Under the pieces are notes generated by a model, which worked only from the letters and a program-made list of their open reading frames with translations, did not search any database and was not told where the DNA came from. From positions 11,667,200-11,731,199 of the forward strand of contig JASEVX010000017.1 of assembly GCA_031761405.1 (NCBI GenBank): a DNA stretch of 64,000 bases. Reading direction: 5' to 3'. The DNA comes from Serripes groenlandicus. Taxonomy: Eukaryota; Mollusca; Bivalvia; Cardiida; Cardiidae. The translations under genes and the position numbers were made by a program. The number at the start of each line of letters is the position of its first letter. Within the stretch, counting starts at the first letter, position 1. Shown here in pieces: positions 1 through 64,000 of the stretch.

Positions 1-159
1 CAGTTATAAATTTAGTATTTATAGCCACTGAAATATTAGGAGAGTAGTCACTTCTGGTGGCCGTTGACTTGGACATAGAAGTTTGAGAAAGCCACAGTTT
101 GGCCGGTTTTGGGACTCGTTATAAACAAGTTGAAATGTATTACGAGTTGTAACTTTGTT

Positions 160-250
160 ACAATACCGTTTGCGACTATAAACATCACTATATAACCGTT
201 TGCGACTATATACATCACTACATATCGTTTGCGACAAAAACATCACTACA
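160..250. repeat. Short tandem repeat in P450 intron 1
   Basis: Four imperfect units built on CGTTTGCGACTATA and ACATCACTA, about 25 bases each, just downstream of the P450 exon 1 donor. Confidence 0.7.
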
Positions 251-270
251 TATCGTTTTATTGTACTCAC

Positions 271-822
271 CAATATTGACATCACGTTACATACCGATCC
301 CTTAGCTAGTTCTACTACTTCAAACCCTTGTTCCCCCGAGTGCTCTATCTCTTCTATTACTCGTTGGATTTCAGTTTTCATAATATTTTCAAATCGTGCA
401 ATACCATCACCATATACGTGAAGTCCTTTCGACAAAGCCTTTCTCAGGTCTCCATGCATCTTTCCCGGGTTTCTCAACGTAATATTTTTACGTTTACTTA
501 CAAGGTCAGCGATAAATATTGTAGGTCTGTATTTGAATACTTGCTTAAACCCTTCCCCACAAAACGCTTTATTCACTACGTCTGCGGAGTTCAACAACAT
601 ATTTGTAGTTCCGAATATCTTCATTTCATAAATACGACCATACTGGCGAGCTAACTCTGACAATTGCATGTGTATCTGACCTGGTTTTAATAGTAAAGCG
701 GAACCTACAATCGGATAGGCGTATGGTCCCGGAAGTCCTGATTTTCGTTGACCTGACGTGAAGTATGCATACAGTAATAACAGTCCGAGAATAATGAGAA
801 CTGCTGTTGTAAACCACTCCAT
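271..822 (-). CDS. Cytochrome P450, first coding exon (partial gene)
   Basis: 184 codons from ATG 822..820 to a GTGAGT donor at 270..265, phase 0. Residues ~6-22 form a hydrophobic membrane anchor. LPGPYAYPIVGS (30-41) is the proline-rich hinge of microsomal P450s. KMHGDLRKALSKGLH (121-135) fits helix C, and VCNVMSIL at the exon end fits the CN...S.VFG segment of CYP2-clan enzymes. The heme-binding FxxGxxxCxG loop would be in later exons beyond base 1. The reading frame extends 41 codons upstream, but that part does not resemble a P450, so the anchor-proximal Met is chosen. Likely an ER monooxygenase of the CYP2 clan (CYP2/CYP1/CYP17-like); substrate unknown. Confidence 0.85.
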
Positions 823-1190
823 CGTGTGTTTGTTACTGAAAGCAAATAGTTTAACATTTGTTTTATGTTTATACGGTAATAACAAAGAGAATGTCATAGA
901 TCCGAGATTTCTTAATCCACGCCCAGTGTCATGCTTCACAAACAAACCGACAAGTAATGGTTAAAAACTACCCGGTTCTCATGCATCACCTGGCTTTGGT
1001 TTGTGATGCAGAAACCACGTTCGAGTGTACCGGATAGAACTTATCGAATGTTTTGATTGGCTAAAATACTGCAATTTATTTGCATAATAAGTTATCGGCT
1101 CTATCAATTTTCACATGAACACCGGCTACATACGGATACTTTACTGACAGCTTGAGAATTGTCTGCTCTGATCTCAACACCATTTGGACA
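823..1190. other. Upstream flank of the P450 exon, nothing recognised
   Basis: Should hold the 5' UTR or promoter of the P450 if exon 1 is also the first transcribed exon. I see no clear TATA box or other strong motif. Confidence 0.3.
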
Positions 1191-1310
1191 AGTGCATGAG
1201 AAAAAGGTACAAGTTTGAATTTCTGAACAGTGCAGGTCTACATCATCTGGTCCACCTGCCCAGTCTTATCAAAACCTACACACGTTGACAGAATCTTCTA
1301 ACAAGCGTGG
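1190..1310. repeat. Dispersed repeat, related to 59745..59830
   Basis: Shares GTGCATGAGAAAAAGGTACAAG, then CATC..GTCCACCTGC(C/T)CAGTCT with the copy near 59.75 kb. Class unknown. Confidence 0.5.
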
Positions 1311-1620
1311 ATAAGTAATATGTGAACAGTGTAGATCTGGATCTAAACTGTTTACGAAAGCCAGCTTGGACAGTTTTCCCATACACGGGCTCATTCAAGT
1401 TAGAACACAGTCAGTTACCATAAAATGAACAATATTTGCCTAACAGTGAGAACGAGAGTTGAATTGTATGGTGAACGCCCTCATACAAGATTAAAAATAC
1501 TTCATCCCCGGTGCCAGTTGGTTTAACAATAGGTCCATTGGTGTTCACTACTTCGATAATGGGGTAAAGAAAAGAGTATTGACAGCTAATTGTGTTTTGT
1601 TTCATGTACATTCGATTATG

Positions 1621-1848
1621 GACCTTTTCCCTCATACGACAATTCTGCAGCAGACGACTTTGAACGTATTTTGTTAAAACATAGAAAATCTCCATACGTG
1701 AATGGATAACCTATGATAAAAAGTGGAAAACATTGTGGCAAAAGGGGAAATTGCACGTTTTGTGCAATTTCTTCTTTTATTACTATGTTTTCAAAAAGCC
1801 GTCTGCTGCAGAGGTGTCAGAAAGCGTCTATATGAGGGAAAGGGTTAA
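1621..1848 (+). mobile_element. TTAA palindromic MITE, type A
   Basis: Reference description for the family. Ends TTAACCCTTTCC / GGAAAGGGTTAA. Inside are a CTGCAGCAGACGACTTTGAA block, then GAAAACATTGTGGCAAAAGG and its complement around a central palindrome (GAGAAATTGC..GCAATTTCTC), then CTGCAGAGGCGTCAGAAAGC. Typical full length is 230 bases including both TTAA. Type A has TCATACGACAATT and TATATGAGGG near its ends; type B has CACATACAACAAATCTG and CAGGTGGG. '+' means the ACGACAATT/ACAACAAAT end is on the left. TTAA target plus CCCTTT ends suggest a piggyBac-type non-autonomous element. In this copy the left TTAA is mutated. Confidence 0.8.
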
Positions 1849-1908
1849 AGGCTATATACTCATGTACGTATGTGATAAGTGCAGCTGTTTTCAAGACGCG
1901 TGGTAAGA

Positions 1909-2022
1909 TACAAGGGAACCCTTGATAGCTCTTTCTGGAAAGACCAGCTGGTTCATTTACATGCTGTATGTATGGCATCGATACACGTCAGACAGGCTTT
2001 TTTCTCGGAAAGGGGCCAGTAC
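1909..2022 (-). mobile_element. SINE-like repeat fragment
   Basis: Matches, in reverse, the repeat at 25622..25817 (GATACAAGGG, TAGCTCTTTC, TGGTTC.TTTACATG, GATACA). Confidence 0.5.
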
Positions 2023-2048
2023 GTGATTTCTAGAAGAATGGGCCATGA

Positions 2049-2253
2049 TTTAACCCACATACAGACGCCTCTGCAGCAGACGAGTTTTAAAAGCATTGCG
2101 TCAAAAGGAGAAATTGCTCATAATTTGCAACCTTTTTATTCAACTGAAATTGGTGATGATATATAAGTGTAATTATTTAAAAAGATTCTCTATTTTGCCA
2201 AGATGGTTTTAAAGTCGTTTGCTTCATATGTGTTGCATGTGGGATAGGGTTAA
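2049..2253 (-). mobile_element. TTAA MITE, degenerate
   Basis: Both TTAA ends present; the centre is eroded but GGAGAAATTGCTCAT and the right-hand ATGTGGGATAGGGTTAA are clear. Confidence 0.6.
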
Positions 2254-3387
2254 ATCATCTCAGAAATGTCCCGAGTATCCAGATCTCTGCAGCACCGGGT
2301 AAACTCTTGCCACGTCAAGAAATGTACACAAAGATTTAACATCGATTTGCAGATGGATCTTGCTACCCATTGATCGGAAATGTTGTTTATAAAGTCTTGT
2401 AAAGCACACTAAGAAAATGTTGTTAAATTGTGCATTTCAACATAAGGGTCAACATCCATGCAGGGACGTATATCTTATCCACCATCCTGATCCATGTATA
2501 TAGCATGGATATCCTACCGTACTTAAGTACTAAAGAAACGATGTAAACCAGCAGCTAGATTGAGCTGAAAAGCAACCGAGATCATGGTCTAGATATAGAC
2601 AGTGAGTTTTGCTCAAGGAACACTAACCTAAAACTCGGAAGAAACTTCCGATAATTTAAGTTAATTTCAATAACATGGATGCATATGGTCAAAGGGAAGC
2701 AATTCATTTTACATAGGCGACCATTATAGCATTATGGGTTAGGGTTCTTTCCCAGCAATCAAAATAAGCCACAAACCTGTATTAAATTAAAGTCCAATCT
2801 TATATCTACCATAAAAGCACCAAAAACTTAAAGGTTAACGTTCCCTTTTTTTTAGCTATGACGTCAAATCATAGGTCACCATTATCCCGCACTGAAATTT
2901 GCTTTAAATTTCAGAAAATACAGGATGTTCTAAACATGGCTCTGAATGTGTCAATATAGTCAAAAGTAAACCAGGGTTTGGTTACAAATCACTTACAGGC
3001 AAATATAGTTTTCGAAAAACACTTTCAACTTTCAGCTAAATCATTATTGTCCAATGGGAGACAATTTCAGTCTTATATATTTATTCGAAATTGTCTGCAG
3101 CCGACTTTGAAAACATCTGAGCTAAAATATGGAAAATCCTTATTGCGCGGGTGCATATATTCGTTGTGTTTAGAACTACCACTGGTGCAATGCACTTGCA
3201 CATGCGCCGTGTTAATCGCGAATGCGCCGTATTTTACAGTCGGCTCTCGGATATTTCCATAGCAGTTCGTCACTAGACTGGTTCTCGTTCGAGTTTGCAA
3301 TAGAAGATTAAGATCAGTGAACCAGTCTATTTATATGCAAGTAGTTTTTTTTATAATTAAGATGTAAATTAAAACCACAGTGTAACG
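2254..3387. other. Mostly unassigned DNA
   Basis: Apart from a small MITE scrap at 3088..3142 and a CRE-like TGACGTCA at 2859..2866, I see no gene or repeat structure here. Confidence 0.3.
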
Positions 3388-3488
3388 TGTACCGGCGTTA
3401 AGCCATCGCGGGTCACCCATTCAGGCACTAACCGTGATGAACGTTGCTTAACTTTACGAAAAGGTCAACCACTCTACCAACATCGCTA
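3388..3488 (-). ncRNA. 5S rRNA-like sequence (pseudogene or 5S-headed SINE)
   Basis: On the minus strand AAGTTAAGCAACG (3444..3456 region) is followed by GGTTAGTGCCTGAATGGGTGACC (3411..3433). These match the internal box A and box C of 5S rRNA. The 5' part is diverged and carries a tRNA A-box-like GGTAGAGTGGTT. A full functional 5S gene is unlikely because the 5' arm does not pair with the 3' arm. Confidence 0.55.
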
Positions 3489-3867
3489 TAAAAGCTGGCT
3501 GTAAAAGTGATATGTATACCTATATCTCGTTACCGTTACATTTCTCCCTCTTTTCTCTTGACTTCGACCCGAAGTCACACAACTGAACACAAGCAGTATA
3601 CCAGAGCGGAGTATATGTAACATCACTGGGAACCACCGGGGGTTTAATAACAGGAAAATAGGTGATTCGGTCACGTTATATTACACATGTGAAATATAAA
3701 GAAATACGTAATGGGTATATTAGATCGGATACAACCATTGTCATGTGGTAAAAATGTATTTATATGTCTCTGGCTATACAAGAATGAAAACTTTTGTTGA
3801 AGATTTTAAAATATTTAATCTTTGCTCGTTCCCAATGATCCCAATTAACCTGCACTAAAGCTATAAA
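3489..3867. other. Unassigned spacer
   Basis: No convincing gene, hairpin or repeat seen. Confidence 0.3.
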
Positions 3868-5375
3868 CAAGAGGGCCTTGAGGCCCTGGAATCGCTCACC
3901 TGAGAATGGGCTATTTAAGACTTAATTCTTTCAGCGTCAATGGCAATATCATCAAGACAAACTTTCTGACAAATGTCAAGCTGCTCAAGTAAAAAATGCA
4001 AACCTCTATAGTGTTAACTAGATTGTTCTACAATTTGGCCTAGTGACCTAGTTGTTGCTTTCAGAGTGTTAACAAGATTTTCCTTAAATTTGGCCTAGTG
4101 ACCTAGTATTTGACTGGACATGATTCATATTTGACCTTGGACTAGATATCATCAAGACAAACTTTCTGAAAAAGTTTCAACATGCTCAAGGTTAAAATCT
4201 GGCTTCCAGAGTGTTAACAAGATTTTCCTTCAATTTGGCCTAGTGACCTAGTGTTCGGACAGACATGACCTATATTCGAACTTGGCCTAGATATCACTAA
4301 GACAAACATTCTGACAAAGTTTCAACATGCTCAAGCCAAAAATGCGGCTTCCAGAGTGTTAACAAGATTTTCATTAAATTTGGCCTAGTCTAGTTTTTGA
4401 CCTTGGTCTAGATTTGATGGAGATATATGTTCTGATAAACTTTCATGAAGATTGGATGCAAAATGTTGCCTCTAGAGTATTAACAAGCAAATGTTGACCT
4501 AGTTTTTGACCCAGCATGACCCATATTCGAACTTGGCCTAGATATCATTCAGCTAAACATTCTGACCAAATTTCAAGCTGCTGTAGCAAAACATGCGGCT
4601 TCTACAGAGTTAACAAGATTTTCCCTCAATTTGGGCTAGTGACCTAGTTTCTGACCCAATATGACCCATATTTAAACTTGACCTACATATCATCAAGACA
4701 AACATTCTGATAAAGTTTCAACATGCTCAAGTTGAAAATGTGGCATCTAGAGTGTTAACAATATTACCCTTCAATTTGGCCTAGTGACCTAGTTTTTGAC
4801 CCGGCATGACCCGTATTCGAACTGGACGTAGATATCATTCAGCTCAACATTCTGACTAAATTTCAAGCTGTTGAAGCAAAATATGCAGCTTCTACAGTGT
4901 TAACAAGATTTCCCTTCAATTTGGCCTAGTGACCTAGTTTTTTTGACCCAGCATGACCCATATTCGAACTTGGCCTAGATATCATTCAGCTCAACATTCT
5001 GACTAAATTTCAAGCTGCTGAAGCAGTGTTAACAAGATTTCCCTTCAATATTCGAACTTGACCTAGATATTTTAAAGACAAACATTCTGATAAAGTTTCA
5101 ACATGCTCAAGTTGAAAATGTGGCCTCCAGAGTGTTAACAAGATTTCGCTTCAATTTGACCTAGTGACCTCGTTTTTGACCTCATATGGCCCAGTTTCGA
5201 ACTTGTCCAAGATTTGATGGAGATGAATGTTCTGATACACTTTCATGAAGATTGGATGCAAAATGTAGCCTGTAGAGTGTTAAAAAGCTGAAATGTTGAC
5301 AATGCACAACGGACGGACGCCAGACAAAATGTGATCACAATAGCTCACCTTGCACTTCGTGCATAGGTGAGCTAA
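3868..5375 (+). mobile_element. CAAGAG..CTAA element i, tandem-monomer (pearl-like)
   Basis: Starts CAAGAG plus hairpin AGGGCCTTGAGGCCCT, then X = GCTCACCT. The body is about eight imperfect 150-190 base monomers (TTTGGCCTAGTGACCTAG, AGTGTTAACAAGATTT). Near the 3' end are GGACGGACGCCAGACAAAA and hairpin GCTCACCT..AGGTGAGC followed by CTAA. Non-coding. Confidence 0.75.
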
Positions 5376-5575
5376 AAAACAAGTAGCATTCAAATGATAA
5401 AAGGGTAAACCTGTTAGACAAGGAATTTAATAACATGTCACTCAAAGGTTACTTTCTGTCAAATTATTTCAATATTGAACAGGTAGTTTCCGATGATTTT
5501 TACACAGGTAGGTATCTAAGGTTCGTTGAGTGCCATGACATCAAGGTACCTGGTATAATGTTACCCAAGGAAAAT

Positions 5576-5866
5576 GTTTGTGAAACTATTTGGACAACAC
5601 GATGGAAGTCCGATGGGCACTAAATGGTCGCAATAGATCACCTGGATTATTTTGTGCTCAGGCATGCTAAACTAATTGCATAGTCTTTACTACAACATAT
5701 ACAACATCATGTAAATTGTTTGTGAAACTATTTGGACAACACGATGAGAGTTGGATGAACACTAAATGGTCGCAATAGATCACCTGGATTATTTTGTGCT
5801 CAGGCATGCTAAACTAATTGCATAGTCTTTACTACAACATACATTGTATACAACATCATGTAAAAT
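5576..5866. repeat. Tandem duplication, two ~145 base units
   Basis: Units at 5576..5716 and 5717..5866, both with GTTTGTGAAACTATTTGG and GGTCGCAATAGATCACC. Nearly identical, so recent. Confidence 0.85.
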
Positions 5867-5888
5867 CGTTCATTTTAACTTTGTCTCA

Positions 5889-5928
5889 TTTAAACCAGGG
5901 ACGTAGATGTCTACGTCCCTGTTTAAAC
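5889..5928. mobile_element. 26 bp perfect palindrome with 7 bp target duplication
   Basis: Palindrome 5896..5921, arms CAGGGACGTAGA/TCTACGTCCCTG with a 2 base centre, flanked by TTTAAAC at 5889..5895 and 5922..5928. Confidence 0.75.
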
Positions 5929-6085
5929 CAAAGGGATTCAGCACATACACACATATTATAGATAACAAGAGCATGCAGTGGAACGCAGTCATGTGTCTCG
6001 TGGGAAACTGGCTGGAAAAACAGACAATGGGGAAAAAATCACTAAGTGTCTCTCTGTTTTACAGTCAGGCAACACACACGACTCT

Positions 6086-6316
6086 AACTCTTTCCCACAT
6101 ACAACAATTCTGCAGCAGACGACCTTGAAAACATAGTGACAAAAACCTAAAGAAATCTCCTTAAAAGATAGCTTAATTGTTAAATAAAGTTGAAAACATT
6201 GTGGACAAAGGAGAAATTGCTCATCATGAGCAATTTCACCTTTGGCCACAATGAGGTTTTTTATAAGTCGTCTGCTGCTTTTGCGTAAAAATATGTCTGC
6301 AGGTGGGAAAGGGATA
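6086..6316 (+). mobile_element. TTAA MITE, type B variant
   Basis: Same sub-variant as 42328..42524 (GAAAACATAGTGACAAAAACCT in the left arm). Ends eroded to TAACTC.. and ..GGGATAAT. Confidence 0.7.
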
Positions 6317-6439
6317 ATCTAACACAAACTGTTTCACACTACCCTAACTCTGGTCATAAGGCCTTTGCCAGAGAATTTCAATTTGCAGATTCGGTCAGTA
6401 CTCATTAGATTGGAACCTGTTATTGAATTAGACTTATGT

Positions 6440-6896
6440 TTAACCCTTTCCAAGATACAGCAAATCTGCAGCAGACGACTTTGAAAACATACCCAAAATC
6501 TTTTTGAAAACTACCCTTAACCCTTACCCTCATATAGACGCTTTCTGACGCCTCTGCAGCAGACAGCTTTTTGAAAACATAGTGACAAAAGAAGAAATTG
6601 CTCAAAACAAGCAATTTCTCCTTTTGCCACAATGTTTTCCACTTTTAGTCATAGGTTATCCATTCAATTGTAGAGATTTTCTATTTTTTGACAAAATATG
6701 TTCAAAGTCGTCTGCTGCAGAATTGTCATATGAGGGAACAGGTTAAGTGAAAGAACAATAATTTAATAGAGTTGAAAACATGGTGACAAAAGGAGAAATT
6801 GCTTGTTTTGAGCAATTTCTTCTTTTGACGCCATGTTTCCAAAAGGCTGTCTGCTGCAGAGGTGTCTGAAAGTGTCTATATGAGGGAAATGGTTAA
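6440..6896 (+). mobile_element. TTAA MITE type B, split by a nested copy
   Basis: Left part 6440..6520, right part 6743..6896. The interruption falls at the internal TTAA of the CTC(C/T)TTAAATGAAAG segment found in intact copies. Confidence 0.85.
6517..6746 (-). mobile_element. TTAA MITE type A, nested in 6440..6896
   Basis: Exactly 230 bases from TTAA to TTAA. TTAA occurs on both sides of the insert and once in uninterrupted relatives. Confidence 0.88.
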
Positions 6897-7449
6897 CAAA
6901 TTTTGTTCTTGAGCTGAATCCCTGTGATTTAAACTGAAAGTAAACATGTATAAAACAAGCATTCAACTACATGTAAATATTAGTGTTTGTCAACTTTTTA
7001 TAAAAACACATATAATCATTATAGCTTTAATTATTTCATTTATTCAAATTAATGGCGAGGCCATTTATTTTCAATTGCAACTTACACAAAGCTTCATTAA
7101 CAATATATAATCCTTGTATTTTGTGTCTTATCACAGTTGAAAAATACATCAACATAATTATAGGTTTTTTATAAAAAATAAACACAAGTCAACACATCAC
7201 TTACCCAACATCAGATCAAGTTTGTAAATTTGTTCATACATGTATATTTATATTACTATAATAACATTAACTTTTTTGTATTATGGAATCAGTCCAGTGG
7301 TCTCAGAGGAGAAGATTGCAACAAAGACACATAACATGAACTATCCCCTGGTTTTTAACTTGTCTGCCGCAGATTTGATGGAAATGTTTTTTATTATAAT
7401 CATAACCAAGATAAAAAACATCTAGGCATAAATATAGTAACCTTAAATA
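6897..7449. other. Unassigned AT-rich spacer
   Basis: A scrap resembling the MITE right arm (CTGCCGCAGATTTGATG, ~7355) is the only recognisable piece. Confidence 0.3.
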
Positions 7450-7599
7450 AATGATAGTATTATCATTGAACACAGTTGAAAACATTGTGGCACAGGGAGA
7501 AATTGGCCATCATGAGCAATTCCTCATTTTGCAACATTGTTTTCAGACGTTGTATGCTACAGATGCGTCAAAATGTGTCTGTAAGTCAGAAATGGTTAA
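7450..7599 (+). mobile_element. TTAA MITE, right two-thirds
   Basis: GTTGAAAACATTGTGGCACAGGGAGAAATT through AAATGGTTAA; left arm missing. Confidence 0.6.
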
Positions 7600-7790
7600 C
7601 AGGTGCTTCCATAATTATGGAAATGTCTTTTCTTAGAATTAATAAAGAATAACTAAATAATATTTACTATTAAGATTAATATAATCAGGCCTAACTTGGT
7701 CTATGTTGTTCTCAAATGGATGAGTTCAGGCAAAACAGGTGTAACAACATTTTGAAAAAGTAGCTGTTACAACAGTTTTGTGCAAAGCTC

Positions 7791-8020
7791 TTAACCCTTT
7801 CCCTCATACAGCAATTCTGCAGCAGATGACTTTGAATGTATTTTGTCAAAAAATAGAAAATCTCCTTAATTGAATGGATAACCTATGACAAAAAGTGGAA
7901 AACATTGTGGCAAAAGGAGAAATTGCATGTTTTGTGCAATTTCTTCTTTTGACACTATGTTTTCAAAAAGCCGTCTGCTGCAGAGGCGTCAGAAAGCGTC
8001 TATATGAGGTAATGGGTTAA
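7791..8020 (+). mobile_element. TTAA MITE type A, full length
   Basis: 230 bases, both TTAA ends intact. Confidence 0.88.
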
Positions 8021-8028
8021 CATGCTAA

Positions 8029-8257
8029 TTAAGACTTTCTCACATACATCACATCTGCGGCAGGAAACTTTTAAAACATCTAGGGCAAAATATGATAATT
8101 CTGAGTAAATGAAAGTTTAATTATTGAATAAAGTTGAGAACATTCTGGCAATAGGAGAAATTGTTGATCATGGGCATTTTCTCCTTTTGTAGTAGTGTTT
8201 TAAGAAGTTCTTCTGCTACCGCTGCACCAATATGGGTCTATACGTTGAAAAGGGTTA
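8029..8257 (+). mobile_element. TTAA MITE type B, old copy
   Basis: Full length but diverged (AAGACTTTCTCACATACATC at left, GTTGAAAAGGGTTAG at right). Lies 8 bases after the previous copy. Confidence 0.65.
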
Positions 8258-8500
8258 GATCTGTGCGTAGATGGCTGAGAAAATATTGTTTAAAGTCATA
8301 TTTAGCTGAGTAAAGGATAGCAGGTTTGTTAACATATTATTGACTTTGTCACAAAACACTATTGCGTGTAAATCCGGTATTAAAGTTTACATCATGTAGC
8401 TGATATCAGTATGTATTTGAGAAGAAGAAAATATTCTCCTATTTAAAAATATTCAAATGAACACATTTGTTGCCTACCAATAACCAGTTACATATAACTA

Positions 8501-8728
8501 TTAACCCTTTCCAACATAAAACAAATCTGCAGCAGACAACTTTGAAAACATTTATTTAATAATATGGAAACTCTCTTCAAATTGAAGAACAATTACTGAA
8601 TAAAGTTAAACAAAATTGCCAAAATGAGAAATTGCTCATTATGAGCAATTTCTCCTTTTTTCACAATGTTCTTAAAAGTTGTCTGCTGCAGAGGCATCAA
8701 AAGACAACAGTAAGTGGGAAAGGGTTGA
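8501..8728 (+). mobile_element. TTAA MITE type B
   Basis: Clear centre GAGAAATTGCTCATTATGAG; right TTAA changed to TTGA. Confidence 0.8.
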
Positions 8729-8793
8729 GACAATGTATGCCTGGTGGACAAACAACAAAGTTAGCCCTTAGCACCAAGGCAGGCAACACAAAA

Positions 8794-8990
8794 CACTAGA
8801 TAAGAGGGAAGAGAACAGCTCTTTTCCCCACAATATTTCTCTTACTATTGAACCAAATCCTATGATGTGGCTACTCAAAAGAACCGTCTCACCGAGACGA
8901 ATCTTTTGAGTACCCACAAGATAGGGTTTGAATGTGAAATAAGGATTTTAGAACATAGAACATAGAAAATGCCCCTTATCTAGAGCTCTG
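8794..8990. mobile_element. CAGAG-terminal palindromic MITE, copy a
   Basis: Ends CTAGATAAG / CTTATCTAGAGCTCTG; centre is a ~72 base hairpin (CCTATG.TGTG..TACTCAAAAG / CTTTTGAGTACCCACA..ATAGGGTTT). Other copies: 12383, 15815, 16469, 29558, 55516, 56925. Confidence 0.75.
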
Positions 8991-9029
8991 AAAAACACAG
9001 ATATAAATGACAACAGGATTAGATAAATA

Positions 9030-9256
9030 CTAGAATTTTTGACAGAAAAGGGGCAATAACTCTGATATCAAAATATTTGGATTATCCCCCTTTTGTGAAC
9101 CAATCACACACATTGATATAAACAATTGTCAGAAGTTTCAATGTTATCCTTTGAATAGAAAAAAAGTTATTTGAAAACGTGACGAAAAAGTGTGACAGAC
9201 AGACAGACAAAAAAAAAAGGAATCCCTAAGTGCCTACCATGCTACGCAGGTGACAC
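9030..9256 (+). mobile_element. CTAGAA element ix-a (pearl-like, single monomer)
   Basis: CTAGAATTTTTGACAGAAAAGG.. monomer, (GACA)n, then CGCAGGTGACAC, the complement of GTGTCACCTGCG at the 5' end of copy ix-b (26508). Confidence 0.65.
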
Positions 9257-9446
9257 AAAAACTCTTTTTGTATATTTACAATTACATATACATATCATAT
9301 ATCACTAACAACTTAAGGACTAGAAAGTCTACATCAACTACTTTATTAACATGATGATTGTGTAAATAGAGATTATCCATTTCATTGCAAGTCTATAACA
9401 TCAACCCATGACCTGATCTAAGACCTGCGTTATAGAGGATTATTGT

Positions 9447-9669
9447 TTAACCCTTTCCCACATACAACAATTCTGCAGCAGATGACATTTGAAATATTAG
9501 GTAAAATTTGGAAACTCTCTGTAAGGGAAACTTAAGTTACTGAAAAGAGTTCAAAACATTGTGGCAAAAGGAGCAGTTGGTTGTTTTGAGCAATTTCTCC
9601 TTTTGCCATAATGTTTTCAAAAGTCTCTGGAGAGTAGTCAGAAAGCGTCTGTATGTGGAAAAGGGTTTA
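9447..9669 (+). mobile_element. TTAA MITE type B
   Basis: Left TTAACCCTTTCCCACATAC intact, right end AAAAGGGTTTAT. Confidence 0.8.
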
Positions 9670-9809
9670 TACAGAGAGAGGCATTAAAGGTCAATACATG
9701 TATAGCTTTTTGGTGTTCACTTTGGGAAATATATCTTAATGAAACATCTTAACAAACAAGGTCCTGTTTTTACAAGTGTAATCAGAAGAAATTATCGCTT
9801 TATAAGAAA

Positions 9810-9989
9810 TTAACCCTTTCCCGCATATAGACGCTTTCTGACGCCTTTGCAGCAGACAACTTTTAAAAAACATTGCAACAAAAGGAGAAATTGCTCAAAA
9901 CAAGCAATTTCTCCTTTTGTCACTATGTTTTCAAAAAATCGTCTGCTGCAGAGGCATCAGAAAGCGTCTTTAAGAGGGAAAAGAGTTAA
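9810..9989. mobile_element. Symmetric fold-back form of the TTAA MITE
   Basis: 180 bases. Both halves are the GACGCTTTCTGACGCC..GGCATCAGAAAGCGTC half, so the whole unit is one near-perfect palindrome rather than a half-and-half element. Confidence 0.8.
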
Positions 9990-10129
9990 GAAATACTTAA
10001 AGCCACTTCAGTAAAAGCCACAGTCTCTAAATAAAATATATATCTAACATGACTACATCAAACCTTATCTAAAAAGACATGAAGGCAGAACATCTTTGAA
10101 TATCATAAAATAATTTAACATTTTCAAAC

Positions 10130-10283
10130 AAAAGACTTCAACATTAAAGTATAATTATTGAATTTATTTATAAAGTTGAAAACATTGCGGCAACAGGAGA
10201 ATTCTCCTTTTGCCACAATGTCATCCGAGTCATCTGCTGCATCTGTATCCACATAAATTTGTCTGAATGTGAGAACGGTTCAA
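10130..10283 (+). mobile_element. Degenerate TTAA MITE forming the POGLUT2/3 3' UTR
   Basis: TATAATTATTGAATTTATTTATAAAG..GTTGAAAACATTGCGGCAA..TTTTGCCACAATGT..CATCTGCTGC..GAACGGTTCAA. Runs to within 10 bases of the stop codon. Confidence 0.65.
10163..10168 (-). promoter_or_regulatory. Candidate poly(A) signal for POGLUT2/3, inside a MITE
   Basis: AATAAA on the minus strand, 125 bases after the stop. It lies within a degenerate TTAA MITE (about 10130-10283). Position is reasonable; usage is inferred, and no downstream GU-rich element was evaluated. Confidence 0.4.
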
Positions 10284-10292
10284 TAGGTGTGG

Positions 10293-10454
10293 TTAAAGCT
10301 CATCATTCAGTCTTGGTTTCTTCTTTTCTTTCTTGTTTGTTTTCGTCTTGGTATGTTTACAGTCACACTTTGAGTTATACTCATCTGGTTGATTCACCAG
10401 CTCCCACGTGTCATCGGGCGGTGAAGGTTTAGACTTTAATTTAGTGGAATATTT
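10293..10454 (-). CDS. POGLUT2/3: POGLUT2/3 exon 9: basic tail, NDEL ER-retrieval signal and stop
   Basis: Residues 465-517 and TAA at 10295..10293. Has CDCKH and a lysine-rich stretch ([11 protein letters not shown]) before the last four residues NDEL, a KDEL-type retrieval signal as expected for this family (vertebrate forms end in KDEL-like signals). Acceptor ATTTCAG; a full TTAA MITE begins 25 bases upstream of it. The stop is followed within about 10 bases by another degenerate MITE. Confidence 0.9.
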   Translation of the reverse strand, partial: KYSTKLKSKPSPPDDTWELVNQPDEYNSKCDCKHTKTKTNKKEKKKPRLNDEL

Positions 10455-13400
10455 CTGAAATATATCGTATACATTTAATTAACCCTTTCCCTCATAAAGA
10501 CACTTTCTGACGCCTCTGCAGCAGACAGCCTTTTGAAAGCATTGTGACAAAAGTAGAAATTGCTCAAAACAAGCAATTTCTCCTTTTGCCACAATATTTT
10601 CAACTCTTTTCAGTAATTATACCTACATTTTTAGAGCTTTTACATATTTTTGCCAACTTGTAGTTTTCAAAGTCATCTGCTGCAGATTTGTTGTATGAGG
10701 GAAAGGGTTAAACATTCTATACAATCAGAACACTCAGCAATCCCCATCCTTCAAATTGATTTATTTATATGGTGTATCTTCCCTGTTGCTATCTTACTTT
10801 TTTGTAGTTGCTGAGAAATAGCCCAGACAAAAGTTTCCTGTCATATTATATAGAAAGTAAAAGGGTTATAAGTCATTTAAAAACTAGAACTATCACTGAA
10901 GATGATAAATACCCCCTAAACAGCACCTTGACCTACACCATGACTTAATAAGTAAAAGGGCCATAATTCTGTAAAATATCATGCAATTGTAACCCCTTTA
11001 GGATATGCACATCTCCTCTTGGTATAGAAGCTTCATGTAAAATTTTATTGAATTCCATTCAGTGGTTTGTAAGAAATAGGCCGGACAAAATATGGCTTCC
11101 GACCGACCGACAGCCCGACACATGCAGTGACTCATATATACCCCCTCTTCTTCGAAGGGGGTATAATCATCGAACCAGAACATGGTGATAATAATATGCA
11201 CCTCTTCTCTTTTAAGTGAACCTTTCCATAAAGTTGCATTGAATTCAAGTACGTAATTGCTGAGAAATAGCACAGGAAATTGCAACAAGAGCACCATGTA
11301 CGGCACAGATGCTCGACTGATAGAAAACAGAAAAAAAGCGGAGCTGAACAAAAAACCTTAACCAGACAATAGCTCTTGTTTTTTCAAAAGTCGAGCTAAA
11401 AAGGAATTTTCCTGATGATATTATATAGAATTTAAAAGGCTAATAAATCTGTGAAACAAGAGCTGTCTGTAATACAGTGCTCTTGACTATTCCACCGCTT
11501 TTAATGTACTGAGATATTGACTCTAATGTAGTTGCTACAAAACACAATTCTATTTTTATTTTTTTAGATTTTCCATATTTTTGCCTAGATGTTTTCAAAG
11601 TCGTCTGCATCAGAGTTGTTGTATATGGTAGAGGATTCAGACATGATGATAAATATTTATATGAAATAATCCTTGATTATTAATACATGTTTAATTCTTT
11701 TTCCACATATAGACGCTTTCTGACGCCTCTGCAGCAGAAGACTTTTGAAAACATTGTGACAAATATGCAAATTGTGCTCAAAACAAGCAATTTCATCTTT
11801 TGCCACACTGTTTTCAACTCTTTTATATGATTTAGCTATCAATTATGGACATTTTTCACACTTGTAACAATATGTTTTCAAAGTTGTCTGCTGCAGATAG
11901 TTTGTATTTATAAAAGGGTTAAGTTATTCTAAAAAAGTTCTTACATCAAATAGTTTAACATGGTAGCAGTATATATCAGCTGGTAACAAATTTTCCATCA
12001 CAAAATTTCGGCCATTCTTACTGATCTCCCTAACCTGAAAATATGAAGCACAGAATATATTAACTTGTCTCAATATATTATTGATTGATTGGGACTTAAC
12101 ACCGTTTTCAACAATTTTTCAGTCATATCTCGGCAGCCAGTTTACCTACTCAAGTGTTTCCTAGCGTTCTCACAACAGTTCTTCACATAACATACTTTCC
12201 AAGCAACTGGCTGCTTTTCCACATAGACTGTTAGCCAATTGGTGAAAGACGAATGACGCTTGTCACAGTGACTTTTGTCAAAAGTTGGATAGAATGTTTG
12301 CCGAACTGGGATTCAAACTCACAACCTCTGGATTGTCGTTCAAAGTCGTCTGCTGCAGATTTGTTGTATGTGGGAAAGGGTTAAACTCTATGTTGTGGGG
12401 ACTCAAAATAATCGTCTCACTGAGATGATTCTTTTGAGTACCCCCAGCATAGGGTTTAGTTGAGTCATAAGAGAGATATGTATGGGAAAAGACCTGTTTA
12501 CTCCCCTTATCTAGTCCTCTATTGTAACACATTGTGTAGGTCATTTATTGTTATGCTACATTCAACAAATCTGCATCAGACGCCTTTGAACGACAATCCA
12601 GAGGTTGTGAGTTTGAATCCCAGTTCGGCAAACATTCTATCCAACTTTTGACAAAAGTCACTGTGACAAGCGAAAAAAATAGAGGTGTGTGAAGTTCGTA
12701 GCTCAACCAAACAAGAGCACCGCGTACGGCACAGAAGCTCGACTGATAGGGAGAAAAAACAAGAGGGCCAAGATGGCCCTAAATCGATCACCTAATTAAT
12801 AGTAAATTAGTAGCAAATATTTAACTGCAAATATCTGGAAATTTTTATCAGGGAGTGCAAATGAAACTGAAAGGAGTGGACACTTCTCAAGAAACAGCTT
12901 ATCAGTAAAGGCCATTTATATCTTGAAATCTAACAAGAACTTTAATAAGAATGGAATTATAAAGTTTTTGTCATTTTGCACCTTTCCTGATGCCGCCTTG
13001 CTGCCCTTTTTTTCAACGAAATCAATATGGCTTCAACAGTTTATTTAGAGGGTCACTTAAGAAACATTTCTACCAAATTATCTTGCAATCGCACAAGTAG
13101 ATTATGTAGAAAAAGGATTTTAAAATTTGGGTATTTTTCTCACTTTCTGATGCCGCAGCAACCAAAGTTCTCAATGGAATTTAAATCTTTGAACAATTTT
13201 GAAAGAGGACCACCAAAGGAACATTCTTGTGATATTTTGTGGAAATTGGTCTATTGGAATGGTAGGAGTTGGTTGTCATTTGTAGCTAAAAGTTCAATTT
13301 ACCCTTTTTGTGATGACGCCTGGTTGATATGATTGTGTAACCAATCAAAACGGCTTAAACAAATTAAAAAGAGGATCATTACAGTAAGATTCGTATTATA

Positions 13401-16400
13401 TTTTCTTAAAATCAGACAAACACTTTCATAAAAATGGAATTTTCAAATTTTGTCAATTTGCCCCTTTTCTGATGCCGCCTGACTGCCATGTTTTTCGACC
13501 AATCAGTATGGCTTGAACAATTTTAATAGAGGGTCACCCAAGGAACATTTCTACCAAATTATATTTGAATCTGACAGGCAGATTCGGAGGAGAAGATTTT
13601 TAAAGTTTGGACATTTTGTCCCCTTTCTGATGCCGCAGCAACCAAAGTTCTCATTGGAATTTTAATCTTTGAACAATTTTGAAAGAGGACCACCAAAGGA
13701 ACATTCCTGTGATGTTTTGTGGTAATTGGTCTATTGGAATGGTAGGAGATGGTTGTCATTTGTAGCTAAAAGTTCAATTTACCCCTTTTGTGATGACGCC
13801 TGGTTGCTATGATTGTGTAAACAATCAAAACGGCTTAAAGAAATTAAAAAGAGGATCATTACAGTAAGATTCATATTATATTTTCTTTAAATCAGACAAG
13901 CATTTGCATAAAAATGGAATTTTCAAATTTTGTCATTTTGCCCCTTTTTTGATGCCGCCTGACTGCCATGTTTTTCGACCAATCAGTATGGCTTGAACAA
14001 TTTTTATAGAGGGTCACCCAATGAACATTTCTACCAAATTATATTTGAATCTGACAGGCAGATTCGGAGGAGAAGATTTTTAAAGTTTGGACCTTTTGCC
14101 CCCTTTCTGATGCCGCAGCAACCAAAGTTCTCAATGGAATTTAAATCTTTGAACAACTTTGAAAGAGGCCAACCAGAGGAACAGTCCTGTGATGTTTCAC
14201 GGAAATTGTCCTTGGAGTTTGGGAGGAGATGATGTTTAAAGCTAAAAGTTAACGCCGGACGGACGGACGACGGACGACGGACAAAAAGTGATAGGAATAG
14301 CTCACCTGAGCCTTCGGCTCTGGTGATCTAAAAAAGAGCTAAACAAAAAACCATAACCGGATGACCACGCCACCGCCGACGACGCCAGGGTCATGACAAT
14401 AGCTCTCGTTTTTTCAAAAGTCGAGCTAAAATGTAGTTGGCTGACCTGGGTCTTAGATAGTAGCTCAACCACTTAGAAAACATTGCAAATTGGTTGATCT
14501 GGGTTGTAGATCATAGCTCAACCACTTAGAAAACATTGCAAATTGGTTGATCTGGGTCGTAGATCGTAGCTCAACCACTTAAAAAACATTGCGAATTGGC
14601 TGACCTGGGTCGTAGATCGTAGCTCAACCACTAGAAAAACATTGCGAATTGGCTGATCTGGGTCGTAGATTGTAGCTCAATCAATGAAAAAACATTGCAA
14701 ATTGGTTCATCTGGGTCGTAGATCGTAGCTCAACCACTTGAAAAACATTGCGAATTGGCTGATCTGGGTCGTAGATCATAGCTCAACCAATGAAAAAACA
14801 TTGTGATTTGGCTGACCTGGGTCGTAGATCGTATCTCAACCACTAGAAAAACATTGCGAATTGGCTGACCTGGGTCGTAGATCAACCACTTAGAAAACAT
14901 TGCGTATTGGTTGATCTGGGTCGTAGATCGTAGCTCAACCAATAGAAATACATTGTTTTGGCTGACCTGGGTAGTAGATCGTAGCTCAACCACTAGAAAA
15001 AACATTGCAAATTGGTTGATCTGGATCGTAGATCGTAGCTCAACCACGTAAAAAACATTGCGAATTGGCTGACCTGGGTCGTAGCTCAACCACTAGAAAA
15101 AACATTGCAAATTTGTTGATCTTGGTCGTAGATCGTAGAACATTTCGATAATTTGACCTCTCGATAACTCAATTTTTTTTTAACTCAAACTTTTCGATAA
15201 TTCAACCTCTCGATAATTTTTAAATCAAACTTTTTGATAATTCGACCTCTTGGTAATTCAACCTCTCCATAACTCAAACTTTTCGATAAATCGACCTCTC
15301 GATAATTCAACTTCTCAATAACTCGAATTATTTTTAACTCAAACTTTTTGATAATTCGACCTCTTGATAATTCGACCTCTACATAACTCAGAACTTTTCG
15401 ATAACATTTCAATAATTCGACTTCTCGATAACTCGAATTTGTTTTAAGTCGAACTTTTCGATAATTCGACCTCTCGATAATTCGACTTCTCGATAACTCG
15501 GAACTTTTTTTATAACTCAAAACTTTTCGATAATTCGACCTCTCGATAATAGTTTATTAAGTAGTACATGTTAGGACCTATTTTTTGACAGCGAAAAAAC
15601 TATTTCTTTTTGTGTTTCATTATGTGATAATGTTTTATCAAACTCATCCAAGAAATGTGTTATTAAGAGGCTCGCTTAATAACAAATTTCTTAAACTTGT
15701 TTAATAAAACTTTATATGAATTGACAACTCATGTCAGATTCTATATATATCAGAGGACAGATAAGGAGGAGTAAAATGGTCTTTTTCCATCAATATCTTT
15801 CTTAGGACAAAATATAACCCTATGTTGTGGGTACTCAAAATATGATTCTTTTGTGTACCCACAAAATAGGGTTTGATGGTCAAATATGGATTTGGGGATG
15901 TGAAATACTCTTCTTATCTACAACTATGTTTATTAGCAAATATAAATGCTTAAATTAACAATAGTGCTGCGGAGCAAACGCCAACGCTTAGGGGCAGTTT
16001 TGAATATTTATTAAAGCCCTAGTTAGGTGACTTGGTATAGACATGTTTATGGTTCCTAGGAACATGTTTACCAAGTTTCATTTAAAATGTTGAGCGGTTT
16101 TTTATTTATGAGGTAAGGTTAAAGTTTTGTGACGACACAGACAGCAATGCAAAGGGTATCACAATTTGTTTCTTCGAAAAACAGACCAGCTAAAAAAAAC
16201 TTTATCACAAGATACGCAAGTCCTACTGTACCTTTTCATCATTCTTGCTGGCCCATTCTATTTTCTCTAGGAGATCGCTCAGGTCTCTTTTAAAAGGCAC
16301 ATAATGGACATAGGGTTCCAAATCTTTGTAGAAATGTTCGTAATAATGAGAGTCTTGTTTGAACACAACAGCGTCCCCCGCTATAAGATATGGAAACCTA

Positions 16401-19400
16401 TAGGCTGCTACCGTTCCATCTATGTTCAGCTGATATTTGTACTGCAAAAATAGTAAATGATTATACCACAGAGCTCTAGATAGGGGGCGTTTTGCATGTT
16501 CTAAAATCCTTATTTGACCCACTAACCCTATGTTGTGGGTACTCAAAAGAATCGTCTCAGTGAGACGATTCTTTCGAGTACCCACAACATAGGGTTTGCT
16601 ATAATAATAAAAGAGAAATTGTTGGAAAAGAGCTGAATACCCCTCCTTATCTGGAACTCTGATTATATCTTTCCAACATACAACAAATCTGCAGTAGAAG
16701 ACTTTGAAAACATCTAGGAATTACTATGGAAAATCGCTATATTATTAAATGAAAATATTATTTTTGAATGGAGTTGAAGATGCATCTATATGTGGGAAAG
16801 GGTTAAAGGAAAACAAAATCAAAATTGGTGTCTTGAAATGACAAGAATGAAGAATTATTGCATATTAGTTTTGGCATAAAAAAAAGTGTTTTGTTTGTTT
16901 GATGTTTAATGTTTAGTCCTAATATTACTAGGCGGGATAAAAATAGGTTCTTTGGCCTGAAGAAGGTTGGCCTTTGTGTCTTACTATTTGTAGTAAGTTA
17001 TTTTTAAAAAGGGCTTTATAAAAAATAGGCAGATAGTATAAGTCTGCATAATTACCATTCATAATTTCATCATTTAACCCTTTCCCTCATAAAGAAGCTT
17101 TCTTACGCCTCTGCAGCAGGCGACTTTTTGAAACAAAAGTGACAAAAGAACAAATTTCCCTAACCCTTACCCTAGGTTTTCAACCGTTTTCAATAATGAT
17201 ACCTTCATTTATAGGGATTTTCCATGTTTTTGCCTAGATGTTTTCAATGTCGTCTGCTGCAGATTTGATGTATGTGGGAAAGGGTTAAAAAATGTGGGTT
17301 GTTATATAATATTATTGTCCAGCAACAAAACCAATCATTGTGTTGACAAGGAGACAATTATTTGTAAATAAAACTATTTATTGCCTTGAAATTGATATAT
17401 TAACTCTTTCCCTCATATAGACGCTTTCTGACGCCTCTGCAGCAGACAGCTTTTTGAAAACATAGTGACCAAACAAGAAATTGCTCAAAACGAGCAATTT
17501 CTCCTTTTGCCACAATGTTTTCCACTTTTAGTCATAGGTTATCCATTCAGTTAAAGAGATTTTCCATTTTTTGACAAAATATGTTCAAAGTCGTCTGCTG
17601 CAGAATTGTTGTATGAGGGAAAGGCATGTTGACCACATCTGATGCAGATGACTTCTTCAAACATGGAGGGAAAGGAAGAAAACAGCTCATGATGACCAAT
17701 TTCCCCTTCTGCCACAATGTTTCAAACAGTACTCATTAATTTTATTTTAATTTAAAGAGTGTTTTCTATATTTGTGCTTAGATGTTTTTAAACTCGTCTG
17801 TTGTATTCATGAATTGCCGAGCCCCTGTAGCTCAGTCGGTAACGACACGGGCTGTCAATCCAGGGGTTGTGAGTTTGAATCCAAGCTCGGCCAACTTTTT
17901 TTCGGACATTTGAGAAAAGTCAATGCGACATGCGTCATTCGTCTTCCACCAATGGGCTAAGTCTATGTGGAAAAGCAGCCAGTTGCTTGGGAAGATTGTT
18001 GATATAACTGAGAAATTGAAAAAAACGGCATTAAACCCCAATCAATCAATTGTATTTATGAAAGGGTTATGACTTGAAGCTAAAGAGAGATAAGTGGAAC
18101 AAGATCAAACATAATGAGATACAGATACCTCAAATGAATGTTTTTTTGGTAATAAATCATGTACTGATAGATTACCAAAGAGGGTGGAGCTTTAATATTT
18201 ATTAACCCTTTCCCTCATATAGACGCTTTCTGACGCCTCTGCAGCAGACGGATTTTTGAAAACATAGTGACAAAAGAAGAAATTGCACAAAACGTGTAAT
18301 TTCTCCTTTTGCCACAATGTTTTCCACTTTTTGTCATAGGTTATCCATTCAATTATGGAGATTTTCTATGTTTTGACAAAATATGTTCAAAGGCGTCTGC
18401 TGCAGAATTGTCGTATGAGGGAAAGGGTTAAGGAATAGAGGTTTGCTATTATTGAATCTAGAAATAATGAATATGTCATTAAATATACAGACCTTCACTA
18501 TCATGATGATGTGTCCCCTGCAGTTTATGGGGATCATAAAATACAATGTTACACCCATTAAGAACACATATATTGTGATTTATTATGGATGCAGTAAGGG
18601 TAGTAAAACCACGGACATTATGATACATCACTATTTGATCCGTTTAATTCGAATTGACTGATTTATATAAATTTTTGGATCGGTCAAGACTCAAGGGTTA
18701 ATTTTGAAATAACTTAATAATCTTTTTACATGATGGCCTTATATCCCTCAACTAATTTAACCCTTTCCCTCATACGGCAATTCTGCAGCAGACGACTTTG
18801 AACGTATTTTGTCAAAACATAGAAAATCTCCATAATTGAATGGATAACCTATGACAAAAAGTGGAAAACATTGTGGCAAAAGGAGAAATTGCACATTTTG
18901 TGCAATATCTTCTTTTGTCACTATGTTTTCAAAAAGCTGTCTGCTGCAGAGGCGTCAGAAACGTCTATATGAGGGAAAGGGTTAATAGAACTTCAATAGT
19001 TTTCAATGATTTTTTTATTTTATGCTCTACGACAATTTTTTTAGGTTATACATGTATCCCATTCATGGTAAGTTACCAGTCCTACTGGTCCATTTAGCCC
19101 GACACCAGCCAGTCAATCATAATACTAACCCTGCAACCCTGAGTGCCAAGGAGGAAAGCCGTTACTTCCATTGTTAAAGTTCGATACCCGGTTGCGGCGA
19201 CATTCTTTCGGGTGATGTTTTCCATTGCCTCTCACCTCTGATCTATGTGAGAAAGTAGTCAGTGGCTTCGAAAGAATGTTGTGTAAGTACTGGTGTGGGA
19301 AAGCCAGGAAAACATGGGTAGGTGCACTGACCGCCGTGATATGACCAAAGCTGTTGAAAGCGGCGTTAAACTCCAAACAAACAATCAAACAAAACTATTG

Positions 19401-19903
19401 TTAAAGTCTTTGGTCAGACCCGGCCGGGGATCGAACCTGTGACCTCCTTCACAGACACTTTACCACTACACCACTGACTTGGTCGATATTTTTAGGTCTT
19501 TACATATATGGAAAACGAAACAAGGATTAAATATACATACAAAAATACTGAGACAAATTAGTTACCTTAAAGAAATCATAGAAAGAAATGTGGTCCATAA
19601 GCTCCCCATATTTTTCTGGCTCATGTTTGAAGAAGAACATACGAGTCATTTTTGCGTCAACCAATTCTGTGTTTTTTCTGGACATCATAACTAGATCGAG
19701 TCTCTCTTGTCTGCTGTCCCGACCCCTCCAGAACCCTATTTCAGTCTTATTGTCCCAGGGTATTGGGCTGTTACCCATGACAGAGAATACATCTAATGAT
19801 TGCCTGAAAGATATGAACACAAGTATTGTATATTTGTATATTATTATTATTATTATTATTATTTATTATTATTAGCCTGAAAGATATGAACACAAGTATT
19901 GTA

Positions 19904-19946
<43 letters not shown>

Positions 19947-22900
19947 TATTATTATTATTAGTCACAAAATTTAAATTGAAATACACATTTCCCGCAACCA
20001 CTTTACCCTTTCCCTCATACGACGATTCTGAAGCAGACGACTTTGAACGTATTTTGTCAGATGGATAACCTATGACTAAAAGTGGAAAACATTGTGACAA
20101 AAGGAGAAATTGCACGTTCTGTGCAATTTCTTCTTTTGTCACTATGTTTTCAAAACGCCGTCTGCTTTAACCCTTTCCCTTATACGACAATTCTGCAGCA
20201 GATGACTTTGTCAAAACATAGAAAATCTCCATAATTGAATGGATAACCTATGACAAAAAGTGGAAAACATTGTGGCAAAAGGAGAAATTGCACGTTTTGT
20301 GCAATTTCTTCTTTTGTCACTATGTTTTCAAATAGCCGTCTGCTGCAGAGGCGTCAGAAAGCGTCTATATGAGGGAAAGGGTTAAGACACATTTTAATGC
20401 ATCTGCAGCAGTAGACTTTTAAAAACATTGTGGCAAAAGGAGTATAAGCTCATAATGAGCATTTTTTTCCTTTTGCCACAATGTTTTCAACTTTATTCAA
20501 TAATTGTTCTTTCATTTAGCAAGAGTTTCCATATTTTTGACTAAAAGTTATCTGCTGCAGATGTCTCTCATGTGGGAAATGGTATAAAAAGACACAGGTT
20601 TAAAAAGCTTCTAGCAGTATTTTTGACTACCTGTTATCAGGGTCTTTCAAATAGTAGTACTATTTGAAAGACCCTGCTGTTATACATAAAATTTAAAAGC
20701 ATCAGGAATATTTTCACTTAAATGACCCAAATCATTTTTTGTAAAAAAAAAATTAAAAACTGAATAGATATTTTATTGAACTAAAACTTGGATATTTGAA
20801 AATATCAATGACTTGGGACACTCTGTGCTCGTTTAACCCTTTCCCTCATATAGAAGCTTTCTGACGCCTCTGCAGCAGACGGCTTTTTGAAAACATAGCG
20901 ACAAAAGAAGAAATTGCTCAAAACGAGCAATTTCTCCTTTTGCCACAATAATTTCCACTTTTTGTCATAGGTTATCCATTAAATTATAGAGATTTTCTTT
21001 TCTTTGACAAAATATGTTCAAAGTCGTCTGCTTCTGAATTGTCGTATGAGGGGAAGGGTTAATCAGAGGCATATAAATACAGAGGTGCAGTTCACAGCGA
21101 ATCTGCACTATATCAAGGGTTTGGCGACAAATTTGTCTTTGTTCTGCACATGCTCTGAAAAAATAACAAGCATCTGACAATCCTGATTACGGTCCTCAAT
21201 CAAAATACCATGGATAATTTTGCCGATACATTATATAAGTGAATAATAGAATGAAGACTGTTATATAAAAAATATTAGCCAAGTCTTATTTATCAGACAG
21301 ACAGACAGAACATTTTATCGTTGATGTATACAAAGTTCATTGTCTAAAAAACATACATATGCATACAATATACATGACAGGAAAATACAAACAAACATGA
21401 TTTATTTGGAATTTATAGGATGATTGAATTAAACATGAATTCAGCATGAGAGTGATATAAACATGAATTTAACATGAGAATGATATAAATGTTGTGAGGA
21501 TGAGCAATGTATAAATACGAGAGTGTTATTTGGAAGCAAAACACATTGAACAATTGTTCTTAAATTTAAATGGCGAAGTGGATAATGTACAACGGAAGAA
21601 TCAATCATGAAGTAAACAATGAGCGAAGTATGAATTAAAGATTGAATGAGTGTACGAATTAATGATAAATCAAGTTGCTGTTTTCGAAGAAGAAATCATG
21701 ATATGTCTTTATTTATAATTCATCGACAGTTAAATAAATGAAATGCAAGAAAAATATGCTATATATTTCATATAAGGCCCCCACCCCCCTGTAGATCTGT
21801 TATCTGATAAGAATATCACACGGAGAAAGCAAAATTGTCCATTCACCTTGTACCAAATAAAACTTTGAAGTCATCTATAGCACATTTACAAAACATAAAA
21901 ATTCTGAAAAGAAATTCCACTATAGCAATAGAGGAAATCGAAATCTGAAATTTCTATGTAATTTGAATAATAAAGGTATTTTGATGTTTGAATTTTTACA
22001 ATTTTGCCAAAATTAATTGACTGATATTTTTCCAATAGTTTGAGTTTTTACCCTTTCCCACATACAACAAATCTGCAGCAGACGACTTTGAAAACATACC
22101 CCTCATTTTCTGGAAAGTTGATTGATTGATTGATTGATTGATTGGAGTTTAACACTGTTTTTAACAATTTCTCAGTTATATCACGGCGGCCAGTTCATCT
22201 ACTCATGCATTTCCTGGTTTTCTCACACCAGTACTCCACACAACAATCTTCCCAAGCAACTGGCTGCTTTTCCACATAGACTTAGCCCATTGGTGGAAGA
22301 CGAATGACGCATGTCGCATTGACTTTTGTCAATCGTCGGAAAGAAAGTTGGCCGAGCGGGTATTCAAACTCACAATTTCTGGAAAGTAACTTTAAATGAA
22401 AGTACAATAATTGTATAGAGTTGGAAACATGGTGAAAAAAGGAGAATTTGCTCGATTTTATCAATTTATTCTTTTGTTGCCATGATTTCAACAAGCCGTC
22501 TGCTGCAGAGGCATCAGAAAGCGTCTATATGAGGGAAAGGGTTAAAACAAGAGGGAAAGTGTTTAATGCTAATGTTAGAATGGAAGATGCTTTAGAAAGT
22601 AACTAAGAACTTAATCCTCTTATCTATGCCCCTGTTTGTGTTGTTGACTGTATTTTAACCCTTTCCCACCTGCAGACACAATTTGATGCAATGATGAGCA
22701 ATTACCCCTTTGGCCACAATGTTTTCAACTTTATTTAACTCTTTCCCTCATATAGACGATTTCTGACGCCTCTGCAGCAGACGGCTTTTTGAAAACATAG
22801 TGACAAAAGAAGAAATTGCTCAAAACAAGCAATTTCTCCTTGTGACACAATGTTTTCCACTTTTAGTCATAGGTTATCCATTCAATTATATAGATTTTCT

Positions 22901-25900
22901 ATTTTTTGACAAAATAAGTTCAAAGTCGTCTGCTGCAGAATTGTCATATGAGGTAAAGGGTTAACAATCACGCTATCTTTTATGGAGATTTTTCAGGTTT
23001 TTGTCACCATGCTTTCAATGTCGTCTCCTTCACATTTGCTGTATGTGGGAAAGGGTTAAACAGGTCTGATTTGATTGGATTTTTAACCGAAATTTTTTTA
23101 TACTAAACACCATCTTTTTGTTGAATTTTTGTAATAACAAAAGGGAAAAATTGCCATGTCTTGTCAATATAGTCATGTGGACTTCTGAATATTGCATTTG
23201 CTGTGTATCCATGAACACAAAAGAGTAAATTTAAAAGAGAGAAATGCTCATAATCCTGACAACATGTTGATGATACTGCAGCAGGAAGCATTATTAGAAA
23301 GTGCTCAATATTATATAAATATTGCATGGCTTCCAGTGTGACAGTACATATTGTCAACATGAGGAAAATACTGTTACCCGAGGCGAAGCCGAGGTTAACA
23401 GTATTTACCCGAATGTTGACAATATGTACTGTCACACTGGAAGCCATGCAATATTTATTTTATTATACCGAACAAAATTACACATTTATTCAATTTATTC
23501 TGTACTTTTGTAGGGGAGGTGAACATGGGTAGATCTACTACAATGTAACACACACATATGCATATACCGGTTAACAGTATACTGTTACATGGCACGCGCG
23601 TCTAAAAGATGACGTTATTGTTTGAAATGACGTCATGTACGTGCATAACCAACATTTTCACGAGCGTGCCATGTAACAGTATACTGTTAACCGGTCAAAA
23701 ACGTACTGTTAGCATGAGACAGTAAGAAATTGCCCATGATGAGTATATGAGAATTTAACATTACAAAGTCACGTGAGGTATAATAAAAGCATTTGTTCCT
23801 TTTACTGCACTATTTTGAATTTACAATTTACTTTAATAAACATTTTATTCATGTTTATAAATCTTGTTTAATTACCTCCCTTAAACTACTTCAGTATACA
23901 ACGCATTTCAAGACAAAATAAGTTACTTTCTAGACACGTTTATAAATCTTGTTTAATTACCTCTCGTTAACAGTAAACTACTTAAGTATACAATGCATTT
24001 CAAGACAAAATAAGTTACTTTCTAGACTCATATCAAATGGATTTTATGTCTGTTGGTATCTCAAAAGGCTAATGTTTGATCGCCTCATATTGTGAAATAT
24101 TGTGATATGTTTTGACAGGGACGTAGATTTATCTACGTCCCTGGTATTGGGGGTCTATTCCATATGCAACATCATTATAAAATGAAATCAATTGTTTGCA
24201 CAACTTCAAATTTGTCCAAAATGCTTGCTTTACTAAAGGTAATTTTTGATGTTTTTTAACCTATTGTCGCTTATCGGTGAAGAGAAAATACAAGTCAAAA
24301 CGGGTCGACTGGATCGACATCTTGTGTGCTTACAAGATGGCTAGATCTTTTTTGAGGAACATACATTATTCCTATATAATAAGAATACGGCTTCTCTAAA
24401 ACTCTATTAATAGCCTCGCTATTGGTCAGATCAGTATTATCAGATGAAGAGATTTTTTCAAAGATTTCTCTAGTCAAATAATGGAAAAAAGACCTTTACA
24501 GCCCTGCTTTTTGACTAAACAAAATGATTTAACAATTTGTGAAGATGGTGATTCAAGAAATATTTCTTTAATATTAATTTAACAAGAGGCCCATGAGGGC
24601 CTATGCTCTACTGGCATTGATCTGGGTTGTTTAAAAAGGAACCAATATGTCATCAATATTCAAATACCATCTAAGTTTGGTGAAGATCAGATAGTAAATG
24701 GAAGCTCTATTGTGTTCACAAACTGTATTATAGCAATTTTGACAATTTCAAGGGCCATAATCCAGCCATGCATGGGTAGATCTGGCCGTTTTTTAGAAAT
24801 GAACCAAACTCTCATGAATATCTAACTACTGTATAAGTTGAGATACAATAAAAAATAAGGACTGTATCATGTTAACAAGCCCTATTATAGCAATTTTGAC
24901 AATTTCAAGGGCCATAATTCAGTCATGCATGGGGCGGATCTGGCTTGTTATCAAAAGGAATCAAGCTCTCATGGATATCTAACTACTGTATAAGTTTGAT
25001 TGAGATACAATAAAAAAAAAGAGACTGTATCGTGTTAACAAGCCCTATTATAGCAATTTTGACAATTCCAAGGGTTATAATCCAGTCATGCATGGGCAGA
25101 TCTGGCTGGTTTTGGAAAGAAACTGAGTTCTCATGGATATCTAATTATTGTATAAGTTTGATTGAGATACAATAAAAAATCACGACTGTATCGTGTTAAC
25201 AAGCTCTTTTATAGCAATTATGACCATTTCAAGGGCCATAATCCAGTCATGCATGGGCGGATCTGTGGCTGGTTTTCAAAAGGAACCGAGCTCTCATGGA
25301 TATCTTACTACTTAACTGTATAAGTTTGGTTGAGATACAATCAAAAGTGAAGACTGTATCGTGTTAACAAGAAATTGTTTACGGACGGACGGACGCACGA
25401 CGGACAAATCGCCACGACATAAGCCCTTCTGGCCTTTGGCCAGTAGAGCTAAAAACTGGACAGTAACACATTAAGAGGAAAATATTTATAAAAGAAAAAG
25501 AAAAGATGGTGTCTGATCTCAATAATAACAAATAAGCATAATAAGGTCCTATAGTGGGAGATATAAAAGATCTATGACTGCACAAACCTTCCCATTTACG
25601 CATCTCCCACTCAACAAGAGGTCAAGTACTGTTCCTTTCCAGAGAAAATAACCGTGCATGTATCGGTGCTATACACTGGGCACGTAAAAGAACCAAGGGG
25701 TCTTTTTCGAAAGAGCTAGGGTATCGCACCCGATCTCCCTTGTATCGAACTTTGTCTGCTCGCCAAATTGTTAATTCTGCACGGCGAGGGTACATAAAAA
25801 CAAACAAACAAACAAACCTTCCCATCATTTCGAGAGTTGCCTCAGTTATGTCATAGGTGGGCATCACAATGTCCCTACTGTCATCTGAACCACACCACGA

Positions 25901-28900
25901 AAATATTGGAACAGGACTTTCTGAAACGCTCTTCTTCTCCAATGGCCAATCTCCCAGGTTAACAAAAAATTCTAAATCTGGTAAATGAACCTGTGAGAAA
26001 ATAGTATATGCAAATTTAAATACTATGCAGTCAAACTTGTCTTAACCCTTTCCCACATACAACAATTCTGCAGCAGACGACTTTGGACACTCCCTTTAAA
26101 TGAAAGTACAATTATTGAACAGAGTTGACAACATGGTGACAAAAGGAGAAATTGCTCAAAACAAGCAATTTCTCCTTTTGCCACAATTTTTTCCACTTTT
26201 AGTCATGGGTTATCTATTCAATTATAGAGGTTTTGTATCATTTGACAAGTTTTGTATCATTTGACAAGTTTTGTATCATTTGACAAAATATGTTCAAAAT
26301 CGTCTGCTGCAAAATTGTCGTATGAAGGAAAGGGTTAACTCAGTCTGATTAATATCCCTTCTCTTAACTCTTCCCTCTTGCAGATGCATTCTGTAGCATC
26401 TGAAGAAACATTTCAAAGTCAGATTTGTTTAATGTGGGAAAGGGATATACCCTTTTGATAAAACAACAAATGTTCAGTGGCCAACTTTAAAAACATCTAG
26501 ATAAAAACTAGAATGGAGTGCTATCTGGAGCATGTGTGTCACCTGCGGGGCCTTGTCAGAAAATTTTAATTTTTGACAGAAAAGGGGCAATAACTCTGAT
26601 ATAAAAAATATTTTGATTATCCCCCTTTTGTGAACCCATCACAAAGATTGATATAAACATTTGTCAGAAGTTTCAATCCAATCCTTTGAGTAGAAAAAAA
26701 GTAATTTGAATATTTGACAGAAAAGGGGCAATAACTCTGATATATTTTTTATTTTTTATTATCCCCCTTTTGTGAACCCATCATACACATTGATATAAAC
26801 ATTTGTCAGAAGTTTCAATCCAAACCTTTGAGTAGGAAAAAAAATTGAACATTTAAATTTTTGACAGAAAAGGGGCAATAACTCTTGATATAAAAATGTT
26901 TGGATTATCCCCCTTTTGAGAACCAATCACACACATTGATATAGACATTTGTCAAAAGTTTCAATGTAATCCTTTGAGTTGGAAAAAAGTTATTTGAAAA
27001 CGTGACGAAAAAGTGTGAAGGACAGACAGAATGAATGAATGAATGTATATTGTTTTATGGCGCATCGACAGCTAAGGTCATTTAGCGCGCAATTAAATTT
27101 AATTATTCATGATCCCTGGGAAGGACAGACAGACAGACAGACAGACGGACAAAAAAAAGGAATCCCTAAGTGCCTACCATGCTCAAAGGTGACAAAAATA
27201 TTGGAGATCATTGTAAATGAGAACATAATTTATGAATAGAGTGGAAAAACTTTGTGGTAAAATGAGTACCGTGTTAATTTGTTACCATCGAATGATGTCC
27301 TATGACCCAATAATACCCCTAACAACGTTTCAGAAAATTCAACCAAGAGTTGCCGAGTAATAGAAAATTGAAAAAGTGGCCACCGCCGTTTCCGAAAAAG
27401 TGACTACTATACATTGGTGGGCCAGACAAAAAGTTTTCCATGGCACACATGAGTTGCCAGCAATAATAAGATAATAAGTGACAAAATGGCTGGACAAAAG
27501 GAGAATTTGATAAATTTCTTCATTTGCCACAATTCGACAGCTGCAGATTTGTTGTATGTTGGAAAGGGTTAAATTGTTAATACAGCTTACAGATAAAAAA
27601 GTCCAATGACACAAGTAATAAAATATGTAAAATAGCATTTGATTACAACTAATATAATAATATGCATTATCACTTCAGTGACTTTGTGCACACATCCTCA
27701 ATAAAAGGATATGAAGCGAGAAAAACTATTTTTATGCTAATAAAGCAGTTGAGCTGTGAAAAAAGCATTTAATTAGAAAGTGAAATATATTCACAGGATT
27801 GCAAGATTCCAATCTCATTTAAATCAGAAGAAATACTTTGCTGTACGTAAGTAATTACGTATTTAGGCTCGGACTACACAGCCTAAAAGTTCATCTGATA
27901 TTGACCCTTAACCCTTTCCCTCATATAGACGTTTCTCATGCATTCTGCTCAACTGTACAAACAACATAAATTAAATCACATGCTCTGCATGATCTAGTAT
28001 AGATTATAGCCTATCTCATCATAATCACCCCTTAACCCTTTCCCTCATACAACAATTCTGCAGCAGACGACTTTGAACTTATTTTGTCAAAACATAGAAA
28101 ATCTCCATAGTTGAATAGATAACCTATGAGAAAAAGTAGAAAAGATTGTGGCAAAAGGAGAAATTGCACGTTTTGTGCAATTTCTTCTTTTGTCACTATG
28201 TTTTCAAAAAGCCGTCTGCTGCAGAGGCATCCAAAAGCGTTTATATGAGGGAAAGGGTTAAAGATATGGATTTTGACTACCCTGTGTTTTCAATCATGAT
28301 ATGGGTTTTGACTACATTGTACCCTGTATTTTCAACCATATGGGTTAATTTTGACTACTTATAATGTAATTTTTTAACTGTTATGTGTTTTGACCATATC
28401 AAGGGGATAATGAATGAGACATTTATAATTGACCAATGAATTTGATTACCCTATAGTTAATATCGCTGTTAACTCTCCGATTCCGATGTGATTGATTACA
28501 TTTGAAAAGATCATACATGATCACAATAAGTTACAGCTAGCTAAAGGTTGACCATATCCTTGCTAGTGATAATTAACCCTTTCCCTCATACGACAATTCT
28601 GCAGCAGACGACTTTGAACGTATTTTGTCAAAACATAGAAAATCTCCATAATTGAATGGATAACCTATGACAAAAAGTGGAAAACATTGTGGCAAAAGGA
28701 GAAATTGTACGTTTTTCAATTTCTTCTTTTGTCACTATGTTTTCAAAAAGACGCTGCTGCAGAGGCGTCAGAAAGCGTCTACATGAGGAAAAGGGTTATG
28801 GACTATCAAGATTACAATGTGGAGTTGAGTGCCCAACAGTATACATTTGGTGTGACAGTGCGGATTCACTGACTGGCCTGGCTCTATACTGTTGGTACAG

Positions 28901-31900
28901 GCTTCATCAATGGTCGCTTGATTAATTGATTGGGGTTTAATGCCGTTTTTAACAATTTGTTTGTCATATCACAGCGGCCAGTTCCCGAACTCATATGTTT
29001 CCTGGTTTTCTCACACCAGTACCCACACAACATACTCTCCAAGCAACTGGCTGCTTTTCAACACAGACTGTTGGCCCATTGGTGAAAGATGAATGATGCT
29101 TGTCACAGTGACTTTTGTCAAACGTCTGAAAGAATGTTGTCCAAGCTGGGGTTCCCCTGGATTGAGCTACCGGGACTTGGCATTTACGGTCGCAATCTCG
29201 TCATACAAGTATTCAAGAAACATTTGAAGAATGGCTTATGACGAAACTCTGACCGTACAAATTGGCATCATCCTTTCCAACATACTACAAATTTGCAGTA
29301 GACGACTTTGAAAACACCTGGACAAAAATATTGAAACTACGTATAATTATTGAAAAGAGTTGAAAACATTGTAACAAACAGAGATATATTGCTCATGATA
29401 AGTAAATTTCTCAAATTCCTCACAATATTTTCAAAAATATTCTGCTTCAAAAGCGTCAAAATGTGTAAATAGGTAGAAAAGGGTCAATTTTCCCCAAAGA
29501 GTTTTTTTTTCTTTTCTGTAAGTCGTAGCTCACCGTATGGTTCAAGATGCATTTACCTAAGTAAGGGGTGTTCTGCATGTTCTAAAATCCTTATTTGACC
29601 TCCAAAACCTATGATGTGGGTACTCAAAAGAATCGTCTCAGTGAGACGATTCTTTTGAATACACACAACGTAGGTTTTTATGAGTGCGAACCGAGATATC
29701 ATGAAAGAAAGACCCGTTTAATCCTCCTTATGTAGTCCTCTGATTTACAGATGATTAGACTTATCCCCTTGTAATCCCAGGATCAACCCACACATGTTAC
29801 ATTGTCACTTCATGCTAGATGAGCCACACAGGCCCACACTACAAGAAAAGTGATCTTCAAATATGTTAATCTTATTCCTGCTATATTCGTACATTAACCC
29901 TTTCCTTCATATAGACGCTTTCTGACGCCTCTGCAGCAGACGGCGTTTTGAAAACATAGTGACAAAAGAAGAAAAAACGTGCAATTTCTCCTTTTGCCAC
30001 AATGTTTTCCACTTTTAGTCATAGGTTATCCATTCAATTATAGAGATTTTCTATGTTTTGACAGAATACGTTCAAAGTCATCTGCTGCAGAATTGTTGTA
30101 TGAGGGAAAGGGTTAATAGATAATCAGATAGGATCTGTCTACACACAATAAAAGTTCATCTCATATTGACCCTTGTCTATTTTCATACCCTTTCCAACAT
30201 ACATACATTTTTTGATGCTAGAAGATATTGTGACAAAAAAGAGAAATTGCTCATAATTAGTAATTTCTCCTTTTGCCACAAAGTGTTCATCTGTATTCAA
30301 TTATTTTATTTTCATTTTATAGAGAAATTTCACATTTTTGTCTTAATATTTTCAAAGTCCTGAAGGAATCTGATAGATGGTCATCCAAGAACTAATTCTA
30401 TACAATTATTTGAATATGAGCAAATTGGTTTGGAAGGAGAATTTTTTTCATTATTAGAGATTTTCCATGTTTGCCTATATCAAAGTTGTCTGCTGGAGAT
30501 TTGTTGTTTGTGGAAATGGGTAAAGCCCAGGAAATGGGTAAAGCCCATTAATAAATAAACAATTTTCAACATTGGCCATATTAAAAACATATGAATAGAA
30601 CATTCTAGATTGAAATACATGAATACATGTACAATTTTGATTCAGAACATGTAGAAACTAGAACTATCACTGAAGATGACAAGAGAAAGTTGATGCAACG
30701 CATCAATGTCGCCGGAAATGCATACTGCAGTTATGCATAACACTAACATTATAGTAGTTGAATAAACAGTTATCAACTGAGGGGCATATTGGAACATCAG
30801 GGGCGGGGTCAAGTGAAAATGTATCATAACTTGCATTGTTTTGTCAACGAAGTGAATGATAATTGAAACCTTTCATTGTTTATGATCAATCTCCATTCCA
30901 AAGTAGGTTGACCATACACACAACCAACTAATTATTGATTATACACAGTAATGGAAATGAGTACTCTTGACAATCATTAGTCTTAGTATGTATACAGTGC
31001 TTTCATTAAGGAATAATTATAAGATTTGTGAATTCCACATACACTTACTTTTCAAGATGTTTGTCAGAATATTTGAATTCTATCATTTATCAATAAAACC
31101 ACAAAACAGACAATTTAAGATTTTCATGCAATAGCACGTCATTGTATGTTTCCCCTATTAAAGTCAACATTGGACACCTTTGCAGCAATTTACTTTTAAA
31201 ACAATGAGATAAGGGTTAAATCTCTGAAGACATGAGTTTTCTCTTTTTCTCAAAATGATATTAGCTTGGCATCCTAATTATATCATACCTTAACAAATGA
31301 TAAAATGTAATCCAATATTTACAAATAAGACCACCTTCGAAATATAATATCAGCTAAACAGTTAAATCTCATTGAAATTGTTGTATAATTTAAACTTAAT
31401 TTCGAACATAAAATGAGCCCTACAACATGTTAATTTATTGTAATTCTTTCCTTCCTTTTTTATAATGAAAATAACAAACTACTCATGTTTTAAAATTATA
31501 TTATGATGAGCGCCCTTGTGTCAGTGATGCATAACAATATGCAGATCGGAAGCAATATGCCTTTAAGGAATTTAATGACACATTTAAAATTGTCAAGGAC
31601 GAAATAATTTTGTACGAAAGACCCGATTCGTGACCTACATTCTTCTTCGCAGAGGTGTCGTTCTTGAAACTCTCTTTATAGGCAGAGAGTGTTCGTTCAA
31701 AGTCATTTTTCTATTAAAACCAGTTTTATCTCGGTTTGTTCTTTTCTTCATTTGTTTCGAACCAAATAAACATTTTAAATCACCTATAATTTACTATTTG
31801 TAAGTGAGTGTAAAGAGCGGCTCTCTGCAAAGGAGATTGATCTACGCAGTTGGTATTCGCTGGTCACGCGATCAACAGTTTTAGCTTAGAAACAGTTCAT

Positions 31901-34900
31901 ATTTTAGATGTATACATGGATAAACATTATAAAATGAATTCCTCACAAATCAAGACATCTCTTTGAACATGAAAATAACATTCAATAAGTTAAGATTGCT
32001 ATTTTAAAGGAGAATTCGACGTGATTTTTACTTGATATTGACACATAACAGTCTGCTTGCTGCAAGTCTCGTGGGGACGGTTTTGTCTTCGTAAATAAAA
32101 CCCAAAAAAAAGAGATGCGAGACAAAATAAAGAAACTACTAATACTTAAAACATCGGAATATTTATTTCATTTTAGATGTGTCATAACTTAGTGTTTTTA
32201 AACAAACGCAATTGTAATATGTTCAAGACATTTAAATTTGTTTTTTTCTAATAATAACTCCTCCTCCCATGTGATTTCCGAAAACCTATTAAAAATAGAA
32301 GTCGCGGGCTTCTGCCCGGCGACTAATAAATACCCCCTCCGACCGACAGACAGACAGACAGCCCGACACAGTGACTCCTATGAGATTTTCAATATGTTTG
32401 CCTACATAAAAGTTGGCTGCTGGAGATTTGTTGTATGTGGAAATGGGTAAAGCCCAGGAAATCGGTAAAGCCCATTACCAAATAAACAATCTTCAACATT
32501 GGCCATATTCAAAACATATGAATAGAACATTCTAGATTGAAATACATGAGTACATGAACAATCTTGAATAAGAACATGCAGAAAATATTGTTGAAAAATA
32601 GAGCACAATTATCTCCTTCATTTTCCTATGTACATAAGTTATATCAGAAAATGTTAACCAATTAAGCTTACCTTTCTAGTTAGGGAAAGTAAAATAGCAT
32701 CACTAAACATTTTAAACCCAACATGTTCACCATAAGTCTTTCTGTATACCTGAAAATAAGAAATAACTAGAAGATTCTTTTTTAAAAGCTTATGTCTCCC
32801 CCATTTCAAAGTCATCTGCTAAAATGGCCAGTGGAAAACAGTGGTACAGAGGTTGTGCTTCGGCCTCTTATTCCAAAGGTCCCAGGTTCGAGTCCCGGGA
32901 TCAGCTGGTTCTGACTTCTGGATTTTTCCACACTTAAACAGCGCGAGTCCTGGTTAAGTCTCCAGGAAGCAGACATTGAGCGTTTTTAATATAATTCAGC
33001 TTGTTTCGAAATTGATGTAAAATAAATAAGTTTATCCCTTTCCCTCATATAGACGCTTTCTAATGCCTCTGCAGCAGATGGCTTTTTGAAAACATAGTGA
33101 CAAAAGGAGAAATTGCTCAAAATGAGCAATTTCTCCTTTTGCCACAATGTTTTCCACTTTTAGTAATAGGTTATCCATTCAATTATAGAGATTTTCTATT
33201 TTTTGACAAAATATATTCAAAGTCGTCTGCTGCAGAATTGTCGTATGATATGGAAAGGGTTAAACTAAATAGGCCAATCATCCCGTGAAGACTCATGAAG
33301 ACTCGGGGCCGAGAGATTCTTCAGATGATCAGTGGAAACCAAATCTTATTCAACCCTTTCTATCTGCAGACTCACTTTGATGCATAACTGCAGCTGATAA
33401 TTAACCTTTTGTCACAATGTTCCAATCATATTTAACAATTTTACTATTATTTACAGACATTTTACATTTGTTCAGTCTTTGTGTTTTCAAAGTTGTATGT
33501 TGGCAAGGTTTAATGGAATATCACCAATTATACTAAGAGTTTGGGATAGAATTGGGTTTGTTTTCAAATTAACTTTTATCCCGTTTATCCACATACAACA
33601 ATTCTGCAGTAGATGACTTTGAAATCATCTAGGCAAAAATATGGAAAATCTTTTTAAATTCACAGACGTCAGAAACCATCTGTATTTGAGAAAGGGCTAA
33701 TTCCTGTTAAATTTTAAGAATTTTCTATCTGGTTAGTCCTTAAACATTCATGGAGTAGATCAAGATCAGACGAAAAGAATGTGCAGGATGATCTTGGGAC
33801 TTCATTGTTAACAAATACTGTTCAATCCTTACCCACACACAACAAATCTGCAGCAGACGACCTTGAAAGCATCTAGGCAAGAACATGGGAAATTCTCTAT
33901 AAATGAAGGTATAATTACTGAAAAAGGTTGAGCACATTGTGGCAAAAGAAGAAATTGTTCATAGTGAGAAATTTCTTTTGTCATCAATGTTTCCAAAAGT
34001 CATATACAGACAAATACACAGAAGAAGGCGTCTGAAAACATTGTAACACAATAAGGAATGCTCAATTTCTCCATTTACTATAATTTTTTCTTTCATTTTT
34101 CAGAGAATTTCAACAATATTTGTCTAGAGGTTTTCAAAGTCACCTGTTTCAGATTTGTTGAATGTGGGAAAGAGTTTGAAAACATTGTAACAAATTGTTC
34201 TGATGCATTTTGATACAAATCAAAATTCAACTGCATGTGGAAAAGGGTTAAACCCTACACCGCTAATTATGTAACTTTATGAAAATTAATAGTATTCAAA
34301 TTTTGTATGAAAGAGCTCGCACACAAGGTTGTAACTAAAATGGGTATTTTATTACCAAGGTTAATCACATAGTCATAAAGTCTTTATAACCATTAAATCA
34401 TTTTTCTTTGTAAACAATGGAAATTTAGGTGCCATAGCACTAAATTTGCATTGTTTACAAAGGGTTCAAAATTGCCCCTAAACCAGGTTTTTTTCAAAAT
34501 AGGTTTTTAGTTACAACCGTTTCACGCCAAGCCCTCGATATTATATAAAGTTACCTTATTATCTATGATTTTATAGTGACAGAGGCTATGCATCCCACGG
34601 TTACTAAATCGGCTAACTGTCTCCGCTGCACTCTTTTCCAAGTCCACACTGTCAAATATCCCGAGATCGGAATCTATTTGTCTGTAGGAAGCGGGACAGC
34701 CGAGGGATTTGTACCATTTCTTGATGTCTGGCTGAGGACAGACACATTTCTCTTGATAAGCATAACCTGGAATATTAAGTTAACATGTTGGCGAGTTTAG
34801 TTAAACCCTTTTCCCTCATACAACAATTCTGCAGCAGATGACTTTCAAGATATTTTGTCACAAAACAAAATAGAAAATCTCTATAATTGAATGGTTAACC

Positions 34901-37900
34901 TATAACTAAAAGTGGAAAACATTGTGGCAAAAGGAGAAATTGCTCATCTTGAGCAATTTCTTCTTTTGTCACAATGTTTACAAAAAGCTGTCTGCTGCAG
35001 AGGCGTCAGAAAGTGTCTATATGAGGGAAAGGGTTAAAAGCCTTTCCAACGTCAGACACCTCTGCGGCAGAAAGTTTCTGTCACAGTGTCCTTATAATAA
35101 TTCTACATATATTAACCAATTCCCACATACATCCAATCTGCAGCAGACGACTTTCAAAACATCTAAAACAAATTGAAGGAATTTGGAAGAAGAGTGATGA
35201 TTGAGTGGATGCTTCCTATGATTTAGTTTCATCCCAATCAGCCAGGTGTTTAGGGAGAAGTCTGAAGCAAAAAGTTTACAGATGGACGGACGGACGTACA
35301 CATGACGGACAATTCGCAATGACATAAGCTCGACCGTTTTTCAGCCAGTCTGGAGCAAATAAGCAGGCTAGAATTGTGTAGCTTGTATTGTTACAATCTC
35401 CTGATCATAAGGTATATCGAAACTAGCAATTTTGAAGTGAATCTGCCAAACATAAACAATGTTATTATTACAAATTTAAACTCATTTTTAAATTAGCATG
35501 ACAGACAAATGATTAACCCTTTCCCTCATACGACAAATCTGCAGCAGACGACTTTGAACATATTTTGTCAAAATATAGAAAATCTCTATAATTGAATGGA
35601 TAACCTATGACTAAAAGAGGAAAACATTGTGGCAAAAGGAGAAATAGCTTGTTTTGAGCAATTTCTTCTTTTGTCACTATGTTTTCAAAAAGCTGTCTGC
35701 TGCAGAGGCATCAGAAAGCATCTATTTGAGTGACCACTCGCTAAGAGTCCCCTTTCCTAACAGGCAGGCAACATAACACAAGAGCACCGTGCAGCGAACG
35801 CCAATGCTTATCTGTCGAAAAAGGGGCATTACTGAATAATCATTTGAGCCAGAGTTATGTGACTTGGTCAAGACATGCAGAATGTTGAACAGTTTTTGAG
35901 TTATGAGGTAAGGTTAAAGTGTTGTGCAAATGCAGACACATACAACGACGCCAAGGCTATTACAATAGCCTTAAGTTTTAAGTTTTATCTTTGAAACAAG
36001 AGGCCCATGAGGGCCTATGCTCTACTGGCATTGATCTGGCTCGTTTCAAAAGGAACCTGAATATGTCATCAATATTCAAATACCATCTAAGTTTGGTGAA
36101 GATTAGATAGTAAATGGAAGCTCTATTGTGTTCACAAGCTGTATTATAGCAATTTTGACAATTTCAAGGGCCATAACCAACCATGCATGGATAGATCTGG
36201 CCGTTTTTTAGAAATGAACCAAACTCTCATGAATATCTAACTACTGTATAAGTTTGATCGAGATACAATCAAAAATAAGGACTGTATCATGTTAACAAGC
36301 CCTATTATAGCAATTTTGACAATTTCAAGGGCCATAATTCAGTCATGCATGGGGCGGATCTGGTTTTTGATTGTTTTCGATAGGAATCAAGCTCTCATGG
36401 ATATCTAACTACTGTATAAGTTTGGTTGAGATACAATAAAAAAATAAAGACTGTATCGTGTTAACATTATTAGCTCTATTATAGCAATTTTGACCATTTC
36501 AAGGGCCATAATCCAGTCATGCATGGGCAGATCTGGCTGGTTTTCAAAAGGAACCGAGCTCTCATGGATATCTAACTACTGTATAAGTTTGGTTGAGATA
36601 CAATCAAAAGTGAAGACTGTATCGTGTTAACAAGAAATTGTTTACGGACGGACGGACCAACGGACGGATGCACGATGGACGAATAGAGCTAAAAACAAAC
36701 AAGCTGAAAATGGCAATTATAAGTGGCCTCTATTTTTTGTAGATATAGGTGGATTCAAATTATAACAAAACAACTGGCATGCCTGTGTCAGGACTATAAC
36801 CCTTTCCCACATACAACAAATCTGCAACAGCACATGGGCAAATATGGAAAATCTCCCGATTAATGAAAATATTTTGGCAAATTTGGAGAAATTGTTCATT
36901 ATGGGCAATGTCTCCTTTTGTCAGAATGTTTTTAAAAGTCATCTGCTGTGGATGCTGAAGGGTGTCTGCAGGTGGAAAAGGATTAACTTACTATGACAAG
37001 TGGTAATTTAAGAAAATAGCTGAACGACTGGCGAAAGTGAAGAATTTAAACGACATTCATTCAAACTTTAAATGCATAGCTCAGAACTATTTAATCATCC
37101 CTTGTAACTTTGGTGTCAAACAGCTATATACAATCAAATCTTTTAATGCATAAATGTAACTTGTAACTTGACAACATTAGAGCATCGGATAACGTTATAT
37201 AGATAACATCACACTTAGCCCTGTTTACAGCATGGGTAATGATACGAGTTTGTTTACATTAGCCATGCACAGTTAACTATTTGGCGAGCAGCAGGATGGG
37301 ATTATCCCTTTGTCACATATTAACATGAAAGGCAAAACAGCCCCACCCCCTAGCCAATATATTTATTAACCCTTTCCCACATACAACAAATCCGCAGCAG
37401 ACATATTTGAAAACATCTTGGCAAAACTGTAAATAATCTCAATTAACCCTTTCCCTCATATAGACGCTTTCTGACGCCTCTGCAGCAAACAGCTTTTTGA
37501 AAACATAGTGACAAAAGAAGAAATTGCTCAAAACGAGCAATTTCTCCTTTTGCCACAATGTTTTCCACTTTTAGTCATAGGTTATCCATTCAATTATAGA
37601 GATTTTCTATTTTTTGACAAAATATGTTCAAGATCGTCTGCTGCAGAATTGTTGTATGAGGGAAAGGGTTAATGAGAGTTTATTGATTCAATAAAGTTGA
37701 AAACATGATTAAAAGTGGCAAAAGGTGAAATTGCTCATTATGAGCAAGTTCACCTTTCGTCACAATGATTTCATAAATCATCTGCTGCAGAGGCGTCAGA
37801 AAGTGTCTTCAGGTGGGAAAGGGGTTAATGGAACCTGATAAGATAACTAATTGGAAATCAGCAAGACACTTTCTGAGGTGAGTTCAAAATATTCTATAAA

Positions 37901-40900
37901 AGTTAGCAGAACTAGAACTATCACTGAAGATGATAAATACCCCCTAAACAACACCTATTTTCAGTTTCTTTATTTTGACTCGCATTTATGTTCTTTTGTT
38001 TTATTTACGAAGACAAAACAGTCCCTAATAGCTAGACTGGTATACTTTATTTTACACTATACTACATGTACTCAAAAGGCGATAACTACAAACCTTTACT
38101 TCGCAGTCTAATTTGTTTACATACGCGCACCTGCTTGAAACATAACTCGCGAATACCAACTGCGTAGATCAATCTCCTTTGCAGAGAGCCGTCTCTTTAC
38201 ATTCACTTACAAATAATAAATCGTAGGTTAATTTAAAATGTTTATTTGGTTCGAAACAAATGAAGAAAAGAACAAACCGAGATAAAACTAGTTTTAATAG
38301 AAAAATTACTTTGAACGAACACTCTCTGCCTATAAAGAGAGTTTCAAGAACGACACTTCTGCGAATAAGAAAGAATCGGGTCTTTCGTACAAAATTAGTT
38401 CATCCTTGACAATTTTAAAAGTGTCATTTAATTCCCTAAAGGCATATTGCTTCCGATCTGCATATTGTTATGCATCATTGACACAAGGGCGCTCATCATA
38501 ATATAATTTTAAAACATGAGTAGTAAATTAACATGTTGTAGGGCTCCAGTTTATGTTCGAAATTAAGTTTAAATTATACAACAATTTCAATGAGATTTAA
38601 CTGTTTAGTTGATATTATATTTCGAAGGTGGTCTAATTTATAAATATTCGACTACATTTCAACATTTGTTAAAGTATGATATAATTAGGATGCCAAGCTA
38701 ATATCATTTTGAGAAAAAGAGAAAACTCATGTCTTCAGCGATTTAACCCTTAACTCATTGTTTTAAAAGTAGATTGCTGCAAAGGTGTCCACTGTTGACT
38801 TTAATAGAGGAAAGGTAAAATGACGTGCTTATCATTGCATGCAAATCCTAAATTGTCTGTTTTGTGGTTTTATTGAATTTATTGGAATTCACAAATCTTA
38901 TAAGTATTCCTTAATGAAAGCACTGTATACATACTAAGACTAATGATTGGCAAGATTTCTCATTTCCATTACTGTTAATGATCAATAATTAGTTGGTTGT
39001 GTGTATGGTCAACCTACTTTGGAATGGAGATTGATCATAAACAATGAAAGGCTTTAATTATCATTCACTTCGTTGACAAAACAATGCAAGTTATGATACA
39101 TTTTCACTTGACCCCACCCCTGATGTTCCAATATGCTCCTCAGTTGATAACTGTTCATTCAACTACTATAATGTTAGTGTTATGCATAACTGCACTATGG
39201 ATATCCGGCGACATTGATGCGTTGCATCAACTTTCTCTTGTACCTTCATTTATAGAGATTTTTTCAGTAATTATACCTTCATTTATAAAGATTTTCCACA
39301 TTTTGGTCTAGTCACTATTTCAAAATCATCTACAGCAGATTTGTTGTATGTGGAAAAGGGTTAATGTGGCAAAATGACAAGACTTTTGAAAAAATTATAC
39401 TGGAGGCTAAGTATAGTTGTCATTTAAATATATATTGCAATCTTTTCCTCTGATTTATTAAATTTAAAATATTCCAAAGGAACGTACATACATTCATGAA
39501 AATATTGATTAAAATTGGCTCGGCAAGCTAAAAAGTCTAGAAACTTTTTTAAAGTATTGAGTGTATTCTGCATTTATTTGTGTGTTAATTTGCAAAAAAA
39601 TATATAATCCAAGCAGAATATCTTTCATAAAGTTTGATAACATAATTGATTAACCAATCCTTTTTCTTAACTCTTTCCCAAATACAAACACTTTCTGACG
39701 CCTTTGCAGCAAAAGACTTTTGAAAACATTGTGGCCGAAGGTGAAATTGCTCATGATGAGCAATTTCTCCTTTGGCCACATTGTTTTCAACTTTTTTTTT
39801 ACAATTAAACTATCTTATATGGAGATTTTTCAGGTTTTTATCACCATGTTTTCAGAGTTGTCTGCTGCATATTTGCTGTATGTGGGAAAGGGTTAATCTA
39901 CAACATTATACAGCAAAAAATGTTGATTCTTATACAGTTTTAAGTTTTGAATACCGCAAGTTAACTGTGGGAAAATAAAGACTTCTCCTTTCCCACAAAA
40001 AGCAAATCTGCAGCAGACGACTTTGAAAATGTCTACTCAAAAATATGGAAAATCTCTTTAATTGTAGGTACAAGAGAAAGTTGATACAAGGCATCAATGT
40101 CGCCGGAAAAGACTGCATTGATTTATTTTTTAACACACATGTATTCTTGACTTTCATTAGTCTAAACATACACATAATGTTTTCATAAGGACTAATTCCA
40201 GGATTTTTGAAATTCCACATAGATCTACAAATTTCAGGATTTCTTTTGGTCAGGATTTTGGATGTTTTGTATTTGTCAAAAAAAACCAACAAATTAATAC
40301 ATTTTGGGATTTAAATCTACATGCAATAAAAAGCTATCAAACCCTTTCCATGTCTGAAGCAACAATGAAAACCTTTAAACGCTTAAAACATTGAGAAAAC
40401 GGTTAAATTGCTGAAGACATGAACTTCCTCCTTTTTAATACTAATTATTTCACAAGTAGACCACACTTGTAACAATATATCAGCTAAATTGTTTATCTAA
40501 ATCGTTGATGCATACAATATATGTGGCAAGTATGAAATTAATTGGGTGCGAAAGAGCAGATTTTCTTTATTTCTAAATCTATTGTTTATTAGAGTTTGTT
40601 CTTCTCTTAATTTGTTTCAACATTTAATATCACATATATTTAATCATTTAAGTGTGTAATATTAGCTATCTATCTGTAATAAGGTGTTTGAGCATTCTTT
40701 CGAAATGTTTACCGTCGTGTCAGGCTTCATCGAGTCGTAGTGTCAGACATCGAAGAAAGTGAATAAAAAATCAGGCAAAGCTTTAGTGCATGTTTTATTC
40801 CACTGCATTCGAGAGAAAAAAGCATTTCTATATTATCTTTCTTTCTCCTACATTCGACCCATGCACTCGTTTCGTGACGTAAGTCACGTTTAAGAAAAAT

Positions 40901-43900
40901 CAATTTGTCGTGCGATATTTTTTGTATGCATAACCAAGTCACTTTTCTAAGTTTACATTTTACTTCCGGTTACTTCGCTTTGTTTACATTTTGGCAATAT
41001 GAAACTAGGTCACGAACTGAGAAAAGGGCGTTTCGACGTTCACGACCGATAAACAGGCTTATATTTGAGACATATTTTCACAAATTATTTCTTATTTTTG
41101 TTTCTGTTACCAGTTTATGTTGATACTTATCTATTAAAAGGAGAATTCGACGTGATTTTTCATATCGATATCGCAAGCAGGTGCGCGTATGTAAACAAAT
41201 TATAGACTGTGCGACGTAAAGGTTTGTAGTTATCGGCTTTTAATTACATAGTTTATGAAAATAAAGTATCGCAGTCTAGCTAATAGGGACTGTTTTGTCT
41301 TCGAAAATAAAACACAAAAACGTAAATGCCAGTCAAAATAAAGAAACTGCACATACTTAAAACATAGGAATATTTATTTCATTTTAGATGTGTCATAACT
41401 TAGTGTTTTTAAACAAACGCAATTGTAATATGTTCAAGACATTTAAAAAAAAAAAAATCTAATAATAACCCCCCCTACCATGTGATTTCCGAAAACCTAT
41501 TAAAAATAGAAGTCACAGGCTTCTGCCCGGCGACTAATAATTACTGAAAAAAGTTGAAAACATTGTGGCAAAAGGCGAAATTGCTTGTTTGGCGCAATTT
41601 CTACTTCTGTCACGATATTTTCAAAAGTGGTCTGCTGCAGCTGGGTCAAAATGCGTCTATAGGTGGGAAAGGGTTAATTAAGAGATCAAGTACTCCCTTT
41701 TACACCATGCAGATCTCAATTTCACATAATGTTTCTTGGCTATTTCTTTTATTTTTGATTATTTTCATAATGTTCTCTTAACATGAGTATTTCCAATATT
41801 TTAGAGTGGTATACGTAGTTATACAAGAAAAAGAAGGATTTTTAAATTTATTATTGATAATGTTGTCTGTGAAGGGTTCTGAAAACCAATAATGTGAATT
41901 ATTTATCTTCCTATCTTCCTTGTTAAAAAAATCAAAGGAATGAAACTTATACACATTAAAGAGATGTGTTTATTCTTGCAGTGAGAATGATTTAGCAGTT
42001 TCCCACATGTATACATCTTATGACACTAATTCTACTGCAGGAGGCATCTTTTGAAAACATTATGGCAAAGGGCGAAATTGCTCCATTTGTCACAATGCTT
42101 TCTACTCTTGTCAATAATTTTATCTTAATTTATAGAAATTTTCCATATTTTTTGGTAAGATATAATTATAATATCGATGTTTACTGCTTCATATTTCTTG
42201 TATGTGGGAAAGGGTTCACTTATCGATATTTCAAACTTATTATGCAGCTTGTTTGGCTATTGCATAATGAACAGTAACTGTTTCTCATGTTGTCACTATG
42301 TTTTCAACTCTATCTAAACAAAACACAACACTTTCCTACATACAACAAATCTGCAGCAGACAACTTTGAAAACATAGTGACAAAAACCTGAAAAATCTCC
42401 ATAAAAGAAAGCTTAAATGTTAAATAAGATTGAGAACATTGTGGCCAAAGGAGAAATTGCTCATTTTCAAAAGTCGTCTGCTGCAATTGCGTCAAAATGC
42501 GTCTGCAGGTGGGAAAGGGATATCAGATAGTTTCCATTAATTCGGCACTGTTTTTGAATAAGTTCTTCCAAAATTGAGGTTTTTATTTTGCTTCATATTA
42601 AAACAGTAAATTATAAGTTTATGATCATGCATTATATGGCAAATGTTGAAGCTAAGACTTTAACCGAAACAAATCTTATAGTCACATTTCAGTATGTTGT
42701 CTGCTACAAATAGGTAACGGCATGTGGAAAAGGGTAAACGTTACGCTAAGCTGGATACTTAAGGCCAACTTGTCAACATTTACTTAATTAACCCTTTTCC
42801 ACATACAACAAATATGCAGCAGACGACTTTGAAAACATATACCCGCAAAAATATGGAAAAATTCTTTAAATGAAACTATAATTATAAAATAGAGCTGAAA
42901 GTATTCTGGCAATTTCTCTATTTGCCACAATGTTTTCAAAAGTCTTCTGCTGCAGAGGAGTCAAAAAGCGTCTATATGTGGGAAAGGGTTAACCTTTTCC
43001 CACTGGCAGTCAAACTTTAACGCAAAAGCAGCAAACGACTTTTGAAAACATTGTGGCCAAAGTTGAAGCTGCTCATGATGAGCAATTTAACCTTTGGCCA
43101 CAATGTTTTCAACTTTATTTAACAATATTGAGATTTTTCAGGTTTTTGTCACTATATTTTCAAAGTCGTCTGCTGCAGATTTTCTGTATATATGTGTGAA
43201 TGGGTTACAAATAATCCCCTTGTTGGTATAGGTGCTCAAGCATCTGCCTCGGGTGCAGGAGGTGGCAGGTTCCATCTACAGCTGGTTCAGGCCTTCAGGA
43301 TTATTGTGTTTACCCCAAACATAGGATTTGATGTACCCTTTCCCACATACAACAAATCTGCAGCAGACGACTCAGGGGTGGCAAAATCCATTGTCCGTAT
43401 TGCCCAGCTTGTGCGGACAAGTGAAATTGTGTAGGGATTTACTATATAACTATCATACGGACAAGTGCAAAATAGCATTTTGAAAAAACGGACAAGTAAA
43501 TCAAAATCATATTTCGCCACCCCTGCGACTTTGAAAACCTCTCAACAATAAAATAGAAAATCTCCCTAAATGAAGACATATTTATTGAAAACATGGTGTC
43601 AAAAGGAGAAATTGCTTGTTTTGAGCAATTTCTTCTTTTGTCACAATGTTTTCAAAAAGTTGTCTGCTGCAGATGCATCAAAATGCGTCTACAGGTGGGA
43701 AAGGGTTAAGCATAACAAGTGACTCAGTTAATTGTCAGGATAAATGGACCAGTGGCACTCAGGTAATTAACTTACCCAGGAATTGCTGTGATATAACTGA
43801 ACAATTGTTGAAAGCTGAAAAAAACACCATGCAAACAAAAAGTCTACGGATAAAATATCAGATTATGCACAATCGCGTATTTAACAGCCATCCATGGTTT

Positions 43901-46900
43901 CACAATTTTTGAAAGTGTAAACTGCCATGGAAAAGATCAAAGGGTTTGAGCTTTTGAATATTGATATCATACAAAACATTAGGGCGTTGGTCACCATTTT
44001 AACCATTACCACAAACAGAAAATCTGTAGCAAACAACTTTGTAATCACCTGGGAAAAATATGTGCAAATTGTCTTTACATGAAAGTATGATTTTTGGATA
44101 GTAAAACACATTGTTAACCCTTTCCGACATACAACAAATCTGCAGCTGACGATTTTGAAAACATGCCTGTTCATTCCGAAACTCCCTGTAAATGAAAGTA
44201 CAATAATTGAATTGAATTGAAAACATGGTAACAAAAAAGAAATTGCTTGTTTTGTCTCCAATATTTTGAAAAAGTTGCCTGCTGCAGAGGCCCCAGAAAG
44301 CATCTATAGGTTGGAAAGGGTTAAGAGGCGAAATTGCTGAATATAAGCAATTTGTTCTTTTATCACGATGTTTTCAAAATTTGTCGGCTAGATGCATCAA
44401 AATGGATATTGGTAAGGGTTAAAGGTCATTGCCTGGTAAAATATATTTCAATATTATATTTTTAACACATTTACTAAAATATAATCCATCAATCACTTTC
44501 ACTGACACACCCTAGATATCAGCAAGTGATCTTACATCTTTTTCATTAATGATTTGTGCATACAATCAATGATTGACATCTTCAAAGCGAAAGCTTTTCC
44601 TATATTCCTTTCCCTCATACGACAATTCTGCAGCAGACAACTTTGAACATATTTTGTCAAAAAATAGAAAATCTCTATAACTGAATGGATAGCCTATAGA
44701 TGACTAAAAGTGGAAAACATTGTGGCAAAAGGAGAAATTGCTCGTTTTGAGCAATTTCTTCTTTTGTCACTATGTTTTTAAAAAGCTGTCTACTGCAGAG
44801 GCGTGAGAATGCGTCTATATGAGGGAAAGGGATATGGTTGTAAGAAACAGAAAGTGTTTTTTCTTCTATTCTCAAAACTTGTTTTAACCCTTTCCAACCT
44901 GTAGATGCATTTTGACGCATCTGCAGCAGACAACTTTTGAAGACAAAGTGACAAAAAAAGAAATTGCTCAGAATGAGCAATTTCTCCTTTTGCCACTACA
45001 ATGTTTTCAGCTTTTTTCAGTAATTATATATATATATACCTACAATTATAGAGATTTTCAATATTTGTTAGTAGGCAATTTCGAAGTCGTCTGCTGCAGA
45101 TTTGTTGTATGTGGGAAAGTGTTAAAACTTTTAATTGCATCAAATTTACATAATCGATCAAACAGATTACACATTTATGGCATTCTGGAGTGTTTTATTT
45201 TGGATTGTCAGATAACAGACAGAATGTAGTTGTCATCTGCAATATTATTTGTTAATTTTTCATTTTTTCGAATGCAGATGCATATGTAGCAGAAAACATG
45301 GTAACAAAAGGAGAATTAATGATGAGCAATTTCTCCATACTTTTGTCAAGATGATTTCAATGTTGTCTGCAGCAGATTTGTTGAAGGTGGGAAAGAAGTG
45401 ATTTACAAGCAATATAAATAGGCAGGCAGTACAGTCATCTCTGATCCCCGGGTAAAAAGCAGTACAATTAAGGCTATGAGATGTGCCTTGCCAAAGAGCA
45501 ATCTACCATGACCGGCCTAAGCCCCATGATCTCACCAAGGATGACCAGTCCCCTATTCAGTGAGCCACAGCTTATTTAAAGCAACAGTGATAACCTATTC
45601 CCACATACAACTAATCTGCAACAGACGACTTTGAAAACATCTAGACGGTAAAACTTTGAACAATCTCAAAAAATAAGTTTAAATATTTGATAGTAGTTGA
45701 AAACATCGTGGCAAAAGTTGAAATTGCTCATGATTACTATTGCTCATCATAAGCAATTACTATTGCTCATCATAATCATAAGCAATTACTAGTGTTCATC
45801 ATAAGCAATTACTATTACTCATCATAAGCAATTACTATTGTTCATCATAAGCAATTACTATTGCTCATCATAAGCAATTTACTCCTTTCAAAAGTCTTCT
45901 CAAAAGTCATCTACTGCCCATCTGTCAAAATAGTACAGAGGCCCAGAAACTCACACAGACGATTTCAGACACTTATGTAAAATACAATATTTGAAAACGC
46001 CCAATATAGATTTCAACTCTTTACAAAAACAAGAGTGTTTTAAGGAACACATGTGTTGACTAACAATATATTTGTTTATTTATTATTTATTTATTGGGAT
46101 TTTACGCCGCTTTCAACATGATTTCAGTTATATCACGGCGACAGTTCACTTTCATGATCCCTGGGTAAACAAACCAGTACTAGGCTAGAAAATGTGCGTT
46201 GCCCAAGGGCAATCCATCATGACCGAGGTGCCGCGACCAATATATTTGTAGGTGAAAGCTTGTAAGACAGACTACGGAGAAGGATCTCTATGTGTCTCCC
46301 TGACAAATCAGGTGAAATAATTATAAAATTTTAAATATATTTTAGGTTTTTCCTGAGATCCTTTCAAAGCAATAATCATACTTTAATCATTAACCCTTTC
46401 CCTCATACGACAATTCTGCAGCAGACAACTTTGAACATTTTTCGTCAAAAATAGAAAATATAATTGAATGGATAACCTGTGACATAAAATTGAATACGCC
46501 GTCTGCTGCAGAGGCGTCAGAAAGCGTCTATATGAGGGAAAGGGCAAATCAGGTCAGCTGTTGGATGTTAATCATTAAAGAGGCTCTTAACCCTTCCCCA
46601 CATACAAAGCATTTGCAGCAGATGACTTTGATTACATTAGGTAAAAATATGGAAAAACTCTCTAGATGAAAGTATAAATTAGCAGCGCATTGCAGCTGCA
46701 GAGGCATCAGAAAGCGTTTATATGAGGGAAAGGGCAAATCAGGTCAGCTGTTGGATGTTAATCATTAAAGAGGCTCTTAACCCTTCCCACATACAAAGCA
46801 TTTGCAGCAGATGACTTTGATTACATGTAGGTAAAAATATGGAAAAACTCTCTAGATGAAAGTATAAATTAGCAGCGCATTGCAAAAACCAACAATAAGG

Positions 46901-49900
46901 CATAGAATACGTCTGGTGTAGAAACAGATCAGACAGCACATCTGTACACTCAGTTCTGGATCTGCAGTGTTAGTTAATAAGCAAAAGAAGTATGCAAGAA
47001 GCCTCCAGCATAAACTGTACACTTGTAAATATCACATTGTGTGGCAGCTGTGAAAAATGGACCATTAGTGATTATGTTGGTTTTTGTAAAGCACAGCTCA
47101 AATATTGAATAGTTGAAAATGTAGATGATTTCAAAAGTTGGAGTAGATGCATCAAAATATGTCTGCATGTGGGAGAGGTTTTATACAGAGGATGCTAGTT
47201 TAAATCCTATCTGGACTGATATGTGGGGAAGGGTTAACACTTTCCCACATACGACAATTCTGCAGCAGACGACTTCGAAAACATATTGGCAAAAATGTGA
47301 TATCTCCATAAATGAGAGTTAAATTATTAAATAGAGTTGAAAACAGTGTGGTAAAAGGGGAAATTGCTCATCATGAGCAATTTCTCCTTTTGTCACAATG
47401 TTTTCAAAAGACGTCTGCTGCAAATGTGTCAGAATGCATCTGCATGTTTATTGTAGGAAAGGGTTAACCCTTACCCTCATATAGACGCTTTCTGATGCCT
47501 CTGCAGCAGACGGCTTTTTGAAAACATAGTGACAAAAGAAGAAATTGCTCAAAACGAGCAATTTCTCCTTTTTCCACTATGTTTTCCACTTTTAGTCATA
47601 GGTTATCCATTCAATTATAGAGATTTTCTATTTTGTGACAAAATACGTTCAAAGACGTCTGCTGCAGAATTGTCGTATGTGGGAAAGGGTTAAGAAAAGG
47701 TATGATGACCAGCAACATAATCTTATCTTCGTTCACTTGGATACAAAGTTGTTGTACAAAGGTTGTACGTTGCTTGTGAGGACTATTGAGTTCATGCCTG
47801 GAGACCATTGTCGACTTTAACCCTTTCCCTCATACGACAATTCTGCAGCAGACGACTTTGAACATATTTTGTCAAAAATAGAAAATCTCTATAATTGAAT
47901 GGATAACCTATGATTAAACGTGGAAAACATTGGGGCAAAAGGAGAAATTCCCTCATATAGACCCTTTTTGACGCTTTTTCAGCAGACAACTTTTGAAAAC
48001 ATTGTGACAAAAGGAGAAATTTGCCAAAAAGAGCAATTTCACCAGTTGCCACAATATTTTCAATTTTTTGCAGTAATTCTACCTTCATTTATAGAGATTT
48101 TCAGAGGTTTTGCAAACATGATTTCAAAGTCATCTGCTGCAGGCTTGCTGTATGTGGGAAAGGGTTAAAGTAACTGATGATGGAAGATGCATTGCAGAGT
48201 AATTTTGTGCTCATGTGAACTTATGACAAGAGGGCCATGATGGCCCTGGATAGCTCACCTGGCAGCCATAGTTTCCGACCAATCAACTTGGCTTGAAGGA
48301 ATCTGATAGAGGGTCACCCTAGGAACATTTCTACAAAATTATTTGAAAATCGGCCTGACACTTTCGGAGAAGTTTTCACTATAGCCATATAAGGCAAAAT
48401 AGCCCCGCCCCCTGGTGGCCATGTTTTTTCACCAATCAACATGGCTTGAAGGAATCTGATAGGGGGTCATCCAAGGAACATTGCTACAAAATTATTTGAA
48501 AATCTGCCAACCAGTTTGGGAGAAGAAGAACTTTGAAAAAAAAATCATTTCGTTGCCATGGAAACCAGAATTCTGCATGGATCCAAATATTTGAAGGATA
48601 TCTGGTAAGGTCATTGAGAGGATGCTTTCTGTGAAGTTTCATCTCAATTGATCCACTGGTTACTGAGGAGAAGATTTCGACGCACGCCGGACGCCGGACA
48701 AAAGGCGATCACAATAACTCACCTTGAGCAAAGCTCAGGTGAGCTAAAAATGTATTACCCTCTCTAGTCTTCCAAGTAAAAAGATCAAGGTCAATAAAGA
48801 GATTATATAAGAATGTCAAGGACCAAAGAATCTTAACACTTTCCCACCTGCAGACACATTTTGATGCAATAGTTGCAGACGACTTTTGTAAAAATTTGGC
48901 CAAAGGTGAAATTGCTCATGATGAGCAATTTCTGCTTTGGCCACAATGTTTTCAACTTTATTAATACAATTAAGCTATCTTTTATGAAGAACTTTCATGT
49001 TTTTGTCACTATGTTTTCAAAGTCGTCTGCTGCAGATTTGTTGTTTGTGGGAAAGCATTAACCCTTTATCATTATTTAAAGTCAGTAGACAGGGACTTAC
49101 CAGACAGTTATGATAACATTGTACACTTAATCCTTTCCCACATAAAACAATTCTGCAGCAGACGACTTTAAAAACATCTAAGCAAATCTATAGAAATGAA
49201 AGTATAATACCTGCAAAGAGTTGAAACATTGTGGCCAAAGGAGAAATTGCTTGTTTTGAGCAATTTCTTCTTTTGTCACAATGTTTTCAAAAGTCGTCTG
49301 CTGCAGAGGTGATAGAAAGCATCATTCTGTAGGTGGGTAAGGGTTAAGAAATAATTCAGCTCTAACCTATTGTTAGACACTTCAAAATTCAAGAGCAACT
49401 GAATACAGAAGGAAAGCATGAGATTTAACTCTTTCCCGCATGTATATTATGCATTTTGACGCCTCTGCTGTAGATGACTTTGGAAAGCCTATCAATTATT
49501 AAATAGTACAGGAAAAGGAGAATGAATGGTTTAGGTAAAATATAAAATTACCTTTCATTTTATAAGGAGAATTTGCTACATGTTCTCCGTTAAAGCGTAC
49601 GTTTATCTTTATGTCTTCCTGAAGAAAATGGACTTTATATCGCACAATGTATAACCCATCTTTTCGGTCTATGATATTGTGCTGAATACGGGCTCGGTCA
49701 TTCAACACTTCAAAACTTATATCAAAATTTACATCTCCTATGGATTCGGTTATCCTGAAAAGAAATAGTCAGAACTATCATTATACATTGTATAAGATGA
49801 CTTCAATTGATTGATTATTGATTAATTAGTGTTTAAAGCCGTTTACAATTTTTCAGTCGTATCAGGGTAACCACTTCACCTGTTTCTAAGCTAAAATTGT

Positions 49901-52900
49901 TGATCATGTGACTAGCGAATACCAACTGCGTAGATCAATCTCCTTTGCAGAGAACCGTTCTTTACACTCACTTACAAATAGTTAATTATAGGTGATTTAA
50001 AATGTTTATTTGGTTCGAAACAAATGAAGAAAAGACCAAACTGAGATACAACTGGTTTTAATAGAAAAATGACTGAATGAACACTCTCTGCTTATAAAGA
50101 GAGTGTAAAGAACGACAACACTGCGAAGAAGAATGGTTCACGAATCGGGTATTTCGTACACAATTATTTCGTCCTTGACACTTTTAAATGTGTCATGTGT
50201 CATTAGATTCCCTACAGGCATTTTGCTTGCAATCTGCATATTGTTATGCATCATTGACACAAGGGCGCTCATCATAATATAATTTTAAAACATGATTAGT
50301 TTGTTATTTTCATTATAAAAAAAGAAGGAAAGAATTACAATAAAATAACATGTTGTATAATATAGGGTTCAGTTTATGTTCGAAATTAAGTTTGAAATTA
50401 TTCAACAATTTCAATGAAATTTAACTGTTTAGCTGATATTATATTTCGAGGGTGGCTTAATTTATAAATATTGGACTACATTTTAACATTTGTCAAAGTA
50501 TGATATCATTTTATAATATAATAACGACTTTTGAAATCAATGTGGCAAAAGGAGAAATTGCTCATGATGAGCAACTTTTCCATTTGCCACAATGATTCAA
50601 CTCTATTCATTAAGCCTTTCCCTCATACAGACTCTTTCTGACGCCTCTGCTGCAGACGGCTTTTTGAAAACATAGTGACAAAAGAAAAAATTGCTCAAAA
50701 CGAGCAATTTCTCCTTTTGCCACAATGTTTTCCACTTTTAGTCATAGGTTATCCATTCAATTACAGAGATTTTCCATTTGTTGACAAAATGTATTCACAG
50801 TCGTCTGCTGCAGAATTGTCGTATGAGGGAAAGGGTTAATAATCATACTGTTATTTATAGTGATTTTTTATATTTTTTATTTGATAATTTTGAAATTGTC
50901 TGCTGCGGATTTGTTGTATGTGGGAAAGGTTTATGTTTGACTTTTTCAGAACACAACTTAATTATTAATAGAATTGAAAACGTGGCAAATTATGAAATTG
51001 CTTGACATGAACAATTTCTTCATTAGCCCCAACGATTTCAAAAGTCGTCTGCAGCAGATGCGTCAAAATGTTTCTACAAGTGGGAAAGGGTGAATGTATC
51101 TGTAAACCTGTGTTGTAGAAGTTCTTACAAAAAAAATCTATGCATATATATAGTAATTACTAGCTTTAATATTACTATACTACTTCTAATAGAACACAAG
51201 AGAAAGTTGATGCGACGCATCAATGTCGCCGGAAATCCATACGGCAGTTATGCATAACACTAACATTATAGTAGTATCAACTGAGGGGCATATTGGAACA
51301 TCAGGGGTGGGGTCAAGTGAAAATGTATCATAACTTGCATTGTTTTGTCAACGAAGTGAATGATAATTGAAGCCTTTCATTGTTTATGATCAATCTCCAT
51401 TCCAAAGTAGGTTGACCATACACACAACCAACTAATTATTGATCATAAACAGTAATGGAAATGAGTAATCTTGCGAATCATTAGTCTTAGAATGTATACA
51501 GTGCTTTCATTAAGGAATAATTATAAGATTTGTGAATTCCACATACACTTTTCAAGATGTTTGTCAGAATATTTGAATTTTATTATTTTTCAATAAAACC
51601 ACAAAACAGACAATTTAGGATTTGCATGCAATAGCACGTCATTTTACCTTTCCTCTATTTAAGACAACAGTGGACACCTTTGCAGCAATCTACTTGAAAA
51701 CAATGAGATAAGGGTTAAATCGCTGAAGACATGAGTTTTCTCTTTTTCTCAAGATGATATTAGCTTGGCATCCTAATTATATCATACTTTAACAAATGTT
51801 GAAATGTAGTTCAATATTTATAAATTAGACCACCTTCGAAATATAATATCAACTAAACAGTTAAATCTCATTGAAATTGTTGTATAATTTAAACGTAATT
51901 TCAAACATAAACTGAGCCCTACAACATGTTAATTTATTTTAATTCTTTCCTTCTTTTTTTATACTGAAAATAACAAACTACTCATGTTTTAAAATTATAT
52001 TATGATCGATGAGCGCCCTTGTGTCAATGATGTATAACACTATGCAGATCGGAAGCAATATGCCTTTATGGAATTAAATGACACATTTAAAATTGTCAAG
52101 GACGAAATAATTTTGTACGATAAATCCGATTCTTTCTTATTCGCAGAGGTGTCGTTCTTGAAACTCTCTTTATAGGCAGAGAGTGTTCGTTCAAAGTAAT
52201 TTTTCCATTAAAACCAGTTTTATCTCGGTTTGTTCTTTTCTTCATTTGTTTCGAACCAAATAAACATATTAAATCGCATATGATTTACTATTTGTAAGTG
52301 AGTGTAAAGAGCGGCTCTCTGCAAAGGAGATTGATCTACGCAGTTGGTATTCGCGAGTCACGCGATCAACAGTTTTAGCTTAGAAACAGTTCATATTTTA
52401 GATATACATGGATAAACATTATAAAATGCCTTCTTCACAAATCAAGATATCTCTTTGAACATGAAAATACCATTCAGTTAGTTAAAATTGCCATTAGAAG
52501 GAGAATATTCGACGTCATTTTCATCAGCAGGTGCGCGTATGTAAACAACATTAGACTGTGCGACGTAAAGGTTTGTAGTTATAGCCTTTTGATTACATGT
52601 AGTATATAGTGTAAAATACAGTATTTCATTCTAGCAAATAGGGACTGTTTTGTCTTCGTAAATAAAACAAAAAAACATAAATGCGAGTCAAAATAAAGAA
52701 ACTGAAAATACCTAAAACATCGGAATATTTATTTCATTTTAGATGTGTCATTACTGAGTGTTTTTAAACAAACACAATTGTAATATATTCAAGACATCTA
52801 AATGTGTTTCTTTCTAATAATAATCCCCCCCTCCCATGTGATTTCCGAAAACCTATTAAAAATAGAAGTCGCGGGCTTCTGCCTGGCGACTAATAATAAT

Positions 52901-55900
52901 TATATTGATTAACCCTTGTACATGCTTACCAACCTTTTCTCATTCTCAAGGGGGAGTTTCATGATCTCAAAGTGGGGGATTGGGGTTTGAAGTGGGAGAT
53001 TTTCAGCGCCATGAATTTAACAGTAGAAATGTTCACAATAGAACGGAATTTAGATAACTATGCAGAGATACATGTACAATACTTTCAATATTTAATATAG
53101 GAATTTAAAAAGACTCATTTTGAGAATGTTTTCTATTAAACAGATTATTTTCAACTGTATATCAGCATTTAAGTATTATTTTGGCATGTTTTCAAATCTG
53201 TGCTTTGATATTTAGAAATGTTTTAACTGTGGTTAACTAGAAAATCACGCAAGTTTTCTGTTACATCAAAGACTTTCATATTACATCCAAGAAAATAAAA
53301 ATATAAACAACATTTTAATTTATAGACACATGGAGAAGAAATATACATACATGTATTAATCATTTAGTTGAGCTACACACATTGTTTTGAACTTGTTGAA
53401 AGAAAGGGCCTTTAATCAGTGACAATATGTTAAAAAGTTGATGTTAGAAAATGCTTGTAGTAATTTTCAGTACATTTATCCTCATGATTTAAAAAGAAAA
53501 AAGAAAAAAAAAATTTTTTTTTTTTAAATTTTTCGAATTTTCGAAAATTGTGAGTTTCTCCCTCACGATCGTGGGGGTGGGGTTACGCCCTTCAAATCGT
53601 GAGACCCACGATTGTATCTGGAGGGTTGGTAAACATGCTTGTATCCTGACAATTTGAACATTGGGGTGTTGTCTGCTCTGCATTTTTAACCCTTTCCCTC
53701 ATATGACAATTCTGCAGCAGACGACTTTGAACGTATTTTGTCAAAACATAGAAAATCTCCTTAATTGAATGGATAACCTATGACTAAAAGTGGAAAACAT
53801 TGTGGCAAAAGGAGAAATTGCACGTCTTGTGCAATTTCTTCTTTTGTCACTATGTTTTCAAAAAGCCGTCTGCTGCAGAGGCGCCCGAAAGCGTTTATAT
53901 GAGGGAAAGAGTTAAAGATATGGGTTTCGACTACCCTGTGTTTTCAATCATGATATGGGTTTTGACTACATTGTACCCTGTATTTTCAACCATATGGGTT
54001 AATTTTGACTACTTATAATGTAATTTTTTAACTGTTACGTGTTTTGACCATATCAAGGGGATAATGAATGAGACATTTATAATTGACCAATGAATTTGAT
54101 TACCCTTTTCATTACAAATAGTATGGTTTTCACACCTTTAAATATCACATACATAATAATTTTTTTATTTTTTAACAAGAATGCATTTTTTCTAACTGCC
54201 CCTGATCACTTGGATTTGCTCATTATCAATAGGTTCTGAGCTTTTATTTGTTTATAAACAATTTGTTTAAATTTGAAAATAATTGGATGAACACACAGGG
54301 GACCCTTTAGTGTTTATAATTGGATGAACAATTGAACATACATGGGACTAACTCTATAGTGTTTATAATTGGATGAACATACATGGGACTGACGCTATAG
54401 TGTTTATAATTGGATGAACACACGTGGGACTCTATAGAATTTATAGGAAAAGAACCTGTATCCACAGACAGACACTCAGACAGGAAAAACATGCATCCAA
54501 TAAGCTTTTCAAAATATCATTTAATGTACATTTCTATTCATTATTTATTTGAAAATAATATTAAAGTGAACATAGATATTCTCTAGCTCAAAGGCTTCTG
54601 GCTGAAAGGTTGAATGGCGCAAAGTTCATAAAACCGTCACACATCTTTGATGTTATATTTTGTGCAATTTGCATAATTTATTATATACTAGTCACTCCTA
54701 TGACTCTTTTCAACCTAAATGTAACTCATATATGAGCTGATCCACTTCAAAACCAACCTTATGGACTCTGCGTAATGTATAGACGCAGATCAGCCTGCGC
54801 AGTATGGCATGCTAATCCCGGCCGAAACATTCCATATCAGGAGGTTAGAGGTATAGAGTAATGATTCCTGAAACAGAAAATCCACAGGAGGCGAAAAGAG
54901 TCTTATCAGGATTAGCCTGCGAGGCATGCTTAGGGTGATCCGGGTCGATACATTATGCAGAGTCAATAATGTTGGTTTTCTCGTGGAAAGGTTCATATAT
55001 ATATATATAAGATAATAGATTCATACTGAATGATAGCATAACCTTGATACTTAAATCTCATAAATCCAACTTATTTGGCCAAAGGGACAACATGCTGCTC
55101 TAATTTCCATTTTATTTGTAAAAGTAAAACACGTCTTTATAGAATGTCATAGATCTCTATCAATCAATAGATTATCAAGACATTAATATTTTAACTGCAG
55201 GGGGAGTTAATTCTTTCCCTCATATGACAATTGTGCAGCAGATGACTTTGAACATATTTTGTCAAAAAATGGAGAATCTCTATAATTGAATGGAAAACCT
55301 ACGTTTAAAAGTGGAAATATTGTGACAAATGGAGAAATTGCTCGTTTTGAGCAATTTCTTCTTATGTCGCTATGTTTTCAATAAGCTGTCCGCTGCAGAG
55401 GCGCCCGAAAGGGTATATATAAGGGAAAGGATTAACCCTTTCAGTTTGTCAGATACAAGAAATCTGCCGCAGATGTCTTTGAAAGAATCTTGGAAAAATT
55501 AATGTATAAACATATCAGTGAGACGATTCTTTTAAGTACCCACAACATAGGTTTCAAGGAGTGCGAAGAGAGATATCACATGAGAAAGACCTATTTTCTC
55601 CTCCTTATCTAGTCCTCTGTGTGACAATGTTTCAAAAGAAGTCTCAATCTGGTTAAGGGTTATTCTAAAAGGGTATATAAATCACATGTTTAGCAAATAG
55701 CCTCAAAGGGCGTTTTTTTTATATTAGCCGCTCATACATTATAATATATTAGTTTATGAGTATTTTTAATTTAAACAACCAAAATCCCCAAAAAGATTTC
55801 TTTGACAAACATAGATTCCTAATAAATAACGAATTTAAAATGACATTATTTTCTCCTTCTGGGGCATGCACAAGCTTGTTTAACGGCTTGCTTTCTAATG

Positions 55901-58900
55901 TATTCTGTCAATACTTTGACATAAATGGGGGATAATAATAGGTTCTTCATAGTTATGTGTAACTCATTTGACCTGTTTTTTTCTTCTGTATTAACCCTTT
56001 AATTGTCGTATGAGGGAAAGGGTTAAAATGTTTACAAAATCATTTGCAACAGATTTTTTCTTTTGTGGGAAAGGAATATTGACTTCTGTTCAGGCTTGAA
56101 CTTTATGGCCATGTGTAGGTGGTTAAAAGACATCTAAGAAATACATCTCTCAGACTTCCCAAGCTTCATCCACCCGCCTGAGAATTCCTGACAGTGTGCT
56201 GAGGAAAAAGTGTAAAGTCTTTAGAAATGTCTATGCTTAAGATACATGTTACAATGTATACAATATATATGCAAAAAAAAGAGATAATTGTAAGTTAACC
56301 CTTTCCCTCATACGACAATTCTGCAGCAGACGACTTTGAACATATTTTGTCAAAAAAAAAAATCTCTATAATTGAATGGATAACCTATAACATTGTGGCA
56401 AAAGGAGAAATTGCTTGTTTTGAGCAATTTCTTCTTTTGTCAATATGTTTTCAAAAAGCTGTCTGCTTCAGAGGCGTCAGAAAAAAAGTGTTCAGAGATA
56501 ATCATGGTTTGCAGATGGAGGCAATTAACTTGCACTCTTTAGATTCAGAAGATTGAGTGTATGCAGAATGCATGATTTTGAAGTATTTAATTCCAAGGAT
56601 CGATTTTTGTGTTTTCAGATTTGTCTAACACACCAAGAACTCGGGCGTGTGCTAGTTAAAAGCTGTTATTTCATTGGTATAGATTAGGTGAATTAATCCA
56701 AGCGCGTAGCTGACACAAATGCAAAACATTTTCCTATCTCGAAATTTCCTAGTAAATATGTTTATTTCACCATCAAGATCAAGATCAGTCATCATTTTGG
56801 TACTGAAATGCTCCCAGAAGACACCACTGACGATATAGAGGGAAAGAAATCCCGGCTGAGCATGCCCCCGGACACCCCTAAAAAACTTGCGTACACACTC
56901 TGTAGACCCTAGCTACGCTCCTGTCAGAGCTCTAGATAAGCAGCGTTATTCTTGTTCTAAAATCTTTATTAGAACCTCTAACCCTATGTTGTGGGTACTC
57001 AAAAGAAGAGAGCAATTGTGGGGAAAAGAGCTGAATACCCCTCCTTAAATGGACCTCTGGTCCCTGTAATCTCATCCTTTTCTGTTAGGCTAATCTGAAT
57101 ACATCCCTGATCTAGAGAAGTTTTCAAAAGGAAAACATTATAAAAGAATATAATACGATACTTCTAAAAAAATAAAATGAACAAATTTAGCATTTATGGG
57201 TAATATATGATACAACTTCTCTGTATCATTATATAGGAGTGTTTTGATAAATACAATTTATGAAATCAATCAGTTCAAAAGAGCTTTTCTTCAAATATGA
57301 GGACAACTAAGTGTAAAATCTAAATTACAAACCCCATTTGGGGGGTAAAATGTATCTAGTCCTTTAATTGGCTGGTAATACAGCATTACTGTATAGTGTA
57401 TTGGTGGTAGTTCAGTTTAGGGTCAATAATATCTACTGGTATCCGATCATAATTGATAGACTATTGTCTAGACAATTTGATGAAGTTGTAAATTGACCAA
57501 TATCTGGTTGGTTGTGATTTCCAGTTAAAAAGATGCTAGGAATGTTGGTATTGCTAAACTGCTGTATGAAGAATCTTGCAGCTTATTAGTCCCCTACCGG
57601 CGTGCCGAAGGGGACTATTAGGTTTGCACTCCGTCAGTCCATCTGTCAGTCAGTCAGTCAGTCAGTCAGTCCGGCAAATTTTTGTCCGGAGCATATCTCC
57701 AAAACTGTACTAGCTATGGCTATGAAATTCCATATGTGGATACATCTCATCAATGCGGAGTGCAGTGCATATGAACCATAACTCTTGCTTCCCTAATTTT
57801 TGAGTTATTTCCCTTTCTTTATTTTCATACTTGATTTTTGTCCGGAGCATATCTCCAAAACTGTACTAGCTATGGTTATGAAATTTCACACATGGATGCA
57901 TCTCATCAAGGGGGAGTGCAGTGGACATGAACCATATGAACCATAACTCTTGCTTGCCTAATTTTTGAGTTATTTCCCTTTCTTTATTTTCATACTTGAT
58001 TTTTGTCCGGAGCATATCTCCATAACTATACTAGCTATGGCTATGAAATTTCACACATGAATACATCGTATCAAGGGGGAGTGCAGTGGACATGAACCAT
58101 AACTCTTGCTTGCCTAATTTTTGAGTTATTTCCCTTTCTTTATTTTCATACTTGATTTTTGTCCGGAGCATATCTCCAAAACTGTACTAGCTATGGTTAT
58201 GAAATTTCACACATGGATGCATCTCATCAAGGGGGAGTGCAGTGGACATGAACCATAACTCTTGCTTGCCTAATTTTTGAGTTATTTCCCTTTCTTTATT
58301 TTCATACTTGATTTTTGTCCGGAGCATATCTCCATAACTATACTAGCTATGGCTATGAAATTTCACACATGAATACATCGTATCAAGGGGGAGTGCAGTG
58401 GACATGAACCATAACTCTTGCTTGCCTAATTTTTGAGTTATTTCCCTTTCTTTATTTTCATACTTGATTTTTGTCCGGAGCATATCTCCATAACTATACT
58501 AGCTATGGCTATGAAATTTCACACATGAATACATCGTATCAAGGGGGAGTGCAGTGCACATGAACCATAACTCTTGCTTCCCTAATTTGAGTTATTTCCC
58601 TTTCTTTATTTTCATACTTTATTGTCTTGATATACCTAAACATTGGGTTGCTATGACAACAGAAACAGACTCAAAAGTGCAAACCGGTAGGGGACTATGG
58701 TATTGCTTGCAATCCTCCAGTTACTTGTTTAAATAATAATGTACACTGTAGCTGTCATGTCAATATCTTTCTGGTAAAATAGGTATCTGACATTGTACTG
58801 AAACAATACTCTAATGTTGGTCTTACAATGGAGTTATTAAAGAAGCCTCAGTGACCATTTTTGAAGCCATTAGTAAATTTAAAGAGTTAGTGACAATTAA

Positions 58901-60966
58901 CAATTCTCATTTTCTCAATTTCCCCCAAAATATGTTTTAATCTGCCTCAAAATTATAAAACTTGTATTTGAATATATTTCAATTTACTCCCAGGATGTTT
59001 TAAATGTAAAAGGGTGTAAAATATTTGGTAGATAAAAATTAAGTGAAATAAGTTTTAAATTTAACAGTAGATAAAAATAAATAATAGGTCTTTGTCACAA
59101 TCATAACATCTGCCTTCAAAATTTTAATCAAACCAATAATTTTGAGGATATATACTCAAAAGAATTGTCACAGTTCTAATAGGCAAATCTTTTGCATATA
59201 TATATATTGAATGCACATCATAGGAATCAATGGTGGTCAATTAAAGATCTGAAACCTTTCCAGAACAGAACTGCAACAGAGGACAATAAAAATAGCTAAG
59301 CAGAAAAATGGAAAATTAACAAATTAATTACGGGTCATTTCTCCTTTTGCCATAGTATTTTCAATACTCTTCTGCTGCGGACGCTTAGAAAAGAATACAA
59401 CAATTTTGCAGCAGACGACTTTAAACATATTTTGTTCAAACATAGAAAATCTCCATAATTGAATGGATAAGTTATTATGACGAAAAGTGGAAAACATTGT
59501 GGCAATTTAGGAGAAATTGCACATTTTGTGCAATTTCTTCTTTTGTCACTATGTTTTCAAAAAGCTGTCTGCTGCAGGGGCGTCCGAAAGCGTTTATATG
59601 AGGGAAAGGGTTAAGAACATTTAAAGCTCAAGGTATTGAGATATATAAAATGCTCTTCCATGCAGCCAGGCATTGTATGAACAAAAATGAGTTAACTGTA
59701 GTGTCATACATTCTATTATTACATAAAGTTTATAAATGAGCCAGTGCATGAAAAAAGGTACAAGTTGGCATTTCTAAAACAGTCTAGGTTCAGATCATCT
59801 TATCCACCTGCTCAGTCTGATCATAATCTAAACCAGACAGAACCTCAAGCTATACAAGCTTATGATAGTTATCAGCGAGACAATTAGATATTGATCGACA
59901 ATGACAGTGATACTGGTACTATATTGTACTTTCATAAACTTGTACATTAACTCAACTTGTACCTCAAATACCTATTACAGTGGTGATGAGGATATGATAT
60001 TACGTTTGAAAAACACCTTCTCCGTCTACGATGCGACATTTCACCTCTTTCGAATGTATGTACTTGTAAATTGGTAAATGTGCTCTACCTGCTATGTCAT
60101 TTATAATGATTATTTGTGTAATTTTTTTTTCTCACTGGTTAAAATAAACTTCTTCTATTATTTCTTTTTATCAAATGATAACCATGTCTGACAATGTACA
60201 GGGGGCCAAGTTAAAACATTTATTGTAAAAACATAATATCCCAGCCATCCCTCCTTTGCCTGGGGCTGCTGTCAATGAAACACATGTTGATAACAGCATA
60301 TCTACCTATCTAGATCTTTAATTTGACCAATAACCTGCTATGATATTTTACAAAGTGTCGACTTTGAAAACATTTTTGAGTCTGAGGCCATTTATAGTAG
60401 TCTGTAATAGGTATCTATAGAGTTATACAATTAAGATACTTTAGCCTACAACATCAAATATATATATACATGTAAGCTTTAAACACACTGGTATGATAAA
60501 ATGATGCCTGTTGGTCTTAGCTAATATATGTTTACGTCTGTCAAATAGGACAAGTTAATTTATTACCTACTTTACACTATAAAAAGTTATACAACAATCT
60601 TTACTGTTTTCAAAAAGATTATATTAACCCTTTCCCACATACAACAAATCTACAGCAGACAACTTTGAAAATATACTGGCAAAACATGAAAAATCTCCTT
60701 AAATAAAAGTTAAATCATTTAAAAGAGTTAAAAAAATTGTGGCAAAAGGAGAAATTGCTCGCTTTGAGCAATTTCACCTTTCGCCACTATGTTTTCAAAG
60801 TTGTCTGCTGCAGAGGCGTCAGAAAGCGTCTATGTGTGGGAAAGAGTTAAAGCCCTGTCTGCAGAAAATGGTAGATACTTATGCCAGGAAGTCATTGTTA
60901 TGTTAAACAAACTGTTGCCATGCTTGTATTCAGCAAGAGAAAGAAAGAGAGAGAGAAAGAGAGAGG

Positions 60967-61062
<96 letters not shown>

Positions 61063-61381
61063 GACAGAGAGAGACAGACAGACAGACAGACAGAGAGAGA
61101 GAGACAGAGAAACAGAGAGACAGAGAGAGAGCAGAGAGACATATAGATAGAGAGAGAGACAGAGAGAGAGAACTTTATTCAAAGAGTACATACTTCTCTC
61201 CATTTTTTGCAACTGGTTGAATATAAAAATATCGCACTGGTAGATGAAATGCTAACTTCAGACCTGGTCCCCATACTTTAGTCTGTTTAATGTCTAACTC
61301 AAGTTCTTCCCTGACTGCAGACGACGCGATGACAAATAGCACAGAAACACACACCAGAAAAACTGACGTAGATCTTGTCAT
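10293..61381 (-). CDS. POGLUT2/3: Protein O-glucosyltransferase 2/3 (KDELC1/2-type), complete 9-exon gene
   Basis: Family role (known): an ER-lumenal enzyme that transfers glucose from UDP-glucose to serine in EGF repeats of Notch and fibrillin-like proteins. Seen: joining complement(10293..10454, 11945..12034, 16232..16441, 19566..19803, 25818..25990, 32672..32749, 34555..34766, 49552..49754, 61194..61381) gives one open frame of 517 residues, close to the ~500 of the vertebrate proteins. Order: signal peptide (1-~21), filamin-type immunoglobulin-like domain (~28-131), cysteine-containing linker, CAP10 glucosyltransferase domain (~200-465), basic tail, C-terminal NDEL. Every intron is GT..AG and phases match at all eight junctions. 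Introns are 1.5-14.8 kb and packed with MITEs, SINEs and tandem-monomer elements. POGLUT2 and POGLUT3 cannot be separated by eye. No frameshift or stop, so it looks functional. Confidence 0.93.
10479..10711 (-). mobile_element. TTAA MITE, full length, intron 8
   Basis: Both TTAA ends intact, 25 bases from the exon 9 acceptor. Left end type A-like, right half type B-like (AGTAATTATACC). Confidence 0.85.
10884..11165 (+). mobile_element. CTAGAA element xi-a
   Basis: Starts CTAGAACTATCACTGAAGATGAT, X = TACCCCC. Ends CCGACCGACCGACAGCCCGACA, then hairpin TACCCCCTCTTCTTCGAAGGGGGTA. Uninterrupted copy used as empty site for 30680..32326. Confidence 0.7.
11286..11399 (+). mobile_element. CAAGAG..CTAA element vii, minimal 114 bp copy
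   Basis: CAAGAGCACC.., hairpin GAGCA..TGCTC, X = GCTCGACT; 3' hairpin ..AGTCGAGC + TAA. Contains almost nothing but the two ends. Larger relative at 12712..14429. Confidence 0.7.
11555..11640 (-). mobile_element. TTAA MITE, one-arm fragment
   Basis: AGATTTTCCATATTTTTGCCTAGATG..CAAAGTCGTCTGCATCAG. Confidence 0.55.
11691..11922 (-). mobile_element. TTAA MITE, full length, intron 8
   Basis: Ends TTAATTCTTTTTCCACATA / AAAAGGGTTAA; 20 bases past the exon 8 donor. Confidence 0.8.
11945..12034 (-). CDS. POGLUT2/3: POGLUT2/3 exon 8
   Basis: A 90-base exon, residues 435-464: [16 protein letters not shown] then [13 protein letters not shown]. Matches the family segment KKIA..GQ.FAR..L...DI.CYY. Acceptor TTTTCAG, donor GTAAGA. 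A TTAA MITE ends 22 bases past the donor. Confidence 0.88.
12081..12335 (-). mobile_element. V-SINE/RUDI-like SINE
   Basis: On the minus strand: tRNA B-box region (GTGAGTTTGAATCCCAGTTC), GACAAAAGTCACTGTGACAAG, conserved AGCCAGTTGCTTGG, then GATATGACTGAAAAATTG and AACGGTGTTAAGTCCCAATC tail. tRNA head incomplete. Confidence 0.7.
12338..12381 (-). mobile_element. TTAA MITE, terminal fragment
   Basis: CAAAGTCGTCTGCTGCAGATTTGTTG..GGGAAAGGGTTAA; abuts the SINE and is repeated in inverted form at 12555..12592. Confidence 0.6.
12383..12531. mobile_element. CAGAG-terminal palindromic MITE, copy b
   Basis: Hairpin CTATGTTGTGGGGACTC..; right end CTTATCTAGTCCTCT. Sits in the loop of a large inverted repeat. 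Confidence 0.65.
12555..12672 (+). repeat. Inverted copy of the MITE-SINE junction 12263..12375
   Basis: ACAAATCTGCATCAGACGCC then GGTTGTGAGTTTGAATCCCAG.. and GACAAAAGTCACTGTGACAAGCG, the reverse complement of the left arm. Confidence 0.8.
12712..14429 (+). mobile_element. CAAGAG..CTAA element vii, interrupted by element ii
   Basis: Left part 12712..12759, right part 14332..14429 ending AGTCGAGCTAA. Compare the 114 bp copy at 11286. Sequence on both outer sides resembles the 53 bp minisatellite (CGTAGCTCAACCA / TTGGCTGACCTGGGT). Confidence 0.65.
12760..14331 (+). mobile_element. CAAGAG..CTAA element ii, tandem-monomer (pearl-like)
   Basis: CAAGAGGGCCAAGATGGCCCT hairpin, X = GATCACC. Large monomers of ~450 bases (TTTCTGATGCCGCAGCAACC, GAACAATTTTGAAAGAGG), then (GACG)n and hairpin to GGTGATCTAA. 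ORFs inside are by-products of repeat structure, not genes. Confidence 0.75.
14435..15140. repeat. Minisatellite, ~53 bp unit, about 13 copies
   Basis: Unit includes ACATTGCGAATTGGCTGACC, TGGGTCGTAGATCGTAGC and TCAACCACTAGAAAA. Confidence 0.9.
15141..15555. repeat. Short-period satellite, CGATAATTCGACCTCT type
   Basis: About 415 bases of alternating TTCGATAATTCGACCTC and CGATAACTC(A/G)AA units of ~15-30 bases. Starts where the 53 bp array ends. Confidence 0.88.
15815..15922. mobile_element. CAGAG-type palindromic MITE, copy c
   Basis: ACCCTATGTTGTGGGTACTC..GTGTACCCACAAAATAGGGT; central hairpin shortened. Confidence 0.65.
15959..16193 (+). mobile_element. Element viii, copy 1
   Basis: CAATAGTGCTGCGGAGCAAACGCC..GAGGTAAGGTTAAAGT..CAGACAGCAATGC..CTAA. 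Related to 35779..35975. Confidence 0.5.
16232..16441 (-). CDS. POGLUT2/3: POGLUT2/3 exon 7: [10 protein letters not shown] segment
   Basis: Residues 365-434. [17 protein letters not shown] carries the family DG..A..R motif (Asp372, Arg379), followed by [11 protein letters not shown] and the [19 protein letters not shown] segment. Acceptor TTTTTGCAG; donor GTACAG, weaker than the others, but the phase-0 join to exon 8 restores the family sequence. A hAT-like palindromic element starts 27 bases upstream. Confidence 0.92.
16469..16661. mobile_element. CAGAG-terminal palindromic MITE, copy d, intact
   Basis: Ends CAGAGCTCTAGATAGGG / CCTTATCTGGAACTCTG with an almost perfect 72 base central hairpin. 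Flanks ATTATACC and ATTATATC look like an 8 bp duplication (7 of 8), fitting hAT. Confidence 0.75.
16667..16806 (+). mobile_element. TTAA MITE type B, internally deleted
   Basis: Left arm to ..GTTGAAG then directly GATGCATCTATATGTGGGAAAGGGTTAA; the central palindrome is gone. Confidence 0.7.
17074..17288 (-). mobile_element. TTAA MITE
   Basis: Intact TTAA ends; centre disrupted (AAATTTCCCTAACCCTTACCC). Confidence 0.75.
17400..17624 (-). mobile_element. TTAA MITE type A
   Basis: Left TTAACTCTTTCCCTC; right end stops at GAGGGAAAGGC. Confidence 0.8.
17629..18070 (-). mobile_element. Old TTAA MITE split by a SINE
   Basis: ACATCTGATGCAGATGACTT..CCACAATGTTTC..CTCGTCTGTTGTATTCATG, resuming after the SINE with TTTATGAAAGGGTTA. 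Confidence 0.6.
17814..18049 (+). mobile_element. V-SINE/RUDI-like SINE with 13 bp target duplication
   Basis: tRNA-like head with GCCGAGC..GCTCGGC ends, A-box TGTAGCTCAGTCGG, B-box-like GTTTGAATCC; body with AAAGTCAATGCGACATGCG and GCAGCCAGTTGCTTGG; tail GATATAACTGAGAAATTG..CATTAAACCCCAATCAATC. Flanks TTGTATTCATGAA (17801..17813) and TTGTATTTATGAA (18050..18062). Not scored as a tRNA gene: the arms do not fold as a standard tRNA. Confidence 0.82.
18202..18431 (-). mobile_element. TTAA MITE type A, full length
   Basis: 230 bases, perfect ends TTAACCCTTTCCCTCATA / TATGAGGGAAAGGGTTAA. Confidence 0.9.
18757..18985 (+). mobile_element. TTAA MITE type A, full length
   Basis: Opposite orientation to the previous copy, 326 bases away, so the pair could fold together in the intron. 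Confidence 0.9.
19125..19391 (+). mobile_element. V-SINE-like SINE, different head
   Basis: B-box AAGTTCGATACCCGG; body GTGAGAAAGTAGTCAGTGGC; 3' end ACCGCCGTGATATGACC..GCGGCGTTAAACTCCAAAC and (AAAC)n. Confidence 0.7.
19405..19482 (-). mobile_element. tRNA-derived SINE head
   Basis: Minus strand: GTGGTGTAGTGGTAAAGTGT (A-box) and CAGGTTCGATCCCCGGCC (B-box). About 85 bases past the exon 6 donor. Confidence 0.6.
19566..19803 (-). CDS. POGLUT2/3: POGLUT2/3 exon 6: WRGRDSR segment
   Basis: Residues 285-364. The split Arg285 codon (AG|G) joins exon 5. Contains [15 protein letters not shown] (310-316 WRGRDSR), [12 protein letters not shown] and HISFYDFFK, nearly unchanged from vertebrate KDELC. Acceptor TTTCAG at 19804-19809; an almost identical acceptor copy lies 73 bases upstream at 19877-19882. 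Donor GTAACT. Confidence 0.93.
19802..19965. repeat. (ATT)n microsatellite with duplicated exon 6 acceptor
   Basis: CCTGAAAGATATGAACACAA..GTATTGTATATT occurs at 19803 and again at 19876, each followed by (ATT)n. The unit contains the exon 6 3' splice site. Confidence 0.85.
20002..20166 (+). mobile_element. TTAA MITE type A, right end missing
   Basis: Stops at GCCGTCTGC where the next copy begins. Confidence 0.75.
20167..20385 (+). mobile_element. TTAA MITE type A
   Basis: Small deletion after CAGATGACTTTG; shares its right TTAA with the next copy. Confidence 0.85.
20382..20585 (-). mobile_element. TTAA MITE type B, left end shortened
   Basis: TTAAGACACATTTTAATGCATC..TCATGTGGGAAATGGTATAA; lacks CCCTTTCCC on the left. 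Confidence 0.7.
20631..20683. mobile_element. 39 bp perfect palindrome with 7 bp target duplication
   Basis: 20638..20676, arms CAGGGTCTTTCAAATAGTA around one base; flanks CTGTTAT at 20631..20637 and 20677..20683. Confidence 0.78.
20833..21062 (-). mobile_element. TTAA MITE type A, full length
   Basis: 230 bases, both TTAA intact. Confidence 0.88.
21063..22046. other. Unassigned intron DNA
   Basis: Only short direct repeats (ATAAACATGAATT..ACATGAGA, ~21430-21490) and a (CAGA)n run at 21296. Confidence 0.35.
22047..22545 (+). mobile_element. TTAA MITE type B split by a SINE
   Basis: Left part 22047..22118, right part 22376..22545 ending ATGAGGGAAAGGGTTAA. Confidence 0.82.
22119..22375 (-). 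mobile_element. V-SINE-like SINE with 12 bp target duplication
   Basis: (TTGA)n tail at left on the plus strand, head truncated at the B-box. Flanks TTTCTGGAAAGT at 22107..22118 and 22376..22387. Confidence 0.82.
22655..23058 (-). mobile_element. TTAA MITE type B split by a nested copy
   Basis: Left part 22655..22738, right part 22961..23058. Target is the TTAA of CTTTATTTAACAAT, present uninterrupted at ~43115. Confidence 0.82.
22735..22964 (-). mobile_element. TTAA MITE type A, nested in 22655..23058
   Basis: 230 bases TTAA to TTAA. Confidence 0.88.
23309..23460. repeat. Large near-perfect inverted repeat
   Basis: Arms AATATTGCATGGCTTCCAGT..GACAGTACATATTGTCAACAT and complement, then inner AATACTGTTACCCGAGGC / GCCGAGGTTAACAGTATT. 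About 150 bases that could extrude as one hairpin. Confidence 0.88.
23566..23697. repeat. Inverted repeat, 32 bp perfect arms
   Basis: ACCGGTTAACAGTATACTGT.. and complement ..CAGTATACTGTTAACCGGT around ~68 bases holding GATGACGTTATTG and TGACGTCATGTACGTGC. Confidence 0.88.
23849..24028. repeat. Direct duplication, ~90 base units
   Basis: TTTATAAATCTTGTTTAATTACC..CAAGACAAAATAAGTTACTT repeated twice; the second unit carries an extra GTTAACAGT. Confidence 0.85.
24116..24143. mobile_element. 28 bp perfect palindrome, CAGGGACGTAGAT type
   Basis: Arms of 13 bases around TT. Same termini as 5896..5921, but flanks GTTTTGA / GTATTGG match at only 5 of 7. Confidence 0.6.
24144..24582. other. Unassigned; contains one unsupported 60 codon ORF
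   Basis: A minus-strand frame at 24295..24477 has balanced composition but no family resemblance or splice sites I can support. Confidence 0.25.
24583..25452 (+). mobile_element. CAAGAG..CTAA element iii (pearl-like)
   Basis: CAAGAGGCCCATGAGGGCC hairpin, X = CTCTACTGGC (24606..24615). Four ~150 base monomers (TGACAATTTCAAGGGCCATA, CTGTATCGTGTTAACAAG), (GACG)n, hairpin to X' = GCCAGTAGAG (25439..25448) + CTAA. Confidence 0.82.
25622..25817 (+). mobile_element. SINE-like repeat with (AAAC)n tail touching exon 5
   Basis: CTTTCCAGAGAAAATAACC..GTATCGAACTTTGTCTGC..GGTACATAAAAACAAAC then (AAAC)n ending exactly at the exon 5 boundary; antisense to the gene. Confidence 0.6.
25818..25990 (-). CDS. 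POGLUT2/3: POGLUT2/3 exon 5: core of the glucosyltransferase domain
   Basis: Residues 228-284 plus two bases. Contains [14 protein letters not shown] and [19 protein letters not shown]. Asp241 in NLGDWP aligns by eye with the NVRD aspartate proposed as catalytic base in POGLUT1 (inference). Acceptor TTCTCACAG. The donor is GTTTGT, and the next ~20 intron bases are the (GTTT)n tail of an antisense SINE-like repeat. Confidence 0.9.
26042..26338 (+). mobile_element. Chimeric TTAA MITE with internal triplication
   Basis: Left half is type B '+', right half is type A '-', so it is a hybrid. GTTTTGTATCATTTGACAA is present three times at ~26230..26286. Confidence 0.8.
26364..26446 (-). mobile_element. 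TTAA MITE, tiny remnant
   Basis: TTAACTCTTCCCTCTTGCAGATGC..CAAAGTCAGATTTG..GGGAAAGGG. Confidence 0.5.
26508..27194 (+). mobile_element. CTAGAA element ix-b (pearl-like, three monomers)
   Basis: X = GTGTCACCTGCG near the 5' end. Three ~135 base monomers (TTGACAGAAAAGGGGCAATA, CATTTGTCAGAAGTTTCAAT), (GACA)n, AGGTGACA end. Confidence 0.75.
27029..27118. mobile_element. Small SINE-like insert in the (GACA)n of ix-b
   Basis: (AATG)n then GTTTTATGGCGCATCGACAGC and TTTAGCGCGC; GAAGGACAGACAG on both sides looks like a target duplication. Confidence 0.55.
27573..28031. other. Mostly unassigned; MITE terminal scrap at 27908..27950
   Basis: TTAACCCTTTCCCTCATATAGACG then unrelated sequence: a one-ended MITE remnant. 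Confidence 0.45.
28032..28452 (+). mobile_element. TTAA MITE type A plus 190 bases shared with 53686..54104
   Basis: MITE 28032..28261 (230 bases). The following ~190 bases (GATATGG.TTT.GACTACCC..ATTGACCAATGAATTTGATT) are almost identical after the copy at 53686. Similarity starts at the left TTAA. Confidence 0.85.
28573..28798 (+). mobile_element. TTAA MITE type A
   Basis: Central loop shortened (GTACGTTTTTCAATTTC); right TTAA is TTAT. Confidence 0.85.
28918..29157 (-). mobile_element. V-SINE-like SINE
   Basis: GGTTTAATGCCGTTTTTAAC, CATATCACAGCGGCCAGTTC, AAGCAACTGGCTGC, GTCACAGTGACTTTTGTC; head truncated. Confidence 0.7.
29268..29487 (+). mobile_element. TTAA MITE type B, diverged
   Basis: TCCTTTCCAACATACTACAA..AGGTAGAAAAGGGTCAA. 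Confidence 0.7.
29558..29742. mobile_element. CAGAG-type palindromic MITE, copy e
   Basis: AAGGGGTGTTCTGCATGTTC, central AGAATCGTCTCAGTGAGACG hairpin, TTATGTAGTCCTCTG. Confidence 0.7.
29894..30116 (-). mobile_element. TTAA MITE type A
   Basis: Both TTAA intact; loses seven bases of the left half of the central palindrome. Confidence 0.85.
30185..30362 (-). mobile_element. TTAA MITE type B, truncated by a pearl-like scrap
   Basis: Ends at CAAAGTCCTGAAGGAATCTGA, where sequence like 48295..48350 begins. Confidence 0.6.
30455..30655. repeat. ~200 base direct repeat, left copy
   Basis: Paired with 32383..32583 (TTGTTG..GTGGAAATGGGTAAAGCC, TTCAACATTGGCCATATT). Contains a MITE right arm at its start. 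Confidence 0.8.
30658..32380 (+). mobile_element. CTAGAA element xi-b, interrupted by element vi
   Basis: CTAGAACTATCACTGAAGATGA, then insert, then TAAATACCCCCTCCGACCGA and (GACA)n. No 3' hairpin seen. Confidence 0.65.
30680..32326 (+). mobile_element. Element vi (1.65 kb), CAAGAG..CTAA with exact empty site
   Basis: Starts CAAGAGAAAG, hairpin TTGATGC..GCATCAA, X = GTCGCCGG. Ends hairpin GTCGCGGGC..GCCCGGCGAC + TAA. No ORF. Removing it leaves GAAGATGA|TAAATACCCCC, identical to 10.9 kb. Confidence 0.82.
32383..32583. repeat. ~200 base direct repeat, right copy
   Basis: See 30455..30655; about 90 percent alike by eye, so older than a fresh target duplication. Confidence 0.8.
32672..32749 (-). 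CDS. POGLUT2/3: POGLUT2/3 exon 4
   Basis: A 78-base exon in phase 0 on both sides, residues 202-227 ([15 protein letters not shown]...). YGEHVGF and the following DAILLSL(T)RK are highly conserved in KDELC proteins. Acceptor TTTTCAG, donor GTAAGC. Too short for routine ORF detection; recognised from the protein family. Confidence 0.9.
32822..32985 (+). mobile_element. tRNA-derived SINE fragment
   Basis: GTGGTACAGAGG (A-box-like) and CCAGGTTCGAGTCCCGGG (perfect B-box), then TTCTGGATTTTTCCACAC. Lies within ~75 bases of exon 4. Confidence 0.6.
33031..33263 (-). mobile_element. TTAA MITE type A
   Basis: Left TTAA mutated (TTTATCCC), right intact. Confidence 0.82.
33350..33513 (-). mobile_element. 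TTAA MITE type B, eroded
   Basis: CAACCCTTTCTATCTGCAGAC..TTTTGTCACAATGTTCC..GGCAAGGTTTAA. Confidence 0.55.
33583..33701 (+). mobile_element. TTAA MITE type B, internally deleted
   Basis: Left arm to CTTTTTAAATTC then CACAGACGTCAGAAACC..GAGAAAGGGCTAA. Confidence 0.6.
33821..34251. mobile_element. Cluster of three decayed TTAA MITEs
   Basis: '+' copy 33821..34010 (its GAAGGTATAATTACTGAAAA matches the empty site of 40071..41537), '-' copy 34027..34175, remnant 34176..34251. Confidence 0.6.
34555..34766 (-). CDS. POGLUT2/3: POGLUT2/3 exon 3: linker and N-terminal part of CAP10 region
   Basis: Acceptor ATTCCAG, donor GTAACT. Residues 131-201. CVCPQPD and the later GCP and LCHY cysteines match the cysteine pattern of the family (CNCP..CP..LCHY). 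A nearly complete TTAA MITE ends 35 bases upstream of the acceptor. Confidence 0.9.
34801..35037 (+). mobile_element. TTAA MITE type A, intron 2
   Basis: Full length with both TTAA; 35 bases from the exon 3 acceptor. Confidence 0.85.
35110..35360 (+). mobile_element. MITE left arm (35110..35172) joined to a pearl-like 3' piece
   Basis: TTAACCAATTCCCACATAC..CATC, then GGAGAAGTCTGAAGC.. and (GACG)n ACATGACGGACAATTCGC. Confidence 0.5.
35513..35731 (+). mobile_element. TTAA MITE type A, right end lost
   Basis: Stops at CATCTATTTGAGTGA. Confidence 0.78.
35779..35975 (+). mobile_element. CAAGAG element viii, copy 2
   Basis: CAAGAGCACCGTGCAGCGAACGCC..GAGGTAAGGTTAAAGTG..hairpin AAGGCTATTACAATAGCCTT. 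Confidence 0.55.
35997..36692 (+). mobile_element. CAAGAG..CTAA element iv, close relative of iii
   Basis: Same 5' end and monomers as 24583..25452 (three monomers); the 3' hairpin is deleted to GAATAGAGCTAA. Confidence 0.78.
36796..36986 (+). mobile_element. TTAA MITE type B, small deletions
   Basis: CCCTTTCCCACATACAACAA..CAGGTGGAAAAGGATTAA. Confidence 0.72.
37366..37828 (+). mobile_element. TTAA MITE type B split by a nested copy
   Basis: Left part 37366..37446, right part 37669..37828; interrupted at the same internal TTAA as 6440..6896. Confidence 0.85.
37443..37672 (-). mobile_element. TTAA MITE type A, nested in 37366..37828
   Basis: 230 bases TTAA to TTAA. Confidence 0.9.
37912..39240 (-). 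mobile_element. Element vi, reversed, 3' end rearranged
   Basis: Right end on the plus strand is GCGACATTGATGCGTTGCAT..CTTTCTCTTG. At the left it joins CTAGAACTATC..ATACCCCC of family xi with the normal CTAA end missing. Confidence 0.7.
39257..39364 (-). mobile_element. TTAA MITE type B, one arm
   Basis: CAGTAATTATACCTTCATTT..GTATGTGGAAAAGGGTTAA; preceded by an extra TACCTTCATTTATAGAG piece next to element vi. Confidence 0.65.
39667..39896 (-). mobile_element. TTAA MITE type B, full length
   Basis: 230 bases, both TTAA intact, central GAAATTGCTCATGATGAGC palindrome. Confidence 0.85.
39984..41677 (+). mobile_element. TTAA MITE type B split by element vi
   Basis: Left part 39984..40070, right part 41538..41677 ending AGGTGGGAAAGGGTTAA. 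Confidence 0.82.
40071..41537 (+). mobile_element. Element vi (1.47 kb) inserted in a MITE
   Basis: CAAGAGAAAGTTGAT..GTCGCCGG to CCCGGCGACTAA. Removing it gives GTAGGTA|TAATTACTGAAAA, matching GAAGGTATAATTACTGAAAA at ~33905. Confidence 0.85.
41998..42217 (-). mobile_element. TTAA MITE type B, diverged
   Basis: TTTCCCACATGTATACATC..TTGTATGTGGGAAAGGGTT. Confidence 0.65.
42328..42524 (+). mobile_element. TTAA MITE type B variant, centre deleted
   Basis: Right half of the palindrome missing (GAAATTGCTCATTTTCAAAAG). Confidence 0.7.
42690..42738 (-). mobile_element. TTAA MITE, terminal scrap
   Basis: TTTCAGTATGTTGTCTGCTAC..CATGTGGAAAAGGG. Confidence 0.45.
42787..42992 (+). mobile_element. TTAA MITE type B
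   Basis: Short centre; shares its right TTAA with the next copy. Confidence 0.82.
42989..43207 (-). mobile_element. TTAA MITE type B, back to back
   Basis: TTAACCTTTTCCCACTGGC..TGTGAATGGGTTAC. Its CTTTATTTAACAATATTGAG is the empty site for the insertion at 22735. Confidence 0.78.
43333..43709 (+). mobile_element. TTAA MITE type B split by a 153 bp element
   Basis: Left part 43333..43372, right part 43526..43709 ending CAGGTGGGAAAGGGTTAA. Confidence 0.82.
43373..43525. mobile_element. 153 bp TIR element, CAGGGGTGGC ends, CGACT duplication
   Basis: TIRs CAGGGGTGGCAAAAT / ATATTTCGCCACCCCTG. CGACT at 43368..43372 and 43526..43530, once in intact MITEs (GCAGACGACTTTGAA). hAT-like ends; the 5 bp duplication is short for hAT. 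Confidence 0.82.
43999..44422 (+). mobile_element. TTAA MITE, old, split by a nested copy
   Basis: Left part 43999..44117, right part 44321..44422 (GAGGCGAAATTGCTG..GGTAAGGGTTAA). Confidence 0.7.
44114..44324 (+). mobile_element. TTAA MITE type B, nested in 43999..44422
   Basis: TTAACCCTTTCCGACATAC..GGTTGGAAAGGGTTAA; centre reduced. Confidence 0.8.
44604..44834 (+). mobile_element. TTAA MITE type A
   Basis: Full length, but both TTAA mutated (TATTCC.., ..GGGATAT). Confidence 0.8.
44884..45125 (-). mobile_element. TTAA MITE type B, full length
   Basis: Both TTAA present; a small (TA)n expansion at ~45030. Confidence 0.85.
45268..45398 (-). mobile_element. TTAA MITE, deleted form
   Basis: CAGATGCATATGTAGCAG..GGTGGGAAAGAAG. 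Confidence 0.6.
45591..45935 (+). mobile_element. TTAA MITE type B with expanded centre
   Basis: Between the arms, 45725..45872 is a ~23 base tandem array (ATTACTATTGCTCATCATAA..GCA), about six units, grown from the central palindrome. Confidence 0.78.
46070..46235 (-). mobile_element. V-SINE-type 3' fragment
   Basis: (TTTA)n, TTACGCCGCTTTCAACATG, AGTTATATCACGGCGACAG; a relative lacking this tail may lie at 45430..45560. Confidence 0.55.
46390..46546 (+). mobile_element. TTAA MITE type A, centre deleted
   Basis: Left arm to AAATTGAATACG then CCGTCTGCTGCAGAGGCG..GAGGGAAAGGG. Confidence 0.75.
46541..46885. repeat. 190 base tandem duplication carrying MITE pieces
   Basis: Unit starts AGGGCAAATCAGGTCAGCTG at 46541 and 46731. 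Each holds a type B left arm (CTTAACCCTTCC.CACATAC..TAGATGAAAGTATAAATTAG). Confidence 0.85.
47108..47186 (+). mobile_element. TTAA MITE, right-arm scrap
   Basis: GTTGAAAATGTAGATGATTTC..ATGCATCAAAATATGTCTGC. Confidence 0.5.
47234..47467 (+). mobile_element. TTAA MITE type B, full length
   Basis: Both TTAA present; shares the right one with the next copy. Confidence 0.85.
47464..47693 (-). mobile_element. TTAA MITE type A, back to back
   Basis: 230 bases; left end TTAACCCTTACCCTCATATAG. Confidence 0.87.
47817..48167. mobile_element. Chimeric TTAA MITE
   Basis: A type A '+' left half (47817..~47949) runs directly into a nearly complete '-' copy (ATTCCCTCATATAGACCC.. to ..GGGAAAGGGTTAA). Confidence 0.75.
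48227..48747 (+). mobile_element. CAAGAG..CTAA element v (pearl-like)
   Basis: CAAGAGGGCCATGATGGCCCT, X = AGCTCACCT; two ~125 base monomers (GACCAATCAAC.TGGCTTGAAG), GACGCACGCCGGACGCCGG, hairpin to AGGTGAGC + TAA. Confidence 0.8.
48833..49061 (-). mobile_element. TTAA MITE type B, full length
   Basis: TTAACACTTTCCCACCTGC..GTGGGAAAGCATTAA. Confidence 0.82.
49127..49347 (+). mobile_element. TTAA MITE type B
   Basis: TTAATCCTTTCCCACATAA..GGTGGGTAAGGGTTAA. Confidence 0.82.
49424..49520 (-). mobile_element. TTAA MITE remnant next to exon 2
   Basis: TTTAACTCTTTCCCGCATG..TTTTGACGCCTCTGC..; 32 bases from the exon 2 end. Confidence 0.55.
49552..49754 (-). CDS. POGLUT2/3: POGLUT2/3 exon 2: filamin-type domain
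   Basis: Acceptor TTTTCAG at 49755 and up, donor GTAATT at 49551 and down. Encodes residues 63-130 with one base carried over. Contains YIVRYKVHF and [16 protein letters not shown], the beta-strand pattern that closes filamin repeats. A truncated TTAA MITE lies about 30 bases beyond the donor. Confidence 0.9.
49805..49885 (-). mobile_element. V-SINE-type 3' fragment
   Basis: TTGATTGATTATTGATTAATT..GTTTAAAGCCGTTTACAATT..CAGTCGTATCAGGG. Confidence 0.55.
49900..50520 (-). mobile_element. Element vi, internal fragment
   Basis: AGCGAATACCAACTGCGTAG..GTTCGAAATTAAGTTTGAAATT; both ends missing. Confidence 0.72.
50522..50933 (-). mobile_element. TTAA MITE type B, split by a nested copy
   Basis: Left part 50522..50613 (5' truncated), right part 50836..50933 (TTTATAGTGATTTTTTATA..GTGGGAAAGG). 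Confidence 0.75.
50610..50839 (-). mobile_element. TTAA MITE type A, nested in 50522..50933
   Basis: 230 bases; left TTAAGCCTTTCCC, right GGGAAAGGGTTAA. Confidence 0.87.
50950..51094 (+). mobile_element. TTAA MITE, right two-thirds
   Basis: AATTGAAAACGTGGCAAATT..GTCGTCTGCAGCAGATGCG..GGGAAAGGGTGAA. Confidence 0.65.
51197..52893 (+). mobile_element. Element vi (1.7 kb), longest copy
   Basis: CAAGAGAAAGTTGATGCGAC..GTCGCCGG to CCTGGCGACTAA. Contains TATCTCGGTTTGTTCTTTTC and TTGATCTACGCAGTTGG like the other copies; no ORF of note. Confidence 0.85.
52915..53645. mobile_element. Possible ~730 bp TIR element
   Basis: TTGTACATGCTTACCAACC at left, GGTTGGTAAACATGCTTGTA at right. Interior AT-rich with GGGGGAGTTTC / GAGTTTCTCCCTC near the ends. 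Confidence 0.45.
53686..54104 (+). mobile_element. TTAA MITE type A plus flank duplicated from 28.0 kb
   Basis: MITE 53686..53915 (230 bases), then ~190 bases nearly identical to 28262..28452. Confidence 0.85.
54300..54440. repeat. Tandem repeat, ~46 base unit, about 3.5 copies
   Basis: TAGTGTTTATAATTGGATGA and ACA.ACATGGGACT.AC repeated. Confidence 0.8.
54724..54998. mobile_element. Fold-back MITE with ~55 bp imperfect TIRs
   Basis: Left GGACTCTGCGTAATGTAT and CAGATCAGCCTGCGCAG; right GATTAGCCTGCGAGGCATGC and ATACATTATGCAGAGTC, AACCAAC/GTTGGTT further out. Confidence 0.65.
55207..55435 (+). mobile_element. TTAA MITE type A
   Basis: TTAATTCTTTCCCTCATATG..AAGGGAAAGGATTAA; shares its right TTAA with the next copy. 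Confidence 0.82.
55432..55665 (+). mobile_element. TTAA MITE remnant interrupted by a CAGAG-type fragment
   Basis: TTAACCCTTTCAGTTTGTCAG..GAATCTTGG; at 55516..55620 half a CAGAG-type palindrome (GTGAGACGATTC..CTTATCTAGTCCTCTG); then ACAATGTTTCAAAAGAAGTC..AGGGTTA. Confidence 0.6.
55991..56026. mobile_element. 36 bp minimal TTAA MITE
   Basis: TTAACCCTTTAATTGTCG.. to TATGAGGGAAAGGGTTAA: both ends, almost no interior. A decayed right-arm piece follows to ~56073. Confidence 0.7.
56295..56485 (+). mobile_element. TTAA MITE type A, right end lost
   Basis: Stops after AGAGGCGTCAGAAAAAAAG. Confidence 0.78.
56925..57059. mobile_element. CAGAG-terminal palindromic MITE, copy g, deleted
   Basis: CAGAGCTCTAGATAAG..CCCTATGTTGTGGGTACTC then AGCTGAATACCCCTCCTTAA..CCTCTG. 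Flanks GCTCCTGT / GTCCCTGT may be an 8 bp duplication (6 of 8). Confidence 0.68.
57060..57586. other. Unassigned intron DNA
   Basis: No repeat or gene recognised. Confidence 0.3.
57587..58697 (+). mobile_element. Tandem-monomer element x, AGTCCCCTACCG ends
   Basis: 5' hairpin AGTCCCC..GGGGACT with X = AGTCCCCTACCG; (GTCA)n at 57640; six ~160 base monomers (TTTTTGTCCGGAGCATATCT, AACCATAACTCTTGCTT); 3' X' = CGGTAGGGGACT. Several adjacent monomers are nearly identical. Confidence 0.82.
58698..59249. other. Unassigned intron DNA
   Basis: AT-rich, no structure recognised. Confidence 0.3.
59250..59392 (+). mobile_element. TTAA MITE, decayed
   Basis: ACCTTTCCAGAACAGAACTGC..CATTTCTCCTTTTGCC..TCTTCTGCTGCGGACGC. 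Confidence 0.5.
59394..59614 (+). mobile_element. TTAA MITE type A, left 14 bases missing
   Basis: ATACAACAATTTTGCAGCAG..ATGAGGGAAAGGGTTAA. Confidence 0.82.
59615..60623. other. Unassigned intron 1 DNA
   Basis: Contains the repeat related to 1190..1310 at ~59745..59830; otherwise nothing recognised. Confidence 0.35.
60624..60850 (+). mobile_element. TTAA MITE type B
   Basis: TTAACCCTTTCCCACATAC..GTGTGGGAAAGAGTTAA. Confidence 0.83.
60938..61170. repeat. (GA)n / (GACA)n microsatellite, ~230 bp
   Basis: Pure purine-type GAGA runs with GACAGA and GACAGACA interruptions; the POGLUT2/3 transcript reads it as CT repeats right after the exon 1 donor. ORFs of alternating R/E or S/L here are artefacts. 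Confidence 0.95.
61194..61381 (-). CDS. POGLUT2/3: POGLUT2/3 exon 1: signal peptide and start of filamin domain
   Basis: Starts at the ATG 61381..61379. Residues 1-62 plus two bases. MTRSTS is followed by a hydrophobic core ([15 protein letters not shown]), a typical ER signal peptide. Then KVWGPGLK and RYFYIQ, which match the start of the filamin-like domain of KDELC proteins. Donor GTATGT at 61193..61188, phase 2. A long GA/CT tract begins about 20 bases inside intron 1. Confidence 0.88.
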
Positions 61382-61761
61382 TATTAAATTGTAAATAGTG
61401 CCAATCCGTTTAAAATAAAAAATAACATCAATTGCTACGTCAGTGTACAGAGCGTACCCACTTGTGAGCAATACGCCAGCATCTGTATCATCGGATTGAA
61501 CGGCTGAGTGGACATGTATAAGAAGTGGCCTACTTGTTTAGAAGAGAAACGCCTACGTTTATCTAAGTTTTGAATTAAATTCTATTAGATGATATATCCA
61601 GGTTTGAGAAATTATACTTTCTTTTGAAAGACATTCTGTAGCTTCAATATCACCATTAAATTTTTCTTCGATTTTGGCAATAGAAGTATCTTCACATACA
61701 ATTCAGTAATAAAAAAAGTTTTCACTCAAAGTCCTAGCATTTAAACAATTAGGCTCCAAAC

Positions 61762-61866
61762 TATACTCTGTGCTCAGACTTTGTCCTCGAGTATCTGATT
61801 GGTCATTAGCAAATTCGTTCTTAAAATTAACCAATCAGAAGTCCAATTTGGAGCACAGAGTTGATT
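61762..61866. repeat. Inverted repeat with two CCAAT boxes
   Basis: ACTCTGTGCTC / GAGCACAGAGT and CTGATTGGT / ACCAATCAG. About 400-480 bases upstream of the POGLUT2/3 start codon. Confidence 0.55.
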
Positions 61867-62482
61867 TCAGTTATAAGCATAGATAATGTTTACAGAGTTG
61901 TGGGCCCTGCAGATTGGGAAAGTTGGTTGTTTCAAAGCAAATCTTATAGGTTTCATTCTGTAACAAGAACACCATCCTTAACGACCAGTTCAGCTCTGCG
62001 TTCACAAGAGAGGACATTTCCTCCATGACCTCTTGGTCTGTCAACCCCTCTTCAAAGATGAGACATTTACTCTATCTGTAGGACTAGTTTCAACTCGGTG
62101 ACACTAAACGGAGTCTGGTAGGGTCCGGTAGAGTCTGGTAGTCAAATATCCCATTATATCAATGTTTTGTTGTGTTTTTGTATTGAAATGAATAAAAAAT
62201 AAAGTGTAATTGTATTATATAAATAAAAATTAATAATGTATTTGTCTACTTTAGTTCATGTTCGTATGAATATAGAAATATGATATGCGTGACAGTGGAG
62301 ACTGGTAGAGTCTGGTCATTACTGAGCAATACAAACAATGTTTTATTCGGTTGTTAATTTATAAAAAATAAATATAATATGTATTGGTATATATATATAT
62401 GTGTGACAAAAATATACTATTATTTCAGCAAATAATTAATAAAACATAACTAAATAGGATTTGGTTTTGAAGATTTGTTTAA

Positions 62483-62500
62483 ACAAAATGGCGGCCATGT
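62483..62500 (+). promoter_or_regulatory. YY1-like motif AAAATGGCGGCCAT
   Basis: Matches the AAnATGGCGGC consensus often found at metazoan core promoters. No transcript evidence; orientation would suit a plus-strand gene to the right. Confidence 0.3.
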
Positions 62501-62573
62501 TTGTCTGTTTAAGTTTCGGTTCTTTAGATCGTATGCAGCTACTGTGCATAACGGGCTTGGGTCAAGTTTATGT

Positions 62574-62620
62574 ATTCAATCAGGGTCTTTCAAATAGTAT
62601 TTGAAAGACCCTGATTCAAT
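62574..62620. mobile_element. 33 bp perfect palindrome with 7 bp target duplication
   Basis: 62581..62613, arms CAGGGTCTTTCAAATA around one base; flanks ATTCAAT on both sides. Same termini as 20638..20676. Confidence 0.78.
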
Positions 62621-62967
62621 ACAATATCATTTCGGTATGAGTTATATAAAATGTGTGTCTTATGTTATCTACTCAAAGGCCAAAATATTGGGTAATTACT
62701 CTTTATTCGCCTCAAACTCAAATGGAAACAGTGTGGAAAAACAGAAAATACATTACATATACTGTTGATGTCTTTCTTTCCAACAATGTTTCCAGAAAAC
62801 CTATATCATATATGTATGGTGGTGAGAGAATGAAATAAAATATCACATAAAGCCCAGTCTGGGAGCGTCAGAATCCCGGCCATTACATAAATATCATATG
62901 ACACTACTAGTTTGGTTTCCAGTCGCACGCTCAAGTCCGTGTTACAACAAGGACCCAGCAATGAAAA

Positions 62968-63020
62968 TGACGTCAGGTCAGCGGTTTGACGTTATAAGGT
63001 TTGTCATTTTGGCGCCAAAA
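62968..63020. promoter_or_regulatory. CRE-like TGACGTCA and palindromic E2F-like site
   Basis: TGACGTCA at 62968..62975 and TTTTGGCGCCAAAA at 63007..63020, both perfect consensus palindromes, 31 bases apart. Could mark a promoter of a neighbouring gene. Confidence 0.35.
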
Positions 63021-63292
63021 CCGGCAAATTTCATGTATATTTTTTTTTTCGAAATACGCCTCATAAATCACTTCATGTGATAAATAGAATATCTAATTCG
63101 TGGTTAATTATTATCACTTTTAATAAACCCGTGATATCATCTCAGTCAACTCGTTTAATGAAAGTGATAATAAATACACACTCATGAAATATCCTCTATT
63201 TTAGTTATTGTGGACAATTCCTTGCAACAGGTTCTCCCCTCAAACCATCTGAATGGTTTCGAGTCATGTATGTAATACTTATAAGGAATTAG

Positions 63293-63512
63293 TTAACCCT
63301 TTCCCAAATAGAATCGCATTTTGACGCCTCTACAGCAGATAAAAAACAGTGTGTGAAAAAGGTTAAATTGCCCATAACGATTAATTTCTTCGTTGCCACA
63401 ATGTTTTCAACTCCATTTAATTATTATACTTTCATTCCAAGAAATTTTCTCTGGTATTACCAAGATGATTGAAGTCGTCTGCTACATATTTGCTGTATGT
63501 AAGAAAGGGTTA
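63293..63512 (-). mobile_element. TTAA MITE type B
   Basis: TTAACCCTTTCCCAAATAG..TGTAAGAAAGGGTTA. Confidence 0.78.
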
Positions 63513-64000
63513 CACAATCTTCATTAATTAAAAAGTTTAATAATTAATTTTGATATTATGATATCAAGCCGACTTCGGTATATGTGAAGGATAAAGGCTA
63601 CATAATGTTTTACAATGGACAGCAATTATTCTTGCAATTAAAGGATTGCTCTGGTCAAACACAATACCCTCTGGAATATTCTGAATAGTTAACATTGGTT
63701 GTGAGAAACATACATATTTCTGGCCTTGGTTATTGTTGTTTTACAATGTTCGGTTAACAATTACTGCTCACTAATCAAGTGGAGAGCTAAACTATTTTCG
63801 CATTGAAAGTCTGAAGACTTTGCTACTTTGTGGGTTTCTAAACGTTGCTCTGTCGATCCGCTTCTAAATCAGTTTAACTCACAGCGATACATCTCACGAT
63901 TAACTGCTAAAAGTACCAAATTACGTTCAGAACTGCGTAAATGCATTTTAGCTCACCCCGTGACGGCAACGGAATGTAACTAGGACGGAAGAGCCGCATG
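63513..64000. other. Unassigned right edge
   Basis: No exon or repeat recognised. Confidence 0.3.

Follow-up and report, generated by a model that had tools for sequence, protein, structure and literature searches.

Probable HINE families with matching, co-varying ends and two enzyme-encoding Helentrons in the genome of Serripes groenlandicus

Repeats of the window and their direction

The repeats in a 64,000-nucleotide stretch of Serripes groenlandicus DNA (contig JASEVX010000017.1; the window) are very probably HINEs, non-autonomous (shortened) Helentrons that belong to the rolling-circle elements; they fall into several families, and most lie on the minus strand. Each complete HINE starts with a 5' T-run or T/A-run, followed by a repeat, S, and a 5' hairpin formed by S with a second repeat, IR. 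The interior carries a GTCY microsatellite in many elements and tandem monomers in several. The 3' part consists of S', which sits about 20 to 35 bases inside the 3' end, then a palindrome, and then the 3' end itself before a T. The elements and element ends are as follows.

3868 to 5377, minus strand: whole HINE of family A1, with S at 5365-5372, IR at 5343-5350, S' at 3894-3901 and the 3' end CTCTTG at 3868
9030 to 9261, minus strand: second HINE of family F, complete at its 5' end but, as judged by eye, without the 3' subterminal repeat and palindrome
10884 to 11166, minus strand: HINE of family E1, S ATACCCCCT, S' AGGGGGTAT, end TTCTAG
11286 to 11401, minus strand: short HINE of family C, S GCTCGACT, S' AGTCGAGC
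12712 to 14431, minus strand: HINE of family C, split by the A3 insertion
12760 to 14333, minus strand: HINE of family A3, nested in the preceding element, S GATCACC, S' GGTGATC, IR keeping GAGC
24583 to 25454, minus strand: HINE of family B, S GCTCTACTGGC, S' GCCAGTAGAGC
26508 to 27198, minus strand: HINE of family F, own S/S' match TGTCACCT
30680 to 32328, minus strand: HINE of family D, S GTCGCCGG, S' CCGGCGAC
35997 to 36040, minus strand: 3' end of family B, its element's 5' hairpin apparently deleted (by eye)
37912 to 37954, minus strand: 3' end of family E
39193 to 39240, plus strand: 3' end of family D, on the opposite strand
40071 to 41539, minus strand: second HINE of family D, IR with two C-to-T differences (by eye)
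48227 to 48749, minus strand: HINE of family A2, absent from the initial annotation, with an S-S' run of 11 and a G.T pair in IR
51197 to 52895, minus strand: third HINE of family D
57583 to 58720, plus strand: HINE of family G, S in the 5' hairpin from 57588, S' at 58685-58696, 3' limit approximate

The initial annotation had seen a terminal plan with CAAGAG or CTAGAA at the 5' end and CTAA at the 3' end. The plan is indeed shared, but the elements had been read backwards: when reverse-complemented, the 3' ends CTCTTG and TTCTAG appear as CAAGAG and CTAGAA, and the 5' TTAG as CTAA. In both enzyme-encoding Helentrons with a fixed 3' end (described below), Rep lies upstream of this kind of end, so that both run opposite to the direction first assumed. 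The element at 57587, set apart as an exception lacking CTAA, shows none because it is a plus-strand copy facing the other way. The pair of complementary motifs ascribed jointly to 26508 and 9030 mixed two elements, with the 3' end taken from one and the 5' end from the other; within the element at 26508, the 5' end (TTTTTGTCACCTTTGAGC) matches the 3' end over 8 bases. The element at 12760 is an A3 HINE nested inside the HINE at 12712-14431. Finally, at least seven families with no common interior had been counted. The interiors do differ, but the ends of A1, A2, A3 and A4, and those of E1, E2 and E3, are plainly related, and the motif pairs are therefore not all independent events.

Assignment to the Helentron group

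The group matched here is that of the Helentron and HINE (DINE-1-like) elements of Thomas et al. 2014 (PMC4067079). In the parts of that paper compared here, these elements have subterminal inverted repeats, a microsatellite, central repeats, a 3' palindrome and a T-rich target, with IR beside the 5' repeat in DINE-1. Searching 264 kb for 5' ends that match the hairpin plus the GTC motif gave 16 hits, against 0 in one shuffle, and 15 of the 16 were HINE-like by our own reading. A T directly follows 25 of 25 3' ends with E up to 1e-3 (27 ends, two weaker ones omitted and the family G end set by eye), the base frequency of T being 0.32, and T-runs are present at most 5' ends, as expected of a T-rich or TT target. 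All 12 of the 5' hairpins, in which an IR or palindrome accompanies the 5' repeat, fold better than their shuffled versions do on average (z -1.8 to -7.8); the weak ones are those of families F and C, equalled by 14 and 9 of 200 shuffles, respectively. A palindrome lies near the 3' end, imperfect in family C. Subterminal inverted repeats are present with exact runs of 7 to 12 bases; the published family criterion of 11 bases is reached by 4 of 12 families, and the other 8 have runs below those of published subterminal repeats. Thus, compared with the elements described in the same parts of PMC4067079, most exact S/S' runs here are short, 7 to 10 bases, and the 3' ends read CTCTTG, TTCTAG or TTCTTG.

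Likeness to the bivalve pearl elements, proposed in the initial annotation, was upheld, pearl having been re-categorised as non-autonomous Helentrons in the portion of PMC7492417 that treats them. Cg_HINE of the Pacific oyster and the pearl elements are described there with a 5' subterminal repeat, IR, a GTCY-type microsatellite, satellite-like monomers, a 3' subterminal repeat, a palindrome and oligo-T sites. Helitron2, as outlined by Bao and Jurka 2013 (PMC3627910), likewise has asymmetric terminal inverted repeats (8 to 15 bp), a 5' hairpin involving the 5' repeat and a 3' hairpin beyond the 3' repeat.

Two other classes were considered and rejected. Canonical Helitron1 elements have 5' TC, 3' CTRR, an A^T target and a single 3' hairpin; here we found a 5' T-run with an S hairpin, a 3' flanking T and inverted repeats instead, and agreement with CTRR is confined to the CTAG of families E and F. 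Helraiser, a canonical Helitron, resembles our elements, in the account of PMC4778049 used here, in its 3' hairpin near the end acting as a terminator and in its 3' CTAG (compare families E and F), and differs in starting with TC. A MITE of a TIR transposon would have inverted repeats at its very ends and a target site duplication; in our elements S' is internal, with the palindrome beyond it. A loose, unguided scan for hairpin-flanked inverted repeats gave 217 and 207 per strand, against 98 to 155 in ten simulations (runs of at least 10: 55 and 44 against 7 to 19), and was left out of the argument because it was swamped by other repeats.

These ends are abundant in the genome, with 26,314 A-type 5' ends (control, 3), 20,823 and 5,046 A-type 3' ends (controls, 0), and 9,005 family D 5' ends in a pattern search at up to 2 mismatches (control, 0).

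S and S' change together

All eight motif pairs listed in the initial annotation are exact reverse complements located at the elements named. We typed by hand 12 end pairs, from the window families and from sister families in 200 kb of sampled genome, and found a summed longest S/S' match of 112. Re-dealing the ends gave a mean of 61.8 and a maximum of 102, and 0 of 200,000 permutations reached 112, which bears out the claim that the two motifs change together, family by family. With 9 clearly distinct families, the observed sum was reached by 1 of 362,880 permutations, the true pairing. When the 3' segment of each family in a similar set of 12 was shuffled, the true segment did better in every case (fraction at most 0.0085). 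Independent variation of the two motifs, the outcome named beforehand as counting against the claim, was thus not what we found.

The same holds among individual copies. Family A 5' and 3' variants were concordant in all 17 pairs within 2.5 kb (13 C/G, 4 A/T, 0 discordant; Fisher 4e-4) and in 19 of 20 pairs at 4 kb, the discordant pair being 3.6 kb apart; a search up to 2.5 kb away left 31 of 48 lettered A-type 5' ends without a reciprocal 3' partner. Six of seven complete family E copies were concordant over three states (the discordant copy is L019). Matching ends that change together have already been described for the Helentron group and are not new here.

The match could arise passively if S' descended from a copy of IR, through template switching between direct repeats; it would then need no selection. 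In many families IR and S' are indeed near copies on the same strand. We nevertheless consider this origin very improbable, for two reasons. In A3, the two subterminal repeats have changed while IR has stayed the same: all 15 lettered A-type rows show G in IR, whereas S' has T, as it does at 5,046 3' ends in the genome. Moreover, S matches S' better than IR, with a longer exact run in 10 of 12 families, although exact runs ignore bulges, which shortens the IR match in families B, D and I.

Enzyme-encoding Helentrons on the same plan

The initial annotation had proposed a search for a Rep/helicase element with the same ends, and one exists. Helentron-I is a RepHel-endonuclease element with both ends on the HINE plan and its own S/S'. 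Its copies on C852 and C963 share a 5' end (5 and 7 Ts, then identical sequence) 6.3 and 6.2 kb upstream of Rep, as well as a 3' end, and their flanks differ. The C963 copy has OTU, PF14214 (Rep) and PF05970 (PIF1 helicase) in one open frame, with no endonuclease listed because the stretch ends inside it; the C852 copy has endonuclease PF03372, the first 170 residues of which equal the end of the C963 frame. Helentron-I thus shows the RepHel with C-terminal endonuclease by which Helentrons are recognised. Those characterised in PMC4067079, in the parts compared, share this arrangement and have OTU proteins, and Helentron-I differs from them in carrying OTU inside the RepHel frame; it differs from Helitron2, as presented in part in PMC3627910, in having an endonuclease. 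Its S and S' match at 9 of 10 positions (exact run, 7), with a C.A mismatch in both copies, and had 0 matches in the window at up to 3 mismatches; this sole Helentron with both ends known therefore matches no window family.

The second element, Helentron-C, has PF14214 in a 3,030-aa frame with an endonuclease-like tail read by eye only. Two copies are nearly identical up to GATAGTTCTAG^TT and diverge beyond. This 3' end is 90% identical over 39 bases to that of window family E (E1), with an E-type S' and palindrome, and 92% identical over 102 bases to a HINE in L026. A search of L037 and L041 did not reveal the 5' end of Helentron-C, so that the link of family E to an autonomous partner is by the 3' end only.

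Beside the 6 RepHel groups of 133 matches, we found no autonomous partner for families A, B, C, D, F and G. By eye, groups B (L035) and H (L034) have no HINE-plan end. Several candidates were rejected: two copies of group J are alike across the whole 7.4 kb examined, with no end, and the scanned frame lacks an endonuclease; group D (L033) has only a nested family B HINE; and a 3' end of family D, 2.2 kb past Helentron-I (L031), turned out to belong to a separate D copy.

These elements bear on the earlier suggestion that one mobilising enzyme serves all families by recognising structure alone. That the plan is common to families with unrelated end sequences speaks in its favor. However, several diverged RepHel lineages exist: I and the C group are 28% identical across about 600 positions that begin upstream of Rep and run into it, and endonuclease pieces are 22 to 29% identical between lineages. 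Two of these lineages have the plan's ends with different sequences, and the only window family with a partner end found (E) resembles that end in sequence. The suggestion is accordingly unsupported, and we regard a single enzyme as scarcely credible.

What the matching may reflect

The initial annotation also took compensatory change to mean that end-to-end pairing is selected. That step does not hold, since one protein binding inverted copies of a single site at both ends gives the same pattern, and compensatory change alone is no proof of strand pairing. We lean slightly toward a reading in which a DNA-binding part of the cognate Rep recognises one double-stranded site, present in inverted orientation as S and as S', and the strands of the ends never pair. 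The two would co-vary through changes in that protein, in the way general for the terminal inverted repeats of DNA transposons. The better conservation of S-S' than of S-IR (the 10 of 12 families above), the A3 change in both subterminal repeats but not in IR, and the divergence of the enzyme lineages are all consistent with this reading. A plain double-stranded site would not, however, need the 5' hairpin, which is kept in all families examined (weakly in C and F).

Mismatches offer a comparison of the two kinds of recognition, as wobble pairs would be favored in single strands. In 27 distinct hairpins we counted 14 G.T, 5 A.C and 15 other mismatches, but 12 of the 14 G.T fall at a position that the search pattern restricted to C or T, leaving 2 G.T against 5 A.C outside that position. 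There is thus no excess of G.T and no support here for single-strand pairing, in a comparison that has little power and is dominated by post-insertion decay. Family-level hairpins have G.T pairs in A2, B, one D copy and Helentron-I, against C.A in E3 (by eye, too few to test).

Pairing of S with S' as single strands during rolling-circle transposition is a real possibility, to which we give somewhat less than an even chance. The S-IR hairpin and the S-S' duplex would be alternative states, and the switch between them would set the end of replication or strand transfer, as Bao and Jurka 2013 modelled it. In 12 of 12 families S is able to pair with S' (7 to 12 exact bases), and in most it can also pair with IR, family F least; the S-S' match is mostly the longer, as a switch would need, and sister families co-change. 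Against it, protein binding sites predict the same data, Helentron-I has its C.A mismatch in both copies, and a preference for wobble was not seen.

A mechanism can be proposed on this basis. The RepHel-endonuclease lineage with the same ends as a given HINE family would be the one that mobilises it, and since one enzyme has to define both ends, S and S' would have to match. S may alternate between the S-IR hairpin and a state in which it is matched by S', and the 3' palindrome would mark termination, as shown for the hairpin of Helraiser. S' would then follow S because copies with mismatched ends are not propagated. In its strongest form, the mutually exclusive S-IR and S-S' pairings would act as a single DNA switch that sets the endpoint of Helentron rolling-circle transposition, the identity of the ends being proofread by complementarity and the enzyme needing only shape. 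We think this form unlikely; were it true, families could drift in S without a change of enzyme.

Implications

The terminal plan, an example of compensatory change and the pairing model are all in print; the part of PMC3627910 on the two Culex elements gives their compensatory changes and states the end-pairing model. Added here are Helentron-I, with its own S/S' and both ends on the plan, and Helentron-C, with its family E-like 3' end, together with counts for several families of one genome, compared with that account of Helitron2. One HINE group thereby gains a RepHel-encoding relative with a matching 3' end, a type of link left unresolved in the oyster study, where, in the portion of PMC7492417 concerned, the HINEs could not be related to autonomous elements. 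The kind of element is known, but its tens of thousands of copies fall into sister families that differ at single bases of S, IR and S'. Such families are natural material on which the end-pairing model can be tested; in the part of their paper that presents it, Bao and Jurka base this model on one Culex element pair.

Ends and layout of the window elements

The window (G000:C779:11667200-11731199; 35% GC) belongs to an assembly of 1.76 Gb in 1,739 contigs. Read on the minus strand, its complete elements run from a T run through a 5′ repeat (S), a loop, and its hairpin partner (IR, the complement of S) to a 3′ repeat (S′, also the complement of S), a palindrome, and a terminus of CTCTTG, TTCTAG, or a related sequence followed by T. 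Many carry a GTCY microsatellite after IR, and several carry tandem monomers before S′. This layout is the same as that of HINEs, the nonautonomous Helentrons (PMC4067079, PMC7492417), and of Helitron2 (PMC3627910). The initial annotation had paired end motifs X and X′, and all eight pairs are indeed exact complements; the direction it assigned has to be reversed, its 5′ hairpin being the 3′ palindrome of minus-strand elements, and the hairpin that it placed at the 3′ side with X′ at its end being their 5′ hairpin. The element at 57587 lies on the plus strand.

Other repeats and a candidate gene in the window are as follows:
19-945, minus strand: open frame of 308 aa, presumably resembling the first part of a cytochrome P450 gene
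6519-6746, 18204-18431, and 37445-37672: example copies of a MITE-like repeat of ~230 bp
14437-15138: 53-bp tandem repeat, 13.5 copies, directly adjoining nested HINEs
60936-61171: AGAG microsatellite, 236 bp

The ~230-bp repeat is very abundant (59 places in the window, ~10.5 kb in total); judged by eye, its ends are like AACCCTTTCCCTCATA and its complement, and many copies have an inner AGAAATTGCTC stem-loop.

A search of 264 kb (the window plus 20 sampled 10-kb stretches) for a hairpin and GTC motif, with S′ not used, found 16 five-prime ends versus zero in a single Markov shuffle. Among these, the one in stretch L017 was set aside on reading as a different palindromic repeat. A stem adjoined CTCTTG at 14 of 127 sites, 12 of which were judged to be HINE ends. 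T directly followed all 25 three-prime ends tested, these being the hits with E up to 1e-3 among 27 kept. On folding, 12 of 12 tested hairpins (family F represented by its 9030 copy) were more stable than the mean of their own shuffles.

S and S′ match and change together

The match between S and S′ exceeded chance in permutation and shuffle tests on end sets chosen and typed by the analyst, each family contributing one or two. In 10 of 12 families (all but A1 and E1), S matched S′ over a longer exact run than it matched IR, a comparison in which exact runs ignore bulges and so shorten IR in B, D, and I.

In the A group of families, either C or A follows TTTTAG within S. We took the 48 A-group 5′ ends with known letters among the first matches listed (contig C1, 0.08-1.34 Mb) and paired each with the nearest listed 3′ end of the GGTGAGC or GGTGATC type, keeping only reciprocal nearest neighbors. 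Up to 2.5 kb apart, 13 pairs had C with G and 4 had A with T, with 0 of 17 discordant, a concordance that amounts to about one evolutionary change rather than 17 because the copies fall into few subfamilies. Up to 4 kb, the counts were 14 and 5, with 1 of 20 discordant; the remaining lettered 5′ ends had no such partner among the listed 3′ ends. The opposite base in IR was G in all 15 A-bearing rows. In these copies, both distant repeats are altered and the neighboring IR is unaltered.

For the E group, the bases compared were those following CCCCC in S and preceding GGGGG in S′: three complete copies had T/A, two had A/T, one had G/C, and one had A/A. Six of these seven were concordant, incomplete copies being excluded from the count.

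Several enzymes, one terminal plan

The Rep model PF14214 had at least 133 matches in the assembly, and ends were sought in six groups of RepHel (Rep plus helicase) elements. The 5′ end common to the Helentron-I copies on contigs C852 and C963 has 5 or 7 Ts and then GGCCGGATTGC...; Rep follows 6.3 kb downstream in the first copy and 6.2 kb downstream in the second. On the 3′ side, the two copies are identical over 326 bases up to the terminus ...ACAATCCGACCATACCGTCTTCAGCGGTTTCTTG, beyond which a few further Ts are alike before the copies diverge. The C963 copy, read as separate pieces with a gap of ~1.4 kb between them, has a stop-free frame of 2,266 residues with OTU, DUF6570, Rep, and PIF1; the endonuclease comes from a domain scan of the C852 copy, whose frame has one stop. 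S (GGCCGGATTG) and S′ (CAATCCGACC) of Helentron-I match at 9 of 10 positions, and a search of the window did not find this repeat. Two more GGCCGGATTGC 5′ ends lie upstream of a Helentron-C Rep gene (stretch L041, reverse strand, ~1960 and ~2990) and are perhaps those of Helentron-I HINEs.

The Helentron-C copies (C213 and C1, with frames of 3,030 and 3,135 residues) are nearly identical as far as ...CGGGGGTATTAATCACATTCAGTGATAGTTCTAG^TT and divergent beyond. The Helentron-C 3′ end agrees at 92% over 102 bases with a HINE in stretch L026 and at 90% over 39 bases with window family E. An oyster study could not relate its own HINEs to autonomous elements (PMC7492417).

Helentron-I and Helentron-C are 28% identical over ~600 positions, and the endonuclease pieces of I and of RepHel groups D and H are 22 to 29% identical; hence, several enzymes exist. 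Named relatives of the enzyme occur in Littorina, Saccostrea, and Mytilus and also in corals and sea cucumbers. The ends seen at the RepHel lineages follow one plan with different sequences.

A further RepHel family (L029 and L030) has PIF1, with no endonuclease within the scanned frame; across the 7.4 kb retrieved, which includes neither end, its two copies agree at 99% and so are probably recent. Helentron-like proteins P0003 and P0071 bear the names of bacterial metagenome bins, which we guess to be contaminated by host DNA.

How the ends may be recognized

Two mechanisms fit these results: S and S′ pair as strands, or one protein reads both repeats. Bao and Jurka proposed the strand-pairing model on the basis of compensatory changes in a pair of related Culex elements; in their model, pairing between the 5′ and 3′ repeats unfolds the 5′ hairpin and determines where replication ends (PMC3627910). 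Retention of the alternative hairpin favors strand pairing, whereas the C·A mismatch in the Helentron-I repeats and the lack of a G·T excess (2 G·T versus 5 A·C) speak against it. Reading by one protein fits as well, and the matching, covariation, and G·T mismatch counts did not separate the two. The 3′ hairpin was shown to be a terminator in Helraiser (PMC4778049), and by analogy it may be one in Helentrons too.

The plan and the pairing model are already in print. A literature search, with most subscription journals outside it, found no paper combining helitron, covariation, and terminal inverted repeats, and we do not claim that a genome-wide covariation test is new. What emerges is a group of transposons whose two ends must match each other.
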